From contig NZ_CP097128.1 in NCBI RefSeq assembly GCF_023330685.1, positions 1,736,001 through 1,800,000 on the forward strand: 64,000 nt of DNA, in the 5' to 3' direction. This document shows positions 1 through 64,000 of the stretch, piece after piece. The notes beneath the pieces were generated by a model. It was not told the origin of the DNA and did no database searches. It worked only from the letters and a program-made list of their open reading frames with translations. Every line of letters starts with the position of its first letter. Positions within the stretch are counted from its first letter, which is position 1. The translations under genes and the position numbers were made by a program. The stretch is from Conexibacter sp. DBS9H8 (GTDB taxonomy: Bacteria; Actinomycetota; Thermoleophilia; Solirubrobacterales; Solirubrobacteraceae).

Positions 1-650
1 TGCGCCTCGGCGTCGCCGCGACAGGCCTGATCGAGTCCGGCGGCCGGGTGATCGGGGCCGACACGACCGCCGGGCCGGTATTCGCCGGCGCGGTCTGCGT
101 CTGCGCCGGCGTCCGCTCGCGGGCACTGTGTGCCGGGGTCGGGCTCGACCTGCCGCTCACGCCGACGGTGATCGCGCTGCTGACGGTGCCCCGCGCCGTC
201 CCCGGGCACCTCAGTGTGATCGACGCCGCCGGCGGCATCTACTTCCGTCCCGACCCGCCGCAGCAGACGATCGTCGGTCGGCGCGCCTTCGATGACGTCG
301 TCCTCGACGCGCCCGACGACGAGCCCGAGCCGCCGGACTGGTCGTTTATGGACGCGGCCCTGCCCGCCCTGCAACGGCGGCTTCCCTCGGCCATCGGCGC
401 ACCGGTGATCGCCCGCCGGGCCGGCCAGCTCGACATGACTCCGGACGGCCGTCCGCTCCTCGGTCCGACCGCGCTCCCGGGGCTGTGGCTCTCCTGCGGC
501 TGGAGCGGAACGGGCTTCAAGACCGGACCCTCAGCGGGCCAGCAGCTCGCCCGCTGGCTCGTGACCGGCAGTGCCCCGGACCGGGATCTGGAGGCCTTCT
601 GCATCGAGCGGGTGCCCGAGCCGGCGCGCGGTCCGCGTTCACCGCACTAA
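1..650 (+). CDS. FAD-dependent amine/amino-acid oxidoreductase (DAO family), C-terminal part
   Basis: The gene enters from the left edge; the first whole codon is at position 3 and about 215 residues are visible, ending with TAA. The C-terminal signature of the DAO/sarcosine oxidase beta family is clear: 'MTPDGRPLLGPT' followed by 'LSCGWSGTGFKTGPSAGQQLA', where the glycine-rich segment closes over FAD. The N-terminal Rossmann motif would lie outside the window, so substrate cannot be read. Family members oxidise secondary or primary amines such as sarcosine, N-methylglutamate or D-amino acids. With a GlnT/GMAS-like enzyme and a split glutamate synthase nearby, an N-methylglutamate or amine dehydrogenase role is attractive but is inference. 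Confidence 0.8.
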   Translation, partial: RLGVAATGLIESGGRVIGADTTAGPVFAGAVCVCAGVRSRALCAGVGLDLPLTPTVIALLTVPRAVPGHLSVIDAAGGIYFRPDPPQQTIVGRRAFDDVVLDAPDDEPEPPDWSFMDAALPALQRRLPSAIGAPVIARRAGQLDMTPDGRPLLGPTALPGLWLSCGWSGTGFKTGPSAGQQLARWLVTGSAPDRDLEAFCIERVPEPARGPRSPH

Positions 651-663
651 AAGCGACCCCGGC

Positions 664-2406
664 GTGGATCTCGCCAGGACAGAGCTGATCCGGTTCCTCG
701 GAATGCGCCCACCCTTTGACGCGCTGGCGGCGGACGAGCTCGCCGAGCTTGCCGAGGCGACCGAACTGGAGTTCCATCCGCGCGGCGCGGCGATCCTCAC
801 CGAGGACGGGGGGCCCGTGACCTTTCTGCGGGTGATCAGCGCCGGCGCGGTGCGGATCGTGCACGCCGGCCGGCTGCTTGACCTGCTCGTCAGTGGCGAC
901 AGCTTCGGGCATGATGCGATGCTCGCCGGAATGCCGCCGGGCTTTGAGGCACGGGCGGCTGAGGACACCCTCTGCTACCGGATTCCCGCCGAGAGCGCGG
1001 GGCCGCTGCTCGCCCGAGCCCGCCACGGGATGCTCGCGCTCCGCGCGGGCGACCCGGCGAACCGGGCGGTGACCCATCTCATCCGCACCGCGACGGTGCT
1101 CTGTTCGCCCGAGCAGCCGATCGCCGAGGTGGCCGCGGAGATGACGCAGGCCGGGACCGACGCCGCCCTCGTGCGCCTCGAGCGACACCCTGCCGGGCCG
1201 CCCGAGGCCGGCGGCTGGGTGGACGGGTTCGGGATCGTCACCGACCATGATCTGCGCAGCCGGGTGCTCGCCGCCGGGGTCAGTGCAGAGGCGCCCGTCG
1301 GCTCGATCATGACCACCCCGGTGTTCACCGTCACCCCCGACCGGCTCGGTGCGGAGGTGATGTTCGCGCTCCTGGAACGCGGCCTCCACCACGTCCCGGT
1401 CCTCACCCGCAGCGGCCAGGTAGTCGGAATCGTCTCCGACAGCGACCTCAGCGCCCCCCGGGAGCGGGCCTGGTTCAGGATCCGGCGCCTGATCGACGCC
1501 GCCGGCGACCAATCGGGGCTGGCGGCCGCATCGAAGACGATCATGCCGGTCCTCATCGACCTCCACCGGGCGGGCGTGGCGGCGCTCGCCATCGCCCGGG
1601 TCCTCTCGGCGCTCACGGACGCGCTGATCGTCCGCGCCCTCGAGCTCAGCGGCGCCGCTCCCAGTCCGGAGTGCCCGTCGCTGTGGCTCGCGCTCGCCGG
1701 CCACGCTCGCCGTGAGCTGACGCCCGCCTCCGGACCGATCGCCGCGAGCGTCGGTGCCCGCATCCCGGTCCCGGTCCCGGCCCCGGCTACGTCGCTTGCG
1801 GCGCTGCTCGGCGCCTGCGGGATACCCGACCCCGTCCCCGCACAGACCGCGCCGGAGTGGGTGCGCGGAGCTCTCGCCGGCGATCCACTCGCCCGCCTCG
1901 TCCTCTGTGACCGCCGTCCCCTCGCCGGTCCGCCGGCTCTGCTGCCCGACGGTGTCGAGACAGATTCGCTGCGCGAGGTCCTGCTGCGCCTGCTCGCCGA
2001 GGAGTGTCTCAGGCTCACCGTCCCGACGGGCTTTGACCGGTCCGGGCTGCTGCTGCATCCCGACGACCGGCGCGCCGAGGAGCTTGACATCGCCACGGCG
2101 GCCGTCGTGCCGATTGAGGCGCTCGCGCGCTGGGGTGGCTGGGCGGCAGGGGAGACCGGGGCGGGGACGCCCGAACGGCTCGCGGCGACGGCGGAGCTCG
2201 GCCTGATCGACGCCGCGGACGCGCGGGCGCTCACGGAGGCGTTGACGCTCGCCTTCGAGCTGCGGATGGGCCATCAGCTCGAGTGCATCAGCGCCGGCGT
2301 CCCCCCCGACGACCGGATCGACGTGGCCACCCTCAGCCCGTTCACGCGCAGCCAGCTCCGCGAGGTCTTCCTCACCATCTCCGCCGTCCAGCGACGGCTT
2401 CGATGA
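664..2406 (+). CDS. cNMP-binding/CBS-pair/DUF294 protein with degenerate nucleotidyltransferase domain
   Basis: About 580 aa from GTG 664, chosen because the following residues fit the family N-terminus; codons further upstream fall inside the preceding gene. Domains in order: cyclic-nucleotide-binding fold (residues ~10-110), two CBS motifs (~140-270, ending 'VVGIVSDSDL'), DUF294 nucleotidyltransferase region (~335-480) and conserved C-terminal helical domain. The nucleotidyltransferase motif, usually GS..R followed by D.DN, reads 'LAGHARRELTPASGPIAAS': the Gly-Ser and both Asp are gone and the domain is shorter. The paralogue at 11447 keeps them. This copy is therefore probably a sensor or regulatory protein without transferase activity. 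Its stop overlaps the next start by 4 bp (ATGA), so it is coupled to the exonuclease gene. Confidence 0.85.
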   Translation: MDLARTELIRFLGMRPPFDALAADELAELAEATELEFHPRGAAILTEDGGPVTFLRVISAGAVRIVHAGRLLDLLVSGDSFGHDAMLAGMPPGFEARAAEDTLCYRIPAESAGPLLARARHGMLALRAGDPANRAVTHLIRTATVLCSPEQPIAEVAAEMTQAGTDAALVRLERHPAGPPEAGGWVDGFGIVTDHDLRSRVLAAGVSAEAPVGSIMTTPVFTVTPDRLGAEVMFALLERGLHHVPVLTRSGQVVGIVSDSDLSAPRERAWFRIRRLIDAAGDQSGLAAASKTIMPVLIDLHRAGVAALAIARVLSALTDALIVRALELSGAAPSPECPSLWLALAGHARRELTPASGPIAASVGARIPVPVPAPATSLAALLGACGIPDPVPAQTAPEWVRGALAGDPLARLVLCDRRPLAGPPALLPDGVETDSLREVLLRLLAEECLRLTVPTGFDRSGLLLHPDDRRAEELDIATAAVVPIEALARWGGWAAGETGAGTPERLAATAELGLIDAADARALTEALTLAFELRMGHQLECISAGVPPDDRIDVATLSPFTRSQLREVFLTISAVQRRLR

Positions 2407-3080
2407 GAGCCCCCTCACGCCGCACCCCGGCGGTGGCCCGCTACCGCCAGCACGGGCGGCCACAGATGCGCACCCCCTGGAATGAGGCGGAGTGGTGTGC
2501 TGTCGATCTCGAGCTCACCGGGCTCGATCCGGGCGCCGATCAGATCGTCGCCGCCGGCCTCGTCGTGGTGAGCGGCGGACGCGTCCAGCTCGGCCTGGCC
2601 CGCTACAGCCTCGTGGCGACCTCCCGCCGGTCCTCCGTCGCGGCCCTGCTCACCCACCGCGTGCGCGCGGAGGAGCTCGTCGGAGCGCCCACGCTCGATG
2701 AGGTGATGGAGATGGTCATCGACACGCTCGCCGGTCGCGTGCCGATCGTCCACCACGCGAGCGTCGAGCGGTCGTTCCTCGCCCCTCCGCTCGCCCGGCG
2801 GGGTGTGCGGATGCCGCCGGTCGCCGACACCGAGCGGCTCGGGCACCGCTGGTTGGCGCGCAGTCGCGGCGACGGTCCGCCCGCGCTCTCGCTGCCGGCG
2901 CTCGCGGCGGCGCTCGGGCAGACCGCCGAGCCCGCCCACCACGCGCTCGCCGACGCGATCTCGACCGCCGCCGCGTTCATCGCCCTGGCGACGCTGTGGG
3001 GGGGACACGGACGGCCCCCGACCGTCGGCGAACTGCTCGACGCGAGCGCCGACCCGCACGCGGAGCGGACCGGCCGCTGA
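2403..3080 (+). CDS. DEDDh 3'-5' exonuclease (DNA polymerase III epsilon-like)
   Basis: 225 aa from ATG 2403, which overlaps the upstream stop as ATGA and indicates translational coupling. Exo I motif 'AVDLELTGLDP' gives the catalytic D and E, and the Exo III motif 'HHALADAISTA' gives the histidine and last aspartate; 'HHASVERSFL' fits Exo II. It is a stand-alone proofreading-type exonuclease rather than a polymerase subunit fused to a helicase. Co-occurrence of such an exonuclease with a cNMP-CBS-DUF294 protein is a recurring arrangement, but the shared job is not established. Substrate could be DNA or small RNA. Confidence 0.85.
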   Translation: MRAPSRRTPAVARYRQHGRPQMRTPWNEAEWCAVDLELTGLDPGADQIVAAGLVVVSGGRVQLGLARYSLVATSRRSSVAALLTHRVRAEELVGAPTLDEVMEMVIDTLAGRVPIVHHASVERSFLAPPLARRGVRMPPVADTERLGHRWLARSRGDGPPALSLPALAAALGQTAEPAHHALADAISTAAAFIALATLWGGHGRPPTVGELLDASADPHAERTGR

Positions 3081-3156
3081 GCGTTCCGACTGACCCGGCG
3101 GAGAGTTCGGACGGACTCGGCGGACGCAGACACCGCTCCGTCACGTCCCACCGGCC

Positions 3157-4524
3157 TCAGAACAGCTGGAGGTAGCGGTCGAGCTCCCACTGGGTGATCT
3201 GCACGTGCGCCTCCCGGGCCTCGGCCTGCTTGACGGCGATGAAGTAGTCGAGGTAGTCCCCCTTGGGTCCACTGCCGAAGGCGTCGCGGAGGACCGCGTC
3301 CCCAGCAAGCTCTCGGGTCGCGTCAAGGAGGTTCTCCGGCAGCATCGCGATGCCCGCCGCGGCCCGGGATGCGGGCGTCGACTCATACAGGTTGAGCTCA
3401 TTGGGGGCGCCCGCGTCGAGTTCGCGCTGCACGCCGTCAAGGCCGGCGGCGAGGATCGCCGTCGCCGCGAGGTACGGGTTGTTGGACCCGTCAACGGTGC
3501 GATCCTCGATCCGGCCCGGCCCGGGGACCCGCAACATCTGCGTGCGGTTGTTGTGCCCGTAGGAGACGTACACCGGCGCCCAGCTCGCCCCGCTCGTCGG
3601 GGCGCCCGCGTTGAGACGCTTGTAGGAGTTGACCGTCGGCGCGGTGATCGCGATGTAGGCCCGGGCATGTTCCTTGAGCCCGCCGATGAAGTGGTAGCCG
3701 AGCGGGGAGATCCCCAGGCCGTGCGGATCGGTCGCTGGATCCGCGTCAAAGACGTTCTCACCGTCCTTCCACAGGCTGAGATGGAAGTGGCAGCCGTTTC
3801 CGGTGAGATGCCCGAACGGCTTGGGCATGAAGGTCGCGAGCATGCCCCGCTGCTGGGCGAGGGACTCGACCATGTAGCGGAAGAAGATCGCCCGGTCACA
3901 GGTGGTGAGCGCGTCCGCGAAGGTGAAGTTCTGCTCGAACTGGCCGTTGGCGTCCTCATGGTCGGTCGCATAGCCGTCCCAGCCGAGCGTCTCCAGGGCA
4001 CGGGCGACCGTCGTGACGAAGTCGAGGCTGCGGGTGAGCGCACGCATGTCATAACAGGGCTGATCGAGGGTGTCGAGCTCGTCGGCGAGCCCGAGCGCCC
4101 CGGAAGGGTCGCGTCGGAGGAGGAAGTACTCGAGCTCGGCGCCGACCTTCAACTCGTACCCGGCGCTCGCCGCCCGGGCGAGGGCCCGGCTGAGGATCGT
4201 GCGCGGACAGTACGGCCAGGGCTCCCCTTCGACCTGCAGGTTGCAGGCGAAGCGGGCGACGTTCGGCTGCCAGGGGAGGATCGTCAGGCTCGCCGGATCG
4301 GGAACGGCGCTGATGTCGGGGTCGGCGGGAGTCTGGGCGATCGCTCCCGCGGCGGCCCCGGCAAAGCCCGCCCCCTCCGTCAACAGGGCATCGAGGTGCG
4401 TGGCGGGCACGAGCTTGGCGTTCGGCTTGCCGTGCATGTCGACGAACTGGGCGAACAGGAACTCGATGCCCTTGTCAGCGACGATCTTGGCGACGTCGTC
4501 CGGATTCTGGGGTGCGGTGCTCAT
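3157..4524 (-). CDS. glnT: GlnT/GMAS-type glutamine synthetase family protein
   Basis: 455 aa from ATG 4524; the in-frame extension to 4608 is not family-like. Glutamine synthetase fold: N-terminal beta-grasp ('FAQFVDMHGKPNAKLVP') and catalytic domain with 'GAELEYFLLRR', 'HEDANGQFEQNF', 'GNGCHFHLSLW' and the C-terminal 'RIEDRTVDGSNNPYLA', which supply the metal- and ATP-binding residues. Length and motifs match the GlnT group, which includes gamma-glutamylmethylamide synthetase (ATP-dependent joining of glutamate to methylamine) as well as true glutamine synthetases. The split glutamate synthase-like genes at 13.5-16.4 kb, two PucR regulators and a permease nearby favour an amine substrate. 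Divergent from a PucR-type regulator over an 86-bp gap with a perfect dyad. Confidence 0.85.
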   Translation of the reverse strand: MSTAPQNPDDVAKIVADKGIEFLFAQFVDMHGKPNAKLVPATHLDALLTEGAGFAGAAAGAIAQTPADPDISAVPDPASLTILPWQPNVARFACNLQVEGEPWPYCPRTILSRALARAASAGYELKVGAELEYFLLRRDPSGALGLADELDTLDQPCYDMRALTRSLDFVTTVARALETLGWDGYATDHEDANGQFEQNFTFADALTTCDRAIFFRYMVESLAQQRGMLATFMPKPFGHLTGNGCHFHLSLWKDGENVFDADPATDPHGLGISPLGYHFIGGLKEHARAYIAITAPTVNSYKRLNAGAPTSGASWAPVYVSYGHNNRTQMLRVPGPGRIEDRTVDGSNNPYLAATAILAAGLDGVQRELDAGAPNELNLYESTPASRAAAGIAMLPENLLDATRELAGDAVLRDAFGSGPKGDYLDYFIAVKQAEAREAHVQITQWELDRYLQLF

Positions 4525-4542
4525 CGTCTCAGAGGTATATGT

Positions 4543-4574
4543 GCCTTCTGGTGGGGTCGCAATGTCCAGAAGGC
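4543..4574. promoter_or_regulatory. Dyad operator in the glnT / PucR divergent promoter
   Basis: Perfect 9-bp inverted repeat GCCTTCTGG - 14 nt - CCAGAAGGC between the two divergent starts. It is followed at 4573-4583 by a second short dyad, CCGGT A ACCGG. The size and place fit a dimeric regulator, most simply the PucR protein at 4611, controlling both directions. The assignment of the regulator is inference. Confidence 0.6.
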
Positions 4575-4610
4575 CGGTAACCGGTCGGCTAGCATGTCCC
4601 TCGCGCACAT

Positions 4611-6335
4611 ATGAGCGATCCGGTGGCCCACTCCTCTGACGACCGCGGTCTTGCCGCGGAGAACGCCACGCTCTACCGCGTCATCCGGCTCGTCTCCAGC
4701 TCCCTTGAGCTCGGCCCGATGCTCGCCGGGATCGTTGAGATCGCGACGGAGGCGACCGCCTGCCACGCCTGCTTCATCTACCTCGTCGACGGGGACACGG
4801 TGACGATCCGGGCCGCCTCCCCGGTCTTCAGCGAGGCCGTCGACGCGGTCAGCTTCTCCGTCGAGGAGGGACTCACCGGCTGGGTCGTCCGGCACCGGCG
4901 CTCGGCCTTTCTCCGCGACGGCCTGGCCGACGATCCCCGCAGCAACTACGTGCCGTTGCTGCGGGAGGAGGACTTCCAGTCGATGGTCGCCGTGCCGATC
5001 CTCAGCCGCGGAGGGGAGGCGATCGGGGTGATCGTGCTGCACACCCGCGCCCCTCACGAGTTCGGTGAGGACGTGCTCAACCTGCTCGAGCACATCGCTT
5101 CGCTCGTGTCCGGGGCGATCGAGAACGCGCAGGCATACGACCGTGAGCGCCGCCGCGTCGATGTCCTCACCGGCATCGCCGCGCTCACGGAGCAGGTCTC
5201 CGGATCCGTCGGGACCGGCGCGCTCGCCGCGACCGTCACCGGGGGAGCCCGGGCGCTGCTCGGGGCCGGCCGCTGCTCGCTCTACCGGCTCACCCGAGAG
5301 GGCACGGCCGTCGAGCTGCTCGCCCGCGCTCCCGAGGACGCGGCCGCCCCCGTCGCCCGGACCCCGGCGGACCTGCTGATGGACCCCGCTCTGCTGACGA
5401 TCCCGCTGATCGCCGGGGAGGAGCCGCTTGGGATGCTCGCCTGCGCTCCCGCCGCCGACCGTGAGTTTCGCCGTGAGGAGCGGGAGATCGCCCGGGCGAT
5501 CGCGCACCTGGCGGCGGTCGCGCTCACCCGGGTCGCCCTCATCGAGGACCTGACGACGACCAACACGGTCAAGGATCTGTTTGAGGCGCTCGCCGCGGGC
5601 AACGCCGAGTTCGCCGCCGCCAAGGCCGGGGAGCTGCGCTGCGATCTCTCCCGGCCCTACGTGATCGCCTGTGCGACCCCGGCGGGCGGGGGCGACACCT
5701 CCGCAGCAGACTGGAGCGCCACCGCAGAGCGGGTCGGCCTCGCCCTCGCCCAGCGGGCGTCCCGCACGGCCGTGGAGGCCGGACCCGGTCCGGTGCGGGC
5801 GCTGATCGTGCTCGACCACCCGGCCCGTGAGCGGGCGGAGGCGCTGTTGGAGGACAGCCGGGCAGTCGGGGCCGAACACGGCGTCGCGCTTGGCCTGTCC
5901 GGCGTCCACCACGGCGCGGAGGAGCTCGTGCGCTGCCACCGGGAGGCGGTCGATGCCGCGACGATCGGCCGCGCCCTTGTCGGGGCCGGCGGCGCGGTCG
6001 GGTACGGTGCCCTCGGCGCCTACCGCTATCTCGTCCACATCGCGCCCGAGGACACGCCGCAGGATCGCATGCGCGACGCCGTCGACCTCCTGATCGACTA
6101 CGACCGGCGCCGGCGCACCGCGCTGCTCGACACGCTCGAGCGCTACCTCTCAGAGCGCCAGTCGGTGATCGAGTCGGCCCGTCAGCTCTACGTGCACCCG
6201 AACACGCTGCGCCAGCGGCTCGCCCGGATCGAGGAGCTGACCGGCCTGTCCCTCGAGCACGACGATCTGCTCTCCCTCGAGCTGGCGATCAAGCTCGCCC
6301 GGCTGCACCGTCGCCCGCTGCCAGCAGCGGGTTGA
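4611..6335 (+). CDS. GAF-domain PucR/CdaR-family transcriptional regulator
   Basis: 574 aa. Order: GAF domain (~25-180, with 'VEEGLTGWVVRHRRSAF'), a second GAF-like segment (~190-320), CdaR/GGDEF-like domain (~330-470) and C-terminal PucR helix-turn-helix (~505-565, 'RQLYVHPNTLRQRLARIEEL'). GAF-PucR regulators respond to small ligands and commonly control purine, polyamine or gamma-aminobutyrate-type nitrogen catabolism. It is divergent from glnT, so it probably controls that gene and itself. The ATG has no Shine-Dalgarno; a TAGCAT hexamer sits at 4590-4595, so the leader is very short. The 3' end overlaps the convergent second PucR gene by 47 bp. Confidence 0.85.
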   Translation: MSDPVAHSSDDRGLAAENATLYRVIRLVSSSLELGPMLAGIVEIATEATACHACFIYLVDGDTVTIRAASPVFSEAVDAVSFSVEEGLTGWVVRHRRSAFLRDGLADDPRSNYVPLLREEDFQSMVAVPILSRGGEAIGVIVLHTRAPHEFGEDVLNLLEHIASLVSGAIENAQAYDRERRRVDVLTGIAALTEQVSGSVGTGALAATVTGGARALLGAGRCSLYRLTREGTAVELLARAPEDAAAPVARTPADLLMDPALLTIPLIAGEEPLGMLACAPAADREFRREEREIARAIAHLAAVALTRVALIEDLTTTNTVKDLFEALAAGNAEFAAAKAGELRCDLSRPYVIACATPAGGGDTSAADWSATAERVGLALAQRASRTAVEAGPGPVRALIVLDHPARERAEALLEDSRAVGAEHGVALGLSGVHHGAEELVRCHREAVDAATIGRALVGAGGAVGYGALGAYRYLVHIAPEDTPQDRMRDAVDLLIDYDRRRRTALLDTLERYLSERQSVIESARQLYVHPNTLRQRLARIEELTGLSLEHDDLLSLELAIKLARLHRRPLPAAG

Positions 6336-7233
6336 GGAGCCGGTGCACCTTGAGCGCGAGGCCGAGCTGCTCGCGGTCGGCGTAGTGGATCGGGTTCAGT
6401 CCCGTCAGGCTGAAGATCCGGTCGAGTCGAGCGGCGACGGTGTGGCGGTGGGCGCGCAGCCGTTCCGCCGTCGCGTTCATGTTGCAGTCCGCGTCGAAGT
6501 AGGCGCACAGGGTGCTGACGAGCTCGGTCTCCTGGCGCGCGTCGTAGGCGAGCAGCGGCGCGACGATCTGGTCGTGAAAGTCACGCAGGCCGGTCGGGTC
6601 GGCGGCGAGCATCCGCAGCAGCAGGCGGTAAGTGCCGCTGCCGATCTCCTCCACCACCCGCTGGCCTGAGCTGCGCACGAGCTCGAGGACGAGTTCGGCC
6701 TCACGCAGCGCCCGGCCGAGGTCGGCGGGGTCGGACTGGTAGCTGGAGATGCCGACGAGCCCGTAGGGGGCGATCCGCCCGGCGAGCGCGCGGACCGCGC
6801 CGAGGCTGCCGGCGATACACGAGCCCGTGCAGGGGAGGACGGCGTACAGCCGCACCGGCTCTCCGATCCGGCTGTGGACGAGCACCTCCTGACAGCCGTC
6901 GGCGATGATCGCGGTGACATAGGCCGGGCGGCGAACCGACAGCTCGACACAGAGCGCCTGGGCACCGAGGCTGAGATCACACCCCAGCTCGGCGGCCCGA
7001 CGGATCACCTCACCCTCTTCGAGGCGCGCGTGCTCGAGGAGATCGTCGATCAGCGAGGCGGCGCCGCCGGGCGCCGCCTCGCTTCCGGGCCGGCCGGAGG
7101 TTCCTCCCGCGACGGCGGTCGCGCTGAGCTGCAACTGCTCGGCGGCCTCACGAACCGCCTCCGCGAGCTGGCTGAGGCGTGCGAGCGCCTCTGACCTCGC
7201 CACCGGCCCGGGGTCCCCGACAGACACGCTCAT
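6289..7233 (-). CDS. PucR-family transcriptional regulator
   Basis: 314 aa. N-terminal helical region, a CdaR/GGDEF-like middle domain, and a C-terminal PucR helix-turn-helix ('ERLRAHRHTVAARLDRIFSL', ~265-290). No GAF domain, unlike the convergent regulator with which its last 47 bp overlap. It follows the ABM-domain gene (7287) on the same strand with a 53-bp gap, so the two may be co-transcribed. Having two PucR regulators back to back suggests two inputs into one nitrogen catabolic set. Confidence 0.82.
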   Translation of the reverse strand: MSVSVGDPGPVARSEALARLSQLAEAVREAAEQLQLSATAVAGGTSGRPGSEAAPGGAASLIDDLLEHARLEEGEVIRRAAELGCDLSLGAQALCVELSVRRPAYVTAIIADGCQEVLVHSRIGEPVRLYAVLPCTGSCIAGSLGAVRALAGRIAPYGLVGISSYQSDPADLGRALREAELVLELVRSSGQRVVEEIGSGTYRLLLRMLAADPTGLRDFHDQIVAPLLAYDARQETELVSTLCAYFDADCNMNATAERLRAHRHTVAARLDRIFSLTGLNPIHYADREQLGLALKVHRLLNPLLAAGDGAAGRA

Positions 7234-7286
7234 GGCCGGAGAGTGCCAGGGGCCGGCGGCGGTGGCGTTGGCCCTCGGGCCAGAGA

Positions 7287-7805
7287 TCAGCCGCCGACCG
7301 GCTCCAGTGCGGACGGCTCAGGGATCGCCGCCGCTGCCGGCCCGGCGGCGAGATCCTTGAACACGGCGAAGCTCGAGGGTTGCTCGCCGAGTACCGGGAA
7401 GGTGAAGGTGCAGGTCGGGCAGGGCTGCGCGAGCGTCGCCTGCTCGTGCTCGAGATCGTAGGCCCGATCCTGGAACTCGCCACAGCACGGGCAGACGCGC
7501 AGCAGCCGGGTCGAGGCGAGCTCGAAGTTCGTGATGATGTCCTCCATGATCGCGCCGTTGGCCGCCCAGGCCTTGGCGTACTTGTGGTAGGTGTTGAGGT
7601 GCCAGTCCCGGAGCGCCTCCATGCTCGCCCACATGCTCACCTCGTTGAACCAGCCGGGGTCGTCCGGGTGCTCCCACCAGGTGAGATGGAGAAAGCCGGG
7701 GAGGGTCATCAGATGCCGGCGCGTGTCGGCAAAGACGACCTTGAACTTCTCGTACGCGTCGGGGCTGGAGAAGCGGACGCGCTGCATGCTGAGATAGACG
7801 GCCAC
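7287..7805 (-). CDS. ABM-like (dimeric alpha/beta barrel) protein with C-terminal zinc ribbon
   Basis: 172 aa from GTG 7805, which has an AAAGGA Shine-Dalgarno 6-7 nt upstream. Residues ~1-105 resemble an antibiotic-biosynthesis-monooxygenase/heme-degrading fold ('FLHLTWWEHPDDPGWFNEVS'). Residues ~110-145 hold two cysteine pairs, 'VCPCCGEFQ' and 'QPCPTCTF', spaced like a zinc ribbon or rubredoxin knuckle. The combination is unusual for ABM proteins. It is encoded next to a PucR regulator and divergent from the permease across a region with a strong dyad. Function unknown; it could be a redox or metal-dependent oxygenase, or a sensor. Confidence 0.65.
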   Translation of the reverse strand: MAVYLSMQRVRFSSPDAYEKFKVVFADTRRHLMTLPGFLHLTWWEHPDDPGWFNEVSMWASMEALRDWHLNTYHKYAKAWAANGAIMEDIITNFELASTRLLRVCPCCGEFQDRAYDLEHEQATLAQPCPTCTFTFPVLGEQPSSFAVFKDLAAGPAAAAIPEPSALEPVGG

Positions 7806-8112
7806 GTGTGATCCTTTCGCTGAGGGTCCGGGCGCAGCGGCCACCACACGGGTGGCGGTCGCCGACCGTCGGGACGGTAGGCCCGATCCCCCGCGTCGAC
7901 AGCGGACCCGCGGTCGGGAGCGACAGGACCGGAGGTCCGTGTGGCGGGCCGACACACGGACCCGTCCGAATGTGTGCGCCCGAGCCGTTGTCGGTCCGGC
8001 ACATCCTCGACAGCTTCGGGGTCGGGTCACTGGGGCCAGCCGGACCGATTTGCCTCAGTGAACAGCAGTGGCCAGGGCACGGACACAAACGATCGAGAGG
8101 ATGTGGTGGACA
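7806..8112. other. Divergent intergenic region, no gene
   Basis: 307 bp between the ABM-domain gene and the permease. I see no convincing reading frame. It holds the strong dyad at 7934-7962 and a smaller hairpin, GCCACC...GGTGGC, near 7835-7852. It most likely carries both promoters. Confidence 0.6.
7934..7962. promoter_or_regulatory. 10-bp perfect inverted repeat, candidate operator
   Basis: GGTCCGTGTG - 9 nt - CACACGGACC, perfect over 10 bp. It lies about midway between two divergent genes, so a terminator role is unlikely and a regulator site is the simplest reading. One of the two PucR proteins is a candidate binder; this is inference. Confidence 0.55.
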
Positions 8113-9669
8113 GTGGCTGTCGTTCAGGAGGTTGATTCACTCGAGTACGCGCACGCTGGGATGCCGAAGACCGGCAACTGGTGGAGCGCCTTCGTGATCG
8201 GGCTCGCCGGCACGATCCTCGTGACGGGGATCGGGCCGACGATGGTGGTCTCTCTCGGTGCGGCCGCGATCCCGGTGATGGTGCTGATCACCGGCTGTGG
8301 TTGGATCCTCTGCCTGTTGCTGTCGGAGTTGGCGGCGATGATGCCCGAGCGGGCCGGCGGGCTGCCGTCCTACATCTATCCGGCCTTCAAGGATCGCTTC
8401 CCGCGGCTGGCCAAGCACCTCGGGGCCTTCGGCGCATGGGGGTACTGGCTGGGCTGGTTCCCGGTCGCGCCGCTCAACATGATCCTCGCCTCCTACTACG
8501 TCATCGACCTGCTGCACCTCTCCACCGCATCGTTCGCGCCCCTCGGCACAAGCGTCGAGTACTGGGCGGTCGGCATCTCGGTCGTCGGGATCCTGTTGAT
8601 GTTCATCCCCTCCTACATGGGGCTGAAGTTCGGAACCGGCTTTGCCACCGCCCTCGGGCTGCTGGCGATGATCCCGATGACGTTCCTGGCGATCTCCTGG
8701 ATCTTTCACCCCTCCGTCGCCCACTTCGGCCAACTCTTCCACTTCCACCGCACCGACGGCTCGGGTTTCTTCGCCAACATCTACGGGCACAACTGGTTCA
8801 CGGTGTACCTGATGTTCTCGTTCCTGCTCACCTGGAACGTGTTGGCGATGGAGGCGGCCGCCTGCTATGTCGGGGAGATGAAGAACCCGTCCCGGGACGC
8901 GAAGATCGCCCTCAACCTCGAGGGCGGCTACGGGCTGTTCATCTACACGATGATCCCGGTCGCCTTCGTCATCGTGCTCGGTACCAAGGCGCTCGGGTCC
9001 GCCGCACTCGTCGATCCCAAGACGATCTTCATCGACTTCACCTCCAAGGTGTTCGGGACCGGAGCCGGCTCGGAGGCGCTGAAATGGGTAATCGCCCTGA
9101 TGCTGATCATCGCACTCGTGCTGTCGGCGCTCAACGCGATCACCGGCACGGCCCGCTCGCTGCACCAGATGTCCGTCGACGGGAACTTCCCCCGCTTCTT
9201 TCAGAAGCTCAACCGGCACGGAGTGCCCTCGGGCGGCATGGCCTTCACCGTCGCCTGCTCGATCGCCGTCGTGTTCATGGGCGGCGCCGTGCAGATCTAC
9301 ACGTTCTCCAACGTCGGCTACCTGATCATCATGATTCCGGTGCTCGTCGCCTACTGGTACCTGCGCCAGTACCGTCCGAACCTGCCGCGTCCGGTTCGGC
9401 TGCCGGAGTTCATGAAGTACGTCGCGCTCGGGATGGCCGTGTTCTTTCTCGTCATCTACTTCTACGGCGGGCCCAAGTACGCCTCCTGCTCCTGCTCGCA
9501 GGCGGGCAAGTCGACGTTGCTGTTCTACTTCCTCGGCTTCGGCGTGCTCGCGCTGTACCTGCCGATGTATCTGTACCGCCGCTACGTCGAGGATCGGCGC
9601 GACCCCGGCGCGGCGGGGGTCGGCCCGCCACTCCAGGTCGACGCCGGCATCGCCGTCGAGGGCGCGTGA
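8113..9669 (+). CDS. APC-family amino acid/amine permease
   Basis: About 518 aa from GTG 8113 (GAGAGG 12 nt upstream); ATG 8161 ('MPKTGNWWSAFVIG') is an alternative and starts right at the first hydrophobic segment. About 12 membrane segments, with the APC signature near the first ('LAGTILVTGIGPTMVVSLG') and a conserved acidic residue after TM6 ('MEAAACYVGEMKNPSRDAK'). It imports a cationic or zwitterionic substrate with protons. The neighbouring glutamine-synthetase-like and PucR genes suggest an amine or amino acid as nitrogen source. Stop and next start overlap by one base (TGATG), so it forms an operon with the universal stress protein. Confidence 0.85.
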   Translation: MAVVQEVDSLEYAHAGMPKTGNWWSAFVIGLAGTILVTGIGPTMVVSLGAAAIPVMVLITGCGWILCLLLSELAAMMPERAGGLPSYIYPAFKDRFPRLAKHLGAFGAWGYWLGWFPVAPLNMILASYYVIDLLHLSTASFAPLGTSVEYWAVGISVVGILLMFIPSYMGLKFGTGFATALGLLAMIPMTFLAISWIFHPSVAHFGQLFHFHRTDGSGFFANIYGHNWFTVYLMFSFLLTWNVLAMEAAACYVGEMKNPSRDAKIALNLEGGYGLFIYTMIPVAFVIVLGTKALGSAALVDPKTIFIDFTSKVFGTGAGSEALKWVIALMLIIALVLSALNAITGTARSLHQMSVDGNFPRFFQKLNRHGVPSGGMAFTVACSIAVVFMGGAVQIYTFSNVGYLIIMIPVLVAYWYLRQYRPNLPRPVRLPEFMKYVALGMAVFFLVIYFYGGPKYASCSCSQAGKSTLLFYFLGFGVLALYLPMYLYRRYVEDRRDPGAAGVGPPLQVDAGIAVEGA

Positions 9670-10220
9670 TGAGCGCCCTCGGGCAGGCGGCTCGGCGCAC
9701 GCGCCAGCGGGCGATCCGGCTCGGCGCCGGAGACGGACGGCTCGCCGGGGCGCGGGTCCGCGGGCCGATTCCCGCCGACCGTCGGGCCGAGGTGCTGCTG
9801 GCGAGCGAGGGACGGCCGTTCTCGGCCGCGAGCATTGTGCTCGCGGCCGAGCTGGCCGCCGGTGGGGAGGGCGGCGTGCTCGTCCTGTCGATGGCCCGGG
9901 TCCATGGCGTCGCGCTCGGGCTGCCCAACCCCGGTCTGATGCCGACCAAGGCCGAATGGGAGGAGCAGCGTGACATCGTCGCCCGGGCGGTGAAGCGCCT
10001 GCGGCGCCAGGGGGTGGAGGCCGAGGGCCAGGTTCTCGGGACGCGGAACCCGGCCAAGCGGATCTGCGCGCTCGCGGAGGAGGTCGGCGCCGGCGCGATC
10101 GTGATGGGGGCCGACCCGAACGTCAACCGGCTCGTCGGGCCGATGCTCTGGTCCCAGGAGCCCCAGCAGGTCAAGCGGCGGGCGGCGGTCCCGGTGCACC
10201 TGGTCGACGATGGCCAGTGA
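9669..10220 (+). CDS. Universal stress protein (UspA) family
   Basis: 183 aa from ATG 9669, overlapping the permease stop by one base. USP-type alpha/beta fold: 'EVLLASEGRPFSAASIVLAA' for the first strand and helix, and 'GAGAIVMGADPNVNRL' for the fourth strand and the nucleotide loop; the usual G..G....G(S/T) ATP loop is not well kept. N-terminal ~30 residues are basic and extra. Stand-alone USP proteins coupled to permeases often modulate the transporter, which is the likely role. Confidence 0.75.
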   Translation: MSALGQAARRTRQRAIRLGAGDGRLAGARVRGPIPADRRAEVLLASEGRPFSAASIVLAAELAAGGEGGVLVLSMARVHGVALGLPNPGLMPTKAEWEEQRDIVARAVKRLRRQGVEAEGQVLGTRNPAKRICALAEEVGAGAIVMGADPNVNRLVGPMLWSQEPQQVKRRAAVPVHLVDDGQ

Positions 10221-11404
10221 GGTCCGGACGACCTGTCCGCGTGACTGCTACGACGCCTGCGGGGCCGTCGTCCGGGTGCGGGACGGGGCGATGTCCACGT
10301 CCGCGGCGATCCGCAGCACCCGGTCAGCCGCGGTCGGCCGGGCTCCGGGTTTTTCTACCTCAACGGCGCCGAGAGCCGGTGCATCGACGAGAGGTACCGG
10401 TCCGGGGCCGAGGTGTTCTGCGACGTTCCCGGCCCCGCGTCCCTGATGGAGCTCGCCGACATGCTCGCCGACCCGCAGCGATCCCGCGCCCTTGTCTGCT
10501 CGAACGTCAACCCGCTCAGCTCGCACCCCGAACAACGGCGGTTGACAGCCGCCCTCCGCCGCGAGGATTCTTCACGGTCGTCTGGGACCTGTTCGCCACC
10601 GACACCTGCGACTATGCCGACGTCGTGCTTTCGGCCGCCAGCTGGCTCGAGTGCGATGACCTCGTCGTTCCCTACTTCCACCGCTGCCTCTCCGCTCAGG
10701 TCAAGGCCGTCGAACCGATCGGTGCGGCGCTTCCCAACAGTGAGATCTTTCGATGCCCGGCGGCGGAGATCGATGTCCCGGGCGCGCCCAAGGCGGTCTT
10801 GGGGGAGCCGGATGAGAGCGTGCTCGCCGAGATCCTCGACCGGGCCAACGTCGGCATGTCCTTCACCGAGCTCGCGCTCGCCGGGACGGTCTGGCCGTCG
10901 TCCGAGCCGGTCACTCCGTTCGATCGTGACGCCTCGTTGGCCTTCCCGACCCCGAGTGGACGGATCGAGCTCGTCTCAGAACCGGCGCGCCGCGACGGGC
11001 ACGGTGTGATCGCCGTTCCCGACGGGGATCCCCGCCCGCAGGGCAGGCGACTGCGCCTGCACTCCCCGGCCGCGGCGGCATCGCTGAACTCGATGTTCGC
11101 CACCGACGCCCGCGCCGCCGGGCGAGGCGCGCCGACGCCGACGTCGACGCTGTCGCTGAGCCTGGCCGCCGCTGACGCTGACGCCCGCGGCCTCACCGCC
11201 GGCGCGCTCGCCCGGGTCGTCAGTGCCGCCGGCAGCCTCGCCCTCCCCGTCAGGATCAGCCCCGATCTGCCCGCAGGGGTCGCGCTCATCCCCAAGGGCG
11301 GCTGGCCCAAACTGATCGGCGGGGCGAACGTCAACGCGTTGACGACGTCCCAGCCCACCGACATGGCCACAGCTCAGCCGTGCACGGGCTCGAGGTCACC
11401 GTGA
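10210..11404 (+). pseudogene. Decayed molybdopterin-dependent oxidoreductase
   Basis: Three pieces of a formate-dehydrogenase/nitrate-reductase-like protein lie in different frames. First, 10210-10300 encodes the 4Fe-4S N-terminus 'TTCPRDCYDACGAVVRVRDG'. Second, from ~10348 the frame beginning 'GFFYLNGAESRCIDERYRSG' runs to 'ALVCSNVNPLSSHPEQRRL' at ~10560. Third, 'FTVVWDLFATDTCDYADVVL' continues in another frame to a C-terminal molydopterin-binding domain ending at 11404. Intact relatives are near 650-750 aa; here some 300 codons between pieces one and two are missing, and there is a frameshift near 10560. The gene cannot make an enzyme. It begins inside the last codons of the USP gene, suggesting it was once part of that operon. 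Confidence 0.8.
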
Positions 11405-11446
11405 GCGCGGTCGGTTGAGGCGCGGACCGGATGGCCCGGGACGGAG

Positions 11447-13333
11447 ATGACCGGGGACGGCAATGACCCGGCCGGTGTCGCGCGGATCCTCGAGCGCACC
11501 CCGCCCTTTGACGGAATCTCAGAGGAACAGCGGCTGACCCTGGCGGCCTCCGCCCGCCTCGTCACCTATCCGCCGGACACGGCCGTGCTCGTGGAGGACG
11601 GGACGCCCGCCGTCGGGATGTGGGTTCTCATCAGCGGATCGGTCGAGTTGCTCCACGACGGTCGGCAGGTGCTTGTGCTCGAACCGGGCGGCTGCTTCGG
11701 TCATCCGTCGTTGCTGACGGGGATGGCGCCCGCCTACACCGTCCGCACCCGGGAGGTCGTCCGCTGCCTCCAGCTCGCCCCCGGGCCGGCCCGCGCGGCC
11801 CTCGCCAGCCCGGCCGGGGTCGCCTTCGTCGCCGACAGTCTGCGCGCCCGGCTCGTCCGGCAGGGGTATGCCGCCCAGCTTGTGCGGGATGTCGGCACGA
11901 CCCCGGTCTCGGCGATCATGGCCCCGGCCCGCTTCCTCCCGCTCGAGGCGACCGTCGCCGACGCCCTCTCCGATCTGCACCGGTCCGGGGGCGGCGCTCT
12001 GCTGATCGGCACTCCCGACGACGCGGTCGCGCTGCTCACCGACGCGGACATCCGCGGCGCGCTCGCCGAGGGACGGCTCCGGCTCGACGCGCCCGCCCGG
12101 TCGCTCGGCGGCCCGGTGCCGACCACGTCGGTCCACCAGCTCGCCGTGGAGGCGGCGGTCGACATGCTCGCGGCCGGGGTCAGTGCGATCGCGGTCACCC
12201 GCGGGGATCCTCCGAGCCGAGAGGGACCGATCCTCGGCATTCTCACCGCCGCCGAACTCGTCGGCCTCGACGTCACGAGCCCGATCGCGCTCCGGCACAC
12301 CATCCTCGGCGCCGCCGATGAAGCCGGCCTCATCCGCTCGGCCGAGCACCTTCCCCGCCTGTTCGTCCTGCTCGAGCGGGCCGGGGTTCCGCCCCGCGAC
12401 CTCGGGCGCGTGCTGAGCCTCCAGCACGACGCGATCGTCGCTCGCCTGATCGACCTGTCCCTCTCCCGGCACGGACACCCCGGGGCGGACGCCGGCCGCG
12501 CGATTGCGTGGTCGTGGCTCGACCTCGGTTCCGCCGCCCGCCGCGAGTTCACCCTCAGCTCCGATCAGGACAACGCCCTCGCCTACGCCGACCCGCCGGC
12601 GGGCTCCGAGGCCGCGACCGACGAGTACTTTGCCCGCCTCGGCGTCGAGGTCAACGACGGCCTCACCCGCTGTGGCTTCGGGGTCGACCACAACGGGGTG
12701 CTTGCCTCGACGCCGCTGTGGCGGATGTCCAAGGCGGGGTGGGTGGCCACCTTCGACGCCTGCTTCGCCCACCCCGACGAGTCGCACATGATCCGGGCCA
12801 GCGTCGCCTTTGACTTTCGCAGCGCGGCGGGCGGGCTCGGACTCAGCGCCGAGCTGGCCGGCCGGATCCGGGCGACCCGCGGTCACCCCGACTTCATGCG
12901 GCTCATGGCCCGCGTCGGGGCTGCGACCCCGGTCGCGCTCAACCGCCGGGGACGGCTGCTCACCGGTCAGTTCGACGCGCCGTCGGACCGCCTCGACATC
13001 AAACGCGGCGGGATCATTCCCCTCGTCAACCTTGTCCGTTTCCACGCGCTCGCGGCCGGCGTGACGATCTCCCCGACCCTCGACCGGATCGAGGCCGCCG
13101 CGAGCAGCGGCGCCCTCGACGCGGAGGTCGGCGCCGAACTGCGTGAGGCCTTCGACGTGATCACCCGGCTGCGCTTTGCCCACCATGCCCGACAGATCGA
13201 GGCGGGCCGTCCGCCCGACAACCTGATCGACCCGTCCGAGCTCGGTCCGATCACCCGTGGCGACCTCGAGACGGCGCTCCGTTCGGTCCGCTCGGCCCAG
13301 CGCCGGATCGACGTCCTCGGCGGCGGTCGCTGA
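11447..13333 (+). CDS. cNMP-binding/CBS-pair/DUF294 nucleotidyltransferase-like protein
   Basis: 628 aa. Domains: cNMP-binding fold (~8-120, 'LEPGGCFGHPSLLTGMAPAY'), two CBS motifs (~145-275), DUF294 nucleotidyltransferase (~350-490) and DUF294 C-terminal helical domain. The transferase motif is intact: 'LGSAARREFTLSSDQDNALAY' supplies Gly-Ser and the Asp pair for metal binding. Family members are thought to be signal-transduction proteins modifying a partner by nucleotidylation, but substrates are not established. It immediately precedes the GlxBCD-like genes, and its paralogue at 664 lies at the other end of the same nitrogen region, so a role in sensing nucleotide state for this pathway is plausible. 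Confidence 0.85.
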   Translation: MTGDGNDPAGVARILERTPPFDGISEEQRLTLAASARLVTYPPDTAVLVEDGTPAVGMWVLISGSVELLHDGRQVLVLEPGGCFGHPSLLTGMAPAYTVRTREVVRCLQLAPGPARAALASPAGVAFVADSLRARLVRQGYAAQLVRDVGTTPVSAIMAPARFLPLEATVADALSDLHRSGGGALLIGTPDDAVALLTDADIRGALAEGRLRLDAPARSLGGPVPTTSVHQLAVEAAVDMLAAGVSAIAVTRGDPPSREGPILGILTAAELVGLDVTSPIALRHTILGAADEAGLIRSAEHLPRLFVLLERAGVPPRDLGRVLSLQHDAIVARLIDLSLSRHGHPGADAGRAIAWSWLDLGSAARREFTLSSDQDNALAYADPPAGSEAATDEYFARLGVEVNDGLTRCGFGVDHNGVLASTPLWRMSKAGWVATFDACFAHPDESHMIRASVAFDFRSAAGGLGLSAELAGRIRATRGHPDFMRLMARVGAATPVALNRRGRLLTGQFDAPSDRLDIKRGGIIPLVNLVRFHALAAGVTISPTLDRIEAAASSGALDAEVGAELREAFDVITRLRFAHHARQIEAGRPPDNLIDPSELGPITRGDLETALRSVRSAQRRIDVLGGGR

Positions 13334-13428
13334 GGACCGCGCCAGCGGACGCCGGACGCGTGAGGAGGCGACCGTGGGGCTGTGGCGACGCTCCACAATC
13401 ACCAGGCAAACTGTGCCACCGGCGCCCA

Positions 13429-13457
13429 TTGCCGCAGGCTCCGGGCGAGCCTACTGT
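13429..13457 (+). promoter_or_regulatory. Promoter of the GlxBCD-like operon (leaderless)
   Basis: TTGCCG at 13429-13434, a 17-nt spacer, then TACTGT at 13452-13457. The ATG of the amidotransferase follows 7 nt later, so transcription would start at or beside the start codon; no Shine-Dalgarno is present. Confidence 0.6.
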
Positions 13458-13464
13458 GGCACCC

Positions 13465-14382
13465 ATGTGCGGAATCGCAGGTCTCTACCTGAAGACCCCG
13501 GCGCTCGGTGATCGGCTCGGCGCCGAGCTGTCCAAGATGCTCACCCTGCTGTCTGACCGGGGTCCCGACAGCGCCGGCGTTGCGCTCTACCGTGACCCGG
13601 CTCCGCCCGGGCACGTCAAGCTGTCGCTGCAGGTGATCGACGGAACCTCACCCGGCGCCGACTGGGCGGCGATCTCCGACGGGCTCGGCGAGGCCGTGGC
13701 GGGACCGGTGAGCTTTGAGACGTGCGCCGGCCATGCGATCTTCTTCGTCCCCGGCGACGCTGCGACCGCCCAGGCGTGGCTGAGCCACCACGCTCCGGCC
13801 GTGTCGGTGATGGGCTCCGGGCAGGTGATCGAGATCTACAAGGGGGTCGGCACCCCCCGGGAGGCGCTCGATCGCTTCGGCATCTCCGGCCTCGCGGGCA
13901 GCCACGGGATCGGTCACACCCGGATGGCGACCGAGAGCCGCGTCACCACCGAGGGGAGCCACCCCTTCTCCACGGGCGCGGACCTCTGCCTCGTCCACAA
14001 CGGGTCGCTGTCGAACCACAACCGGCTGCGTCGGGACCTCCAACGCGAGGGGATCGCCTTTGGCACCGACTGCGACTCGGAGGTCGCCGCCGGCTATCTC
14101 ACCTGGCGCCTGCGTGAGGGCGCCACGCTCGAGCAGGCACTCGAGGGCTGCCTCGCCGACCTCGACGGGTTCTTCACCTTCGCGGTCGGGACCGCGGAGG
14201 GCTTTGCCGTGCTCCGGGACCCGATCGCCTGCAAGCCAGCGGTGATGGCCGAGACCGACGACTGGGTGGCGATCGCCTCCGAGTACCGCGCGATCGCCGC
14301 CCTCGAGGGCGCCGAGGATGCGGAGACCTGGGAGCCCGAACCGGGACGGGTCTACAGCTGGGGATCGGCGCTGGTGGCCTGA
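13465..14382 (+). CDS. glxB: Class II glutamine amidotransferase (GlxB / MgsA-like)
   Basis: 305 aa from ATG 13465. The start is fixed by the 'MCGIAGLY' terminus: Cys2 becomes the N-terminal nucleophile that releases ammonia from glutamine. 'LLSDRGPDSAGVALY', 'GHTRMATESRVT' and 'HNGSLSNHNRLRRDL' are the conserved Ntn-amidotransferase segments. It corresponds to the amidotransferase domain of glutamate synthase as a separate polypeptide. In GlxBCD and in the N-methylglutamate synthase MgsABC the three proteins form one complex. First gene of a three-gene operon; the next start overlaps its stop by one base. Confidence 0.88.
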   Translation: MCGIAGLYLKTPALGDRLGAELSKMLTLLSDRGPDSAGVALYRDPAPPGHVKLSLQVIDGTSPGADWAAISDGLGEAVAGPVSFETCAGHAIFFVPGDAATAQAWLSHHAPAVSVMGSGQVIEIYKGVGTPREALDRFGISGLAGSHGIGHTRMATESRVTTEGSHPFSTGADLCLVHNGSLSNHNRLRRDLQREGIAFGTDCDSEVAAGYLTWRLREGATLEQALEGCLADLDGFFTFAVGTAEGFAVLRDPIACKPAVMAETDDWVAIASEYRAIAALEGAEDAETWEPEPGRVYSWGSALVA

Positions 14383-15074
14383 TGGCGACGACCGCGGAGA
14401 CCCACAGCTTCGACCTGCGCGTCGAGTCCGTCCGCGCGCTCAACGCCCTCCTCCATGACCCGCACGGCGGGGCCGTCCGTGTCTGTCATCCGGACGGGGC
14501 CCACGCGCTCGCCGTCGGTCTCAACGCGCCGTGGGAGGTCGAGCTTGACGGGCACGTCGGCTACTACTGCGCGGGCATGAACGCCCAGGCACAGATCACC
14601 GTGCGCGGCAGCGCCGGGGTCGGGCTCGCGGAGAACATGATGTCGGGCCGCGTCGAGGTGTTCGGAAACGCCTCCGGAGCGGCCGGCGCGACCGCCCACG
14701 GCGGGCTGCTCGTCGTCCACGGCGACGCGGCCGCCCGGGCGGGCATCAGCCTCAAGGGGGCGGCGATCGTCGTCGGCGGCTCCGTCGGCCACATGAGCGC
14801 ATTCATGGCCCAGTCGGGAACCCTGCTCGTCTGCGGTGACGCCGGGGAGGGCCTCGGCGACTCGCTCTATGAGGCGGTGATCTACGTACGCGGTCGGGTC
14901 GCCTCCCTCGGCGCCGACTGCGTCGAGCAGGAGCTCGACAGCGACGATCTCGCTCGCATCACGCGGCTGCTCGCCGAGGCGGGAATCGACGGAGCGTCCG
15001 CCGCGGAGTTCCGTCGCTACGGCTCCGCCCGCGAGCTCTACAACTTCCACGTCGACAACGCCGGGAGCTACTGA
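14382..15074 (+). CDS. glxC: GlxC / GXGXG-domain protein of split glutamate synthase
   Basis: 230 aa. Repeated glycine-rich turns ('VRGSAGVGLAENMMSGRVEV', 'GGSVGHMSAFMAQSGTLLVC') are those of the right-handed beta-helix that forms the C-terminal GXGXG domain of glutamate synthase. It is a structural subunit with no catalytic residues. ATG 14382 overlaps the amidotransferase stop (TGATG), and the FMN subunit starts 6 bp after its own stop, so the three subunits should be made in equal amounts. Confidence 0.85.
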   Translation: MATTAETHSFDLRVESVRALNALLHDPHGGAVRVCHPDGAHALAVGLNAPWEVELDGHVGYYCAGMNAQAQITVRGSAGVGLAENMMSGRVEVFGNASGAAGATAHGGLLVVHGDAAARAGISLKGAAIVVGGSVGHMSAFMAQSGTLLVCGDAGEGLGDSLYEAVIYVRGRVASLGADCVEQELDSDDLARITRLLAEAGIDGASAAEFRRYGSARELYNFHVDNAGSY

Positions 15075-15080
15075 TCTGCC

Positions 15081-16394
15081 ATGACGGCACTGCGAGAGTC
15101 AGCCACCTTCGACCGCGCGACGATCGCGGAGATCCAACGTGCGGCCCGGGAGGGGATCTATGAGATCCGCGGGTTCGGCGCCAAGCGCCGGGTGCCGCAC
15201 TTCGACGACCTCCTCTTCCTCGGGGCGTCGATGTCTCGGTACCCGCTGGAGGGCTACCGCGAGCGCTGCGGGACCGGGGTGACCATTGGCGCCCGCCACG
15301 CCCGTGAGCCGGTGGCCCTCGACATCCCGATCACAATCGCCGGGATGAGCTTCGGTGCCCTGTCGGGGCAGGCCAAGGAGGCCCTCGGCCGGGGTGCGTC
15401 GGCGGTCGGGACCTCGACGACGACCGGCGACGGCGGGATGACCGAGGAGGAGCGGGCCCACTCCGACACCCTCGTCTACCAGCTCCTGCCCAGCCGGTAC
15501 GGGATGAACCCCGATGATCTCCGGCGCGCCGACGCGATCGAGATCGTCGTCGGTCAGGGCGCCAAGCCGGGCGGGGGCGGAATGCTGCTGGGCCAGAAGA
15601 TCACCGACCGGGTCGCCGCGATGCGCGATCTGCCGCCCGGCGTCGACCAGCGCAGCGCCTGTCGGCACCCGGACTGGACCGGACCGGATGACCTCGAGAT
15701 CAAGATCCTCGAACTGCGAGAGATCACCGACTGGCGCATCCCCATCTACGTTAAGATCGGCGCGAGCCGGCCATACTACGACGTGACCCTCGCCGTCAAA
15801 TCGGGCGCGGACGCGGTCGTCCTCGACGGCATGCAGGGCGGCACGGCGGCGAGTCAGTCGGTGTTCATCGAGCACGTCGGGATCCCGATCCTCGCGGCGA
15901 TCCCTCAGGCGGTGCGCGCCCTTGCCGACCTCGGTCTGCACCGGGAGGTCCAGTTGATCGTCTCCGGGGGAATCCGCACCGGCGCGGACGTCGCCAAGGC
16001 GCTCGCTCTCGGGGCCGACGCCGTCAGCATCGGCATCGGGGTGCTCATCGCCCTCGGTGACAACGCCCCCGAGTGGGAGGACGAGTACGTCCGCCTCGGC
16101 TCCCACGCGGGCAGCTACGATGCCTGGCAGGCGGGCCGGGATCCAGCCGGGATCACCACCCAGGACCCCGAGCTGGCCCGGCGACTCGATCCGCTCGAAG
16201 GGGGGCGCCGGGTGGCCAACTACCTGCGCGTGCTAACGATGGAGGCCCAGACGATCGCGCGCGCCTGCGGAAAGTCCCACGTTCACAACCTCGAACCGGA
16301 GGATCTCGTCGCGCTCACCGTGGAGGCCGCGGCGATGGCTCGGGTGCCGCTCGCGGGAACGACGTGGATTCCGGGGCTCGTCCCCGGAGCCTGA
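15081..16394 (+). CDS. glxD: FMN-binding glutamate synthase-family protein (GlxD / MgsC-like)
   Basis: 437 aa TIM-barrel matching the central FMN domain of GltB. 'ITIAGMSFGALSGQAKEALG' and 'VGQGAKPGGGGMLLGQKI' are the FMN/2-oxoglutarate segments; 'DAVVLDGMQGGTAASQSVF' and 'VSGGIRTGADVAKALALGAD' complete the phosphate site. A cysteine set for a 3Fe-4S cluster is not obvious, as in GlxD/MgsC proteins. Expected reaction: transfer of glutamine-derived ammonia, or of an amine from gamma-glutamyl amide, to 2-oxoglutarate or glutamate. Together with glnT-like 3157-4524 this forms either an ammonium-assimilation or a gamma-glutamylmethylamide/N-methylglutamate pair. Its 3' end overlaps the convergent transporter gene by 80 bp. 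Confidence 0.87.
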   Translation: MTALRESATFDRATIAEIQRAAREGIYEIRGFGAKRRVPHFDDLLFLGASMSRYPLEGYRERCGTGVTIGARHAREPVALDIPITIAGMSFGALSGQAKEALGRGASAVGTSTTTGDGGMTEEERAHSDTLVYQLLPSRYGMNPDDLRRADAIEIVVGQGAKPGGGGMLLGQKITDRVAAMRDLPPGVDQRSACRHPDWTGPDDLEIKILELREITDWRIPIYVKIGASRPYYDVTLAVKSGADAVVLDGMQGGTAASQSVFIEHVGIPILAAIPQAVRALADLGLHREVQLIVSGGIRTGADVAKALALGADAVSIGIGVLIALGDNAPEWEDEYVRLGSHAGSYDAWQAGRDPAGITTQDPELARRLDPLEGGRRVANYLRVLTMEAQTIARACGKSHVHNLEPEDLVALTVEAAAMARVPLAGTTWIPGLVPGA

Positions 16395-17160
16395 CCGCCG
16401 CGAGGCTGCCGCCGATCAGCATGAGGACGCCGTAGATCCCCGGGACCGTGCCCGCCCGCGACCCGAACGCCTGGGTGGCGAGCGTCGCCGCGACGGCGAA
16501 GTCCCGCATCGCGATCGTGAACGCTCCGGGGATGACGGCGACCCTGAGGTCGGCGCTGTCGCCTTCCCCGCCGGCCGCGAGGTCGCCCCCACGGCGCTCA
16601 GTGCCGGCTCGGCCGGGAGCGACACGAACGCCACGGCCGGTCCATCGCCGGGCGAGCCGGCTCCAGGCCGCCGCGAGCCCGGCCGACAGCGCGAGGAACA
16701 GGGCGCCGGCGAGCGTCGCGCTTGCCAGGCCGTGGGCTCCGTGGGCTCCGCTCAGAGCGGCATAGACGAGGGCGACGACCGTGAGCGCCCCGAGGCCGTC
16801 GCGGCTCTCGTCGTGTGCGGCGAGCCACGCGCCGCTGTGGCGGGCCGACCGGACGGCGACGCCGAGGATGAGCGGCGCGATCACGACGAGCCCGAAGCGG
16901 CCGAGCAGCGCGCTCCCGTTGACCTGGGTCCCGGGGCTGAGCAGACCGATGGCGATGGGGGAGAGCACCGCGGAGGCGACGAGCGACCCGGTCACCACCC
17001 CGAGGGCGATGGTCGCGTCCGCGCTCGCGAGGCCGACGAGCCCGACGCTGGCGACCTCCGCGCTGGAGAGGCCGGTGCCGAGCAGGCCGTGCTGGACCGC
17101 CGGTGAGAACGGGCGCCCGAGCGCCCACCCGGTGAACCCGAGCACGAACAGCGGGAGCAC
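16315..17160 (-). CDS. Bile acid:sodium symporter-like (BASS) transporter; start unclear
   Basis: 281 aa if read from GTG 17160, with about eight hydrophobic segments and the BASS-like ends 'LASADATIALGVVTGSLVAS' and 'AMRDFAVAATLATQAFG'. Homologous-looking membrane sequence continues upstream in frame to about 17364 ('LALAAAALALVLPSS', 'LLLAILVLLTALGISAAQL') without any ATG, GTG or TTG; the frame is closed by TGA at 17380-17382. Either an unusual start such as ATC 17364 or CTG is used, or the first two membrane segments have lost their start and the gene is decaying. Secondary transporter of organic anions by family; substrate unknown. Convergent with and overlapping glxD. Confidence 0.6.
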   Translation of the reverse strand: MLPLFVLGFTGWALGRPFSPAVQHGLLGTGLSSAEVASVGLVGLASADATIALGVVTGSLVASAVLSPIAIGLLSPGTQVNGSALLGRFGLVVIAPLILGVAVRSARHSGAWLAAHDESRDGLGALTVVALVYAALSGAHGAHGLASATLAGALFLALSAGLAAAWSRLARRWTGRGVRVAPGRAGTERRGGDLAAGGEGDSADLRVAVIPGAFTIAMRDFAVAATLATQAFGSRAGTVPGIYGVLMLIGGSLAAVRLRGRAPESTSFPRAAPEPSPRPPR

Positions 17161-17457
17161 CGACAGCCCGAGGATCGTCCGCGTGTGCCGGCGCAGTCCG
17201 CGCAGCTGAGCGGCGGAGATGCCCAGCGCGGTGAGCAGGACGAGAATGGCCAGCAGGAGGTCGCTGTCGGCGGCGATCAGCGAGGAGGGGAGAACGAGCG
17301 CGAGGGCGGCCGCCGCCAGGGCGAGCGGCGTGAGCTGCCGGGTGGCTGTTCTCAGGACACCGATGGTGGCCCCACGCTGTCAGGTGACGGTGTCCTGGGG
17401 AAGGGGGCCCGTTCGTCGTAGGGGTGAGATCTCTCACAGACGACCAAGGAGACAGTG

Positions 17458-17571
17458 ATGAGGACACCCCGCCCACACCTCTACGCGCGCGCTCGCCGGA
17501 TCGCGTCGCGCGTTGACGGCGCCCGCGAAACGATCTACGTTCGCCACTCCCCGATCGGAGGCTGGCGATGA
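17458..17571 (+). CDS. Small arginine-rich leader ORF upstream of YCII gene
   Basis: 37 codons from ATG 17458 with a good Shine-Dalgarno (AAGGAG, 7 nt upstream). Its stop overlaps the YCII start as ATGA, so ribosomes finishing it could reinitiate on the next gene. Nine of 37 residues are arginine, and no domain is recognisable. It may be a leader peptide used for coupling or attenuation, or a short chance ORF; the Shine-Dalgarno and the overlap favour translation. Confidence 0.45.
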   Translation: MRTPRPHLYARARRIASRVDGARETIYVRHSPIGGWR

Positions 17572-18284
17572 ACTACCTGATGCTCGTCTGCAGTGACGGG
17601 GAGCCGATCCCCGCCGGCACCGATGTCGGCGCGGAGATCGACGTCTGGATCGAACGGTGCGGCACCCAGCGGATCTACGGTGAGCCGCTCGCTCCCCCCG
17701 ACCAGGCCAAGACGGTGCGGGTGCGCAACGCGATGACCCTGATCAGCGACGGCCCGTACGCGGAGACCAAGGAGTTCATCGCCGGCTTTGACCTGCTCAC
17801 CTGCGCGGACCTCGACGCCGCCGTGACGCTCGCGGCCGCCCATCCGATCGCCCGGTTCCGGTCACTCGAGCTGCGCCCGTTCCCGACCGAGGTCTCCCTC
17901 GACGGGGCCGCTGAGGCGCTCGCGGCCGCGGTCGGCGAACCCGGTGAGCGGTTCCTGTTGATGTTCTGTGTCGACGGGATCCCGGAGGCCGAGGCGGTCG
18001 AGGCGGCGATCCACGCCCAGTCCCGGGCCTGGGGCGAGCAACAGGGCGCCGCGGACCGGCTCGTGTTCGGAAGCCCTCTCCAGCCGGCGGACACGGCGAC
18101 GACGGTCCGGGTACGCGACGGTCAGACCCTATTGAGCGACGGTCCGTTCGTGGAGACGAAGGAGTTCCTCGCCGGGATCGCGATCCTCCGCTGCGCCGAC
18201 CGTGACGAGGCGGTCGCCCTCGCCGCCGCCCATCCGCTCGCCGCCTTCCATCGCGTCGAGGTGCGACCGTTTCCGGAGGCCTGA
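17568..18284 (+). CDS. Tandem YCII (DGPF) domain protein
   Basis: 238 aa made of two YCII-type ferredoxin-like repeats (~1-108 and ~125-238). Each carries the hallmark: 'LISDGPYAETKEFIAGFDLL' and 'LLSDGPFVETKEFLAGIAIL'. Genes for DGPF proteins are typical partners of ECF42 sigma factors, and such a sigma gene follows directly. The role is unknown; it is usually seen as an effector or target of the partner sigma. Unlike most DGPF proteins, which carry one domain, this one is duplicated. Confidence 0.85.
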   Translation: MNYLMLVCSDGEPIPAGTDVGAEIDVWIERCGTQRIYGEPLAPPDQAKTVRVRNAMTLISDGPYAETKEFIAGFDLLTCADLDAAVTLAAAHPIARFRSLELRPFPTEVSLDGAAEALAAAVGEPGERFLLMFCVDGIPEAEAVEAAIHAQSRAWGEQQGAADRLVFGSPLQPADTATTVRVRDGQTLLSDGPFVETKEFLAGIAILRCADRDEAVALAAAHPLAAFHRVEVRPFPEA

Positions 18285-18337
18285 ACCCGTCGCGTGAGAC
18301 GCCGGTCGAGACTGCCTTCCGGGAGGAGTGGGGTCGT

Positions 18338-19576
18338 GTGCTTGCCGCGACGATCCGCCGCCTCGGTGACTGGCACCTCGCCGAGGAGTGCGCCGCCGAC
18401 GCCTTCGCGGCGGCGGCGGCGCGCTGGCCACGGGAGGGGGTGCCCGACCGGCCGGGGGCGTGGCTCACGACGGTGGCGGTCAACCGCGGCCGGGACCGCC
18501 TGCGCCGGGGCCGGCGCGGCGGCGAGCTGCTCGAGCAGATCGGGCGCGACCCGGGGCGGGCGACGGTGAGCCCCGGAGCGCACGAGATCGCCGACCTGGA
18601 GAACCCCGGCGCCACGGCGATCCCCGACGACCGGCTCGCCCTCATCTTCACCTGCTGTCACCCCGCCCTCGCCCTCGAGGCGCGGGTCGCCCTCACCCTG
18701 CGCATGCTCGGCGGGCTCAGCACGCCCGAGATCGCCCGCGCCTTCCTCGTGGAGGAGGCGGCGATGGCCAAGCGCCTCACCCGGGCCAAGGCGAAGATCG
18801 CCGCCGCGGCAATCCCCTACCGAGTCCCCGCCGAGGCCGACCTGCCCGACCGCCTGTCCGGGGTCCTCGCCGTCCTCTACCTGATGTTCAACGGCGGCTA
18901 CCTCACCGCCGGCGGCGGTCAGCTCGTGCGCGTCAGCCTCTGTGAGGAGGCGATCCGGCTCACCCGGATCCTCACCGACCTGTGGGACCGTGACGGCGAG
19001 CCGCTCGGCCTGCTCGCCCTGATGCTCTTTCACCACTCACGGCGGGCCACCCGCGTCGACGCCGCCGGTGAGCTCGTGCGCCTCGAGGATCAGGACCGCA
19101 GCCGCTGGGAGGCACCGATGATCGCGGAGGCCCAGCGCGCGCTCGAGCGCGCGCACACCCTCGGTCCCGCCGGCCCGTACGGGCTTCAGGCGGCGATCGC
19201 CGGCTGTCACGCGCGGGCGGCGACGGCCGCGGCGACCGACTGGGGTCAGATCGCCGCCCTCTACGGCCAGCTCGCTCGGATCCTCGACACGCCGGTCGTC
19301 GCGCTCAACCGGGCGGTCGCCGTCGCGCTGTCCGGGGACCTCACCGGCGGGCTTACCCGCCTCGACGCGCTCGATGCCGACGGGACGCTCACCGGCTACC
19401 ACCTGCTGCCCGCCGCCCGCGCCGATCTGCTCTGCCGGGCAGGTCGGGACCGGGAGGCCGCCGCCGCCTACCGCCGAGCGATCGGCGAGGCTCCCGCCGG
19501 CCCCGAACGCCGGTTCCTCCAGCGCCGCCTCGCCACCATCACCGCCGGCGGTGCAGCTCGATCTCCGACGCACTGA
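18338..19576 (+). CDS. ECF42-type RNA polymerase sigma factor with C-terminal extension
   Basis: 412 aa from GTG 18338, which has GGGAGGAG 9 nt upstream. Sigma2 region ('LAEECAADAFAAAAARWPRE'), linker with 'RPGAWLTTVAVNRGRDRLRR', sigma4 ('LTLRMLGGLSTPEIARAFLV') and a long C-terminal TPR-like extension (~190-412) with 'LYLMFNGGYLTAGG'. This layout defines ECF42, where the extension is needed for activity and no anti-sigma is present. Homologues begin about 11 residues earlier ('VETAFREEWGR' is in frame upstream), so the true start could be a CTG at 18281 overlapping the YCII stop. It pairs with the YCII gene; expected targets include that gene. Confidence 0.88.
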   Translation: MLAATIRRLGDWHLAEECAADAFAAAAARWPREGVPDRPGAWLTTVAVNRGRDRLRRGRRGGELLEQIGRDPGRATVSPGAHEIADLENPGATAIPDDRLALIFTCCHPALALEARVALTLRMLGGLSTPEIARAFLVEEAAMAKRLTRAKAKIAAAAIPYRVPAEADLPDRLSGVLAVLYLMFNGGYLTAGGGQLVRVSLCEEAIRLTRILTDLWDRDGEPLGLLALMLFHHSRRATRVDAAGELVRLEDQDRSRWEAPMIAEAQRALERAHTLGPAGPYGLQAAIAGCHARAATAAATDWGQIAALYGQLARILDTPVVALNRAVAVALSGDLTGGLTRLDALDADGTLTGYHLLPAARADLLCRAGRDREAAAAYRRAIGEAPAGPERRFLQRRLATITAGGAARSPTH

Positions 19577-20033
19577 CGGGATGACCGTCTGCGCAGGTGA
19601 GCGCGGCGTGTACAGGCGCGCCGCAGCCGGCGTGGCGGAGGCCGATCCGGGCGCCGCCGGCGAAGGTCCAGCGATCCCCCCAGTCAAACAGGGCGAGCAG
19701 CGCCGGCAGGAGGTCGGCGCCCTTGGCCGTGAGGTGATACTCGGCCCGGGTGCGTTGTCCAGGCTCACGGTAGGGCACCTTCTCCATCAGCCCGGCGTTG
19801 ACGAGCTCACGCAGGCGCGCGGCGGCGACCGGGTCCGAGATCTGGGCGCGGTCGGTGAACTGATCGAACCGGGTCGCTCCGTAGAAGGCCTCACGGAGCA
19901 GCAGGAAGGCCGAGCGGGTCGCGACGACGTCGAGGGTCCGGCCGATCGGGCACTGGTCGTCGATCGGGGGCCAGCTCTCGCGCGCCGGCGTGTCGGCCGA
20001 GACCCGGAGAGTGGCGGGGGGTGATGCGTCCAT
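19539..20033 (-). CDS. HxlR-family winged-helix transcriptional regulator
   Basis: 164 aa. HxlR winged helix at ~30-120: 'CPIGRTLDVVATRSAFLLLR', then 'DPVAAARLRELVNAGLMEKV' for the recognition helix and 'EYHLTAKGADLLPAL' for the wing and last helix. A C-terminal segment with cysteines ('HAGCGAPVHAALTCADG') resembles the small zinc-binding tail of some HxlR proteins. Divergent from the DHA2 exporter with a dyad between them, so it is probably its repressor. TAGACT lies 6 nt before the ATG (leaderless). Its 3' end overlaps the sigma gene by 38 bp, convergent. Confidence 0.85.
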   Translation of the reverse strand: MDASPPATLRVSADTPARESWPPIDDQCPIGRTLDVVATRSAFLLLREAFYGATRFDQFTDRAQISDPVAAARLRELVNAGLMEKVPYREPGQRTRAEYHLTAKGADLLPALLALFDWGDRWTFAGGARIGLRHAGCGAPVHAALTCADGHPVSASEIELHRRR

Positions 20034-20045
20034 GGCCGCAGTCTA

Positions 20046-20083
20046 GCTGACAGTTGCGTAGCTAAGTCAGCATGTGGTAGGGT
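20046..20083. promoter_or_regulatory. Shared operator/promoter between HxlR regulator and DHA2 exporter
   Basis: Inverted repeat GCTGAC (20046-20051) - 14 nt - GTCAGC (20066-20071). For the exporter, TTGCGT at 20054-20059 and TAGGGT at 20078-20083 (18-nt spacer) form a promoter 7 nt before its ATG. The dyad covers the -35 and spacer. For the regulator, TAGACT on the minus strand (20045-20040) abuts the dyad. Occupancy would block both genes. Confidence 0.65.
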
Positions 20084-20090
20084 CCTGGCT

Positions 20091-21554
20091 ATGAACTCCC
20101 TAAGTCAGAGGGTTGGGGGAGCGGCACCGTCCCGCAACGCCTCGGCCCCACTCGTCCTCGTCATCGTCTGCGCCGGCGTCGTCCTCGCGAGCCTCGACCT
20201 GTTCATCGTCAACGTCGCCCTCCCGAGCATCGCCCGCGACCTCCATCAGAGAAACCTCTCGACCCTCTCCTGGGTGCTCAACGGCTACGCCATCCTCTAC
20301 GCCGCGCTGCTCGTGCTGTTCGGGCGGATCGCCGAGCGCTTTGACCGCGAGCGTGGGTTCCTGCTCGGCGTGCTCATCTTCACCGCCGCCTCCGCCGCCT
20401 GTGGGCTTGCCCCGTCCCTCGGCGCGCTGATCGGTTGCCGGCTCGTCCAGGCCGTCGGCGCCGCCCTGATGACCCCGACCTCGCTCGGGCTGATCCTCGC
20501 CACCACCGCTCCGGAGCGCCGGCACTCCGCCGTCCGCACCTGGGCGGCGATCGGCGGGCTTGCCGCCGCGCTCGGGCCGGTGGTGGGCGGTCTCCTCGTC
20601 GCCGCCGGCTGGCGCTGGGTGTTCTTCGTCAACGTGCCGGTCGGAATCGTCGCCCTCGCCGTCGGGTGGTGGCGTCTGCCGCGGGTGCCCGGCCACCCGG
20701 TGGCCCCCCCGAACGCCGCCGGCGCACTCTTGGTGACCGCCGGGATCGGGGCGCTCACGCTCGGTCTCGTGGAAGGCAACGCCTGGGGGTGGGGCTCTCC
20801 CCGCGTCCTCGCCGCGCTCATCCTCGGCGCTGTCGCCGTCGCCGCGTTCGCGCGGCACACCCGCACCCGGCCAAATCCGCTGATCGATCCGGGGCTGTTC
20901 CGCGTGCGCAGCTTCTCCGGCGCCTCCGCGGTGTCGCTGACCTTCTCGGTCGCCTTCGGCGCGATGCTCCTGTCGATCGTCCTGTGGATGCAGAACGTGT
21001 GGGGGTGGTCGGCGCTGCACACCGGGCTCGCTTTCGCGCCGGGGCCGCTGATGGTCCCCGTCTGCTCGTTCCTGCTCGTCGGTCGGCTGATCGCCCGCTT
21101 CGGTCCCGGGCGGGTGATCGCCGTCGGGTCGCTGTTCTACGCCGCCGGGGTCGTCTGGTGGGCGCTCCGCGCGGGCCTGCACCCCGACTATCTCGGCCAG
21201 GTCCTCCCCGGCACGCTGCTGACCGGAATCGGGGTCGGCCTGACGATGCCGACCTTCATGGCGACAGGATCGGCGGCGCTCCCGCCGGCGGCGTTCGCGA
21301 CCGGGTCGGCGGTTCTCAACATGCTCCGGCAGGTCGGCCTCGCCGTCGGGGTCGCGCTGTTCGTCGCCGTGCTCGGAACCCCCGCGGGCCGGTCCGCGCA
21401 GGCCGCCGGGTTCGAGCGGGCGTGGCTCGTGATCGCCGGCGCGGCGGTGCTGTCGGCGGCCGTCGGACGACTCGGCCTCGGCGCGGCGCCCCGCCCGGCC
21501 GTCGCCGCCGATGCGGTGTCGGCTCCGGTTGGTCCGTCGGTGGGGGTGAGCTGA
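20091..21554 (+). CDS. DHA2-family (EmrB/QacA-like) MFS exporter
   Basis: 487 aa with 14 hydrophobic segments. DHA2 hallmarks: 'LASLDLFIVNVALPSIARDL' in TM1, 'GRIAERFDRERGFLLG' in the TM2-3 loop, and motif C-like 'GGLAAALGPVVGGLLVAAGW' in TM5. Proton-driven export of drugs or dyes is the usual role. The divergent HxlR regulator and the operator over its promoter suggest substrate-induced derepression. Leaderless start. It ends before a hairpin shared with the convergent MFS gene. Confidence 0.88.
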   Translation: MNSLSQRVGGAAPSRNASAPLVLVIVCAGVVLASLDLFIVNVALPSIARDLHQRNLSTLSWVLNGYAILYAALLVLFGRIAERFDRERGFLLGVLIFTAASAACGLAPSLGALIGCRLVQAVGAALMTPTSLGLILATTAPERRHSAVRTWAAIGGLAAALGPVVGGLLVAAGWRWVFFVNVPVGIVALAVGWWRLPRVPGHPVAPPNAAGALLVTAGIGALTLGLVEGNAWGWGSPRVLAALILGAVAVAAFARHTRTRPNPLIDPGLFRVRSFSGASAVSLTFSVAFGAMLLSIVLWMQNVWGWSALHTGLAFAPGPLMVPVCSFLLVGRLIARFGPGRVIAVGSLFYAAGVVWWALRAGLHPDYLGQVLPGTLLTGIGVGLTMPTFMATGSAALPPAAFATGSAVLNMLRQVGLAVGVALFVAVLGTPAGRSAQAAGFERAWLVIAGAAVLSAAVGRLGLGAAPRPAVAADAVSAPVGPSVGVS

Positions 21555-21734
21555 CCGGCGTGGCGGACGCGCTAGGGTTGAGGGACCGGCGGATCGCCCA
21601 CTCGACCACGAGCCCTCGGGTTCAACCGGCGCCACGCGCTCGCCCCGTTCGCACGGAGAGGGCGGCCAGTCCCGGTGGTCGGGAGTGTCACGCCGCCCAG
21701 GCAGACACTCAATCAAGTCCTGGGACGTAGTAGT

Positions 21735-22991
21735 TCAGTGGTGATCCCTGACCGGCTGGCGTGGGGGTCGGGCTTGGTCCCGACCCCCACGTGTCGGCCT
21801 CCGCGCTTCGCCGTCGCCCCCGACGGTGCGGGTGGGCCGATCGTGGCGTCCCGCGATCACGGCGATCCCCAGCCCGAGCAGGGCGATCCCGGCGGCGGCG
21901 AGGTTCGGGGCGCCGTAGCCGAGGCCGGCGGCGATCACCGCACCCCCGACCCACGCCCCGACGGCGTTGGCGATGTTGAAGGCGGCGTGAAGGGAGGCGG
22001 CGGCGACGTTCGGAGCCCCACCGGCAAGGGAGATGATCCGCGTCTGCAGCGCGGGGAGCACCGCGAGGGCGCAGAAGGGGAACAGGAACAGGCCGCCGAG
22101 GGCGAGGACCGGGTTGTGGATCGCGAAGAAGAACAGCCCGGCGATCACCGCCTCGGAGCCGAGGGCGGCGTAGACCGTCGCCATCAGGGCCCGGTCGGCG
22201 AGGCGCGCCCCGACGAGGTTCCCGGCGGTCATGCCCAGTCCGAAGATCACGAGCAGCGGGGTGATCAGCGCCGGGCGGTAGCCGGCGAGGTGTGTCAGCA
22301 TCGGAGTGATGTAGGAGAAGGTGCAGAACATCGCCCCGCCGCCGACGATCGCGATCGCCAGCGACAGCCAGATCCGCCGGTCGGCGAAGGCCCGTAACTC
22401 GTGGATGAGACGGACCGGCGGTCCGTCGGAAGTGCCCGTCGCGGCGGGAACGGTGAGGAGGACGGCGAGTGCGGCGATCAGCTCGATCGTGGCGACGAGC
22501 GCGAACGCGGCCCGCCAGCCGAAGTGCTGGCCGACGAGGGTGCTGAGGGGCACGCCGATCACGTTGGCCACGGTGAGGCCGGCGAAGACGATCGACATCG
22601 CGCTCGCGCGGCGGCCCTCGCTCACCATCCGTCCGGCGACGACGGAGGCGACCCCGAAGTAGGGTCCGTGAGGCAGGCCGGAGAGGAAGCGGACGACGAG
22701 CAGAGCCCCGAAGCTCGGCATCAGCGCCGAGGCGACGTTGCCGGCCGCGAGTAATACCGCGCCGAGGATGAGGAAGCGGCGGTGGGGAATCCACACGGAG
22801 ACCGGCGTGAACAGGGGTGCGCCGACGACGACCCCGAGCGCGTAGGCGGAGATGAGATAGCCGGCGTGGGGGATCGAGACGTGCAGACCCGCGGCGACGT
22901 TCGGCAGCAGTCCGAGGATGACGAACTCGCCGGTGCCGATCCCGAATCCGCCGAGGGCGAGGGCGAGCAGCGCCCGTCGAGTCGGGCTCAT
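21735..22991 (-). CDS. DHA1-family (AraJ/arabinose efflux-like) MFS transporter
   Basis: 418 aa with 12 hydrophobic segments. 'GTGEFVILGLLPNVAAGL' is the DHA1 TM1 signature, 'ALGVVVGAPLFTPVSVWIP' TM2 and its loop, and 'FLSGLPHGPYFGVASVVAG' TM4. Efflux of sugars or small drugs is the family role. The last ~25 residues are hydrophilic and arginine-rich and are encoded across the hairpin at 21760-21791, so the original stop may have been earlier. No regulator is adjacent, but CRP-like palindromes lie about 300 bp upstream. Confidence 0.85.
   Translation of the reverse strand: MSPTRRALLALALGGFGIGTGEFVILGLLPNVAAGLHVSIPHAGYLISAYALGVVVGAPLFTPVSVWIPHRRFLILGAVLLAAGNVASALMPSFGALLVVRFLSGLPHGPYFGVASVVAGRMVSEGRRASAMSIVFAGLTVANVIGVPLSTLVGQHFGWRAAFALVATIELIAALAVLLTVPAATGTSDGPPVRLIHELRAFADRRIWLSLAIAIVGGGAMFCTFSYITPMLTHLAGYRPALITPLLVIFGLGMTAGNLVGARLADRALMATVYAALGSEAVIAGLFFFAIHNPVLALGGLFLFPFCALAVLPALQTRIISLAGGAPNVAAASLHAAFNIANAVGAWVGGAVIAAGLGYGAPNLAAAGIALLGLGIAVIAGRHDRPTRTVGGDGEARRPTRGGRDQARPPRQPVRDHH
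21760..21791. terminator. Bidirectional hairpin between convergent MFS genes
   Basis: CGTGGGGGTCGGG - CTTGGT - CCCGACCCCCACG, a perfect 13-bp stem with a 6-nt loop. It lies 206 bp after the DHA2 stop and within the last ~20 codons of the convergent MFS gene. No T-run follows, as is common in high-GC actinobacteria. Confidence 0.65.
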
Positions 22992-23341
22992 CGCCGGGGC
23001 GCCGGGGCGGGCGCCCCTCGAGGCTCAGGCGCCGCTGCCGGGGCGCACACAGCGCCCGCAGATGCAGTGATGCCCGTGAACGGGGGAGACGGCGATGCCA
23101 CGCATTGCCGGATGACGCTCGGGACCCCGTGCCGCCTCCTGAGCCTTGCTGGCGGGGGTGCTGACGGAAACGCGGGCACTGTGGGTGCGCGTGAAGAGCT
23201 GCCGGGGAGCGAACATTTACGGGACGTTAGTACGGACATCGGTCGGACGCGTTCTCCGGAGGGGTGCGATCGCCCCGATCGCGGCCATCTGTGTGGCATC
23301 TCACAGTGATCGCGATCACGGGAACGTGAGGGATCGTCCGC
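22992..23341. other. Intergenic region, no convincing gene
   Basis: 350 bp between the MFS start and the recD stop. Short frames exist (for example a 63-codon minus frame with 'CICGRC'), but they lack composition or ribosome sites typical of a gene. The only clear signal is the palindrome pair at 23290-23319. Confidence 0.55.
23290..23319. promoter_or_regulatory. Two overlapping CRP-like palindromes
   Basis: TGTGT-GGCATC-TCACA (23290-23305) matches the CRP core TGTGA-N6-TCACA with one mismatch. It is followed directly by the perfect 14-bp palindrome GTGATCGCGATCAC (23306-23319), which is GTGA-N6-TCAC. Arrangement suggests two dimers side by side. The nearest gene to regulate is the MFS gene starting at 22991, 300 bp away. 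Confidence 0.5.
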
Positions 23342-25300
23342 TCACGAGGACGGCTCCATGGCCGTGACCGTGGCGGGGAGGGTCCACAGCCGTGCGGCGA
23401 GCCCGGTGGCTCGGTGCACGGGCCGCTCGATCGCGGCGCGCACGGCCGACTCGCTGCCGAGGATCAGCAGCTCCCGCTGGGCGCGGGTCACCGCGGTGTA
23501 GAGCAGTTCGCGGCTCAGCAGCCGGGCCTCGGAGTCGGGGAGGACGACGAGGACGGTCGCGAACTCCGATCCCTGGCTCTTGTGGATCGTCGACGCGAAC
23601 GCCGTCTGCACGGGACCCAGGCGGCTGGGGGTGACCGACACGGGCCCGCTCGCGGACGGGAAGATGGCGGTCGGCCCGTCCGCCGCCGTCGTGATGATCA
23701 CGCCGCTGTCCCCGTTGAAGAGGCCGAGCTCGTAGTCGTTCTCGGTGACCAGCAGCGGCCGCCCCGGGTAGTTCGGCTCGGGGCTCCCGCCGAGTGCGTC
23801 CGCGAGCCAGCGCTCGCTGCGGTCGGTCCAGCCGTTGACCCCGTAGGGGCCGTGGCGGTGAGCACAGAGGATGCGCATCCGGCCGAGGGCGGTGAGCGCG
23901 GCGGACTCATCACCGGAGCGCGCCGCGCGGGCGAGCGTCCCGAAGGCGGCGAGCACCGCGTCACGCACCGTCGCCTCGGCCGCGGGGTGGGCGGCGAGGT
24001 CGGCGGCGTCGAGGTTGAGCCAGGTGATCGCTGCCGAGCCCGCGGTGAGGGCGGTGAGGGCCGCCTCGGCGTCACCACGACGGATCGCCGCGGCGAGGGC
24101 GGCGACCGGCGCGCCGAACCGGTGGCTGTGGGAGAGAACGATCACCCCGCTGCCGAAACCGCCGTGCACCGTGGCCCTCGGGGGCGGGTCGGCGCTCACC
24201 TTGGTGAGGATCGCGGCCATCGCCGGATCGACCACGGGGCCCGCGGCGGCCGGTCCGACGATGTCCCTCAGCACCGCGCCCGCCTCGATTGCCGAGAGCT
24301 GGTCCGGGTCCCCGACGAGCACGAGCCGGGCGTCGGCGCGGACGGCGTCGAGCAGGTGCGTGAGCAGGGACAGCGACACCATGGAGGTCTCGTCGACGAT
24401 CACGATGTCGTGCGGGAGTGGGTGGGCGCTGTCGTGGCGGAAGCCGCCGGGGCCGCGCACCCCGAGGAGTCGGTGGATCGTCGAGGCGGTGAGGTTCTCC
24501 AGCCCCGCCGCGGCGATCGGGCTCAGGCTCAGCCCGGCCGTCTCTTGCCTGATCGCCTCCGTGAGCCGGGCGGCGGCCTTGCCGGTCGGGGCGCAGAGGG
24601 CGATCAGCGGGGCTGGGCGTCCCTGGTCGGCCGCGAGTTCGAGCAGCAGCGCGACGCTCCGGGCGACCGTCGTCGTCTTGCCGGTTCCGGGTCCGCCGGC
24701 GATCACGGTGAGACCGCGGAGGGCGACGGTGGCGGCGGCGGTGCGCTGACCCGGGTCGGCCGGGGCCGGAAACAGCGCGGCGATCCGGTCAGCCAACAGG
24801 GGCAGGCCGATCGTGGTGACCGGCTGGTGATCGAGCTCGGCGAGCCGTTCCGCGAGCGTCCGCTCCTGGCGGAAGTAGCGCTCGAGGAAGAGCCGCGAGC
24901 CGAGCCGCCGGAGCGGGGTGAGTGGCCCCGCGTCGGCCTCCCCGGAGCGGACGAGGAGGGTGCACGCCGCCACCGCGGCCGTCCAGGCGGCCGGGTCGGG
25001 CCACGGGAGCGTGGTGAGGGGAGGTGGGGTGTCGGTGTCGGGGTCGGGGTCGGCGGTCGCCGTCCTCGCGATCGTCGCGAGGTCGACGTAGACGTGCCCG
25101 AGGCGGGGGGCGCGCACGGCAAGGGCGGTGGCGAGGCTCACCGGCTCGGTGGCGGGATCGTTGGGGTCAAGACCGGCGAGGGAGATCAGTGTGGCGGCGA
25201 TCCGGACATCGGCGGCATCGAGGACGCCGGACCGGTTGAAGATCTCGAGCAGGCCGCCGACGGCGACGGCCCGGGTGACGCCGTGCTCCTCCGCGGTCAC
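23342..25300 (-). CDS. recD: Exodeoxyribonuclease V alpha subunit RecD
   Basis: 652 aa from GTG 25300, overlapping the recB stop by 4 bp (GTGA). N-terminal RecD domain (~1-170), SF1B helicase with Walker A 'GGPGTGKTTTVARS' (~195), motif II 'IVIVDETSMVSLSLL', and C-terminal 'STIHKSQGSEFATVLVVLP' (motif V) and 'LLYTAVTRAQRELL' (motif VI). RecD is the 5'-3' helicase of RecBCD, which resects double-strand breaks and loads RecA. Last gene of the recC-recB-recD transcript. Length is close to the E. coli protein (608 aa). Confidence 0.93.
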   Translation of the reverse strand: MTAEEHGVTRAVAVGGLLEIFNRSGVLDAADVRIAATLISLAGLDPNDPATEPVSLATALAVRAPRLGHVYVDLATIARTATADPDPDTDTPPPLTTLPWPDPAAWTAAVAACTLLVRSGEADAGPLTPLRRLGSRLFLERYFRQERTLAERLAELDHQPVTTIGLPLLADRIAALFPAPADPGQRTAAATVALRGLTVIAGGPGTGKTTTVARSVALLLELAADQGRPAPLIALCAPTGKAAARLTEAIRQETAGLSLSPIAAAGLENLTASTIHRLLGVRGPGGFRHDSAHPLPHDIVIVDETSMVSLSLLTHLLDAVRADARLVLVGDPDQLSAIEAGAVLRDIVGPAAAGPVVDPAMAAILTKVSADPPPRATVHGGFGSGVIVLSHSHRFGAPVAALAAAIRRGDAEAALTALTAGSAAITWLNLDAADLAAHPAAEATVRDAVLAAFGTLARAARSGDESAALTALGRMRILCAHRHGPYGVNGWTDRSERWLADALGGSPEPNYPGRPLLVTENDYELGLFNGDSGVIITTAADGPTAIFPSASGPVSVTPSRLGPVQTAFASTIHKSQGSEFATVLVVLPDSEARLLSRELLYTAVTRAQRELLILGSESAVRAAIERPVHRATGLAARLWTLPATVTAMEPSS

Positions 25301-28300
25301 CGGCCGGCCTCCGGTTCGCCGGTCGTGGCGCCGTCGAGGAGATCACTGAGGCGGCAGACGAGCGCGGCCGGTGGCCGGAGGGAGAACACGCCGCCGGTGC
25401 CGGTCGCCCCGGTCATCCCGCGGAGGAACAGGTAGTGCAGGCCCGCGAGGTCCCGGGCCGGGTCATAGTCCCGCAGGCGCCAGCGCAGAAGGCGGTGGAG
25501 GGCGACCGTGTAGAGGAGGCCCTGGAGCAGGTAGTGGCTGCGCTGCATCTCGAGCGCGAGCGCAGCGGGCGTGTAGCCCCGGGCGCTCAGCGCCACCCCG
25601 GGGGCGGCCAGCCAGTTCGTCTTGTAGTCGATCACGGCGAAGCGGGGGTGCCCGCCGGGCCCCGCCAGGCGCAGCACGAGGTCGATGCTGCCCGTGAGCG
25701 AGCCGCGCAGCACGGTCGGGCCGAGCTGGCGGTCGCTGAGCCGGGCACCGTAGCCCGCCAGCTCCGGAAGGGCCGTCTCCGCGGCGGTGATCGCCGCACC
25801 GACGGCGGCGAGGGTCGCCGCGACCGCCGAGCCGGGCGCGCCGTCTCCGGCGAGGGGAAGCTCGAAGGTGAGCTCATCCATCCGGTCGGCCGCCGGGACC
25901 TCGGCGAGGGCGATCCCGCCGAGGGCGTGAATTGGCGTCGCCAGGGCCGTCGCGAGCCCGGTCGCGACCGTCTCAACGGGACAGCCGAGGCTGCGAAGGC
26001 CCTGGGGTCCCGTGGCGTCTCTCAGCGCCCGGGCGAGCTCGGCGGGCAGGTCGGCGGCGGCGAAGTCGGCGCGGTCGAGGGCGCGATGAACGATCGTCCC
26101 GACCGCGGGTCCGAGCGCCATGTCGGTGAGGGGGAGCGTCGCCTCGACCGGCTCCGAGCCGTCGGGTGCGCCCGGCGGGACCGCGTGTCCGCTCCCGCCG
26201 GCGGTGAGCGGCCCCCTGTCCCGGGCCTCCGCCGCGGGGGTCGGCTCGTCCGTCAGCGTGCCCTCCTCGGGCTCGGAGGCGACGCACGCCTCGTGGGCGG
26301 CGGCGGTGAGCGCCGAGTAGGAGGTGCGCCGCCAGCTCGTGTCGATCCGCGCCGGCGGCCGGGCGCGTGAGAGGGCCCCCGGGTGGCGTCCGGGGGCGGA
26401 CCAGCTCGGGGCCAGCGGTGGCGGCCCGGCGGACTCGACGGCGATCGCCGCCGGGTCCGCTGCGGCGGCGGTGAGTGCCGTCAGGGCGCTGCGCACCTCC
26501 GCGTCACTCGGCGTCGGCCGGCTGCTCCTGGCCGCGATCGTCCCGTCGGCGGCGCGAGCGAACAGCAGGCGGGTGAGGGCCGCATCGCGGGCGGCCCACG
26601 TACCGGCCCAGTGCACGACGGTACGGTGCCGCGCCCGGGTGAGGGCGACGTAGGCGAGGCGGAGTTGCTCGCCGCTGTCCTCCCCGAGCGCGACCCGCTC
26701 ATTGGCGAGAAAGCCCGGTCCCCTGAGGGTGACGTCGACGGCACGCTGGTCGTCGCGATGGAACGTCACGGGCTGCTTGTCCCTCGGAGGCATCCGCGGG
26801 TCCCACAGGAACGGGCAGTAGACGACGGGCCACTCGAGTCCCTTGCTGCGGTGGATGGTGAGAACCTGGACCGCGGCGGCGTCGGAGTCCAGGCGCCGGG
26901 TCCGGTCATCGCCGTGGGCGCCCTCCCGGTCGGCGACGGCGATCCGCTCCCGCAGCCAGGCGGTGAGCGCCGAGAGGCCGAAGGGTTGTTCGACGCTGGC
27001 TCGATGCAGCAGTTCGGCGACGTGCTGGAGGTCGGTGAGCAACCGTTCTCCGCCGAGCCGACCGAGCGAGCGGGGCATCACCTGAGCGTCGGTGAGGACC
27101 GCGGCGGTCATCGCCGCCACTCCCGCCTCACTGAAGCGGCGCGCCCAACGGTGCAGATCGCGATGCAGCCCCTCGATCGCCGTCGGAGTTGCCCCCGCCA
27201 GCGCCGCGGCGTCCCAGCCGAGCAGCGGGGTCAGCGCGGCGCCCCGGGCGCGCAGGCTCGAGGTGGGCTGCTCGAGTGCCTCCAGCAGAGTCAGCCAGTG
27301 GCCGGCCGCGTCCGTGCCGAAGACGCTGCCGGCCCCGGCGATCACCGTCGGCACGCTGGCCGCCTCGAGGGCGGTCTGGGCCGCTGCGGCGTTGCGGTGC
27401 GTGTTGACGAGCACGGCGATGTCCCCGGGGGCCACGGGGACGGTCCCGGTGACGGCTCCGTTCCGGTCGCGCTGTTCGATCATCGCCCCGCTGTCGAGGA
27501 GCCTGACGATGTCAGCGGCGACGTCCTCGGCGACCGCGGTCCGGGCCGCCGACGTCACCGCGAGGCCGGTCGGCGTCAGCGTGAGGTGGCTGCGATCGAG
27601 CACCCGGAAGCGCAGAGCCGCCGGCTCGGGAGCCCCAGCGAGCCGCCCGCCGCGGTGGGCTGCCGTCGCCCCGACCCGGCGATAGATGATGTCGGGATGC
27701 CCGAGCCGGACCCCGCTGAAGAGCGCGTCGAAGCCGGCGAGAAGACGTTCGTCGGAGCGGTAGTTGACTCCCAGGGTGGCGCTCCTGCGGGCGGTCCGGG
27801 CCGCCCGCAGGTACGTGTGGACGTCTGCGCCGCGGAAGGCGTAGATCGCCTGCTTGGGGTCGGCGATGAGTACGAGGCGGCGCTCACCGTCGCCGAAGGC
27901 CTCCTCGACGATCCGCCACTGGGTCGGGTCGGTGTCCTGGAACTCGTCGATGAGCACGATCCGGTAGCGCGCGCGCAGCTGCGCCTTCGCCGCGGTGGCG
28001 TGCGGCCCAGTGAGGGTCGCGTAGAGGCGGCTCAGCAGGTCGTCGTAGGTGATCACGCCCAGGCGACGCTTGCGCTGCTCGAGGTCCGCCCGGACGCGGA
28101 CGGCGAGCCGCCAGCGCATCCCCGCGTCCCGGTCCGTCGGCTCCTGCAGCGGATACAGCACCGCGTCCGGGTGTCTCACCGCCGCCCGGGCGATCGTCCC
28201 CGCCTCCGCGCGGCTCAACGGCGGTCTGCCCCGGTGGGTGAGGAAGCGACGGACATAGAGATCGTCGACGACCTCCTCGAGTAGATCATCGACGTGCTCG

Positions 28301-28791
28301 GTGAGCGTCGCCTCGGGTTCGAGGTCGCTGAGGGTGCCCAGCCCTGTGAGCACCTCATGGCAGAAGCCGTGCGTCGTGGCGATCGTCGCCGCGTCGAACT
28401 CGGCGAGCGCCCGGACGAGCCGCCGCCGCCGGCTCTCGAGAAGCTCGGGAGAGCCCGTGGCGAGCATCCGGTCGAGCTCGTCGCCACCGGTGACGGCGGC
28501 GCGCCCAACCGGGCCCGTCGCGGCGGCGAGAGCTGCGACGAGCCGCTGCTCGCTGAGGGTCAGTCGTTCCCGGACCCGCTCGCGCAGCTCGCCGGTCGCC
28601 ATCCGTGTGAAGGTGACGAGCAGCATCTGCTCGAGCGGGACACCGTCGGCGACAAAGCGGGTCGCGAGGCCGGCGATCGTGTACGTCTTCCCCGTGCCGG
28701 CGCTTGCCTCCAGGACCGTGACCCCCGGGGGGATCTCGGCGAGCAGGTCGAATCGGTCCACCGTCGGTTCGGCGGCGGGTCGGTCGGTCAC
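25297..28791 (-). CDS. recB: Exodeoxyribonuclease V beta subunit RecB
   Basis: 1164 aa from GTG 28791, which overlaps the recC stop as GTGA. SF1A helicase: Walker A 'LEASAGTGKTYTIAG' (K35), motif II 'IVLIDEFQDTDPTQW', motif V 'TIHRSKGLEWPVVY', motif VI 'LRLAYVALTRARHRTVV'. The C-terminal nuclease domain is intact: 'GTIVHRALD', 'GSIDLVLRL' and 'FAVIDYKTNWLA' give the His, Asp and Asp-Lys of the active site, and 'MQRSHYLLQGLLY' the QxxxY. It is therefore a full helicase-nuclease, not an AddA-like or nuclease-dead form. Confidence 0.94.
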   Translation of the reverse strand: MTDRPAAEPTVDRFDLLAEIPPGVTVLEASAGTGKTYTIAGLATRFVADGVPLEQMLLVTFTRMATGELRERVRERLTLSEQRLVAALAAATGPVGRAAVTGGDELDRMLATGSPELLESRRRRLVRALAEFDAATIATTHGFCHEVLTGLGTLSDLEPEATLTEHVDDLLEEVVDDLYVRRFLTHRGRPPLSRAEAGTIARAAVRHPDAVLYPLQEPTDRDAGMRWRLAVRVRADLEQRKRRLGVITYDDLLSRLYATLTGPHATAAKAQLRARYRIVLIDEFQDTDPTQWRIVEEAFGDGERRLVLIADPKQAIYAFRGADVHTYLRAARTARRSATLGVNYRSDERLLAGFDALFSGVRLGHPDIIYRRVGATAAHRGGRLAGAPEPAALRFRVLDRSHLTLTPTGLAVTSAARTAVAEDVAADIVRLLDSGAMIEQRDRNGAVTGTVPVAPGDIAVLVNTHRNAAAAQTALEAASVPTVIAGAGSVFGTDAAGHWLTLLEALEQPTSSLRARGAALTPLLGWDAAALAGATPTAIEGLHRDLHRWARRFSEAGVAAMTAAVLTDAQVMPRSLGRLGGERLLTDLQHVAELLHRASVEQPFGLSALTAWLRERIAVADREGAHGDDRTRRLDSDAAAVQVLTIHRSKGLEWPVVYCPFLWDPRMPPRDKQPVTFHRDDQRAVDVTLRGPGFLANERVALGEDSGEQLRLAYVALTRARHRTVVHWAGTWAARDAALTRLLFARAADGTIAARSSRPTPSDAEVRSALTALTAAAADPAAIAVESAGPPPLAPSWSAPGRHPGALSRARPPARIDTSWRRTSYSALTAAAHEACVASEPEEGTLTDEPTPAAEARDRGPLTAGGSGHAVPPGAPDGSEPVEATLPLTDMALGPAVGTIVHRALDRADFAAADLPAELARALRDATGPQGLRSLGCPVETVATGLATALATPIHALGGIALAEVPAADRMDELTFELPLAGDGAPGSAVAATLAAVGAAITAAETALPELAGYGARLSDRQLGPTVLRGSLTGSIDLVLRLAGPGGHPRFAVIDYKTNWLAAPGVALSARGYTPAALALEMQRSHYLLQGLLYTVALHRLLRWRLRDYDPARDLAGLHYLFLRGMTGATGTGGVFSLRPPAALVCRLSDLLDGATTGEPEAGR

Positions 28792-31700
28792 TGGGTGTCG
28801 ATGCGTTCGCGGGTGGACAGGCCCTCCCACAGGCGGGGGGCGTCGGCGGCGAGGCCGGCGAGCGGCAGCTCCGCCCCGAAGCAACGGGCATGCTCAGGCT
28901 CGGCGTCCTCTCCGCGGGTTCTGGTGTTGTTGCTCCAGCCCGAGGTCCACGCCCCGAGCGCGGCCTGGTCGGCGTCGGTGCCGGCCGCGAGGGCGCGGAC
29001 GTAGGCGTCGGCGGTGGCGGCCGGGGCGACGAACGGCCGCGTGAGACCCTCCTCGCGCAGGGCGAGCAGACGCTCGAGTTCGGCGACCGCCACCGCCCGT
29101 CGGCGGGTCGGGTCGGCACCGAGAGCGGGGATGTGGGCGATCGTCACCGCCCCCGAGGCCGAGCCCAGCTCGGCCCGGCCGATGGTCACCGCCTCCCAGG
29201 CGACGTCCGGGTGGGCGGCGGTGAGGGCGAGCAGGCGCACCCAGGCGGCCAGCCGCGCCCTCGCGTTCAGCCGCGCGTAGGTGACGCTCAGCAACGTGCG
29301 GTCGTGCACGTTGGCGACCGTCCCGGTGAGCCGCCGGTCGGCGGACAGGGGGACGGTGCTCTGGAAGGTCCGCGGGTCCGCGTTCACGGAGGCGCGCGCC
29401 CGCTGTGCGACGACGGCCACATGCCCGCTGACTCGCTCGACCACCGGGCGACCGAGTTCCCCGGGGGGAAGGAGCCCGCGGGCGATCTCCGCGTCGATCG
29501 CCTCCGCCGGGTCGGCACCCGCGAGCGCGGCCTCCAGCAGCCGCTGGCCGACCCCGTAGCGGTCGAGCCCGTCGAACTCGACCGCGAGCGCATCGGACAT
29601 CTCGTCCTCCCAGCGAGACACCGACACGCCAAGGCGTTGGCGCAGGAAGGCGCGGGCCGGCCGCTGGGCGAAGGCGACGAGGTCTTCGAGGCTCACCACC
29701 GGCTCGACCGGGGGTGGCGGGAGCGGGGCGGGGAGGAACCCGGGGGCCGCCGTGGCCGGCCCCCGGCTGAGGGCACACGCTCCCGCGAGGGCGTCCGCGT
29801 CGAAGCTCCACGCCCCGTCGAGCGGCACCGACCCCCCCGGGTCGGCTGACCCCCCCGCGCGGGCTGGGGCCGCCGTGCCGGCTGGGGTCGCCGTGCCGGT
29901 CGCGCCTCCGGTGAGCGCCGGGTCGATCGCACCGGCCTGGAAGTTGCGCGGGTCGAAGCGCTGGAGCGGGTGACGGATCAGCACGCTGTCGCGCCCGCCG
30001 TGGGCCGTCGCCTCGATCACGTCGAGGAGCTCGCCGACCGGGACGGCGGGGGGGAGCGGCGCGTTGGTGCGCTCGTCGTGACCGCTGTAGGTGATGATGA
30101 GCGCCTCCTCCGCGGCCATCAGAGCGTCGAGCAGCAACTGGCGATCCTCGGAGCGGGCGTCCCGGTCTCCGACGTGGGGATCGGCGGCGAGCAGGTCGTC
30201 CCCGTCATGGGTGCCGTGGCGGGGAAAGGTGCCGTCATCGAGGCCGAGCAGGCAGACGACCCGGTGGGGGATCGAGCGCATCGGGTGCAGCGTGCACACG
30301 GTGAGATGCCCGGTGCGGAAGTTCGCCCGGGTCGGCCGGCCCTGCAGGCGGGCGCCGAGGAGAGCGCGTGCCTCCCCGGCCGACAGGGGGAGGTCGGCCC
30401 CCCCGGCGTCCTCGAGCGCCCGGTCGAGCAGCCGGCTGAGCTCCTCCCGCTGCCAGGGGGCACCGTCGGCGGGCAGCGCGAGACGGTCGACGGCGGTCAT
30501 CAGCGCCTGCACCCACCCCTCCGGTGAGTGGGGGCCGCGGAGGTCGGTGACCGCGACCCGGAGCCGCTCGACGATCTCCGCGAGCGTGCCGGCGAGTCCG
30601 ATCTCGGCGCTGTCGATCTCGGCCACCGCCAGCGCCGGCCCGACCCGGTCCGTGCCGCCGGGAGCGACCGCGACGCTCAACAGCAGCCGCCTCAGCCCCT
30701 GCGCCCACGTGCCCGCCTCGATCGCGCCCAGTCCCCACGGTTCCCGGTGCGCGCCGTCGAGGCCCCAGTGAATCGCCGCGGCGACGACCCAGCTGCGCAG
30801 ATGCGCGACGCTCTCTCCGTCCAGGTGGAAGCGGTGCCGCACCGGGGGGGCGTCGATGAAGTCGAGCACCTCCGAGGCGGTGAGCCGCGCGGCGGTGAGC
30901 TCCAGTAGACGGGCGGCGACATCGAGCAGCGGGTTGGTCTGGCGCAGGCTGCGGTCGGCGAGGCGCACCGCCAGCGTCGGCCCGCCCGGCTCGGGATCGC
31001 TGAAGACGGCCTGGATGAGCGGCGCGAACTCCTCGACGTCGGGACACATCACGATCACGTCCCGCGGCTTGAGGGTCGGATCGGCAGCGAACCGGTGCAG
31101 GATCGCCTCCCGCAGGACGGCGACCTGGCGGGCGCGCCCGTGACAGGCGTGGACGCGGATCGAGCGGTCCCCCATCGCCGGGACGATCCGGCCGTCCACG
31201 GCGCCCGCATGCGGCGGCGGGCCCGGCGGGGACCGGTCGGCACGGATGTCGGCCTGGAGGCGGCCCAGCAGCGTTCCGGAGCCGGGCGCGTCCGCCTCGG
31301 TCGTGCCCGTCTCGGTCGTGCCCGTCTCGGTCGTGCCCGTCTCCGGGGTGAGGTCGCGGGACTCGACTCCGCTGAGGAGGAGCTGCAGCTCACGGACATC
31401 GCGGCCCCAGGAGGCGAGGAGGCGGTGGGCGACGGAGTCGACGGAGCCGTCCTCGGCGCGGCGCAGAGGACGGGGTGGGGACGTGCCCGCGAGGGTCCGC
31501 CACAGCGCGGGGGAGGGGTGCAGCAGCATCAGATGGACGGCGCGGCCGGCGGCGAGGGCCTCGAGGATGGCCATGTGGGTCCCGGCGAGGCGGGTGAGAC
31601 CGAAGCACGCGATCCGCGGCGGCAGTCCGACGATCTCCGGGGTCTCCCGCAGCCGCGCGCACGCGTCAGCGAGTCGCTCGGGCAAGCTCGGGACCCCGAG

Positions 31701-32222
31701 CCGGTCACGCAGGCGCCGCCACAGCTCGGGCTGCCAGTGTTCCCCGCCCGACCCCGCCGCCCACGCGCGGACCATCTCGGGGCGGTGAAGGCCATAGTGG
31801 TCAAACAGCGCCGCCACCCGGGCGACACGCAGATACCGGTTCGACGTCTCACCGTGCAGATGTCGGGCCAGCGGGGCGAGCCACGGCTCCTCTGCGAGCT
31901 CCTCGACGAGCCCGAGCAGCGGCCAGATGAGCCGCTCGGGCGGCCACGGGTCGGCGTCGCCGTCCTCTCCGCCGGCGGCGGAGAGGACGGCGTGCAGCAG
32001 GCGCCCCGGCGTGGGGAAGTCGACGGCGGCGCACACCCCGTCGGCGCGCCCCGGTGCGGTCCCGAGCCGCTGGGAGAGTTCCTGGGTGAGCCACCGCTCC
32101 ATCCCGGGGGTCGGAACGGCCACGACTTCGCGGGCGAACGGGTCAGCCGGCGTGTCGGCGAGCAGCTTGGCGAGGGTGTCGACGAGCGCGTCGGCTCGGT
32201 CGGAGCGGTGCAGGAGGAGCAT
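28788..32222 (-). CDS. recC: Exodeoxyribonuclease V gamma subunit RecC
   Basis: 1144 aa from ATG 32222 ('MLLLHRSDRADALVDTLAKL'); the longer in-frame extension is basic and not RecC-like. RecC signatures: 'EVVAVPTPGMERWLTQELSQ' near the N-terminus, 'RDVIVMCPDVEEFAPLIQAV', and 'VCLLGLDDGTFPRHGTHDGD' in the second half. RecC holds the complex together and scans for Chi. A 45-bp tandem repeat (31297-31341) encodes an ETGTT repeat in a variable linker. The gene leads the recCBD operon; the 5' region holds a 20-bp inverted repeat about 75 bp upstream. Confidence 0.93.
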   Translation of the reverse strand: MLLLHRSDRADALVDTLAKLLADTPADPFAREVVAVPTPGMERWLTQELSQRLGTAPGRADGVCAAVDFPTPGRLLHAVLSAAGGEDGDADPWPPERLIWPLLGLVEELAEEPWLAPLARHLHGETSNRYLRVARVAALFDHYGLHRPEMVRAWAAGSGGEHWQPELWRRLRDRLGVPSLPERLADACARLRETPEIVGLPPRIACFGLTRLAGTHMAILEALAAGRAVHLMLLHPSPALWRTLAGTSPPRPLRRAEDGSVDSVAHRLLASWGRDVRELQLLLSGVESRDLTPETGTTETGTTETGTTEADAPGSGTLLGRLQADIRADRSPPGPPPHAGAVDGRIVPAMGDRSIRVHACHGRARQVAVLREAILHRFAADPTLKPRDVIVMCPDVEEFAPLIQAVFSDPEPGGPTLAVRLADRSLRQTNPLLDVAARLLELTAARLTASEVLDFIDAPPVRHRFHLDGESVAHLRSWVVAAAIHWGLDGAHREPWGLGAIEAGTWAQGLRRLLLSVAVAPGGTDRVGPALAVAEIDSAEIGLAGTLAEIVERLRVAVTDLRGPHSPEGWVQALMTAVDRLALPADGAPWQREELSRLLDRALEDAGGADLPLSAGEARALLGARLQGRPTRANFRTGHLTVCTLHPMRSIPHRVVCLLGLDDGTFPRHGTHDGDDLLAADPHVGDRDARSEDRQLLLDALMAAEEALIITYSGHDERTNAPLPPAVPVGELLDVIEATAHGGRDSVLIRHPLQRFDPRNFQAGAIDPALTGGATGTATPAGTAAPARAGGSADPGGSVPLDGAWSFDADALAGACALSRGPATAAPGFLPAPLPPPPVEPVVSLEDLVAFAQRPARAFLRQRLGVSVSRWEDEMSDALAVEFDGLDRYGVGQRLLEAALAGADPAEAIDAEIARGLLPPGELGRPVVERVSGHVAVVAQRARASVNADPRTFQSTVPLSADRRLTGTVANVHDRTLLSVTYARLNARARLAAWVRLLALTAAHPDVAWEAVTIGRAELGSASGAVTIAHIPALGADPTRRRAVAVAELERLLALREEGLTRPFVAPAATADAYVRALAAGTDADQAALGAWTSGWSNNTRTRGEDAEPEHARCFGAELPLAGLAADAPRLWEGLSTRERIDTQ
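31297..31341. repeat. 3 x 15-bp tandem repeat inside recC
   Basis: TCGGTCGTGCCCGTC three times in perfect tandem. On the coding strand it reads ETGTT repeats between the 'LTPE' and 'EADAPG' parts of a flexible linker. The unit is a multiple of three, so copy change would keep frame. Confidence 0.85.
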
Positions 32223-32297
32223 CGGTTCGCCCCAGAGCGTGGCGCACGCGGCGGTCGTCTGTGACCGGTTCCCCGCCCCACCGGCCCGACGCGGCCG

Positions 32298-32344
32298 ACG
32301 AGGGGGGACAAATGCGTTCCCACGACGCATTTGTCCCCCCTCGT
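32298..32344. repeat. Perfect 20-bp inverted repeat between recC and the next gene
   Basis: The left arm at 32298-32317 (begins ACGAGGGGGG and ends AATGCGT) is exactly complementary to 32325-32344, with a 7-nt loop TCCCACG. Both flanking genes point away from it, so it is not a terminator of either. It lies 76 bp upstream of recC and 52 bp upstream of the 90-aa protein gene. It could form a cruciform, a 5'-UTR hairpin in the recC mRNA, or be a site for a large dimeric protein or a small mobile repeat. Confidence 0.8.
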
Positions 32345-32395
32345 TCCCGTGACCCCCGTGCGGACCGCCCGACCGCGCCTCTACCCTCAGCGACC

Positions 32396-32668
32396 ATGCG
32401 GCTCGAGGGGATCGAGACTGGAGACATCGTCGAGGTTGACCGGCTCGGGCGCCGCTTTCACGCCCTCGTCTCCGGCAACGCGCCGGGCGGACTGGCGATC
32501 CAGCCACTGGACCGGCGCGTGAGCTACCGCAGCTGCCGGGCCCGCGAGGTCGTCACTCACTGGTCCCGGCGCGGCCGGCCGGTGACGAGCACCGAGCCGC
32601 TCAAGCCCCAGGTCCTCCAGCTCGAGCTCGATCTCACCGACCGGCCGAGCCCCGACGCGGCCGGCTGA
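32396..32668 (+). CDS. Hypothetical protein, 90 aa
   Basis: 90 aa from ATG 32396, with TACCCT 8 nt upstream (leaderless type). Basic, with a beta-rich N-terminal half ('GDIVEVDRLGRRFHALVSGN') that reads like a small barrel or SH3-like/RNA-binding fold, and a variable tail ending 'LELDLTDRPSPDAAG'. I do not recognise a family. Its stop is followed at once by the GTG of the permease (TGAGTG), so the two form an operon. It could be a small nucleic-acid-binding protein. Confidence 0.6.
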   Translation: MRLEGIETGDIVEVDRLGRRFHALVSGNAPGGLAIQPLDRRVSYRSCRAREVVTHWSRRGRPVTSTEPLKPQVLQLELDLTDRPSPDAAG

Positions 32669-33721
32669 GTGCTCGATGCCGCCCTCAGCCAGGCGTGGCC
32701 GCCGTTCGTGCTCGTCGCCGCGCTGCTCGTCCTCGGCGCGATCGCCCATCGCGACGGCGTGTTCGTCCGCCTCGGCGCCCGCCTCGAGACCCTGCCCGGG
32801 CCCGCCCCGGTCCTGTTCGGCGCCGCCTGCCTGCTGATCGCGATCGTCACCGCGCTGCTCAACCTCGACACCGCCGTCGTCTTCGTGATGCCCGTCGTCG
32901 TCCTCGCCGCCCGCCACCGCGGCCTCCCCGAGCGGCCGTTCATCTACGCGGCCCTGGTGATGGTCAACGCCTCCTCCCTGTACCTGCCCGGCTCGAACCT
33001 CACCAACCTGCTCGTCCTCGCCGGCCAGTCGCTGCCGGGATCCTTCGCCGCCCGGATGCTCGCCCCCGCGCTCGTGGCGACGCTGCTCAGCGCCGGCGGG
33101 CTCGCCGTCCTCTTCCGCGCCGACCTCCGCGAGCGACGGCGCGACCGGACCGCCGGCTCGGTCGTCCACGCCGCCGAGGGCACCCTCACCGGGCTTGGCG
33201 CGTTCGGCGCGCTGCTCGCCGCCGCGCTGATGGTGCTGTTCACCAACCCGGCCCTCCCCGTCCTCGCCCTCGCCGTCCTCCTGTCGGCGCTGACCGCTGC
33301 CCGGCGGCGGCTCGCACCCCGCGAACTGGTGGCCGCCGCCTCCCCGCACGTGCTCGCCGCGATCTTCACCGTCGCGGTCGGCCTCGGCGTCCTCGCCCGC
33401 GCCTGGAACGGGCCCGCCCACCTGCTCGCCCACGCCGGCCGGGCCGAGACGGCTGCGATCGCCACGCTCGCGAGCGTCCTGGTCAACAACCTGCCCGCCG
33501 CGGTGATGCTGTCGGCCCAGCCGATCCCGCACCCCCAGGCGCTCCTGATCGGCCTCAACCTCGGCCCGAACCTCGCCGTCACCGGGGCACTCGCCGCCTT
33601 CCTGTGGATGCGCACCGCCGCCCGGATCGAGGCGCCCACGAGCGCGCGCACGCTCAGCCGGATCGGGATCGTGCTCGCGCCGGTGGCGATCGCCGGGGCC
33701 CTCGCGGTCTCCGGGGGCTGA
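32669..33721 (+). CDS. ArsB/NhaD-like (ion transporter superfamily) permease
   Basis: 350 aa from GTG 32669, directly after the previous stop. About 10 hydrophobic segments. 'LLNLDTAVVFVMPVVVLAAR' and 'VNNLPAAVMLSAQPI' are the paired re-entrant motifs of the ion transporter superfamily (ArsB, NhaD, SLC13); 'MVNASSLYLPGSNLTNLLVL' is the substrate loop. Shorter than ArsB (~430), so substrate is open: arsenite, Na+/H+ or a dicarboxylate. No arsenic resistance gene is nearby. Ends before a strong hairpin. Confidence 0.75.
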   Translation: MLDAALSQAWPPFVLVAALLVLGAIAHRDGVFVRLGARLETLPGPAPVLFGAACLLIAIVTALLNLDTAVVFVMPVVVLAARHRGLPERPFIYAALVMVNASSLYLPGSNLTNLLVLAGQSLPGSFAARMLAPALVATLLSAGGLAVLFRADLRERRRDRTAGSVVHAAEGTLTGLGAFGALLAAALMVLFTNPALPVLALAVLLSALTAARRRLAPRELVAAASPHVLAAIFTVAVGLGVLARAWNGPAHLLAHAGRAETAAIATLASVLVNNLPAAVMLSAQPIPHPQALLIGLNLGPNLAVTGALAAFLWMRTAARIEAPTSARTLSRIGIVLAPVAIAGALAVSGG

Positions 33722-33739
33722 AACGGCCGGGCGCCGGGG

Positions 33740-33771
33740 TGTGGGGACCGCCTCACGGGGCGGTCCCCACA
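33740..33771. terminator. Bidirectional terminator hairpin
   Basis: TGTGGGGACCGCC - TCACGG - GGCGGTCCCCACA: perfect 13-bp stem. It lies 19 bp after the permease stop (+) and 23 bp after the stop of the convergent dehydrogenase gene (-). Confidence 0.8.
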
Positions 33772-33793
33772 ACAGAACGTGTCGGCGGCGCGC

Positions 33794-34759
33794 CTAGAAC
33801 TCGAAGACGATCTTGCCGTTCACACCGCCGGCGGCGAGGGCGGCGAACCCCTCCCGCGCCTCGCGGATCGGCAGCACCCGGTCCACCGCCGGGCGGATGT
33901 CGCGCTCGAGGCAGAAGCGGATGAGGCGGGCGAGCTCGTCCCGGGTGCCCATCGTCGAGCCGACGACCGACAGCTGCAGGAAGAAGATCCGGCTCAGCTC
34001 GGCCGGACTCGCGTCCCCGGTCGTCGCCCCGGAGATGACGAGCGTGCCGCCGGGCTTGAGCGAGCGGATCGAGTGGCCCCACGTCGCCCGGCCGGTCGTC
34101 TCCATCACCAGATCGACCCGCTCGGGGAGGCGCGCGCCGCTGTCGAAGGCGGCGTCGGCGCCGAGGCTGAGGGCGAGCTCGCGGCCCGCCTCGGTCCGGC
34201 TCGTCACCCAGATCCGCGCGCCCGCCCGGGAGCCGAGCACGATCAGCGCGCTCGCGACACCCCCGGAGGCGCCCTGGACGAGGACGGTCTGGCCGGGGAC
34301 GACCCCGCCGCGGGTGAACAGCATCCGGTAGGCGGTCAGCCACGCGGTCGGCAGACAGCAGGCGTCGGTGAAGGACAGCTCCGGCGGCTTGGGGATGAGG
34401 TTCTGGGCGGGGACGGCGATCCGCTCGGAGAACGTGCCCGGGTGGATCTCCGACAGCAGCGACCGGCGCGGGTCGAAGGTCTCATCGCCGCTCCACCCGG
34501 GACTGGAGATGACCGCGTGGACGATCACCTCGTTGCCGTCCTCATCGACGCCGGCCGCATCGCAGCCAAGGGTCATCGGCAGCCGCTCGGCGGGGAGGCC
34601 GACCCCGCGCAGGGACCAGAGGTCGTGGTGGTTGAGCGAGGCGGCGCGGACGGTGACGGTCCGCCAGCCGGCCGGGGGTTCGGGGTCGGGTCGCTCTCCG
34701 ATTCTGAGTCCGGAGAGGGGATCCTCGGGGTTGATCGACTCTGCGTAGACGGCAAGCAT
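33794..34759 (-). CDS. MDR-family zinc-binding dehydrogenase / quinone reductase-like
   Basis: 321 aa. GroES-like N-terminal half ('VTVRAASLNHHDLWSLRG', 'MTLGCDAAGVDEDGNEVI') and NAD(P)H-binding Rossmann half with 'GQTVLVQGASGGVASALIVL'. The catalytic zinc Cys of classical alcohol dehydrogenases is replaced by His-His in 'NHHDLW', and the structural zinc lobe is absent, so a quinone reductase or enoyl reductase type is more likely. TAGCGT stands 7 nt before the ATG (leaderless). Single gene between two terminator/intergenic zones. Confidence 0.82.
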   Translation of the reverse strand: MLAVYAESINPEDPLSGLRIGERPDPEPPAGWRTVTVRAASLNHHDLWSLRGVGLPAERLPMTLGCDAAGVDEDGNEVIVHAVISSPGWSGDETFDPRRSLLSEIHPGTFSERIAVPAQNLIPKPPELSFTDACCLPTAWLTAYRMLFTRGGVVPGQTVLVQGASGGVASALIVLGSRAGARIWVTSRTEAGRELALSLGADAAFDSGARLPERVDLVMETTGRATWGHSIRSLKPGGTLVISGATTGDASPAELSRIFFLQLSVVGSTMGTRDELARLIRFCLERDIRPAVDRVLPIREAREGFAALAAGGVNGKIVFEF

Positions 34760-34865
34760 GGGGGGGACGCTAGCGAGATCGCGGGCGCCTCGCGCGCGGT
34801 GCCGGACGGCCGGCGGGTCCGGCCGGGGATGGGAGCCCCACGCGGGCCTCGCCCGGTCCGCGCTG

Positions 34866-36005
34866 TCAGGGCCGGCCGTTCAGCACGAGCGTCACAGCGG
34901 TGCCGCTCGGGGCGAGCTCGGCGACCCCGCCGTCGACGGCCGCCCACGCGACCGTTCCGCGGCCGAGGGGCCGCTGGAACGGGCTGACCTGCAGCCCGGA
35001 GAGACGGCACCCGTCAGCGGCGAGATAGGCCAGCGCGGCGGAGACGGTGACGCCGGTGAGCGGATCGAGCTCACAGCCGCCGGTGACGACGCTGACGGGC
35101 GGGTTCGCGAGCGCGTCGGTGACCGGGTAGGTGAGCGTGCGGGCCCCCAGGCCGGGGACGCTGAACCGGAACGTGGTGGCGTCCGAGGTGCACGGGGACG
35201 GGCTGAGCGAGATCGTCTCGGAGGCGGGGGTGCCCGCCGGCACCGCGGTGGGCGGCTCGGTGCTCGTGCTGCCGCAGGCGAGGCGGGTCGTCGTGTAGGT
35301 GAACCGGTGTCCACCGGAGATCGCGGTCATCATCAGCCCACCGTGGCCGGCGCCGGCGCCGGTGAGGTTCGACACCGACGCGGCGAAGACGCCGTTGAGG
35401 ACCGGGATCAGGGGGCTGGCGACGAGCCGGGCGCCGGCCCGGACGGGACTGCGATGGTGGCGGTGACGGTGGGTGCTCGCCGGCGCGGTGCCCGGGGAGG
35501 ATCCCAGCCAGATGCAGGCACGGGCGGCGGGCCCGGCCGGCAGACGGACCCCGCTCCCGGAGGCGAGGAAGGTGCCGCCCGCCCCGCCGCCGTCGGGGGT
35601 GAACGGTGTGACCTGGCGGGCCGAGTCGGCGGCGGAAAAGAACGCACCGAAGGTGAGGAACGGGCGGTGGGAGGCGGCCGGGGTGGCTCCGCAATGCCCG
35701 CCGGCTGAGATGACGCCGACGTAGGCGTTCGCGCCCGCGGCGCCGCGGGACCGCGGCCGGCCGGCGATCAGCGTGAGGGTCTCGGGACGGCCGGAGACGG
35801 GCAACCACTCTGGGGCCGCCGGGCCGACCGAGACGCTGAAGTGGCCGGGGGAGAGGCTGAGCAGCGCCCGTTCCGGTGGCCGTCGCAGGGGGTGGGCGGC
35901 TGCCGTCAACGCCCCCACGCCGGCGAGCAGCGCCAGCAGCAGGGCCAGGGTGAGCACCGGTGGGCGGAGGCGGGCGGGACGGACGGGGAGCAGGTGACGT
36001 GGCAT
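34866..36005 (-). CDS. Exported or membrane-anchored protein of unknown function
   Basis: 379 aa. The N-terminus has a basic stretch and one hydrophobic helix ('PPVLTLALLLALLAGVGAL'), suiting a signal anchor or signal peptide without lipobox. The rest is rich in Ala, Gly, Ser, Thr and Pro, predicted extracytoplasmic, with about seven cysteines that could form disulfides and a His-rich patch ('STHRHRHHRSP'). No recognised domain. Divergent from DoxX (36111). Confidence 0.6.
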   Translation of the reverse strand: MPRHLLPVRPARLRPPVLTLALLLALLAGVGALTAAAHPLRRPPERALLSLSPGHFSVSVGPAAPEWLPVSGRPETLTLIAGRPRSRGAAGANAYVGVISAGGHCGATPAASHRPFLTFGAFFSAADSARQVTPFTPDGGGAGGTFLASGSGVRLPAGPAARACIWLGSSPGTAPASTHRHRHHRSPVRAGARLVASPLIPVLNGVFAASVSNLTGAGAGHGGLMMTAISGGHRFTYTTTRLACGSTSTEPPTAVPAGTPASETISLSPSPCTSDATTFRFSVPGLGARTLTYPVTDALANPPVSVVTGGCELDPLTGVTVSAALAYLAADGCRLSGLQVSPFQRPLGRGTVAWAAVDGGVAELAPSGTAVTLVLNGRP

Positions 36006-36110
36006 GGCGGGCTTCTCTGACGCTAACGGGTGGTGGGGCGGATCGTTGCGGGGATCGCCGGGGTGCGCGTCTGGCTACAGGACTGCGACAAATCGACTAC
36101 GTTCCCCGGA

Positions 36111-36488
36111 ATGCGCACCCTCCGCTCCCTCTGTGGCCCCAGCTTCGTCTTCATCGGGTTGCTCCACTTCGCCGTGCCCGAGCCGTTCGAGCAGATCGTC
36201 CCCCGCTACCTGCCCGCCCACCGTGAGCTCGTCTACGCCAGCGGGGTGGCGGAGGTCGCCGGCGGGCTCGGGCTGATGGTTCCGCCGACCCGCTCGCTCG
36301 CCGCCCGCCTGTTGATCGCGACGCTGATCGCCGTCTTCCCGGCGAATGTGGAGATGGCCCTCCATCCTGAGCGGTTCCCGAAGATCCCGGGTGGCAAGCG
36401 CACCCTGATCGCGCGCCTGCCGCTGCAGGCGGCCTTCATCGCCTGGGTGCTCGCCGCCGCCCGGTCCACCCCGGCCGCCCAGGCCTGA
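36111..36488 (+). CDS. DoxX-like membrane protein
   Basis: 125 aa, four predicted membrane helices. 'FVFIGLLHFAVPEPFEQIVP' and 'YASGVAEVAGGLGLMVPPTR' are typical of the DoxX/DoxD-like group. Start ATG 36111, with TACGTT 7 nt upstream. The next gene (SDR) starts 6 bp after its stop, so they are co-transcribed. Role unknown; DoxX proteins are linked to redox homeostasis in the membrane. Confidence 0.78.
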   Translation: MRTLRSLCGPSFVFIGLLHFAVPEPFEQIVPRYLPAHRELVYASGVAEVAGGLGLMVPPTRSLAARLLIATLIAVFPANVEMALHPERFPKIPGGKRTLIARLPLQAAFIAWVLAAARSTPAAQA

Positions 36489-36494
36489 GCACCG

Positions 36495-37334
36495 ATGGCC
36501 GACTCCGCCCACGCGCAGTTCACCGGCCGGGTGTGCGTGATCACCGGCGCCGGATCGGGGATCGGCCGGGCCCTCAGCCTCGCCCTCGCCGCCCAGGGGG
36601 CACGGCTCGCGATCTCTGACATCAACCTCGCCGCCGTCGAGGAGACCGCCACCCGCGCGACCGCGGCCGGTGCGGCGGAGGTGCACGCCTACGCCCTCGA
36701 CGTCGCCGACAAGGCCGCGCACCTCGCGAGCGCCGAGGCGGTGATCGCCCGCTTCGGCGCGATCCACCTCGTCATCAACAACGCCGGGGTGGCGGTGTCC
36801 AAGAACGTGCTCGAGATGCCGCTGGAGGACTTCGAGTGGCTGATGGGGATCAACTTCTGGGGGGTCGTCTACGGCACCTACGCCTACCTGCCGGCGCTGA
36901 TTGCCTCCGGGGACGGCCACCTCGTCAACATCTCCAGCCTGTTCGGCCTGCTCGCCGTCCCGACCCAGTCGGCCTACAACGCCGCCAAGTTCGGCGTCCG
37001 CGGCTTCACCGAGGCACTGCGCCAGGAGATGCTGATCGCCAAGGAGCCGGTCAAGGTCCACTGCGTCCATCCGGGCGGGGTGAAGACGAATATCGCCCGC
37101 TCGGCGCGGGCCCAGCCGGGCGTCAGCGCCGAGGAGATGGGCCGGCGCTTTGAGAAGATCGCCCAGCTCACCCCCGAGCAGGCGGCCGCGATCATCCTCC
37201 GCGGGGTGCGCCGCGGCTCGCCGCGGATCCTCGTCGGCAATGACGCCCGTGCCCTCGACCTGCTCGTGCGGGTGCTCGGGCCGGGGTATCAGCAGATCGT
37301 CAGTCGCAGCGCCGCGCGGTTCAACCCGTCCTGA
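36495..37334 (+). CDS. SDR-family NAD(P)-dependent oxidoreductase
   Basis: 279 aa classical SDR. Cofactor motif 'ITGAGSGIGRALSLALA', 'NNAGVAV', catalytic Ser 'NISSLFG' and Tyr/Lys 'YNAAKFGV'. The Asp after beta-2 ('AISDINLAAVEE') favours NAD over NADP. Relatives annotated as acetoin or alcohol dehydrogenases have this form ('VHPGGVKTNIARSARA'). Second gene of the DoxX operon. Confidence 0.85.
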   Translation: MADSAHAQFTGRVCVITGAGSGIGRALSLALAAQGARLAISDINLAAVEETATRATAAGAAEVHAYALDVADKAAHLASAEAVIARFGAIHLVINNAGVAVSKNVLEMPLEDFEWLMGINFWGVVYGTYAYLPALIASGDGHLVNISSLFGLLAVPTQSAYNAAKFGVRGFTEALRQEMLIAKEPVKVHCVHPGGVKTNIARSARAQPGVSAEEMGRRFEKIAQLTPEQAAAIILRGVRRGSPRILVGNDARALDLLVRVLGPGYQQIVSRSAARFNPS

Positions 37335-37442
37335 GGACGGGCGGGGCCGGGCGGGCGGTGCGGATCGCATCGATCGCCACCGCGGCGGCTCCGTCGGATC
37401 CGCTCAGGCCGTTGAGGATCTCGCCCGCGAGCGAGATCGCGC

Positions 37443-37885
37443 TTGATCGTCAGCGACGCCTCCGTCCTCGCCACCGTGGTCGGTGACGCCGGTGACGCCG
37501 GTGACGCCGGTGACGCCGGTGACGCCGGTGATTTGACGCCGGCCGTCGCGCCCACAATGAGCTGCGCGGGACCGACGGCAACCTCGCCGCCCCGGATCTC
37601 CTCGACGTGGAGACGGCGGCGGTCCTGCGCAAACGGTGGCTGGCGGGAGGCCTGTCACAGCGGCGCTTCCAGCTCGCCGTCGATGACCTCACCCAGCTCG
37701 ACATCGAACGGCTCCCGACCCTCCCCCTCATGCCCCGCGCCTACGAACTGCGGGCCAACATCACGCCCTGTGACGCAGCCTACGTCGCCCTCGCGGAGAT
37801 CCTCGACTGCGAGCTGCTCACTGCCGACCGGCGGCTCGCCACCGCGGCCGGGGCGGGGTGTGGCTTCCGGGTGTTGGGCGCCTAA
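37443..37885 (+). pseudogene. VapC-like PIN-domain toxin, frameshifted
   Basis: The N-terminal PIN strand 'LIVSDASVLATVVGDAG' starts at TTG 37443. After five 9-bp repeats (37482-37526) the frame changes near 37530; the next frame reads 'FDAGRRAHNELRGTDGNLAA', 'PDLLDVETAAVLRKRW' and 'CDAAYVALAEILDCELLTAD' to the stop at 37885. With one more T in the TTT at 37532-37534 the two halves would join into a normal PIN protein of ~147 aa with its acidic residues. TTG 37443 overlaps a stop of an upstream frame as TTGA, as expected of a vapBC pair, but only a short tail of the antitoxin ('RDRA' end) can be seen after the SDR stop. Confidence 0.75.
37482..37526. repeat. 5 x 9-bp tandem repeat (GGTGACGCC)
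   Basis: Five perfect copies plus a partial sixth. In the PIN frame it encodes Gly-Asp-Ala repeats right after the first catalytic strand, where intact family members have a single short loop. Slippage here is likely, and the frameshift lies next to it. Confidence 0.9.
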
Positions 37886-37960
37886 CCCCGCCGGCCCCCG
37901 GGGGGGCGGGACGCGGCCGAGCCGCGCAGGCGGATCCGCCTGCCCAGCTCGCCTGAATCC

Positions 37961-38020
37961 GTGGGAAAGGGACGGGCGGAGGCATTCAGTGACGGGGTGA
38001 TCGCGATCCTCATCACGCTT
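37961..38020 (+). pseudogene. N-terminal remnant of a TMEM175-family potassium channel
   Basis: GTG 37961 opens 'GKGRAEAFSDGVIAILIT', which holds the RxxxFSDG motif at the start of TM1 that defines TMEM175 (DUF1211) channels. After about 20 codons the similarity stops at 'LSPTGSSGPP', and no further membrane helix follows before the SRPBCC gene. An intact bacterial copy would be ~200 aa. Most likely a deletion relic. Confidence 0.65.
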
Positions 38021-38180
38021 TCGCCGACCGGTTCCTCGGGGCCGCCGGTCCAGATGATCGTCGCGCCAATCGGGTTTGCCCCCGACCCCCGGGTCGAGAG
38101 CCCCCTCGCCGCCGAGCCGGCCCGGTGGGAGGCCGAGGCCACCGTCACGGGCGACCTGCGAGCCAATAGTGTCTGGGCCC

Positions 38181-38621
38181 ATGAAAGATCTGCACGCCAC
38201 CGTCCGGGGCACCGCTCGCCAGGCTCCGTCCGCGGTCTACGCCTTCCTCGCCGACTTCAGCCGTTACCCCGCCTGGTATCCGAGCGGGGTCAAGACGGCC
38301 GACCTCACCGCCCCCGACCGGGGCCGGTGCGTGCTCGCCCTCACTCAGGGCCCGATCCAGCGCGACTTTGACATGGAGATGGCGATCGAGACGATCCCCG
38401 AGTCGTCGATCACGCTGCGGCGGCTTCCCAAGAGCGCCGATGACCGGGAGCAGCTGGCGGTCACCTGGCGCCTGGAGCCGCGGGCGGGCGGGGCCGAGAC
38501 GGAGCTGAGCGCCGAGTTCGCCGCCCGCCTGTCCATCCCCGGCTGGCTTCCGCTCGGCGGCGTCGAACGGGCGATCCCCCAGGGGTTCCTCGACGCGGCC
38601 CTGGCGGCCCTCAACCGCTGA
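38181..38621 (+). CDS. SRPBCC (START-like) family protein
   Basis: 146 aa from ATG 38181, with TAGTGT 8 nt upstream (leaderless). Helix-grip fold with 'APSAVYAFLADFSRYPAWYP' at the start and the amphipathic C-terminal helix 'PQGFLDAALAALNR'. Family binds hydrophobic ligands in a central cavity (polyketide cyclase/coenzyme Q-binding type). No operon partner. Confidence 0.8.
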   Translation: MKDLHATVRGTARQAPSAVYAFLADFSRYPAWYPSGVKTADLTAPDRGRCVLALTQGPIQRDFDMEMAIETIPESSITLRRLPKSADDREQLAVTWRLEPRAGGAETELSAEFAARLSIPGWLPLGGVERAIPQGFLDAALAALNR

Positions 38622-38705
38622 ACCGAACCGGATCGTCTGGGGGAGACCCGAGCGGCGGCGTCGTTTGGTGGAGCCCCGGCCGGCGGGCGAGTCGGCACGA
38701 ACGAC

Positions 38706-39173
38706 TCAGACGAGCGCGAGCCGGCCCGCCTCGAGGTCGAGCAGTCGCCGCTTGGTCTCCAGCCCGCCGCCGAAGCCGACCAGTCGGCCGTCCGCGCCGA
38801 TCACCCGGTGGCAGGGGACGATGATGACGACCGGGTTGGCGGCGTTCGCCGCCCCGACCGCGCGGGCCGCCCGCACGCCGGTGCGTTCGCACGCCCGGGC
38901 GGCGATCTGCCCGTAGCTGCGGGTCTCTCCGTAGGGGATGCTCACCAACTCGGACCACACGCGCCGCTCCCAGTCGGTTCCGGCGAGATCGAGCTCGAGG
39001 GTGAAGGTGCGGCGCTCACCGGAGAAGTACTCACGCAACTGGCGGCGGACCTCGGGGAGGGCGCCGTCGTCTTCAGCGCCCCCCTGCGCCCCGAAGGCGA
39101 GCCCGACGAGCCACCCGTCCCGGGCGCGGGCGGTGAGCGGACCGACGGGGGAATCAATCAGCGTGGAGATCAT
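38706..39173 (-). CDS. ogt: Methylated-DNA-[protein]-cysteine S-methyltransferase
   Basis: 155 aa. The active-site motif 'IVPCHRVIG' carries the methyl-accepting cysteine, preceded by 'IPYGETRSYGQIAARA' of the DNA-binding wing-helix. Repairs O6-methylguanine by a suicide transfer of the methyl group. It lacks an Ada regulatory domain. Start overlaps the end of the upstream luciferase-like gene by 20 bp, so the two are co-transcribed. Confidence 0.9.
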   Translation of the reverse strand: MISTLIDSPVGPLTARARDGWLVGLAFGAQGGAEDDGALPEVRRQLREYFSGERRTFTLELDLAGTDWERRVWSELVSIPYGETRSYGQIAARACERTGVRAARAVGAANAANPVVIIVPCHRVIGADGRLVGFGGGLETKRRLLDLEAGRLALV

Positions 39174-40233
39174 GTCCCACCAACGCGGGAGATACCGACC
39201 GTGTGAGATCGGCGGAACCCTCCCGAGGTGTGAGATCGCACGCTTCGGCGATGAGCGCGTAGGAGTGCAGCCGGGCGAGGTGGTCGTAGGTGATCGTCAC
39301 GACCATCACCTCGTCGGCGCCGTAGCCGGCGGCGGCGCTCTCAAGGCCCGCCCGGACCTGGTCGGGTGTGCCGATGATCGCGCGCCGTCCCGGAATCCAC
39401 GCCTGGTCGCCCTCACCCTGGCGCTCGAGGTAGGCGAGAGCGGTCTCCGGTGTGGGCACCTTGATCAGCCGCCCCTGGCGGAGGAGACGGAAGGTCATCC
39501 GGGAGGAGGCGGCGAGCCGGCGGGCCTCCGCCTCGGTGTCTGCGCACACCGCCCAGACGGCGACGCCGACCCGGGGCTGGCGGTCGGCGGGATGGCCGGC
39601 CGCGGCCCAGTGCTCCCGGTAGGTGGCGGCGAGCGCCTCCGAGTGGGGGCTGATGAAGTCCGCGAACATATACGGAAGCCCGAGCTGGCCCGCCCAGATC
39701 GCGCTCTGGGGGGAGGAGCCCAGCAGCCACGGCTCCGGCCGTTCGGGCAGGCCCGGCAGGGTGGCGGCGAGGCGTGCGAAGGGATGGTCGGCGGGCAGGT
39801 CGTCGTTGAGGTAGGCGAGCAGCTCGCTCAGCTGATCGGGGAAGTCGTCGGGGGCGGCCTGGCGGCGGTCGCGCTGGAGCGCGTAGGTGGTGAGCGGGTC
39901 GGTCCCCGCCGCCCGTCCGATGCCGAGGTCCACCCGCCCGGGAAACAGGCCGGCGAGGATCGTGAAGGTCTCGGCCACCTTGAGCGGGCTGTAGTGAGGG
40001 AGCATGACCCCGCCGGACCCGATCCGGATTCCGTCGGTGGCCGCGCCGAGGCGGGCGATGAGGACCTCAGGGGAGGCGCCGGCGAGCATCCCGCCGCCGT
40101 GATGCTCGGCGACCCAGTAGCGGTGGAAGCCGAGTTCGTCCGCGAGGGACGCGAGCTCGACCGAGTGGGCGAGGGCGTCCGGACCGGCCTGGCCCTCGGA
40201 GATCGGAGACTGATCGAGAACCGAGACGCGCAC
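39154..40233 (-). CDS. LLM-class flavin-dependent oxidoreductase (luciferase-like)
   Basis: 359 aa from GTG 40233, with TAACCT 7 nt upstream (leaderless). Luciferase-like TIM barrel: 'VLDQSPISEG' start, 'HRYWVAEHHGGGMLAGASPE', 'RIGSGGVMLPHYSPLKVAE' and 'GRVDLGIGRAAGTDPLT'. These mark the MsnO8/alkanal monooxygenase-like group with F420 or FMN as cofactor. Upstream partner of ogt on the same transcript. Substrate unknown. Confidence 0.85.
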   Translation of the reverse strand: MRVSVLDQSPISEGQAGPDALAHSVELASLADELGFHRYWVAEHHGGGMLAGASPEVLIARLGAATDGIRIGSGGVMLPHYSPLKVAETFTILAGLFPGRVDLGIGRAAGTDPLTTYALQRDRRQAAPDDFPDQLSELLAYLNDDLPADHPFARLAATLPGLPERPEPWLLGSSPQSAIWAGQLGLPYMFADFISPHSEALAATYREHWAAAGHPADRQPRVGVAVWAVCADTEAEARRLAASSRMTFRLLRQGRLIKVPTPETALAYLERQGEGDQAWIPGRRAIIGTPDQVRAGLESAAAGYGADEVMVVTITYDHLARLHSYALIAEACDLTPREGSADLTRSVSPALVGHDLHAD

Positions 40234-40343
40234 CTACGAAAGGTTAGTGCAGGGTTATGTCGAACCCCTTCCGCGACGTCGCGGACCCCCCGACCGGCGG
40301 GTTTGTCCTCCACCCAGGTGGAACCAGCCGGACCGGTTGGTGA

Positions 40344-41792
40344 ATGTATCTGCAAATGGCCGTCCTCGCTGACACCCACCTCACTCCGCGCCACCTCACT
40401 CCGCGCGAGCGCCTCGAGGCGCTCTGTGACCCCGGCAGCGTCGAGCTGATCCGCACCGAGGTCACCTCGCTCAAGCTCGGCGACCGGGCCGCGGCCGGTG
40501 ACGGCGTCGTCGGGGGCGCCGGGCTCGTCGGCGGTCGCCCGGTGTTCTGCTACGCCCAGGATCAGAGCTTCCTCGGGGGCTCCCTCGGTGCCGCTCACGC
40601 TGACACGATCGTGCGCATCCTCGAGCTCGCCGGCCGTTCCGGGGCGCCCGTCGTCGGGTTCGTCGGCTCCGGGGGCGCCCGCATGCAGGAGGGGGTCGCC
40701 GCGCTCGCCGGGTACGGCCGGATCTTTCGCGCGACCGTTGCGCTCACCGGCAAGGTACCCCAGATCTCGATCATCTCCGGGCTGTCGGCCGGCGGCGGCG
40801 CGTACTCGCCGGCACTGACGGATTTCATCATCATGACCCGCTCCTCGAGCATGTTCCTCACGGGGCCCGGCGTTGTCCGGGAGGCGATGGGCGAGGACGT
40901 GAGCGCCGACGAGCTCGGCGGGCCCCGTGTCCACGAGCGCAACGGCGTCGCCCAGTTCGTCGTCGCCGACGAACTCGCCGCGGCGGGCACCGCCCGCGAC
41001 CTGATCGGCCTGCTCGCCGACCGGCGCGCCGGGGCCGGCGAGCCGACGCAGACCGTGTACCGGGAGGCGGCTGCCGGGGGGATGGCGATCGACCCGAGCG
41101 CGACCGTGCCGGCCTCCCCGCGCCAGGTCTACGACGTCCGTGACGTGATCGCCTCGATCGTCGACGCCGGCGAGTACCTCGAGGTGTGCAGCGGCTGGGC
41201 TCGCAACCTCGTCACCGCCTTCGCGCGGCTGGACGGCCGCACGGTCGGGATCATCGCCAACCAGGCCCGCTACCTCGGCGGGGTCCTCGACTCGGACTCC
41301 TCCGCCAAGGGCGCCCGGTTCGTCACCCAGTGCAACGACTTCGGCATTCCGATGATCGTGCTCGTCGACACCCCCGGGTTCATGCCCGGCACCCGCCAGG
41401 AGGCGTCCGGGGTGATCCGGCACGGCGCGACCCTCGTTCGCGCGTTCGCCGCCGCGACCGTGCCGCGGGTCACCGTCATCCTGCGCAAATCCTTCGGGGG
41501 CGCCTACATCACGATGAACTCCAAGGAGCTCGGCGCCGACTACGTCTTCGCCTGGCCCCAGTCCGAGCTCGGGGTGATGGGCGCCAAGCCGGCGGTCGGG
41601 ATCATTCACCGCCGCGCCCTTGCCGGGGCCGACGATCCCGAGGGGCTGCGCGAACAGCTCGCCGCCGAGTACGCCCGCGAGCACCTCGCGCCGAGCACCG
41701 CCGCGGCGATGGGAGCGATCGACGAGATCATCGAGCCCGTCGACACGCGCCGGCGGCTCAGCTGGGCGCTGCGGTCGCTCCGCACCCACTGA
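40344..41792 (+). CDS. Acyl-CoA carboxylase carboxyltransferase (beta) subunit
   Basis: 482 aa. Crotonase-fold twin domains: N-domain with 'GFVGSGGARMQEGVAALAGY' and 'SGLSAGGGAYSPALTDFI', C-domain with 'LVDTPGFMPGTRQEASGVIR' and 'KSFGGAYITMNSKELGADY'. The Gly-Gly pairs form the oxyanion holes for acyl-CoA and biotin. Transfers carboxyl from biotin to acetyl- or propionyl-CoA in actinobacteria. No alpha (biotin carboxylase) gene is adjacent. The N-terminus contains a 15-bp duplication (HLTPR twice). ATG 40356 is an alternative start. Confidence 0.88.
   Translation: MYLQMAVLADTHLTPRHLTPRERLEALCDPGSVELIRTEVTSLKLGDRAAAGDGVVGGAGLVGGRPVFCYAQDQSFLGGSLGAAHADTIVRILELAGRSGAPVVGFVGSGGARMQEGVAALAGYGRIFRATVALTGKVPQISIISGLSAGGGAYSPALTDFIIMTRSSSMFLTGPGVVREAMGEDVSADELGGPRVHERNGVAQFVVADELAAAGTARDLIGLLADRRAGAGEPTQTVYREAAAGGMAIDPSATVPASPRQVYDVRDVIASIVDAGEYLEVCSGWARNLVTAFARLDGRTVGIIANQARYLGGVLDSDSSAKGARFVTQCNDFGIPMIVLVDTPGFMPGTRQEASGVIRHGATLVRAFAAATVPRVTVILRKSFGGAYITMNSKELGADYVFAWPQSELGVMGAKPAVGIIHRRALAGADDPEGLREQLAAEYAREHLAPSTAAAMGAIDEIIEPVDTRRRLSWALRSLRTH
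40376..40405. repeat. 2 x 15-bp tandem duplication
   Basis: CCACCTCACTCCGCG twice in perfect tandem within the N-terminal coding part of the carboxyltransferase gene, encoding HLTPR-HLTPR. In frame; probably a recent slippage event. Confidence 0.9.
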
Positions 41793-41906
41793 CGACCCCG
41801 CACGCAGGCCATCGCCGGTTTCGACCACGCGGGCCGGTGGCTCCCTCCACGAGCTTCCGGTCTGCGGGGCCTCATGGTGGGGAAGATCGCGGCTAAGATC
41901 GCCGCC

Positions 41907-42170
41907 ATGCCCGCACCGGACACCTCCCAGGGCCCGACCGCGACCGTACCCGGACTGACCGCCCCGGTGCCCGGGTCCGGGCTCCGCCGCGGTCTCGCCA
42001 CTGGCGTCATCCTCGGCTCTCTCGCCATCGTCACGGTCGCCCAGCGTGACCTGAGTGGCCGCCCGGCGCCGGCGGTGCGCGGCTCCAAACTCGCCTGGCG
42101 GATCGGGTCGACGAACGCGCTGGTGGCGCTCGCCTACCTCCGCTGGGGCCGACGGCCGGTGGGGGCCTAG
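41907..42170 (+). CDS. Small membrane-associated hypothetical protein, 87 aa
   Basis: 87 aa from ATG 41907, chosen because TAAGAT lies 7 nt upstream; an extension to 41874 is possible. One likely membrane helix ('LATGVILGSLAIVTVAQRD') after a Pro/Thr-rich N-terminus, and a second short hydrophobic patch near the end ('NALVALAYLRW'). No family recognised. The next gene (SDR) starts 4 bp after its stop, so it heads that transcript. Confidence 0.6.
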   Translation: MPAPDTSQGPTATVPGLTAPVPGSGLRRGLATGVILGSLAIVTVAQRDLSGRPAPAVRGSKLAWRIGSTNALVALAYLRWGRRPVGA

Positions 42171-42174
42171 GCGG

Positions 42175-42885
42175 ATGGCCACTCGCGCCGCACTCGTCAC
42201 CGGGGCCTCCCGGGGGATTGGCCTCGCCCTCGCCCGGGCGCTCGCCGAGGACGGGTACGCCCTCACCCTCACCGCCCGCAAGCCGGACGGGCTCGCCGCG
42301 GCCGCCGCCGAGCTGACCGCCGCGGGCGCCGAGGTCGTCCACCGGGCCGCCAACGTCGCCGACGAGGCCGACCTGCAGGCCGTCGTCGCCCTGCACGCAA
42401 GCACCTACGGCCGGCTCGACGTGCTCGTCAACAACGCGGGCGTCGGCATCGGGGCAGCCGCCGGGGAGCACACCACCAAGTCGATCGACCTCCAGCTCGA
42501 CGTCAACCTGCGCTCGATCGTGATCCTCTACCGCGAGTGCCTGGAGATGCTGCGCGGCGACGGCGGCGCCCAGGTGATCAACCTCGCCTCCATCGCCGGG
42601 AAGATCCCCCAGCCGTGGCTGAGCGTGTACGCGGCGACCAAGGCGGCGGTGATCGCCTACACCCAGGCGATGAACCGGGAGCTCGCCACCAGCGGGGTCC
42701 GCTCGGTCGCCCTCTGTCCCGCCTTCGTCGACACGGACATGACCGCCTTCATCCGTGACGTCGTCAAGCGGGAGGAGATGATCTCCACCGCTGACATCGT
42801 CGCGGCGATGCGGTTCGTGCTCGGGCTCTCCCCGGCGGCGCTCGTGTCCGAGATCGTGATCGGCCGTTCCGGCGAGTCCCTCTGA
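42175..42885 (+). CDS. SDR-family oxidoreductase
   Basis: 236 aa from ATG 42175. 'ALVTGASRGIGLALARALA' cofactor motif, 'NNAGVG', catalytic Ser 'NLASIAGKIP' and 'YAATKAAVIAY' Tyr/Lys. 'TARKPDGLAAAAAELTAAG' suggests NADP preference. Related to 3-oxoacyl-ACP reductase-like SDRs. In operon with the small membrane protein upstream and probably with the MarR gene 14 bp downstream. Confidence 0.85.
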   Translation: MATRAALVTGASRGIGLALARALAEDGYALTLTARKPDGLAAAAAELTAAGAEVVHRAANVADEADLQAVVALHASTYGRLDVLVNNAGVGIGAAAGEHTTKSIDLQLDVNLRSIVILYRECLEMLRGDGGAQVINLASIAGKIPQPWLSVYAATKAAVIAYTQAMNRELATSGVRSVALCPAFVDTDMTAFIRDVVKREEMISTADIVAAMRFVLGLSPAALVSEIVIGRSGESL

Positions 42886-42899
42886 GCGCCGGGCCGCTC

Positions 42900-43394
42900 T
42901 TGGCACTGCCCTTTGACCCGATCGAGGAGGCGGGCCGCCAGTGGCGGACGCACTTCTCCACCGAGCACGCCACGCCGATGATGGCGGTCACCTCGATCAT
43001 GCGGGTCCAGCAGCTGTGGCTGGCCCGTTGCAACGAGGCGCTCGGCCACTTCGGGCTCACCTTCCCCCGCTATGAGGTCCTCGCCCTGTTGCGCTTCAGT
43101 CGCCGGGGCGAGCTGCCCCTCGGCAAGATCGGCACCCGCCTGCAGGTCCACCCGACGAGCGTGACGAGCCTGATCGACGGCCTTGAGCGGGACGGCCTCG
43201 TGCTCCGCGCCCGGGATGACCGCGACCGCCGGCTCACCCTCGCCCGGCTCACCGCCGCGGGCAACGAGCGTCTCGAGGCGGCGACGGCGGCCCTCCACGA
43301 CATCCGCTTCGGGACGACCCTGGACGATGCCTCTCTCGCCCAGCTCACCGCGTTGCTGACTGCTGAGCGGGCCGGGGCGGGCGACTTCGACTAG
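42900..43394 (+). CDS. MarR-family transcriptional regulator
   Basis: 164 aa from TTG 42900. Winged helix at ~55-130: 'TFPRYEVLALLRFS', 'GTRLQVHPTSVTSLIDGLER' for the recognition helix and 'RARDDRDRRLTLARLTAAG' for the wing with its Asp-Arg pair. Likely controls its own operon or the next gene; a perfect palindrome covers its stop codon and the promoter of the HAD gene. Confidence 0.83.
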   Translation: MALPFDPIEEAGRQWRTHFSTEHATPMMAVTSIMRVQQLWLARCNEALGHFGLTFPRYEVLALLRFSRRGELPLGKIGTRLQVHPTSVTSLIDGLERDGLVLRARDDRDRRLTLARLTAAGNERLEAATAALHDIRFGTTLDDASLAQLTALLTAERAGAGDFD

Positions 43395-43411
43395 CCCGGA
43401 CGGGCTAGCCT
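43391..43411. promoter_or_regulatory. Palindrome over the HAD gene promoter
   Basis: CTAGCCCG GA CGGGCTAG (43391-43408) includes the MarR stop codon and overlaps the TAGCCT hexamer (43406-43411) that lies 8 nt before the GTG of the HAD gene. Its size fits a MarR site, so autoregulation by the upstream protein is possible; it may also be a weak terminator stem. Confidence 0.5.
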
Positions 43412-43419
43412 CATCCCCC

Positions 43420-44076
43420 GTGCCGATTGAGCTGGTGATCTTCGACTGTGACGGGGTGCTGATCGAGTCCGAGCGGATCGCCGTGGAGATCGACGTGGCG
43501 ATGCTCGCGGAGATCGGCTGGGAGCTGAGCCGGGAGGAGGTGATCGAGCGGTTCATGGGCCGGGCGTATGCGCACATGCTCGCCGAGATCGAGGGCTTTC
43601 TCGGCCAGCCGGTGCCGGCGGAGTGGGTCGCCCGCTGGGATGAGACCTTCCAGGCGCGGCTCGCGACCGAGCTCGAGCCCGTCGACGGCGTCTCAGAAAC
43701 CCTCGATGCCCTTCACGCGGCCGGGTACCGCACCTGTGTCGCCTCGAGCTCCAACCACGCCTCACTGGAACGGAACCTCACCGCGACCGACCTCCATGAC
43801 CGCCTCGCCGGGCGCATCTTCAGCGCGAGTGAGGTCACCCACGGCAAGCCCGCCCCCGACCTGTTTCTCCACGCCGCCGACCGGATCGGGGTGGCGCCCG
43901 AGCGCTGCGTGGTCGTCGAGGACAGCCGCTACGGGGTGGCGGCCGCCCGGGCGGCCGGAATGCCGGTGTTCGCCTACACCGGCGGGGGGATGACCCCGGT
44001 CGCCACCCTCGAGGCGCTCGGTGCCACTGTCTTCGCCGAGATGCGGGACCTTCCCGGGCTGATCGCCGCCCTCTGA
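43420..44076 (+). CDS. HAD-superfamily phosphatase (beta-phosphoglucomutase-like)
   Basis: 218 aa from GTG 43420. HAD motif I 'IFDCDGVLIESE' with nucleophile Asp, motif II 'VASSSNH', motif III 'GKPAPDLFLHA' Lys and motif IV 'VVVEDSRYGVAAARAAG'. Cap type C1 inserted after motif I, as in beta-phosphoglucomutase, phosphonatase and glycolate phosphatase. Substrate is not apparent. Leaderless start. Confidence 0.85.
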   Translation: MPIELVIFDCDGVLIESERIAVEIDVAMLAEIGWELSREEVIERFMGRAYAHMLAEIEGFLGQPVPAEWVARWDETFQARLATELEPVDGVSETLDALHAAGYRTCVASSSNHASLERNLTATDLHDRLAGRIFSASEVTHGKPAPDLFLHAADRIGVAPERCVVVEDSRYGVAAARAAGMPVFAYTGGGMTPVATLEALGATVFAEMRDLPGLIAAL

Positions 44077-44151
44077 GCCCCGCCGAGCGGAGCCGGTCAG
44101 GGCACTGCGGTCCGACGGCGGGGGAGAAATGTGCCCTGAGGCCCTTCGTTC

Positions 44152-44177
44152 GGGGGCGCCCCAGCGGGGGCGCCCCC
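44152..44177. terminator. Bidirectional terminator hairpin
   Basis: GGGGGCGCCCC - AGCG - GGGGCGCCCCC: perfect 11-bp stem with a 4-nt loop between the HAD (+) and GH15 (-) stops, 8 bp from the latter. Confidence 0.75.
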
Positions 44178-44185
44178 GCCCGCCC

Positions 44186-46156
44186 TCAGCGCCAGCCCGC
44201 GCCGTTCCCGTGCGGCGTCGCCGCGTTCTCGGTCCGGATCACGTGCATCACCGCGTTGATCAGTGCGAGGTGGGTGAAGGCCTGGGGGAAGTTGCCGAGG
44301 TGCCGGCCGGTGCGCGGGTCGACCTCCTCGGCGTAGAGACCGAGCGGAGAGGCGTAGCCGAGGAGACGCTCACACAGTTCACGGGCACGCTGGAGCTCGC
44401 CGATCTCGACGAACGCCGACACGAGCCAGAACGAACAGATGAGGAAGGTCCCCTCCTCCCCGGAGAGGCCATCGTCGGTCTCGTCGGTCCGGTAGCGCAG
44501 CACGAGCCCGTTCTCGGTCAGCTCCTCGGTGATCGCGAAGATCGTCGCCCGCACCCGCGGGTCATCGGGCGGCAGGAAGCGCAGCAGCGGCAGCAGCAGC
44601 ATCGAGGCGTCGAGGGCGGTGCCGTCGTAGTGCTGGACGAACACTCCGCGGGCGTCGACCCCGTGCTCGCAGACGTCGGCGTGGATCGCATCGGCGGCGG
44701 CCTGCCAGCGTTCGACCCGCTCCCAGTCCTCGCGGATCTCCGCCAACCGCGCCCCGCGGTCACAGGCGACCCAGCAGAACATCTTCGAGGAGGTGAAGTG
44801 CCGCGGCTCGCCGCGCACCTCCCAGATCCCCCGGTCGGGCTCGCGCCAGTGAGCGATCGCCGCCTCCACCTGCCGGGAGAGGATCGGCCACACCCGCTCG
44901 TCGAGGGAGTCGCGGGAGCGGGTGTGCAGGTAGACGGAGTCCAGCAGCGCCCCCCACACGTCATGCTGCTTCTGGGTGAAGGCGCCGTTGCCGATCCGCA
45001 CCGGCCGGGCGCTCTCATAGCCGGACAGGTGCGTGAGTTCGTGCTCCTCGAGGTCGCGCTCCCCGTCAACCCCATACATCACCTGTAGGTCCTCGTTCCC
45101 GCCGGCAACGTCGGCGATGAAGTAGAAGAAGTCGTTGGCCTCCCAGTCGAAACCGAGCGAGTAGAGCGCCCACAGCATGAAGGTCGAGTCGCGGATCCAG
45201 CTGTAGCGGTAGTCCCAGTTGCGCTCGCCCTGGGGGGTCTCCGGCAGCGATGTCGTCGCGGCGGCGAGCAGCGCCCCGGTCGGCGCGTAGGTGAGCCCCT
45301 TGAGGGTGAGGGCGCTGCGCTGCAGGTAGGTCCGCCAGGGATGGTCGGGGAAGGTGCCGCGGTCGAGCCAGTGCTGCCAGTGGTGGGCGGTCCAGACGAG
45401 GCGCTTGTAGGCGGCGTCGAAGTCCATCGGCGGCGGGTGCGTCGACCAGTACAGGGCGACGAAGGCCGTCTCACCCAGCTTCATCCGGTGCCGGGCGGTC
45501 GCCCGCGCCCCCTCAAAACCGATCCGCAGGTCGGTCTTGACGTGCAACCGGAGATCGGAGCCCGGCGCGGTCGCGACCCCGTCGGTGTAGCCGGGGCCGG
45601 TGTACTCCCAGCGCACCCGCTGGCGCCCGTAGTCGAACACCGGCTCGCAGTCCATCGTCAGCTCGACCTCGCCGTTGACGCAGCGGACGGTCCGCAGCAG
45701 CACGTGGTCGGCGTCATAGTCGGTCGGGGCGCGCCGGTGGGTCCCCGAACGGTCGTGCTCGTGATGCCAGCCGCCGATCAGCAGCACGTCTCGGACGATC
45801 ATCCACCCCGAGCCGGTGCCCCAGCTCGTCTCCAGCACCATCGTCCCCGGCAGGTAGCGCCGGGCGGCCGGGACGGTCACGCCGCTGGGGCCGAGGCGGA
45901 AGGAGCCGGCGTCCCGGTCCAGCAGCGCCCCGAAGATCGACGGCGAGTCGACCCGGGGCAGGCACATCCACTCGATCGACCCGGACGGGGCGACGAGCGC
46001 GACCGTCTCGCAGTCCGACAGGAACGCGTACTCGGCGATCGGCGGGAACGGACTCTGACCGAATCCGGGTCCGCTCGCGAGCCGCTGCATCTCAGCGACC
46101 TGGGGCAGGCCCGGCATCAGCGGCCCGCTCATCTGGTTCAGGTCCATCGGCTCCAT
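44186..46156 (-). CDS. Glycoside hydrolase family 15 (trehalase/glucoamylase-like)
   Basis: 656 aa from ATG 46156 (ATG 46144 also possible). N-terminal super-beta-sandwich domain ('AEYAFLSDCETVALVAPSGS', 'VDSPSIFGALLDRDAG') followed by the (alpha/alpha)6 barrel. 'RNWDYRYSWIRDSTFMLWAL' is the GH15 signature; 'GIWEVRG' holds the likely general acid Glu and 'YAEEVDPRTGRHLGNFPQAF' the general base. Cytoplasmic (no signal peptide), matching the actinobacterial trehalase type of GH15 that hydrolyses trehalose, though maltooligosaccharides are possible. Confidence 0.9.
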   Translation of the reverse strand: MEPMDLNQMSGPLMPGLPQVAEMQRLASGPGFGQSPFPPIAEYAFLSDCETVALVAPSGSIEWMCLPRVDSPSIFGALLDRDAGSFRLGPSGVTVPAARRYLPGTMVLETSWGTGSGWMIVRDVLLIGGWHHEHDRSGTHRRAPTDYDADHVLLRTVRCVNGEVELTMDCEPVFDYGRQRVRWEYTGPGYTDGVATAPGSDLRLHVKTDLRIGFEGARATARHRMKLGETAFVALYWSTHPPPMDFDAAYKRLVWTAHHWQHWLDRGTFPDHPWRTYLQRSALTLKGLTYAPTGALLAAATTSLPETPQGERNWDYRYSWIRDSTFMLWALYSLGFDWEANDFFYFIADVAGGNEDLQVMYGVDGERDLEEHELTHLSGYESARPVRIGNGAFTQKQHDVWGALLDSVYLHTRSRDSLDERVWPILSRQVEAAIAHWREPDRGIWEVRGEPRHFTSSKMFCWVACDRGARLAEIREDWERVERWQAAADAIHADVCEHGVDARGVFVQHYDGTALDASMLLLPLLRFLPPDDPRVRATIFAITEELTENGLVLRYRTDETDDGLSGEEGTFLICSFWLVSAFVEIGELQRARELCERLLGYASPLGLYAEEVDPRTGRHLGNFPQAFTHLALINAVMHVIRTENAATPHGNGAGWR

Positions 46157-46315
46157 GGTTGGCCGGGGATGGTGACAAACAAACCGGCCCTGTCAACGGC
46201 CCGGGCTCGGAAACCTGTCTGTCGCTGCGAGAGATCGCCGTCCATCACTCCGGAGCATCGGCCGCCGACCCGCCATCATTGAGGCGAAGATGCGACGCCG
46301 CGGAGGGACACGATC

Positions 46316-48217
46316 ATGAGCGGAATGGGGGCCGCCGCCCAGGCGGGAACACCGGGAACCGGAGCGATGCGGGCGATGCGTGGCGGCGGCGCGGGCACCC
46401 CGCCGCCGCTGATGGACCCGACGCGCCGGCGTGACGGCCGCCGGATTCTCGCCCTGTTCGCCCCCTACCGCTGGCGGCTCGCCGGGGTCTGCGTGCTGAT
46501 TGCCCTGTCCGCGGGCCTGAGCATGCTCAACCCGTTCCTGCTGCGCTCCGCCCTCGACAACGGGATCTTCAAGCACCAGCTCAGCACCCTGTGGGAGACG
46601 TGCGCCGGGATGGTCGGGGTCGCCTTCATCTCCAACGCCTTCAGCGTCTGGCAGACCTACGTCTCCAACGTCGTCGGCCAGCGGGTGATGCACGACCTCC
46701 GCTCCGCCGTCTATGACCGGCTCCAGCGGATGTCGCTCGCCTTCTTCACCCGCACCCGCACCGGTGAGGTCCAGTCGCGGATCGCCAACGACATCGGCGG
46801 GCTCGACTCGGTTGTCACCTCGACGGCGACCTCGATCGCCTCCAACGCGACGACGGTGATCGCCGCGATCGTCGCGATGCTGCTGCTGAACTGGAAGCTC
46901 GCGCTCATCTCCCTCGTGTTCGTGCCCCCGAGCGTGTGGATGACCCGCCGGGTCGGCAAGGTCCGCCGGACGATCACCACCGAACAGCAGCGCCGACTCG
47001 CCGACCTGTCCGCGCTCGTCGCCGAGTCGCTGTCGGTGTCGGGGATCATGCTCGGCAAGACGATGGGCCGCGGCGACGACCTCGCCGCCCGCTTCTCCGG
47101 CCAGTCCGCGCAGATCGCCGATCTCGAGATCAAGTCGCGGATGGCCGGCCGTTGGCTGATGGGGACGATCCAGTTCGTCTTCGCCGTCCAACCGGCGATC
47201 ATCTACTGGCTCGCCGGTCAGAGCTTCGTCGGCCACTCGATCCAGATCGGCACCGTCGTCGCCTTCACCACCCTGCAGACCCGCCTGCTGTTCCCGATCA
47301 ACTCACTGCTCGGGGTCGGCGCCGACGTCGAGGCGTCCCTCGCCCTGTTTGACCGCATCTTCGAGTACGTCGACCTGCCGATCGACATCATCGAAGCGGA
47401 AGACCCCGTCGTGCTCAACCCGGCCGCCGTCGTCGGAGAGGTCGCGTTCTCCGGGGTGTCGTTCCGCTACGGCGGTGCCGGGGGCCCGCTAGCCCCCGGC
47501 ACCGAGGCGCCGCCCCCCTGGACGGTCCGCGGGATCGACCTGGTGATCCCCGCCGGAACGCGGACGGCGGTCGTCGGGGAGACGGGCGCGGGCAAGACGA
47601 CGCTCGGCTACCTGCTCGCGCGGCTGTATGAGCCCCAGGAGGGGCGGGTCACCATCGACGGGGTCGACATCCGTCGGGTGTCGCTCGCCTCGCTGGCGGC
47701 GACCGTCGGGGTCGTCTCCCAGGAGACGTACCTGTTCCACGCGAGCGTCCGGGAGAACCTCCGGTTCGCCAAGCCGGACGCGACCGATGCGGAGGTCGAG
47801 GCGGCTGCGCGGGCGGCCCGGATCCACGAGCTGATCGCCTCCCTGCCCGACGGGTATGACACCGTCGTCGGCGAGCGCGGCTACCGGTTCTCCGGGGGCG
47901 AGAAGCAGCGGATGGCGATCGCCCGGACGATCCTGCGCAACCCGCCGGTGCTCGTGCTCGATGAGGCGACCTCCTCCCTCGACACCCAGACTGAGGCGGC
48001 CGTACAAGCCGAGCTCGAGCGCCTGTCGGAGGGGCGCACGACCCTGACGATCGCCCACCGGCTCTCGACGGTGCGGGACGCCGACCAGATCCTCGTGCTC
48101 GACCGGGGTGCGATCGTCGAGCGCGGGACCCACGAGGATTTGCTCGAGCGCGGTGGCCTCTACGCGGCCCTCGTCGCCCGGGACGTGCCGGCGGAGGCGG
48201 CCGAGCCGACCGGCTGA
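46316..48217 (+). CDS. ABC exporter, fused membrane and ATPase domains (MsbA/LmrA-like)
   Basis: 633 aa from ATG 46316, with GGAGGG upstream. Six-helix membrane domain (~45-345) with 'GEVQSRIANDIGG' and ATPase domain (~365-620): Walker A 'VVGETGAGKTTLGYLLARL', Q-loop 'VVSQETYLFH', signature 'YRFSGGEKQRMAIARTIL', Walker B 'VLVLDEATSSLD', H-loop 'TIAHRLSTV'. Half-transporter that should dimerise. Alone and divergent from GH15. Substrate unknown. Confidence 0.92.
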   Translation: MSGMGAAAQAGTPGTGAMRAMRGGGAGTPPPLMDPTRRRDGRRILALFAPYRWRLAGVCVLIALSAGLSMLNPFLLRSALDNGIFKHQLSTLWETCAGMVGVAFISNAFSVWQTYVSNVVGQRVMHDLRSAVYDRLQRMSLAFFTRTRTGEVQSRIANDIGGLDSVVTSTATSIASNATTVIAAIVAMLLLNWKLALISLVFVPPSVWMTRRVGKVRRTITTEQQRRLADLSALVAESLSVSGIMLGKTMGRGDDLAARFSGQSAQIADLEIKSRMAGRWLMGTIQFVFAVQPAIIYWLAGQSFVGHSIQIGTVVAFTTLQTRLLFPINSLLGVGADVEASLALFDRIFEYVDLPIDIIEAEDPVVLNPAAVVGEVAFSGVSFRYGGAGGPLAPGTEAPPPWTVRGIDLVIPAGTRTAVVGETGAGKTTLGYLLARLYEPQEGRVTIDGVDIRRVSLASLAATVGVVSQETYLFHASVRENLRFAKPDATDAEVEAAARAARIHELIASLPDGYDTVVGERGYRFSGGEKQRMAIARTILRNPPVLVLDEATSSLDTQTEAAVQAELERLSEGRTTLTIAHRLSTVRDADQILVLDRGAIVERGTHEDLLERGGLYAALVARDVPAEAAEPTG

Positions 48218-48275
48218 TCCGGGCCGATCCCGGCCCGGCCCGTTCCGCGACGCCGGTCCGCGCGCGGGCGGCCGG

Positions 48276-48725
48276 TCAGCGGATGTGGCGGTAGGTGAAG
48301 GCGACCGGTCCGATCCGGACGAGGTCGCCGTCGAGCAGGTCGGTGGCGACGATCCGCTGGCCGTTGACGAACGTGCCGGCGGAGCTGCGGTCATCGAGCA
48401 CCCGCACGTGGTCGCCGTAGCGGACGATGATCGCGTGGCGGCGGGAGACGTGGACGTCGTCAAAGCGCAGGTCCGAGCCGACTGCCCGGCCGACGTGGGT
48501 GATCGCGTCCCGCAGCGGGATCAGGTGGGCGACCCCATCTCCGTCGTGCACGGCGACATAGTGGCCCGGAAGCGCCTCACGGGCGTTGATCGCCGCGGTC
48601 GCGACGCGGTGCTCGAGCAGCCCGAACGGGTTCTCGCGCAGGCCCGGGGTGTCCTGAAGGATCGCAGTCTCGTTCGGGTCCGAACGGGAGCCGCGGCGGT
48701 CGAGTGTCTGAGATGCCGATTCCAT
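48276..48725 (-). CDS. FHA-domain protein
   Basis: 149 aa. FHA domain at ~75-140: 'THVGRAVGSDLRFDDVHVSR' and 'HAIIVRYGDHVRVLDD' give the Gly-Arg, Ser and His-Arg residues that grip phosphothreonine; 'SSAGTFVNGQRI' completes it. N-terminal ~70 residues contain Thr-rich sequence ('ETAILQDTPGLRENPFG') that could be a Ser/Thr kinase target, as in GarA-type proteins. No kinase gene is near. Confidence 0.85.
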   Translation of the reverse strand: MESASQTLDRRGSRSDPNETAILQDTPGLRENPFGLLEHRVATAAINAREALPGHYVAVHDGDGVAHLIPLRDAITHVGRAVGSDLRFDDVHVSRRHAIIVRYGDHVRVLDDRSSAGTFVNGQRIVATDLLDGDLVRIGPVAFTYRHIR

Positions 48726-48808
48726 GATGGGAAATCATCCTGCCCGACGAAGGTGATAAACGGCCAAGAACTCGCTAAGACCTGGGCAAGCGGACGCGGA
48801 GACCCGGC

Positions 48809-51046
48809 TCAGGCTCCCGTCGGATCCGCCTCGGCCCGGGCCTGGAGGGCCTCGCCGGTGGCGGCGAGGGCATCGGTGAGAACCGCGCGGGCGCTCGCGC
48901 CCTCGACGTTGAGATGGGGGAGGCGGGCCTCGAGCCAGTGAGGCAGGCGCCAGTTGACCTCCCCGAGCATGAGCATCGCGGCGGGAATGACGATCGCCCG
49001 GATGATCAGTGCGTCGAGCAGGACGGCGCTCGCCAGCCCGATCCCGAACATGTCGATGATCCGCTCGCCGCCGAGGACGAAGGCGCTGAACACGAGCACC
49101 ATGATGATCGCCGCAGCGCTGATCGTCGCCCCGGTGGCGGCGATCCCGTGGGCGACGGCGGCGCGGTTGTCCCGGCGGCGCTGCCACTCCTCGTGGATGC
49201 GGCTGACGAGGAACACCTCGTAGTCCATCGACAGGCCGAACAGGATCGGGAACATCAGTACGGGCAGGAACGCCTCGATCGGCCCGGGGTGGAGCCCGAG
49301 CAGCGACCCGGCCCAGCCGAACTGGAAGACGGCGGTGACGACGCCGAGGGCGGCGGCGGTGGAGAGGAGGTTCATCAGCGCGGCGGTGAGCGGGATCACC
49401 ACGGAGCGGAACACGAGCATCAGCAGCAGCGCGGAGAGGAGCACGACGATGCCGATGAACAGCGGTAGTTTGCCCGTCAGGACGGCGGCGAAGTCGGAGA
49501 AGACGGCGGTCTGGCCGGTGACGAGGACGGTGATCCCCTCGCGGCGGGTGAGGGCGGGCAGCCGTTGGGTGCGCAGGGTGTCGAGCAGATCGGCCGTCGA
49601 CGCCGCCTGGGGGGAGCCCGCCTCGACGACGGTGGCGAGCGCGACCGCGCCCGGGCCGGTCCGGTCCGGGAGGAACGTCGCGGCGCTGACGTGGCGGACG
49701 TCCGGGGTGTCGGCGACGGCGCGCAGCAGCGCCGTGAACCGGCGGCGCGCGGTGGCCGAAGCGACCGGGCTGACGAGCTCGAGGGGCCCGTTGTAGCCGG
49801 GGCCGAAACCGCGGGCGAGCATCTCGTAGGCCTGGTAGGTCGTGCTCGACGGAGGGTCGGAGCTGTAGTCGGCCGAACCGAGCCGCATCGACAGGGCGGG
49901 GATGGCGAGCAGACACATCAGCGCGACGGCGAGGGTTGCGAGCAGTGCCGGGTGGCGGTCCAGCCGGGCGGCCCAGCGCGCCCAGCCGCCAGGCTGAGGC
50001 GCCGGGGCGGGGTGGCCGGCGGCGATCGCCCGGCGCTCGGTGCCGCGCAGGGTGCGGTCCCCGAGCAGGGAAAGCAGGGCCGGCAGCAGCGTCAGGGCGG
50101 CGAGGACGGTCGCGGCGACCGCGACGGCCGCGGCGACCGCCACGCCGTAGAGGAACCCCACGCCGAGCAGGAACATCCCGAGCAGGGCGATGCAGACGAT
50201 CGTCCCGGCGAACAGGACCGCGCGGCCGGTCGTGTCGAGTGACTCGACCACCGCATCAGTGTGATCGAGCCCGCTGAGGCGCCCCTGTCGGTAGCGCGTG
50301 ACGATGAACAGCGCGTAGTCGACCCCGACGCCCATCCCGATCAGCAGGGCGAGCTCCCCGGAGAAGGAGGCCATCGCGATCAGGTGGGAGAGCAGGCCGA
50401 TCAGCGCGAGGCCGGTGCCGAGGGAGAGTCCGGCGGTGAGCAGCGGCAGCATGGTCGCCGCGAGCGAGCCGAATACGAGCAGCAGCACGACCCCGGCGGC
50501 GAGGGAGCCGATCGCGATTCCCCCGGTCGATCCGCTCGGGTTCCCGCCCTCGGCGACCTGCCCGTCAGCGGCAAAGTGGACCCCGGCCGCGGAGGCGCTG
50601 GAGATGAGCCGGTCATAGCGGGCGGCCTCGCTCCCCGAGATCGCCGAGGCGGGGACGGCGAAGCTGATCGTCGCGTAGGCGACCCGGCCGTCTCGGGCGA
50701 TCTCGTTCGGGTGGTCGTAGGGGGAGCGCACACCGCTGACGTGGGGGAGATCGCGCACCCGGGCGAGCAGCGCGTTGAAGCGGGCCCGTACCGCGGGAGC
50801 GCTGACGGACCCGTGCCGCACCTCCACCACGAGCTGATCGCGGTCCCCGGCGGCTGCCGGGGTGTGGGTCGCCAACAGCCGATCGGCCCGGTAGCTCTGG
50901 GTGCCGGTGAGGGTGAAGTTGTCGCCAAAACGCGAGCCGACGACGGCGTGGAGGCCGTTGAGAGAGACGAGGGCGATGACCCAGAGCGAGATCACCCGCC
51001 AACGATGGTCAGAGCACCAGCAAGCCGTACTGCGCATTCCCCTCAT
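48809..51046 (-). CDS. MMPL-family (RND) transporter
   Basis: 745 aa from ATG 51046 (ATG 51037 possible). Two repeats of one membrane helix, a large extracytoplasmic loop and five helices. 'LIGMGVGVDYALFIVTRYR' and 'PILFGLSMDYEVFLVSRIHE' carry the Asp-Tyr pairs of the proton relay. In actinobacteria MMPL proteins export cell-envelope lipids; this one belongs to the short type without a C-terminal tail. Divergent from a GNAT gene; no lipid-synthesis gene beside it. Confidence 0.9.
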   Translation of the reverse strand: MRGMRSTACWCSDHRWRVISLWVIALVSLNGLHAVVGSRFGDNFTLTGTQSYRADRLLATHTPAAAGDRDQLVVEVRHGSVSAPAVRARFNALLARVRDLPHVSGVRSPYDHPNEIARDGRVAYATISFAVPASAISGSEAARYDRLISSASAAGVHFAADGQVAEGGNPSGSTGGIAIGSLAAGVVLLLVFGSLAATMLPLLTAGLSLGTGLALIGLLSHLIAMASFSGELALLIGMGVGVDYALFIVTRYRQGRLSGLDHTDAVVESLDTTGRAVLFAGTIVCIALLGMFLLGVGFLYGVAVAAAVAVAATVLAALTLLPALLSLLGDRTLRGTERRAIAAGHPAPAPQPGGWARWAARLDRHPALLATLAVALMCLLAIPALSMRLGSADYSSDPPSSTTYQAYEMLARGFGPGYNGPLELVSPVASATARRRFTALLRAVADTPDVRHVSAATFLPDRTGPGAVALATVVEAGSPQAASTADLLDTLRTQRLPALTRREGITVLVTGQTAVFSDFAAVLTGKLPLFIGIVVLLSALLLMLVFRSVVIPLTAALMNLLSTAAALGVVTAVFQFGWAGSLLGLHPGPIEAFLPVLMFPILFGLSMDYEVFLVSRIHEEWQRRRDNRAAVAHGIAATGATISAAAIIMVLVFSAFVLGGERIIDMFGIGLASAVLLDALIIRAIVIPAAMLMLGEVNWRLPHWLEARLPHLNVEGASARAVLTDALAATGEALQARAEADPTGA

Positions 51047-51188
51047 CTCTTCGGCCGGAGCGACGGGCCGCTCAACCGCTCACTCTGACGGGGGCGGGCA
51101 CGTGAACGGTCAGGGAGCGGACCAAAGTCGGTCCGGGCGGGAGGGGGGACTGTCATCTGCGAAGACGGGTTGGCAGACTGCGTTGGTG

Positions 51189-51707
51189 ATGGCGACAACC
51201 GCGCACCCTAAGCTGAGGTGGCATCTCGATCCCGACGACGCGACGGCGATCGCTGAAGTACATCGCAGAGTCTTCTGCGCCGACTACGGATTTAACCCGG
51301 ATTTTGTCGTCGAGGTGGAACGGGACGTGCGCTTCTGCGCCAGCCGGGGCTGGCCCGAGGCGGGCGCCGTCTGGCTCGTCGAGCTCGCGGGGCGGGTTGC
51401 CGGCTCGCTCGCCTTCACCTTCGAGGGTCAAACGAGCGACGGCCTCTACGCCGGGGAACTGCGCTGGTTCGCGCTCGAGCTCGAGCTGCGCGGCAGCGGT
51501 CTTGGCCGCCGGATGCTCGAGGAATTGCTGGAGACCGCCGAGGATCAGGGAGTCGATCGGCTCGAGCTCGACTGCTGTGCCGAGTGTGCCGGAGCCGGCC
51601 GCCTGTTTGACGCCTACGGCTTCTCGGTCGTCTCTGAACGGGCCCGCCCGGGGTGGCGCCGGGACGGCAGCGCCGTCGTGCTGCAGCGGCGCGTTGCCTA
51701 CCTGTAG
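51189..51707 (+). CDS. GNAT-family N-acetyltransferase
   Basis: 172 aa from ATG 51189 (GTG 51186 adjacent). Motif A 'LELRGSGLGRRMLEELLETA' with the acetyl-CoA loop RxxGxG; beta-4 'GELRWFALELE' before it, and 'GAGRLFDAYGFSVVS' near the end. Substrate not apparent. Followed after 6 bp by a NUDIX gene, so both are in one operon. Confidence 0.82.
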   Translation: MATTAHPKLRWHLDPDDATAIAEVHRRVFCADYGFNPDFVVEVERDVRFCASRGWPEAGAVWLVELAGRVAGSLAFTFEGQTSDGLYAGELRWFALELELRGSGLGRRMLEELLETAEDQGVDRLELDCCAECAGAGRLFDAYGFSVVSERARPGWRRDGSAVVLQRRVAYL

Positions 51708-51713
51708 GGACGG

Positions 51714-52217
51714 GTGCGGTTCCGGCCCGCGGGCGGTGGGGGCCTGAGCGTGGCGGCTCTCAGTGCGGGATTGCTCTGTCACCGGAGCCGAAGCGGGGTC
51801 GTTGAGGTGCTCCTCGTCCACCCCGGCGGTCCGTTCTGGGCCCGGCGGGATGCGGGTGCCTGGTCGATCCCGAAGGGGGAGGTCGATCCGGGTGAGGAGC
51901 CCCTCGCCGCCGCCCGGCGCGAGTTCACCGAGGAGCTCGGGCTGGCGGTTCCTGACGGGACGCCGGTCCCGCTCGGGGAGGTGACGCTGCGTTCGGGCAA
52001 GCGGGTGCTCGCCTGGGCGTTGGGGGTGGCCGACATCGACGTCAGCACGATCGTGTCGGCGACCGTGACGGTGACGGTGCGCGGCCGGCCGCTGAGCGTC
52101 CCCGAAGTCGACCGGGCGCAGTGGTTCGGGCTCGCGGACGCCCGGGTTCGGCTCAACCCGGGTCAGGTGCCGCTCGTCGATCGGCTCGAGCGGGACCTGG
52201 CGGCGGAGATGTCCTGA
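51714..52217 (+). CDS. NUDIX hydrolase
   Basis: 167 aa from GTG 51714; GTG 51747 ('VAALSAGLLCHR') gives a more typical N-terminus. The Nudix box is complete: 'GEVDPGEEPLAAARREFTEELG' is split here as 'GEVDPGEE' and 'REFTEELG' at family spacing. 'WSIPKGEVDPGEEPLAAARR' resembles bis-5'-nucleosyl-tetraphosphatase-like proteins. Cleaves nucleoside diphosphate-linked substrates. Confidence 0.87.
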   Translation: MRFRPAGGGGLSVAALSAGLLCHRSRSGVVEVLLVHPGGPFWARRDAGAWSIPKGEVDPGEEPLAAARREFTEELGLAVPDGTPVPLGEVTLRSGKRVLAWALGVADIDVSTIVSATVTVTVRGRPLSVPEVDRAQWFGLADARVRLNPGQVPLVDRLERDLAAEMS

Positions 52218-52300
52218 TCGGGCGGCTTGGACGGAGCCCGTTCGGTCTACCCGGGCGACGGTGGGACAGGTCCCGTGGTCGCGATGGGGTGTCGACGGTG

Positions 52301-53527
52301 TCAGGTGCCGGTGTGGGCGATCTCGCCCAGCTGGCGCCAGACCACGGCGAGGCTCAGGCCCGAGCCGACGAAGGCGAACCAGAACGGGGCGACGATGCCC
52401 CACTCGCTCGCGAGCACACCGCCGAGGATCTGACCGATCACGATCCCGCCGAACACGCAGAGCAGGTAGACGCTCAAGACGCGACCCTGGAGAGCCTGCG
52501 GGACGGCGCGCTGGCGCACGGTCTGGCTGACGGTGCCCCAGACGAAGCTGTAGGCGCCGAAGACGAACATGATCACGATCGCGATCACCCCGCTCCGGTT
52601 CACTGCGAGCGACAGGTGCATCAACACCTCGAGGGTCAGGCAGACGCGCATGATCGCCGCGAGTGACCATCGGGCTTCGAGTCGCCGGTAGGCGACGATC
52701 GCCAAGCTTCCGCCGATCGCGCTCGAGGTGGTCATCAGGCCGTATCCGACCTCGCCGAGGTGCACGCGGTGCAGCGCATAGAGGACAAGCACCGACCACG
52801 CCGCGCCCCAGGTGATGTTGAAGGACAGGATGATCAGCGCGAGCGTTCTGATCGGCGGGTGACCGATCAGCCACCGGAAGCCCTCTGTGACCTCGGACCG
52901 GACGCTGCCCGGCGTCGGTTCGGCGCGGCTCGCCCGGGCTGATCCGATCTGCGTCACGAGCAAGAGCGCGAGCGTCACCAGGATCGCCTGGGTGAGGAAC
53001 GGCCAGGCACGGCCGATGGAGAACAGGAAGGCGCCGAGCGGCGGACCCAGGAGTCCCTGACCGACGACACTTGCGCCCATCAGCCGCGAGTTGGCGAAAC
53101 CGAGCTCCTCCTTCTCCACGAGCATCGGCAGCAACGTGCCGGAGGTTGTGTTGGAGAACACGTCCGCGATCCCGAACAGCAGCATCGCGATCAGGACGAG
53201 CGCGATGCTGACGTGGGTGCTGAAGAGACCGAGGCAGAGCACGCCGATCACGAGCGCGCGGAAACTCTCTGACCCAATGAGCAGTACGCGGCGATCGATC
53301 CGGTCGGCGATCACGCCCGCGTAGAGACCGAGAAAGAGCCATGGCAGGCGTTGGAGGAGCGCGGCCGCCGCGACGAGAAACGCGCTTCTGGTCTCCCCGG
53401 CCACGAGCAGCGGCCCGGCCGACAGCGCGATGCCGTCACCGATGCTGCCGACCCACGACGAGCTCACCAGCCAGCGGTAACCGCGCCCCAGGCGGGTCGG
53501 CGTGAAGCGTTCGACGAGCGCGGTCAC
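52301..53527 (-). CDS. DHA3-like MFS transporter (EntS-like)
   Basis: 408 aa from GTG 53527, TAGATT 8 nt upstream. Twelve hydrophobic segments. 'GSIGDGIALSAGPLLVAGE' (TM1), 'GVIADRIDRRVLLIGSESFR' (TM2-3 motif A) and 'LLGPPLGAFLFSIGRAWP' (TM5) are typical of siderophore/macrolide exporters. Codon use is less GC-biased than in neighbouring genes, as in the MBL-like gene beyond it. It starts beside a 380-bp gene-free stretch. Confidence 0.85.
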   Translation of the reverse strand: MTALVERFTPTRLGRGYRWLVSSSWVGSIGDGIALSAGPLLVAGETRSAFLVAAAALLQRLPWLFLGLYAGVIADRIDRRVLLIGSESFRALVIGVLCLGLFSTHVSIALVLIAMLLFGIADVFSNTTSGTLLPMLVEKEELGFANSRLMGASVVGQGLLGPPLGAFLFSIGRAWPFLTQAILVTLALLLVTQIGSARASRAEPTPGSVRSEVTEGFRWLIGHPPIRTLALIILSFNITWGAAWSVLVLYALHRVHLGEVGYGLMTTSSAIGGSLAIVAYRRLEARWSLAAIMRVCLTLEVLMHLSLAVNRSGVIAIVIMFVFGAYSFVWGTVSQTVRQRAVPQALQGRVLSVYLLCVFGGIVIGQILGGVLASEWGIVAPFWFAFVGSGLSLAVVWRQLGEIAHTGT

Positions 53528-53907
53528 GACCCATCAATCTATTCCGCGCGACGGTCCACACGCCAGCAGACCCGCGGCGGGACACGCTCGCGCCGTTGGA
53601 CTCTGCCCCCGCGGGAGGTTATCTCCGGACGCGGCCGCCCGAGCCGCTCGACGAGCTCGGGAACCGCACGAGCTGGACGGTACAGCGCGTCTGTGAACGC
53701 TCGTCAGGCGCCCCGGTGCCGCAGTCGGCGTGACGCCGTCACGTTCGCCGTGAGCTCGCTCGCGCTCGCCCTGATCCCGACCATCCGCCTACCGCAACCC
53801 GCGCGCCGGAAGCAAGCGCGCAGTCGACCCTCCAGAACCTCCGCGAGGCGGGAAGCTTTTCGGCGATCACGGCTGGATGACGATCGCCGCCGTCCACAAG
53901 ACCGTGA
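53528..53907. other. Intergenic stretch with a possible gene relic
   Basis: 380 bp between the MFS start and the MBL-like stop. No complete gene. On the plus strand two frames read 'QSTLQNLREAG' and then 'GKLFGDHGWMTIAAVHKTVI' (about 53800-53900), which look like the first helices of a TetR-type regulator broken by a frameshift. Evidence is weak. Confidence 0.35.
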
Positions 53908-54537
53908 TCAGAGCACGAGTCCAAGCTCTGCGCGATCTCTTGGCGTGCCGTGCGCGGGGAGCACGACCTGGATCGGCAGATCGAGGAGCGGATGGAGCCT
54001 CTCGACGACATCGTCACGCGTGACGTGGGTGCGGCCACCTAGCTGAATGTCGAGCCCGTCGCCGAAGTCTGAGAGTGAGTCGCCGGTGACGATCGCGTTG
54101 ATCCACGGCAGCCAGAAGATGAGATCGTTGTCTTCACGGCCCGCATAGGCAGTGATGCCGAACGGCCACGCCCCGGGGCCATGGAAGTGTCCCTCACTTT
54201 CGCCGGCTCGCAACCACGCCAGATCGTCGCTGTCCATGCCGCGCACACGGTCTGGATCGGCGCCGAACTTCTCGACCCAATCCAACCAGGTATCGGCAGG
54301 TGGCGTGTACACGGGGAGGCCAAGCTGACGAGCATCCCGCTCGTGATGCGGAGCGGTCAGGAGGACCGCGGTCGCGCGCTCGCGCAGTTCATCGGGTACA
54401 CAGAGCGGGTCGAACAAGAGAAAGTCGTCGCCGATCGCGATCCCGTAGGAGGAAACGAGCTCGGGCCACCACTGCTGCTCGTCCCAATCGGGATGACGAG
54501 CTCGCCAATGCCAGACACCGGGGCGCAGCTCACGCAC
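53908..54537 (-). CDS. Metallo-beta-lactamase-fold-like protein
   Basis: 209 aa from GTG 54537, with TAGGAT 6 nt upstream. MBL-like layout: 'GIAIGDDFLLFDPLCVPDEL' (first sandwich), 'VLLTAPHHERDARQLGLPVY' where the HxHxDH motif would be, 'NAIVTGDSLSDFG' and 'IQVVLPAHGTPRDRAEL'. Only part of the metal motif is kept (HH..D), so activity is uncertain. Lower GC than its surroundings. No partner gene. Confidence 0.7.
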   Translation of the reverse strand: MRELRPGVWHWRARHPDWDEQQWWPELVSSYGIAIGDDFLLFDPLCVPDELRERATAVLLTAPHHERDARQLGLPVYTPPADTWLDWVEKFGADPDRVRGMDSDDLAWLRAGESEGHFHGPGAWPFGITAYAGREDNDLIFWLPWINAIVTGDSLSDFGDGLDIQLGGRTHVTRDDVVERLHPLLDLPIQVVLPAHGTPRDRAELGLVL

Positions 54538-54625
54538 GGCGCGATCCTAATCGAGATGACGTTGACCTCAGGCGGGACGAGTCCTCCCAGCTCGAGCCGT
54601 TCAGCGGATCGGTTATGATTGACCC

Positions 54626-55549
54626 ATCAACGAATCTGCTGTCATCAACGCCACCCTCTACAGCGACCCGGCCTGCCCGTGGGGCTACTCCGAGCATCCC
54701 GCCCTGCGCGTGATCGAGTGGCGCTACGGCGCCCAGATCGCCTGGCGGCTCGTCCTCGTCGGGCTCTCTGAGGACCTCAGCCGCTATGACCGGATGGGAT
54801 ACACGCCGGTGCGCGGGGCGCTCTCGGCCCTGCACTTCCGCGACCGCTACGGGATGCCGTTCGCGCCCGGGATCAAGCGCGGCCGTGCCGCCTCCAGCCG
54901 CGCCTGCCGGGCAGTGATTGCCGCTCGGCGGACCGTTCCCGGCAGCGAGTGGGCGGTCTTCCGTGCCCTGAGCCTTGCGAACTTCAGCACGCCGCTGCTC
55001 TTCGACCACGACGAGCAGATGGTCGAGGCACTGAGCGGCCTACCGGGAGTCGACGCCGCCGCGACCGTCGCGCTGATCGACGATCCGGCCGTGGTCGCCG
55101 AGTACGAGTCCGACAAGGCGGAGACGCGCACGGCGGCCGGCTCGGCGACCGAGCTGCAGGGCAAGGCGGGCAACAGCGACGGCGCGGTTCGCTACACCGC
55201 CCCGTCGGTCGTCTTCACCCGGGTCCGCGACGGACTCCGGCTGGAGGCCGGGGGATTCCAGCCCGTCGAGGCCTACGACGTGCTCGTCGCCAACCTCGAC
55301 CCGACCCTGCAGCGCCGCCAGCCGCCCGAGGACGTCGCGGAGCTGCTCGCCTTCTTCCCGCACGGCCTCTGCACCCAGGAGGTCGCCGCCCTGCTGGCCC
55401 GCGGCAATGACGCGCCCGACCGGGCCGGCGCGGAGGCGGCCCTGCTCACGCTGCTCCATGACGGCCGTGCCGACTATCACCCGCTCGGGGACGACGCGAT
55501 CTGGACCGCTCCGGGCGGGCCGGCGCCACCCCGGGTGAGCGCCGCCTGA
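54626..55549 (+). CDS. DsbA-family thioredoxin-fold protein with ATC at the start position
   Basis: 307 aa if translation begins at 54626. Homologue-like sequence 'INESAVINATLYSDPACPWG' begins exactly there, right after an in-frame TGA, but the codon is ATC, not ATG. A TATGAT hexamer lies 6 nt upstream, as at the leaderless genes of this genome. The first ordinary start is GTG 54710, which would delete the catalytic loop. The active site is CPWG with one Cys, like FrnE/chromene-carboxylate-isomerase relatives that lack the resolving Cys. Either an unusual AUC start, a base error, or a gene that has just lost its start. Confidence 0.72.
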   Translation: MNESAVINATLYSDPACPWGYSEHPALRVIEWRYGAQIAWRLVLVGLSEDLSRYDRMGYTPVRGALSALHFRDRYGMPFAPGIKRGRAASSRACRAVIAARRTVPGSEWAVFRALSLANFSTPLLFDHDEQMVEALSGLPGVDAAATVALIDDPAVVAEYESDKAETRTAAGSATELQGKAGNSDGAVRYTAPSVVFTRVRDGLRLEAGGFQPVEAYDVLVANLDPTLQRRQPPEDVAELLAFFPHGLCTQEVAALLARGNDAPDRAGAEAALLTLLHDGRADYHPLGDDAIWTAPGGPAPPRVSAA

Positions 55550-55576
55550 GCCGGCGGTCGATCGGGCGTCGGCTCA
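55547..55576. terminator. Weak hairpin between convergent genes
   Basis: TGAGCCG (55547-55553, includes the DsbA stop) pairs with CGGCTCA (55570-55576). GGCTCAGCTGAGCC at 55571-55584 is itself a palindrome over the M28 stop. Possible terminator for both directions. Confidence 0.4.
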
Positions 55577-56839
55577 GCTGAGCCAGAGGTTCGCCGCGAG
55601 CTCGCGGGCGACCTGCTCGCAGACGAGGACGGCGTGAGCGACGGTCCGCCAGTGGACGTTGGCGGCCGTGTCGGAAAGCTGGTGGTAGTTGCTCAGCGCC
55701 TTGAAGCGGTCGACGGAGACGAGGGTGGCGGTCGGGTAGCCCGCCCGGCTCGCGATCACCGCGTCGGTCGAGTTGCGGGCCCGCAGGCCCCGGCGGATCG
55801 GCGCACCGGCGGTGTCCGCGACCCGGCAGACGAGATCCCGGAACGGGCGGTGGTGGTAGTCCTCCATCACGATCGCGCCCTCCCCCTCGAGCAGGACGAG
55901 CTCAGGGGAGCCGACCGTGTCGAGGTTGAGCACCCAGGTCCGGGACCGGTCGAGGGTGGGGAAGTGGCGGGCGGCGAAGCTGTAGATCCCCCCCTGGATC
56001 ACCTCCTCGGCCCCGCAGGAGACGAGCAGCACCGACAGCCCGGCGACCGGTTCGGCCCGGAGGCGCTCGGCAAGCGCGAGCTGGACGGCGAGGGCGCTGA
56101 GGTTGTCGTTGGCGCCCGGCACGGTCGGACTCGTCGCGATGTCGGCGAACGCCGCCGTGTCGAGCGCGGACAGGATCGTCCCGAAAGTGATCAGCCGCCG
56201 ACGCCCGGAGAGCAGCCCCGCGAGGGTGAGCAACGGCCCGGCGAGCACGGCCCACCACAACGGCAGGCCCGTGTCCATCCGCTCGATGATCCCGGTGAAC
56301 CGCTGCCCGGCCCAATGTTGGGCGCGGTCGTCAAAGACCCGACCGGTCGGGGCGGCGTCGTGGTGGGCGAGGATGACGAGGGTCCGTTCCGCCTCCGGGG
56401 CGCCGATCCGGGCGACGACGTTCTGGGTCGCCCGCGGAGCCCGCAGGCCGCGGACGAACCGCGCTCCGTTGGAGACGTCGTCGGCGATCCCGACCGCGGC
56501 GAGGGCGGCGACGGCGGTGCTGAGGCGCCGGCGCCGGCCACGCCGACCGAGCAGCCCCGTGAGCGTGGCCAGGCCACAGAGCGCGCCGATCGGTCCGGCG
56601 TAACCCTCCTGGAAGATCGCCGACTCGACCTCCACGTCCGCCCCGGCGGTGGCGAGCCGGTCCGCGAAGAGCTGGGCCGCCTCCGCCTCCCCGGGGGAGC
56701 CGGGCGCGCGCGGCAGGCTGGCAAGGTGTTCGAGCAGCTCCCGGACCGACGCGGGCACGGCGACGGGTGCGCCGGTGGCGTCGAGCCAGTCGCGAGGGTG
56801 CGGGGCTGATGGGGCGGAGGTGGTGGGAGGCTCGGGCAC
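55574..56839 (-). CDS. M28-family zinc peptidase, membrane-associated
   Basis: 421 aa. Zinc ligands: 'ILAHHDAAPTG' (His, Asp), 'GANDNLSALAVQLAL' (bridging Asp), 'VSCGAEEVIQGG' (catalytic Glu and ligand Glu), 'LNLDTVGS' (Asp) and 'SNYHQLSDTA' (His). Between the first and second ligands lie hydrophobic stretches ('LPLWWAVLAGPLLTLAGLL'), and another near residue 90, so it may sit in the membrane. No signal peptide. Aminopeptidase or glutaminyl-cyclase-like activity by family. Confidence 0.85.
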   Translation of the reverse strand: MPEPPTTSAPSAPHPRDWLDATGAPVAVPASVRELLEHLASLPRAPGSPGEAEAAQLFADRLATAGADVEVESAIFQEGYAGPIGALCGLATLTGLLGRRGRRRRLSTAVAALAAVGIADDVSNGARFVRGLRAPRATQNVVARIGAPEAERTLVILAHHDAAPTGRVFDDRAQHWAGQRFTGIIERMDTGLPLWWAVLAGPLLTLAGLLSGRRRLITFGTILSALDTAAFADIATSPTVPGANDNLSALAVQLALAERLRAEPVAGLSVLLVSCGAEEVIQGGIYSFAARHFPTLDRSRTWVLNLDTVGSPELVLLEGEGAIVMEDYHHRPFRDLVCRVADTAGAPIRRGLRARNSTDAVIASRAGYPTATLVSVDRFKALSNYHQLSDTAANVHWRTVAHAVLVCEQVARELAANLWLS

Positions 56840-56849
56840 GGGGGGCGGT

Positions 56850-57359
56850 TCAGTCGAGGCTGATCAGGACATCCTCGACCGGTCCGCGGTCGGGGGGGGC
56901 GGCCGGCTGGCGCAGCGGGCCGAGGTAGACAAGACCGACGACCGTCTCGGTCGCGGGAATCTCGAGGGCGGCACAGCCCTCGGGGCGGCGCAGCAGGTCG
57001 GGGGTGCGCCAGTAGGCGGCGAGGCCCCGGTCGTGGGCGGCGAGCAACAGGGCGTAGATCGCCGCGCCGGTGGCGAGCAGATCCTCCTGGCTGCGGACCG
57101 GGTCCTCCGGGGTGCTCAGTGCGCTGACGGCGACGAGTGTCGGGGCGCGGCGAAGCTTGGCCGCCCCATCCCCGGCGACGGCCTCGAGGCGCTGCCGGGC
57201 ACTCGGGCCGAGCAGGCGGAACCGCCAGGGCCGGGTGAGATGGTGGTTGGGCGCCCACGTCGCGAGCTCGACGAGTTCGCGGACGAGGACCGGATCGACC
57301 GGCTCGGCACCGAAGACCTTGTGGGTCCGGCGTGTCCGGATCGCCGCCTCGAGCTCCAT
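56850..57359 (-). CDS. Nitroreductase-family protein
   Basis: 169 aa from ATG 57359. FMN-binding start 'AIRTRRTHKVFGAEPVD', 'ATWAPNHHLTRPWRFRLLG' and C-terminal 'VVGLVYLGPLRQPAAPP'. Short single-domain type (RutE/NfnB-like) that dimerises around FMN and uses NAD(P)H. It begins 9 nt after a TACCGT hexamer. The M28 gene follows 10 bp downstream, so the pair is likely one transcript. Confidence 0.83.
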   Translation of the reverse strand: MELEAAIRTRRTHKVFGAEPVDPVLVRELVELATWAPNHHLTRPWRFRLLGPSARQRLEAVAGDGAAKLRRAPTLVAVSALSTPEDPVRSQEDLLATGAAIYALLLAAHDRGLAAYWRTPDLLRRPEGCAALEIPATETVVGLVYLGPLRQPAAPPDRGPVEDVLISLD

Positions 57360-57452
57360 GTCCGCTGAACGGTAGCGATGGGAGGCGTGGACGGGTCGCT
57401 CGCCCGGACCGGACCGGTGGGCCGCCCCGGCGTGGCCGCTAGCCTGTGACAG

Positions 57453-57818
57453 GTGCCTCAGGACAACCATGGTCTCTACCTGCAGATGGCCGGCCGGGTC
57501 GCCCAGAAGGTCCCGGTCCTGCGCGACCTCCCTGTCGTCCGGCTCGTGATGGCCGCCGAGGTGCTGCTGATCGGCAAGCACCACCTCGACCGGCTCACCC
57601 CGGCGGAGCGGGGCCGGATGGTCCGTCTTGTCGCCAAGGCCAAGGGCCGTCCGCGCAGCCTCACCGAGACCGAGCGCAGTGACCTGGCGGCGATCGTCGA
57701 GAAGCTCGAACCGCGGGCGTTCCTCGCCACCGCGGGCGAGCGGCTCTCACCGGTTGGGATGCCCGCGTCGCTGCGCAACAAGATGAGTGGCACCAAGCCG
57801 CCGCCCCCGCCGACGTGA
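57453..57818 (+). CDS. Hypothetical protein, 121 aa
   Basis: 121 aa from GTG 57453, TAGCCT 7 nt upstream. Mostly helical and basic: 'LYLQMAGRVAQKVPVLRDLP', 'HHLDRLTPAERGRMVRLVAK' and a Lys/Pro-rich tail ('KMSGTKPPPPPT'). The pattern resembles small uncharacterised actinobacterial proteins; I do not recognise a domain. Divergent from the nitroreductase, convergent with GST 8 bp away. Confidence 0.6.
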   Translation: MPQDNHGLYLQMAGRVAQKVPVLRDLPVVRLVMAAEVLLIGKHHLDRLTPAERGRMVRLVAKAKGRPRSLTETERSDLAAIVEKLEPRAFLATAGERLSPVGMPASLRNKMSGTKPPPPPT

Positions 57819-57825
57819 GTGCTTC

Positions 57826-58422
57826 TCAGGCCTGAGTGATCGGGATGTGGCCGGGCTGCTCGGCCACCCGGGCCAGCCACGCCTCGACGTTCGGGAACCC
57901 TGTCAGGTCAAAGCCGCCCTCTCCGGCGACGTGGACGTAGGCATACAGGCTGACGTCGGCGACGCTGTAGCGGTCGGCGATGAGGAAGCGCCGGTCGTCG
58001 AGGCCGCGCTCGAGTGCCTGCAGGGCCCGCACCCCGGCGCTCGTGCGCGCCTCGACCAGCCCGGGGGGCGCGGTCAGGCCGAAGATCGCGTAGAAACGGA
58101 CGACCGCGAGGTTCGGCTCGATCTCGTACTGCTCGAAGAACTGCCAGGCGAGCACACGGGCACGGTCGTAGGGATCGTCGGGCAGCAGCGGCGTACCGTC
58201 GGCGAGGAAGTCGATGATCGCGTTGGACTCCGCCAGCGGGCGTCCGTCGTCGAGCACGAGGGTCGGCACCCGCAGCGCCGGGTTGAGGGCCCCGATCACC
58301 TCCGGCCGGTTCGAGCGGTCGACGACATCGAGCTCGTGCAGCTCCAGATCGAGTCCGAGCTGGGCACAGACGAGCCGGACCTTGTAACAGTTCCCGGAGA
58401 CCATGCTGTTGTAGAGGCGCAT
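57826..58422 (-). CDS. Glutathione S-transferase-family protein
   Basis: 198 aa from ATG 58422 (ATG 58431 possible). Thioredoxin-like N-domain with 'SGNCYKVRLVCAQLGLDLEL' and the cis-Pro/SNAI motif 'RVPTLVLDDGRPLAESNAII'; helical C-domain with 'DDRRFLIADRYSVADVSLYA' and the conserved N-capping Asp. Actinobacteria usually lack glutathione, so the natural thiol or ligand is uncertain. Divergent from the gene at 58515. Confidence 0.85.
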   Translation of the reverse strand: MRLYNSMVSGNCYKVRLVCAQLGLDLELHELDVVDRSNRPEVIGALNPALRVPTLVLDDGRPLAESNAIIDFLADGTPLLPDDPYDRARVLAWQFFEQYEIEPNLAVVRFYAIFGLTAPPGLVEARTSAGVRALQALERGLDDRRFLIADRYSVADVSLYAYVHVAGEGGFDLTGFPNVEAWLARVAEQPGHIPITQA

Positions 58423-58514
58423 GGCCAGCATTGAAGCGATCGTTCCGGTCCGAATCGGGCGGCCCAACCGCTCGGGAGTCGGTTAGGCTCGCGCTGAGAG
58501 TGGAGGACACTCCC

Positions 58515-59126
58515 GTGCCGGTTCACGTCCGCACGGGCGCCTGGGCGGGGAACACGCCGCCTGCGCGGATGGCGTGGGCAGGCGGGTGGGAGGGGCCCCC
58601 GCTGGCTCGGGAAATCGCCGGCGCCGTTGCCCGCGCCGACGTCGGCCCGCTCGCGGTCGCCCGCGCAGCCGACTCGCTGCTCGCCGCGCTCGCTGACAGC
58701 GTCACCTGGGCGTCGTACTGGCAGGAGCCCGACGAGTGGGACCGCCGTCTGTGCGATCGCGCGGTCGCCGAGGCGCTCGGCCCCGTGGCGGAGGCGATCT
58801 GCCGCGCTCCCGCCTCGGGCCGCCGCCAGGACTGGTGGCGCGCCACCGGGCAGGACGCCGACTGGCTCATCCCCGACTACGCCCGGCTCGCCGAGCGCTA
58901 CGACGCCCTCCACCTCACCGTCTCCGGGTACCTCACCACTGCCGGCCGGGCGCTCCCGGCGGGTGCCGGCCACACCGTGCTCGCCGGCTGGGATCCCGAT
59001 CAGACGCTGTGGCTCACGGTCGCGCCGGACCGGGTCGGCCCTGCGATCCGCTGGGAGGACACCGGCGAGCCCGAGCCGTTCAGCTGGACGCCGGCCGCCG
59101 AAGCCGGTGCAGGTACCAGTCGATGA
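58515..59126 (+). CDS. Hypothetical protein, about 203 aa
   Basis: GTG 58515 is chosen because GGAGGA lies 7 nt upstream; GTG 58500 (TAGGCT 10 nt upstream) is an alternative. Acidic, Trp-rich ('VTWASYWQEPDEWDRRLCDR', 'DWWRATGQDADWLIPDYARL'). It looks like a cytoplasmic alpha-rich protein. No family recognised. Convergent with the phosphonate operon. Confidence 0.6.
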   Translation: MPVHVRTGAWAGNTPPARMAWAGGWEGPPLAREIAGAVARADVGPLAVARAADSLLAALADSVTWASYWQEPDEWDRRLCDRAVAEALGPVAEAICRAPASGRRQDWWRATGQDADWLIPDYARLAERYDALHLTVSGYLTTAGRALPAGAGHTVLAGWDPDQTLWLTVAPDRVGPAIRWEDTGEPEPFSWTPAAEAGAGTSR

Positions 59127-59181
59127 ACGCGGCGACGTTGCCCTCCCGGGCGGTGCTCGGCCAGGGTCCGCTCGAGCCCGG

Positions 59182-59763
59182 CTATCGCCGCGTCCGACTG
59201 ATGCCGCCCGCCGCCACCGAGGCGAGCAGGGGTCGGTAGCGGTCAAGGCCGGAGACACGGGCCCCGGGAACCTTCGCTTGGTCGTCGTAGCGGCGCAGAG
59301 CGACGGCGAGGCGGTGGTCGGGGTGGGCGCGGAAGGCGGCGATCTCTGCCGGCGACATCGCGCCGCCCTGGGCGGCGAGGGTCCGCGCCGAGACCGGGCT
59401 GAGACAGTCCCGGTAGGTCGGGTCGGTGGTCACGAGGTAGCGCTTGGCCGGGACGTGCTCGGCGGCGAGCCAGGCGACCCGGGCGCCGTAGCGCGGGGTC
59501 AGCCAGCGGGCGGCGGCCGCCCCGTGGTGCTCGCCGGGCGCGTCGGTGGCCATGCCGGCGACCGCGGGGGCGCGGGCGATGTCATGCAGCAGGCAGGCGA
59601 TCACGAACTCCGGGTCGGCGGCGCCGAGGGAATGAGCGTCTCCGGGACCCGTCATCGTGAGGGCGAGGGTGGCGCACTGGAGAGCGTGCTCGAGCTGGTC
59701 GACGGGCTCACCGTCGTAGGGGAGGCCGGCCATCGACGCGCACGCCGCGAGCGTCTCGAACAC
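59182..59763 (-). CDS. PhnZ-like HD-domain oxygenase of phosphonate operons
   Basis: 193 aa from GTG 59763; upstream frame overlaps the dehydrogenase gene. All residues known to matter in PhnZ are at matching places: Tyr16 and Glu19 (Y-x-x-E) that gate the iron site, His26, the HD pair His60-Asp61 ('CLLHDIARAP'), His79/80, His103, Lys107 ('EHVPAKRYL') and Asp160/161 ('RRYDDQAK'). PhnZ is a mixed-valence di-iron oxygenase cleaving the C-P bond of 1-hydroxy-2-aminoethylphosphonate. The spacing between H26 and HD is 10 residues longer than in PhnZ. Third gene of the phnA-phnY operon. Confidence 0.82.
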   Translation of the reverse strand: MFETLAACASMAGLPYDGEPVDQLEHALQCATLALTMTGPGDAHSLGAADPEFVIACLLHDIARAPAVAGMATDAPGEHHGAAAARWLTPRYGARVAWLAAEHVPAKRYLVTTDPTYRDCLSPVSARTLAAQGGAMSPAEIAAFRAHPDHRLAVALRRYDDQAKVPGARVSGLDRYRPLLASVAAGGISRTRR

Positions 59764-59819
59764 CGTCGCATCCGCTCGCCCGCAGCCTGCCGGGCCGCCC
59801 GGCGCCGGGGCGTGCCGGT

Positions 59820-61202
59820 TCAGCCCCACGGCAGTGTGTAGAGCTTGGTGAAGCTCATCGCCCGCATCGCCTCCCGAACGCCCTCCTTGACCCCGAGACC
59901 GCTGTCCCCGATCCCCCCGAAGGGTGTCAGCTCCGTCCGCCATCCCGGCACCTCGCCGACGTTGACCGTCCCGGCCCGCAGTTCGGTGACGCAGCGCTGG
60001 ATCGACGGCCAGTGCGAGCTGACGACACCGGCCGACAGGGCGTACGGGGTCGCGTTGGCGGTGGCGATCGCCGCGTCGAGATCGGCGACCCGGATGATCG
60101 GGGCGACGGGCCCGAAGGTCTCGGTCGCCACGAGCCGGGTGGTGACCGAGACGTGATCGAGGACCGCCGGGGTGAGCTGGGCCCCGCGGCGCTCCCCGCC
60201 GTACAGGAGCGCGGCGCCGTCCGCGATCGCCTCGGCAATCCGGGCCTCGATCGCCACGGCGGCGGGCTCGTCGATGACGGTGCCGATCCCGGTGGCCGGG
60301 TCGGCCGGATCGCCGACCCGGATCGCCGCCGCCCCGGCTCGGACCCGGTCGGCGAGCTCGTCCGCGACCGCCTCCACGGCGATGATCCGCTTCACCGCGG
60401 TGCAGCGCTGGCCGGAGTTCGCAAACGCACCGGTGACGGCGAGGGCGGCGGCCTGCTCGAGGTCGGCGTCGGCGAGCACGATCAGCGGGTCGTTGCCGCC
60501 GAGCTCGAGGACCGCCCGGCGGTAGCCGAGCCGGGAGGCGATCAGCTTGCCGACCGCGACGCCGCCGGTGAAGGAGATCAGCTCGACGGACGGGTCGGCA
60601 AGGAAGGCATCGAGCACACTCGCGGGTTCGGCACAGAGCACCTGACAGGCCGCCGGTGCGAGACCGGCGGCGGTGATGATCTCCGACAGTGCGAGCGCGG
60701 TGAGCGGGGTCTTCTCCGACGGCTTGAGCACGATCGGGGCGCCAACGGCGATCGCGGGCGCGAGCTTGTGCGCGACCTGGTTGAGTGGATGGTTGAACGG
60801 GGTGATCGCGCCGACGAGCCGGACGGGAACCCGGAGGGTGTGGGCCCGCCGCCGCTGGCCGTGGGCGGAGATGTCCCCGGAGAAGGTCTCCCCGTCATCG
60901 CGCAGGGCCTCCATCGCCGCGAACCGGAAGACGTCGACGGCCCGTCCGGTCTCATGACGGCTGTCGCTGAGACACACCCCGGACTCCGCGGTGATCAGCG
61001 CCGCGAGTTCGTCCGCGCGCTCGGCGATCCGCCGGGCAACCGTGAAGAGGATCTCTGAGCGCTCGTGGCGGGTGAGCGCGTTGACATAGCCGGCGCCGCG
61101 GGTGAGTGCGGCGGCGAGCGCCTCCGGGGAGTGGACGGGAACCTCCCCGACCGGCTCGCCGGTGTGGGGATTGCTCACCGTCAGGGTGGCGGGGGAGGCC
61201 AT
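59820..61202 (-). CDS. phnY: Phosphonoacetaldehyde dehydrogenase (aldehyde dehydrogenase)
   Basis: 460 aa. ALDH fold: 'AITPFNHPLNQVAHKLAPAI' NAD loop, 'VELISFTGGVAVGKLIASRL', general base Glu in 'AVLELGGNDPLIVLAD', nucleophile Cys in 'FANSGQRCTAVKR'. The family fits the phosphonoacetaldehyde dehydrogenases that feed PhnA, and the neighbours PhnA, HD oxygenase and FAD enzyme support it. It converts phosphonoacetaldehyde and NAD+ to phosphonoacetate. The gene begins 7 bp after the phnA stop. Confidence 0.87.
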   Translation of the reverse strand: MASPATLTVSNPHTGEPVGEVPVHSPEALAAALTRGAGYVNALTRHERSEILFTVARRIAERADELAALITAESGVCLSDSRHETGRAVDVFRFAAMEALRDDGETFSGDISAHGQRRRAHTLRVPVRLVGAITPFNHPLNQVAHKLAPAIAVGAPIVLKPSEKTPLTALALSEIITAAGLAPAACQVLCAEPASVLDAFLADPSVELISFTGGVAVGKLIASRLGYRRAVLELGGNDPLIVLADADLEQAAALAVTGAFANSGQRCTAVKRIIAVEAVADELADRVRAGAAAIRVGDPADPATGIGTVIDEPAAVAIEARIAEAIADGAALLYGGERRGAQLTPAVLDHVSVTTRLVATETFGPVAPIIRVADLDAAIATANATPYALSAGVVSSHWPSIQRCVTELRAGTVNVGEVPGWRTELTPFGGIGDSGLGVKEGVREAMRAMSFTKLYTLPWG

Positions 61203-61208
61203 CGGCGC

Positions 61209-62516
61209 TCAGGCGGCGGTCGCGCTGGTCATTGCGGTCGAGCCGGTGACGGCGGTCCCGCGGGTCGACCCGGGGTGGGGGGACACGGCGAGGGCGGTGT
61301 GGTTGAGCAGCAGGTCATGGAGGTCGCGGTTGTGCAGCTCGCGCCCCTCGAGGCCCGCCGCGGCGACCGGATGGCTGATGATGAGCGGAACCCGGCGCTC
61401 GTGCAGGCCCCCGTGGGAGCGCAGTGCCCCGTGCAGCTGGCTGAGATCGTGGCCGGCGGCGGAGCGGCCAAGCACGGTGCCGGCATCCCCGAGCACGATC
61501 AGGTCTCCGATCCGGTCGGGGGGCAGGTCAAAGGCCGCCGCGGCGGCGCTGCGATCGAGGACGGCCTCCACCCCCTCCAGGCCGGCGACCACCCCCGCGG
61601 CTCGGGACCGCTCGGACGGGTCGTCGAGGTGAACCCAGGCGAGTGAGCCGAGTGCGGCGTGGTGGGCGACGTAGGGGTCGGTGATCGGGCAGAGGGTATG
61701 GGCGGAGCGCACGCCGGCGGCGGTGAGGGCGTCGTCGAGGAACTGGATCCGGGGGCGACCGTCTGAGTCCGTCTTGGCGTTCATGCCGTGATCGGCGACG
61801 AGCCCGACGGTGAACCCCGCTTCCAGGGCGGCCCCGATCGAGACATCGACGGCCCGGTAGAAGCTGTCGGCGAGCGGATCCCCCGGCGCGGCGGTGTGCT
61901 GGACGAAGTCCGTCAGCGACGCGTACACGATCCGGGCGCCCATCCGCACCCCGAGGGCGACGGCGAGATCGATCGTGTAGGGGGAGAGCCGCCAGTCATA
62001 GATGTCGGGGTTGGGTCCCAGGCCGGCGGCGGCGATCACCTCCGTGCCGTCGGGGAGATGCTGCTCATGGGCCTTCTCCGCACTGAAGGACGGGACCTCG
62101 CCGCTGGCGAGTAGACGGCGCAGCTTGTCCTTGGCGGTGACGCACAGCACCCCGACCCCGGCCGCCCGGGCGGCGGCGTGGATCGTCTCGGCCTTCAGCA
62201 GCCCCGGGTCCGTCACCTGGACCTCCGTCCCGTCCCTGGTCCGGTAGTGGTTCCCGGCGACGCCGTTGTGGGCCGCGCTGACGCCGGTGACGATCGCGAC
62301 GTTGTTGGGGTTGGTGAAGGTCGGCACCTGGGCGCGCGCGTGCGTGTGCAGTCCCCCCGCTGCGATCACGGCGCTCAGCCGCGGCATCAGCCCGCGGGTG
62401 AGGGCGTCATCGACGTAGGCCGGGTCCCACCCGTCCGCACAGACGGCCAGCACCGGCGTCTCGGGGATCCGGTAACGCCGGCCGTTGGCGGTGAAGCACG
62501 ACGGGCTCACGAACAT
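61209..62516 (-). CDS. phnA: Phosphonoacetate hydrolase
   Basis: 435 aa from ATG 62516. Alkaline-phosphatase superfamily: 'VLAVCADGWDPAYVDDALTR' (first metal Asp), 'FTNPNNVAIVTGVSAAHNGV' with nucleophile Thr, 'YASLTDFVQHTAAPGDP' (Asp, His), 'LVADHGMNAKTD' (Asp-His) and 'LHERRVPLIISHP'. Matches PhnA, which hydrolyses phosphonoacetate to acetate and phosphate using zinc. First gene of the phnA-phnY-HD operon; promoter faces the FAD gene across a GntR-type dyad. Rival reading: another nucleotide-pyrophosphatase-like enzyme, less likely by context. Confidence 0.9.
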   Translation of the reverse strand: MFVSPSCFTANGRRYRIPETPVLAVCADGWDPAYVDDALTRGLMPRLSAVIAAGGLHTHARAQVPTFTNPNNVAIVTGVSAAHNGVAGNHYRTRDGTEVQVTDPGLLKAETIHAAARAAGVGVLCVTAKDKLRRLLASGEVPSFSAEKAHEQHLPDGTEVIAAAGLGPNPDIYDWRLSPYTIDLAVALGVRMGARIVYASLTDFVQHTAAPGDPLADSFYRAVDVSIGAALEAGFTVGLVADHGMNAKTDSDGRPRIQFLDDALTAAGVRSAHTLCPITDPYVAHHAALGSLAWVHLDDPSERSRAAGVVAGLEGVEAVLDRSAAAAAFDLPPDRIGDLIVLGDAGTVLGRSAAGHDLSQLHGALRSHGGLHERRVPLIISHPVAAAGLEGRELHNRDLHDLLLNHTALAVSPHPGSTRGTAVTGSTAMTSATAA

Positions 62517-62518
62517 GA

Positions 62519-62549
62519 CTATACAAGTTTCCCGAGTGTGGTTGTATAG
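62519..62549. promoter_or_regulatory. GntR-type operator in the phnA / FAD oxidoreductase divergent promoter
   Basis: CTATACAA (62519-62526) - 15 nt - TTGTATAG (62542-62549), a perfect 8-bp dyad. The outer part reads TTGTATAGACAA on one side, like HutC/UTRA-type GntR sites. Candidate -10 hexamers TTGTAT lie on both strands within the arms, 7 nt before the FAD gene ATG and 4 nt before the phnA ATG, so binding would shut both genes. The partial GntR gene at 63742 is the natural regulator. Confidence 0.7.
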
Positions 62550-62554
62550 ACAAG

Positions 62555-63739
62555 ATGCCGGATGTGCTGACACATCTCAAGGCCGACGTCTGCGTCATCG
62601 GGGCCGGAATGGTCGGACTGGCCCACGCGATCGAGGCGCGCCGCCGCGGCTTCCGCGTCGTCGTTCTCGAGCGAGACAGCGCCGCCGTCGGCGCGAGCGT
62701 GCGCAACTTCGGCCACCTCTTCTTCGCCTCCCAACCCGACGGACCCGCTCTCAGCCTCGCCCTCCGCTCGCGGGAACGGTGGTTGGAGGTCGCCGGCGCG
62801 GCGGGCCTGACGCTGATCCCGGCCGGGACGCTGATCGTCGCCCGGGCCGAGGACGAGCTCGCCGTCCTCGCCGCGGCGGCCGCAGCCGAGCCGGCCCGCC
62901 GGGCCCGCCTGCTCACCCCGATCGAGGCCGGCCGGCTCGCTCCGCTGCCCATCGACGGGCTCAGCGGCGCCCTGCACTCCCCACTTGACCTGCGGGTCGA
63001 TCCGCGGACGGCGGTCGCCCGCCTCGCCCACTGGCTCGACCGGGACCCGGAGGTGACGCTGTGCTGGAGCACGACGCTCGGCGCCGTCTCCTCCGGGGTG
63101 GTGGAGGGGTGGACGACCGACGGAGCCCGGACCCGCGTGCAGGTGACCGCACCGCGGGTGATCGTCTGTCCCGGACCGGACTACCGCACCCTCGCGCCCG
63201 AACTGGCCGCCGGTCTCGAGCCCCTCACCCGCTGCCGGCTGCAGATGCTGCGAGTCGGCGCCCCCGCGGGACGGCGGTACGCGCCCGCGCTGGCCACCGG
63301 CCTCAGCCTGATCCGCTATCCGGCGTTCGCCGATCGGCCCGAGACGGCGGCTCTCCGGGCCCGTCTGGAGGCCGAGCGGCCCGAACTGATCGAGCGGGGC
63401 ATCCACCTGCTCGTCACCCAACTGCCCGACGGCGACCTGATCGTCGGAGACAGCCACACCTACGCCGACACGCTCACCGCCTTCGGTGAGGAGACGATTG
63501 ACGTGCTGCTGCTCGCCGAGGCGGCCCGGTTGCTCGGGGTCGAGCGCCTGTCGGTACGGGAGCGGTGGCTGGGGGTCTACCCGAGTGTCGCCGCGGGCAG
63601 CGGCGGGGCGGGCGCTCCCTTCCGGGTCACCGCCCCGCTCGGGGGCGTACGCGTCGTCGAGAACGTCGCCGGGATCGGCATGACCCTCGCGATGGGATTC
63701 GCCGCCGAGGTCCTCAACGGGGTCGAGGCGGGCGGCTGA
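62555..63739 (+). CDS. Phosphonate-associated FAD-dependent oxidoreductase (DAO family)
   Basis: 394 aa. FAD motif 'VCVIGAGMVGLAHAIEARRR', the family segment 'VGASVRNFGHLFFASQPDG' and C-terminal 'ENVAGIGMTLAMGFAAEVLN'. This DAO-type group is found in phosphonate gene clusters; characterised members (PbfC/PbfD group) oxidise aminoalkylphosphonates or N-alkyl derivatives. Its job here is likely to make phosphonoacetaldehyde for PhnY, replacing the PhnW transaminase that is not in the window. Divergent from phnA. Stop is 2 bp from the GntR stop, convergent. Confidence 0.85.
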   Translation: MPDVLTHLKADVCVIGAGMVGLAHAIEARRRGFRVVVLERDSAAVGASVRNFGHLFFASQPDGPALSLALRSRERWLEVAGAAGLTLIPAGTLIVARAEDELAVLAAAAAAEPARRARLLTPIEAGRLAPLPIDGLSGALHSPLDLRVDPRTAVARLAHWLDRDPEVTLCWSTTLGAVSSGVVEGWTTDGARTRVQVTAPRVIVCPGPDYRTLAPELAAGLEPLTRCRLQMLRVGAPAGRRYAPALATGLSLIRYPAFADRPETAALRARLEAERPELIERGIHLLVTQLPDGDLIVGDSHTYADTLTAFGEETIDVLLLAEAARLLGVERLSVRERWLGVYPSVAAGSGGAGAPFRVTAPLGGVRVVENVAGIGMTLAMGFAAEVLNGVEAGG

Positions 63740-63741
63740 GC

Positions 63742-64000
63742 TCACTCGCCCGCCGCGCATCCGCGCGGGCGGTCGTCGGAGCCGTCCCGGACAGTGAGGG
63801 AAACCCCGGAACGAGGCAGGGTGACCCGGTGGTGCACGGTCAGGTTGAAGCGGTCGGCCCGGTAGCGGTCCGTCGACACCTCGACGGGGGTTCCCGCGCC
63901 GTCCCGGACCCGGCGGCGGACGCTCAGCAGGGGAGCGCGGCGACTGACGCCGAGCAGCCCGGCGATCTCGGACCCGGCGGCCGTCGCGGAGATCTGCTGG
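63742..64000 (-). CDS. GntR-family regulator, C-terminal UTRA domain (5' end beyond window)
   Basis: 86 codons visible, reading in from the right edge and ending at TGA 63742-63744. The segment 'QISATAAGSEIAGLLGVSRR' followed by 'VRDGAGTPVEVSTDRYRADR' is the last part of a UTRA ligand-binding domain of HutC-type GntR regulators; the winged helix lies outside. Given the cluster, it probably senses a phosphonate and binds the 62519-62549 dyad (inference). Confidence 0.82.
   Translation of the reverse strand, partial: QQISATAAGSEIAGLLGVSRRAPLLSVRRRVRDGAGTPVEVSTDRYRADRFNLTVHHRVTLPRSGVSLTVRDGSDDRPRGCAAGE

Follow-up and report, generated by a model that had tools for sequence, protein, structure and literature searches.

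A putative dimethylamine and methylamine utilization island with a stand-alone DAO-family enzyme in Conexibacter sp. DBS9H8

Gene content of the locus

The window comprised 64,000 nucleotides of Conexibacter sp. DBS9H8 (NZ_CP097128.1, here G000:C1, positions 1,736,001–1,800,000), of which positions 1–16394 were studied. The genome scored 93.6% complete. The following features were recognized (C1 marks contig coordinates, all others are window positions):

C1:1730409–1731713, plus strand, left of the window: transposase
C1:1732399–1732851, plus strand, left of the window: EutQ-like cupin
C1:1732818–1733993, minus strand, left of the window: dmmC
C1:1733849–1734784, minus strand, left of the window: dmmB
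C1:1734781–1735335, minus strand, left of the window: dmmA
C1:1735454–1736650: whole DAO gene, 398 aa
1–650, plus strand: 3' part of the DAO gene (last 215 codons in the window), candidate one-subunit N-methylglutamate oxidase/dehydrogenase
571–2406: cNMP/DUF294 nucleotidyltransferase-like protein with CBS
3157–4524, minus strand: gmaS, predicted gamma-glutamylmethylamide synthetase (Met start at 4524; the open frame extends to 4608)
4611–6335, plus strand: GAF-PucR regulator, divergent from gmaS
6289–7233, minus strand: second PucR-type regulator
8068–9669, plus strand: APC-type permease
9669–10220: universal-stress protein
about 10221–11404: molybdopterin oxidoreductase remnant, truncated and frame-broken
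11447–13333, plus strand: cNMP/DUF294 nucleotidyltransferase-like protein, upstream of mgsABC
13465–14382, plus strand: mgsA, GlxB-like class II amidotransferase, starting Met-Cys
14382–15074, plus strand: mgsB, GlxC-like, GXGXG/FwdC-type
15081–16394, plus strand: mgsC, GlxD-like, with a glutamate-synthase domain (PF01645, 6.8e-91)

Every gene named in an earlier sequence-only reading of this DNA was present, namely the GlnT-type synthetase, the GlxB/C/D-like subunits, two PucR regulators, the APC permease and part of a DAO-type gene. The signalling proteins that it placed at both ends were the two cNMP/DUF294 proteins at 571–2406 and 11447–13333. The universal-stress protein and the molybdopterin oxidoreductase remnant had been overlooked, as had dmmABC and the EutQ-like cupin. 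That reading had proposed a search left of position 1 for mgdABCD or sarcosine-oxidase-like subunits; the search yielded dmmABC, the cupin and the 5' part of the DAO gene, and mgdABCD was not found there. DAO, gmaS and mgsABC were spread across approximately 17 kb with other genes between them, and gmaS lay about 9 kb from mgsA on the opposite strand.

Among the loci of 26 relatives (L148–L173), homologues of the GAF-PucR regulator, the APC permease and the cNMP/DUF294 protein at 11447–13333 occurred in 14, 8 and 6 loci, respectively. The permease is a possible amine importer, and the PucR regulators may control the genes of the island jointly. A sigma-70-like scan of L006:13600–19000 yielded no promoter. 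The best match in a search for mycothiol-dependent formaldehyde dehydrogenase scored 278.6 bits, below the cut-off of 512.9.

Gamma-glutamylmethylamide synthetase and N-methylglutamate synthase

The GlnT/GSIII-family gene (3157–4608) matched TIGR03105 with 593.5 bits (cut-off 469.6). In characterized GmaS, the ammonia-site Asp and the Glu-flap Glu are absent and D177, E186 and R312 are catalytic (PMC7948447). With RhGmaS of locus L086 as the reference, the window protein kept 18 of 21 checked residues, including K30, A48, D177, E186, N188, W300 and R312; Ala at 48 and Trp at 300 thus took the place of the ammonia-site Asp and the Glu-flap Glu. Both acidic residues were present in the L001 and L002 synthetases of the same genome. 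The closest solved structures were a glutamate–methylamine ligase (9qur, 5e-124) and RhGmaS (7cql, 5.8e-123), whereas glutamine synthetase structures matched less well (2.8e-78). In a tree of 50 rows, the protein fell inside a 25-row set with RhGmaS (SH-aLRT 98) and not with the glutamine-synthetase-like rows. The residues, the place in the tree and the closest structures all mark the gene as one for a gamma-glutamylmethylamide synthetase, and a true glutamine synthetase was rejected on the same three grounds.

The GlxBCD-like genes formed three separate subunits, an amidotransferase, a GXGXG/FwdC-type protein and a glutamate-synthase domain protein, and are by this composition MgsABC-like (N-methylglutamate synthase). 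MgsC homologues in Methylophaga and Methylobacillus were 78–79% identical. Some relatives encoded a second GlxD type of approximately 54% identity; the window GlxD was of the type that accompanies GmaS in methylotrophs. A contig scan found 585 relatives, and in all of the best 80 loci kept from it GlxB, GlxC and a GS homologue adjoined GlxD, so the grouping is not due to chance.

An assimilation module of true glutamine synthetase and split glutamate synthase would fit the NCBIfam name of the gene, type III glutamate–ammonia ligase, and further GS-family genes elsewhere in the genome illustrate how easily a GS annotation transfers. It is nevertheless highly improbable given Ala48 and Trp300, which set the protein apart from the L001 and L002 synthetases, its grouping with RhGmaS and the dmmABC genes next door. 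The two sequence-based outcomes named beforehand as refuting a methylamine pathway, a synthetase grouping with true glutamine synthetases and a GlxD grouping with GltB fragments, were thus not those obtained, and the methylamine reading proved largely right.

Dimethylamine monooxygenase genes

Left of the window, a DmmA-family protein (105.6 bits, cut-off 60), a reductase DmmB and a haem N-demethylase-like DmmC (PF11927, 4.2e-62; PDB 5lte, 4.4e-88) were encoded by adjoining genes, which by these matches are dimethylamine monooxygenase genes. A dmmA, dmmB and dmmC row is likewise part of the dmmDABC dimethylamine monooxygenase of Ruegeria pomeroyi and Methylocella, as far as that system is described in the available part of PMC5520151. 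Unlike there, a dmmD (GcvT) gene was not found within the 20-kb locus L006, and the EutQ-like cupin adjoined dmmC. EutQ beside dmmABC was found only where a DmmD-type GcvT protein was not; the EutQ profile was made from actinobacterial rows, so distant relatives could be missed. DmmC occurred in only two of the five genomes with the window type of DAO (DAO-A) and together with MgdC in three genomes.

The sequence-only reading had left open another amine, such as ethanolamine or polyamines, and the dmmABC genes favour methylamine and dimethylamine over these. If ethylamine or a polyamine were the main small amine used, the DAO would oxidize an N-alkylglutamate other than N-methylglutamate; in favour of this is amine-pocket residue 175, which is Ala here and Gln in RhGmaS, so that the pocket may be wider. 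However, Ala175 was common in actinobacterial GmaS (44 of 108 rows), MgsC was highly conserved with methylotrophs and methylamine is the product of dmmABC, which makes this alternative very unlikely.

A stand-alone DAO in place of MgdABCD

The N-methylglutamate pathway usually ends with the four-subunit MgdABCD. Its alpha subunit (MgdC, SoxA-type) was not found in this genome; a SoxA model and an MgdC protein query recovered only a GcvT-type half. The DAO gene, which the sequence-only reading had linked to the DAO-related dehydrogenase of this pathway, was indeed present, but tree and FMN-site residue placed it in a separate single-subunit lineage and not in MgdABCD. Five of the 146 family genomes encoded DAO-A, which lay directly after gmaS in the four relatives carrying it, and DAO-B was found in 5 of 396 phylum genomes, each time directly after mgsC (5/5). 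The carboxylate-binding Arg and Lys of sarcosine-oxidase-type enzymes (R51 and K341 of SolA) were kept in DAO-A (5/5) and DAO-B (8/8). The FMN-attachment His was present in all 36 MgdA/SoxB rows and absent from all 13 DAO-A/B proteins, with Pro in its place in DAO-A (5/5). A lone MgdA-type beta subunit was therefore supported neither by the tree nor by this histidine.

Like the single-subunit N-methyl amino acid oxidases MSOX and SolA, DAO-A and DAO-B had a DAO fold, one subunit and the carboxylate-binding pair. They differed in having Gly (5/5 and 8/8) at the covalent-FAD Cys (C308 of SolA) and in falling in another clade, in which the join of DAO-A and DAO-B was flagged as a possible long-branch meeting. 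SolA-like enzymes followed mgsC in five named actinobacteria, with one gene between in Cryobacterium. Three other DAO-family proteins of the genome (E up to 1e-15) were considered for the last step; two scored over their own cut-offs as ThiO and HpnW type and were rejected, and the one at C1:2571196 stayed unclassified.

Among family genomes with GmaS-MgsABC, sorted by hand into counted and not counted, MgdC occurred in none of the four DAO genomes and in 22 of the 26 others (p = 0.0026). In the phylum sample, it occurred in 0/6 DAO genomes and 12/13 others (p = 2.6e-4); the genomes in both counts are not independent of one another. The 30 family genomes do not include seven with an MgsC match of just 40–61% (G068, G071, G097, G102, G115, G172 and G173); of these, G172 and G173 have MgdC, and counting the two gave p = 0.0019. 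G160 carried DAO-A beside gmaS, yet a different contig of this fragmented genome (82% complete, 6% contamination, 1060 contigs) also matched MgdC strongly (54%, 7.7e-148). It was excluded for lack of an MgsC match, and scoring it as DAO plus MgdC gave p = 0.0098. G471, scored as lacking MgdC, had a 38% match across residues 395–844 of a 1036-aa frame; rescored, the phylum count became 1/6 (p = 0.0029). G273 and G251 had an MgsC identity of just 58%, and G251 a GlxB identity of just 36%, so these may represent a different type; omitting both gave p = 5.7e-4, or 0.0054 with G471 also taken as MgdC. MgsC with neither DAO-A/B nor MgdC was seen in four family genomes and G444. DAO and MgdC were also swapped within genera g1, g19 and g24. 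By these counts, actinomycetotal genomes with GmaS-MgsABC appear mostly to carry either MgdC or a stand-alone DAO, in near mutual exclusion.

In an ordinary N-methylglutamate pathway, the assembly would lack MgdABCD or the last step would fall to an unrelated oxidase of the genome, and the DAO would act elsewhere, for example on sarcosine. The completeness of 93.6%, the co-occurrence in G160 and the combination of a local DAO with a full SoxA-type protein in 2 of 15 named non-Thermoleophilia genomes (Sinomonas and Rhodococcus jostii) are in its favour. L037 (titled Enemella), whose locus resembles alphaproteobacterial ones, was dropped from the named actinobacterial count, and two contigs apparently appeared twice (L162 = L025 and L166 = L026). 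Nevertheless, DAO-A and DAO-B recurred in gmaS-mgsABC clusters without MgdC, including the within-genus swaps, and the three further DAO-family proteins found in this genome are a ThiO, an HpnW type and one unclassified, so we consider this explanation unlikely. We propose instead that the stand-alone DAO takes the place of MgdABCD as an N-methylglutamate oxidase or dehydrogenase of a single subunit.

Proposed pathway and implications

The island probably channels the nitrogen of dimethylamine and methylamine into glutamate, with the stand-alone DAO performing the last step in place of MgdABCD. DmmABC would convert dimethylamine to methylamine and formaldehyde, GmaS would ligate methylamine to glutamate with ATP to yield gamma-glutamylmethylamide, and MgsABC would convert this to N-methylglutamate. 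The DAO would then release glutamate and formaldehyde using FAD alone; its substrate and electron acceptor, like the enzyme activities of the island, are predicted. Compared with the known pathway, GmaS and MgsABC homologues are shared, whereas MgdABCD was not found, a stand-alone DAO of another clade accompanies the pathway genes, and genes for regulators, a permease and DUF294 proteins are interspersed with them. In Proteobacteria, MgdABCD and DmmD are the two components with a folate-binding GcvT domain. The finding of EutQ beside dmmABC only where DmmD-type GcvT was not found suggests a folate-free variant. It is conceivable, though doubtful, that the actinobacterial pathway as a whole is folate-free, with a one-subunit FAD enzyme for MgdABCD, an EutQ-like cupin handling formaldehyde in a new way for DmmD, and one-subunit replacements having arisen at least twice (the DAO-A/B clade and the SolA-like type).

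Mycobacterium spp. 141 and 155 share actinobacterial Gma-MgsABC and EutQ-like genes near methylated-amine genes; in the available part of that study (PMC5023230), the last step was attributed to mgdA-D, whose gene numbers lie far from those of gma-mgs, and a separate dimethylamine monooxygenase candidate was not found. The EutQ-like genes, noted there in 2015 with their function given as unknown, would gain a concrete place beside dmmABC where DmmD is not seen. If correct, our proposal would provide the missing final enzyme for methylamine use in actinobacteria with GmaS and MgsABC but without MgdABCD. It would also call for correction of genome surveys in which mgdABCD serves as the marker of the pathway, and would extend predicted dimethylamine use to the largely uncultured Thermoleophilia.

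Gene content of the island and its left flank

The host genome was a single contig (C1) of 3.64 Mb with a completeness of 93.6%, and the window covers C1:1736001–1800000. Domain and profile matches bore out all genes named in the sequence-only reading, namely a GlnT-type synthetase (GmaS), GlxB-, GlxC- and GlxD-like subunits (MgsABC), two PucR regulators, an APC permease and part of a DAO-type oxidoreductase. That reading had also pointed left of the window for mgdABCD or sarcosine oxidase-like subunits. The locus spanning this edge (L006, C1:1718001–1738000) contained the start of the DAO gene, dmmABC and an EutQ-like cupin gene, but no mgdABCD:

C1:1730409–1731713 (L006:12409–13713), transposase gene, adjoining the eutQ-dmmABC-DAO block
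Past dmmC, left of the window (L006), plus strand, EutQ-like cupin gene
Left of the window (L006), minus strand, dmmC: PF11927 (4.2e-62) and PDB 5lte, a haem-dependent oxidative N-demethylase (4.4e-88)
Left of the window (L006), minus strand, dmmB: 2Fe-2S and NAD-binding domains
Left of the window (L006), minus strand, dmmA: NF041259 (105.6 bits, cut-off 60)
Plus strand, DAO gene, with its open frame starting 118 bases from that of dmmA

Only a GcvT-type half was found anywhere in the genome, scoring 131 bits with the SoxA model (cut-off 1164). The MgdC protein of locus L008 as query hit the same place at 33% identity, with no match at E up to 1e-60. Among 26 relatives' loci (L148–L173), 12 carried mgd genes in the same stretch as mgsABC.

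Genome G110, from the same genus, retained the order DUF294-exonuclease-gmaS-GAF-PucR-APC-DUF294-mgsABC, with histidine-kinase-like and response-regulator genes at the place of dmm and DAO. In the GmaS tree, the rows accompanying window-type DAO in four relatives fell in a different subclade from the window GmaS. This layout and placement suggest that the dmm-DAO block was added to a resident gmaS-mgsABC island; the neighbouring transposase gives a hint of transfer. Homologues of both cNMP/DUF294 nucleotidyltransferase-like proteins (window positions 571–2406 and 11447–13333) occurred in the G110 island. A universal-stress-protein gene (9669–10220) immediately followed the APC permease, perhaps on a single transcript. 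Between it and a DUF294 gene lay a molybdopterin oxidoreductase remnant (10221–11404), which looks like a pseudogene: it comprises just the C-terminal domains, its matches are spread over different reading frames, and its third-position GC is low.

GmaS and MgsABC

As the reference for GmaS we used RhGmaS (locus L086) of Rhodovulum sp. 12E13, the strain named in PMC7948447 as the source of the crystallised enzyme. The window protein agreed with RhGmaS at 18 of 21 positions checked, including K30, A48, D177, E186, N188, W300 and R312, and differed at Q175A, W189F and Y191F. Ala175 was present in 44 of 108 rows, and Gln at this position in three phylum-sample genomes (L264–L266). At positions 48 and 300, the host synthetases at L001 and L002 carried Asp and Glu, respectively. 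The proposed GMAS-like nature of the GlnT-type protein held in a 50-row tree, where it belonged to a 25-row set with RhGmaS (98 SH-aLRT), apart from GS-like rows; two type-2 rows (L065_1 and L169_552) sat on long branches and their placement was unsure.

The window GlxD (MgsC) retrieved 585 relatives, the best 80 at 77–84% identity. These 80 included Methylophaga aminisulfidivorans (78%) and Methylobacillus gramineus (79%), and all 80 loci also encoded GlxB, GlxC and a GS homologue. MgsA began with Met-Cys, as class II amidotransferases do. Some relatives had a second GlxD type (approximately 54%) paired with a GS of approximately 33%. A second GlnT-GlxBCD set was seen in L180, L181, L016 and L268 (GlxD about 52–55%, GS 30–33%), and in some genomes it accompanied the GmaS-MgsABC type. 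Its GS retained most GmaS residues but had Val at position 48.

Distribution of DAO and MgdC

Window-type DAO (DAO-A) was found in five of 146 family genomes (G000, the host, and G085, G151, G160 and G174). The four relatives' proteins were 50–54% identical to the window DAO, and their genes directly followed gmaS (L171, L157, L209 and L164). DmmC occurred in six of the 146 (G000, G056, G084, G160, G172 and G173), a distribution that ties DAO-A to gmaS more than to dmm. Among the 30 family genomes with an MgsC match of at least 75%, MgdC (E up to 1e-60) was absent from all four with DAO-A and present in 22 of the 26 others (p 0.0026; this test and that for the phylum both assume independence, which does not hold for these genomes). 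G160, in which DAO-A coexists with a strong MgdC match, fell outside this count as no MgsC was found and its contig ends at gmaS; its inclusion gives p 0.0098. Four of the 30 had neither (G110, G069, G058 and G084), the G058 contig ending in mgdB. Swaps were seen within genera: g19 (DAO in G151, MgdC in G152), g24 (DAO in G174, MgdC in G172 and G173) and g1 (DAO in the host, MgdC in G098, G103, G104 and others).

In the phylum sample, 19 of 396 genomes had MgsC (E up to 1e-150). DAO-B (Nocardia query, 53–55%) was found in five of the 396, all within these 19 and all directly after mgsC. Nine more had DAO matches of 33–41%, which were not counted as DAO-B; two of these weak matches were among the 19 (G437 and G251), both with MgdC. 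MgdC was scored in none of the six DAO-A or DAO-B genomes versus 12 of the 13 others (p 2.6e-4). Scored as without MgdC were G000 and G444, with GcvT halves only, and G471, with 38% identity over residues 395–844 in a 1036-aa frame; rescoring G471 gives p 0.0029. G444 had neither DAO-A/-B nor MgdC. MgsC without either was seen in G110 (L150/L183), G069, G084 and G444, which may have another last-step enzyme or missing contigs.

Fifteen named actinobacterial loci (L009, L011, L012, L013, L017, L022, L023, L029, L035, L036, L045, L053, L069, L076 and L077) were compared, none of them from the Thermoleophilia-like MAGs. The gmaS-mgsABC locus contained DAO-B in eight, a SolA-like type (DAO-C) in five and neither in L029 and L076. 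The best SoxA-model match was only partial in 13 of the 15 genomes and full-length in Sinomonas and Rhodococcus jostii. We dropped L037, titled Enemella evansiae TN21-6 and probably mislabelled or contaminated; its gmaS-mgs-dmm region resembles those of alphaproteobacteria, and it has two full SoxA genes. In Nocardia salmonicida, Williamsia muralis and R. jostii, eutQ-dmmABC and DAO-gmaS-mgsABC lay on opposite strands. The window island has the same genes, but its eutQ lies on the opposite strand past dmmC and other genes separate DAO, gmaS and mgsABC.

Structure and residues of DAO

In a 61-row tree, DAO-A and DAO-B formed one clade (97/89), a join that may reflect a meeting of long branches, apart from MgdA and SoxB (100/100) and from DAO-C and E. 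coli SolA (100/100). Equivalents of SolA R51 and K341, which we take to contact the substrate carboxylate from the MSOX/SolA literature, were present in all DAO-A (5/5), DAO-B (8/8) and DAO-C (5/5) rows and absent in DadA, ThiO and HpnW. At the position equivalent to Cys308, presumably the site of covalent FAD, DAO-C retained the Cys, and both DAO-A and DAO-B had Gly. The RHD-motif His, assumed from work on heterotetrameric sarcosine oxidase to bind FMN covalently, was conserved in 36/36 MgdA/SoxB rows, with Pro in 5/5 DAO-A and Ala in 8/8 DAO-B. A DAO-B model built from nine sequences (pLDDT 84.2, pTM 0.88) was closest to Pyrococcus horikoshii L-proline dehydrogenase chain B and sarcosine oxidase beta chains, as was DAO-A by sequence. 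Based on the tree, residues, model and nearest structures, the stand-alone DAO looks like a beta-type subunit that would act alone and lack FMN.

EutQ and DmmD

Across 20 dmm loci, including the far side of the G471 locus, an EutQ-like cupin was encoded near dmmABC in six (G000, L011, L022, L069, L211 and G471), and no GcvT protein was found in these six. Twelve had a GcvT protein without EutQ: ten of proteobacterial type, L037 among them, and also L212 and L213, in which it was part of a larger protein approximately 3 kb away. L210, cut at a contig end, and L214 had neither. This contrast (p 7.2e-4) largely tracks phylum. In G471 (L262/L293), two dmmABC copies lay beside EutQ and a DAO-B-mgsABC-gmaS cluster. 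In PMC5520151, the GcvT-domain protein DmmD is proposed to hand formaldehyde to tetrahydrofolate, and dmmABC without dmmD was active in E. coli. We hypothesize that EutQ substitutes for DmmD. Since MgdC also contains a GcvT-like half and no GcvT protein was found beside EutQ, the DAO-EutQ form would be without GcvT domains at both formaldehyde-releasing steps. A folate-free pathway variant with EutQ is rather unlikely. Two findings lower its odds: DAO-A and MgdC coexist in G160, and the EutQ contrast largely mirrors the division between phyla.

Pathway assignment

Our literature search turned up no account of a single-subunit enzyme standing in for MgdABCD, which is weak evidence as most subscription papers lay outside its reach, and no paper under the names N-methylglutamate oxidase or N-methyl-L-glutamate oxidase. 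For two Mycobacterium genomes, PMC5023230 reports Gma-MgsABC and lists mgdA-D under gene numbers far from it; that study found no candidate for a separate dimethylamine monooxygenase and noted EutQ-like genes to which it gave no function. The window island very probably encodes an actinobacterial dimethylamine/methylamine-to-glutamate pathway, in which DAO is likely an N-methylglutamate oxidase or dehydrogenase providing a one-subunit last step.
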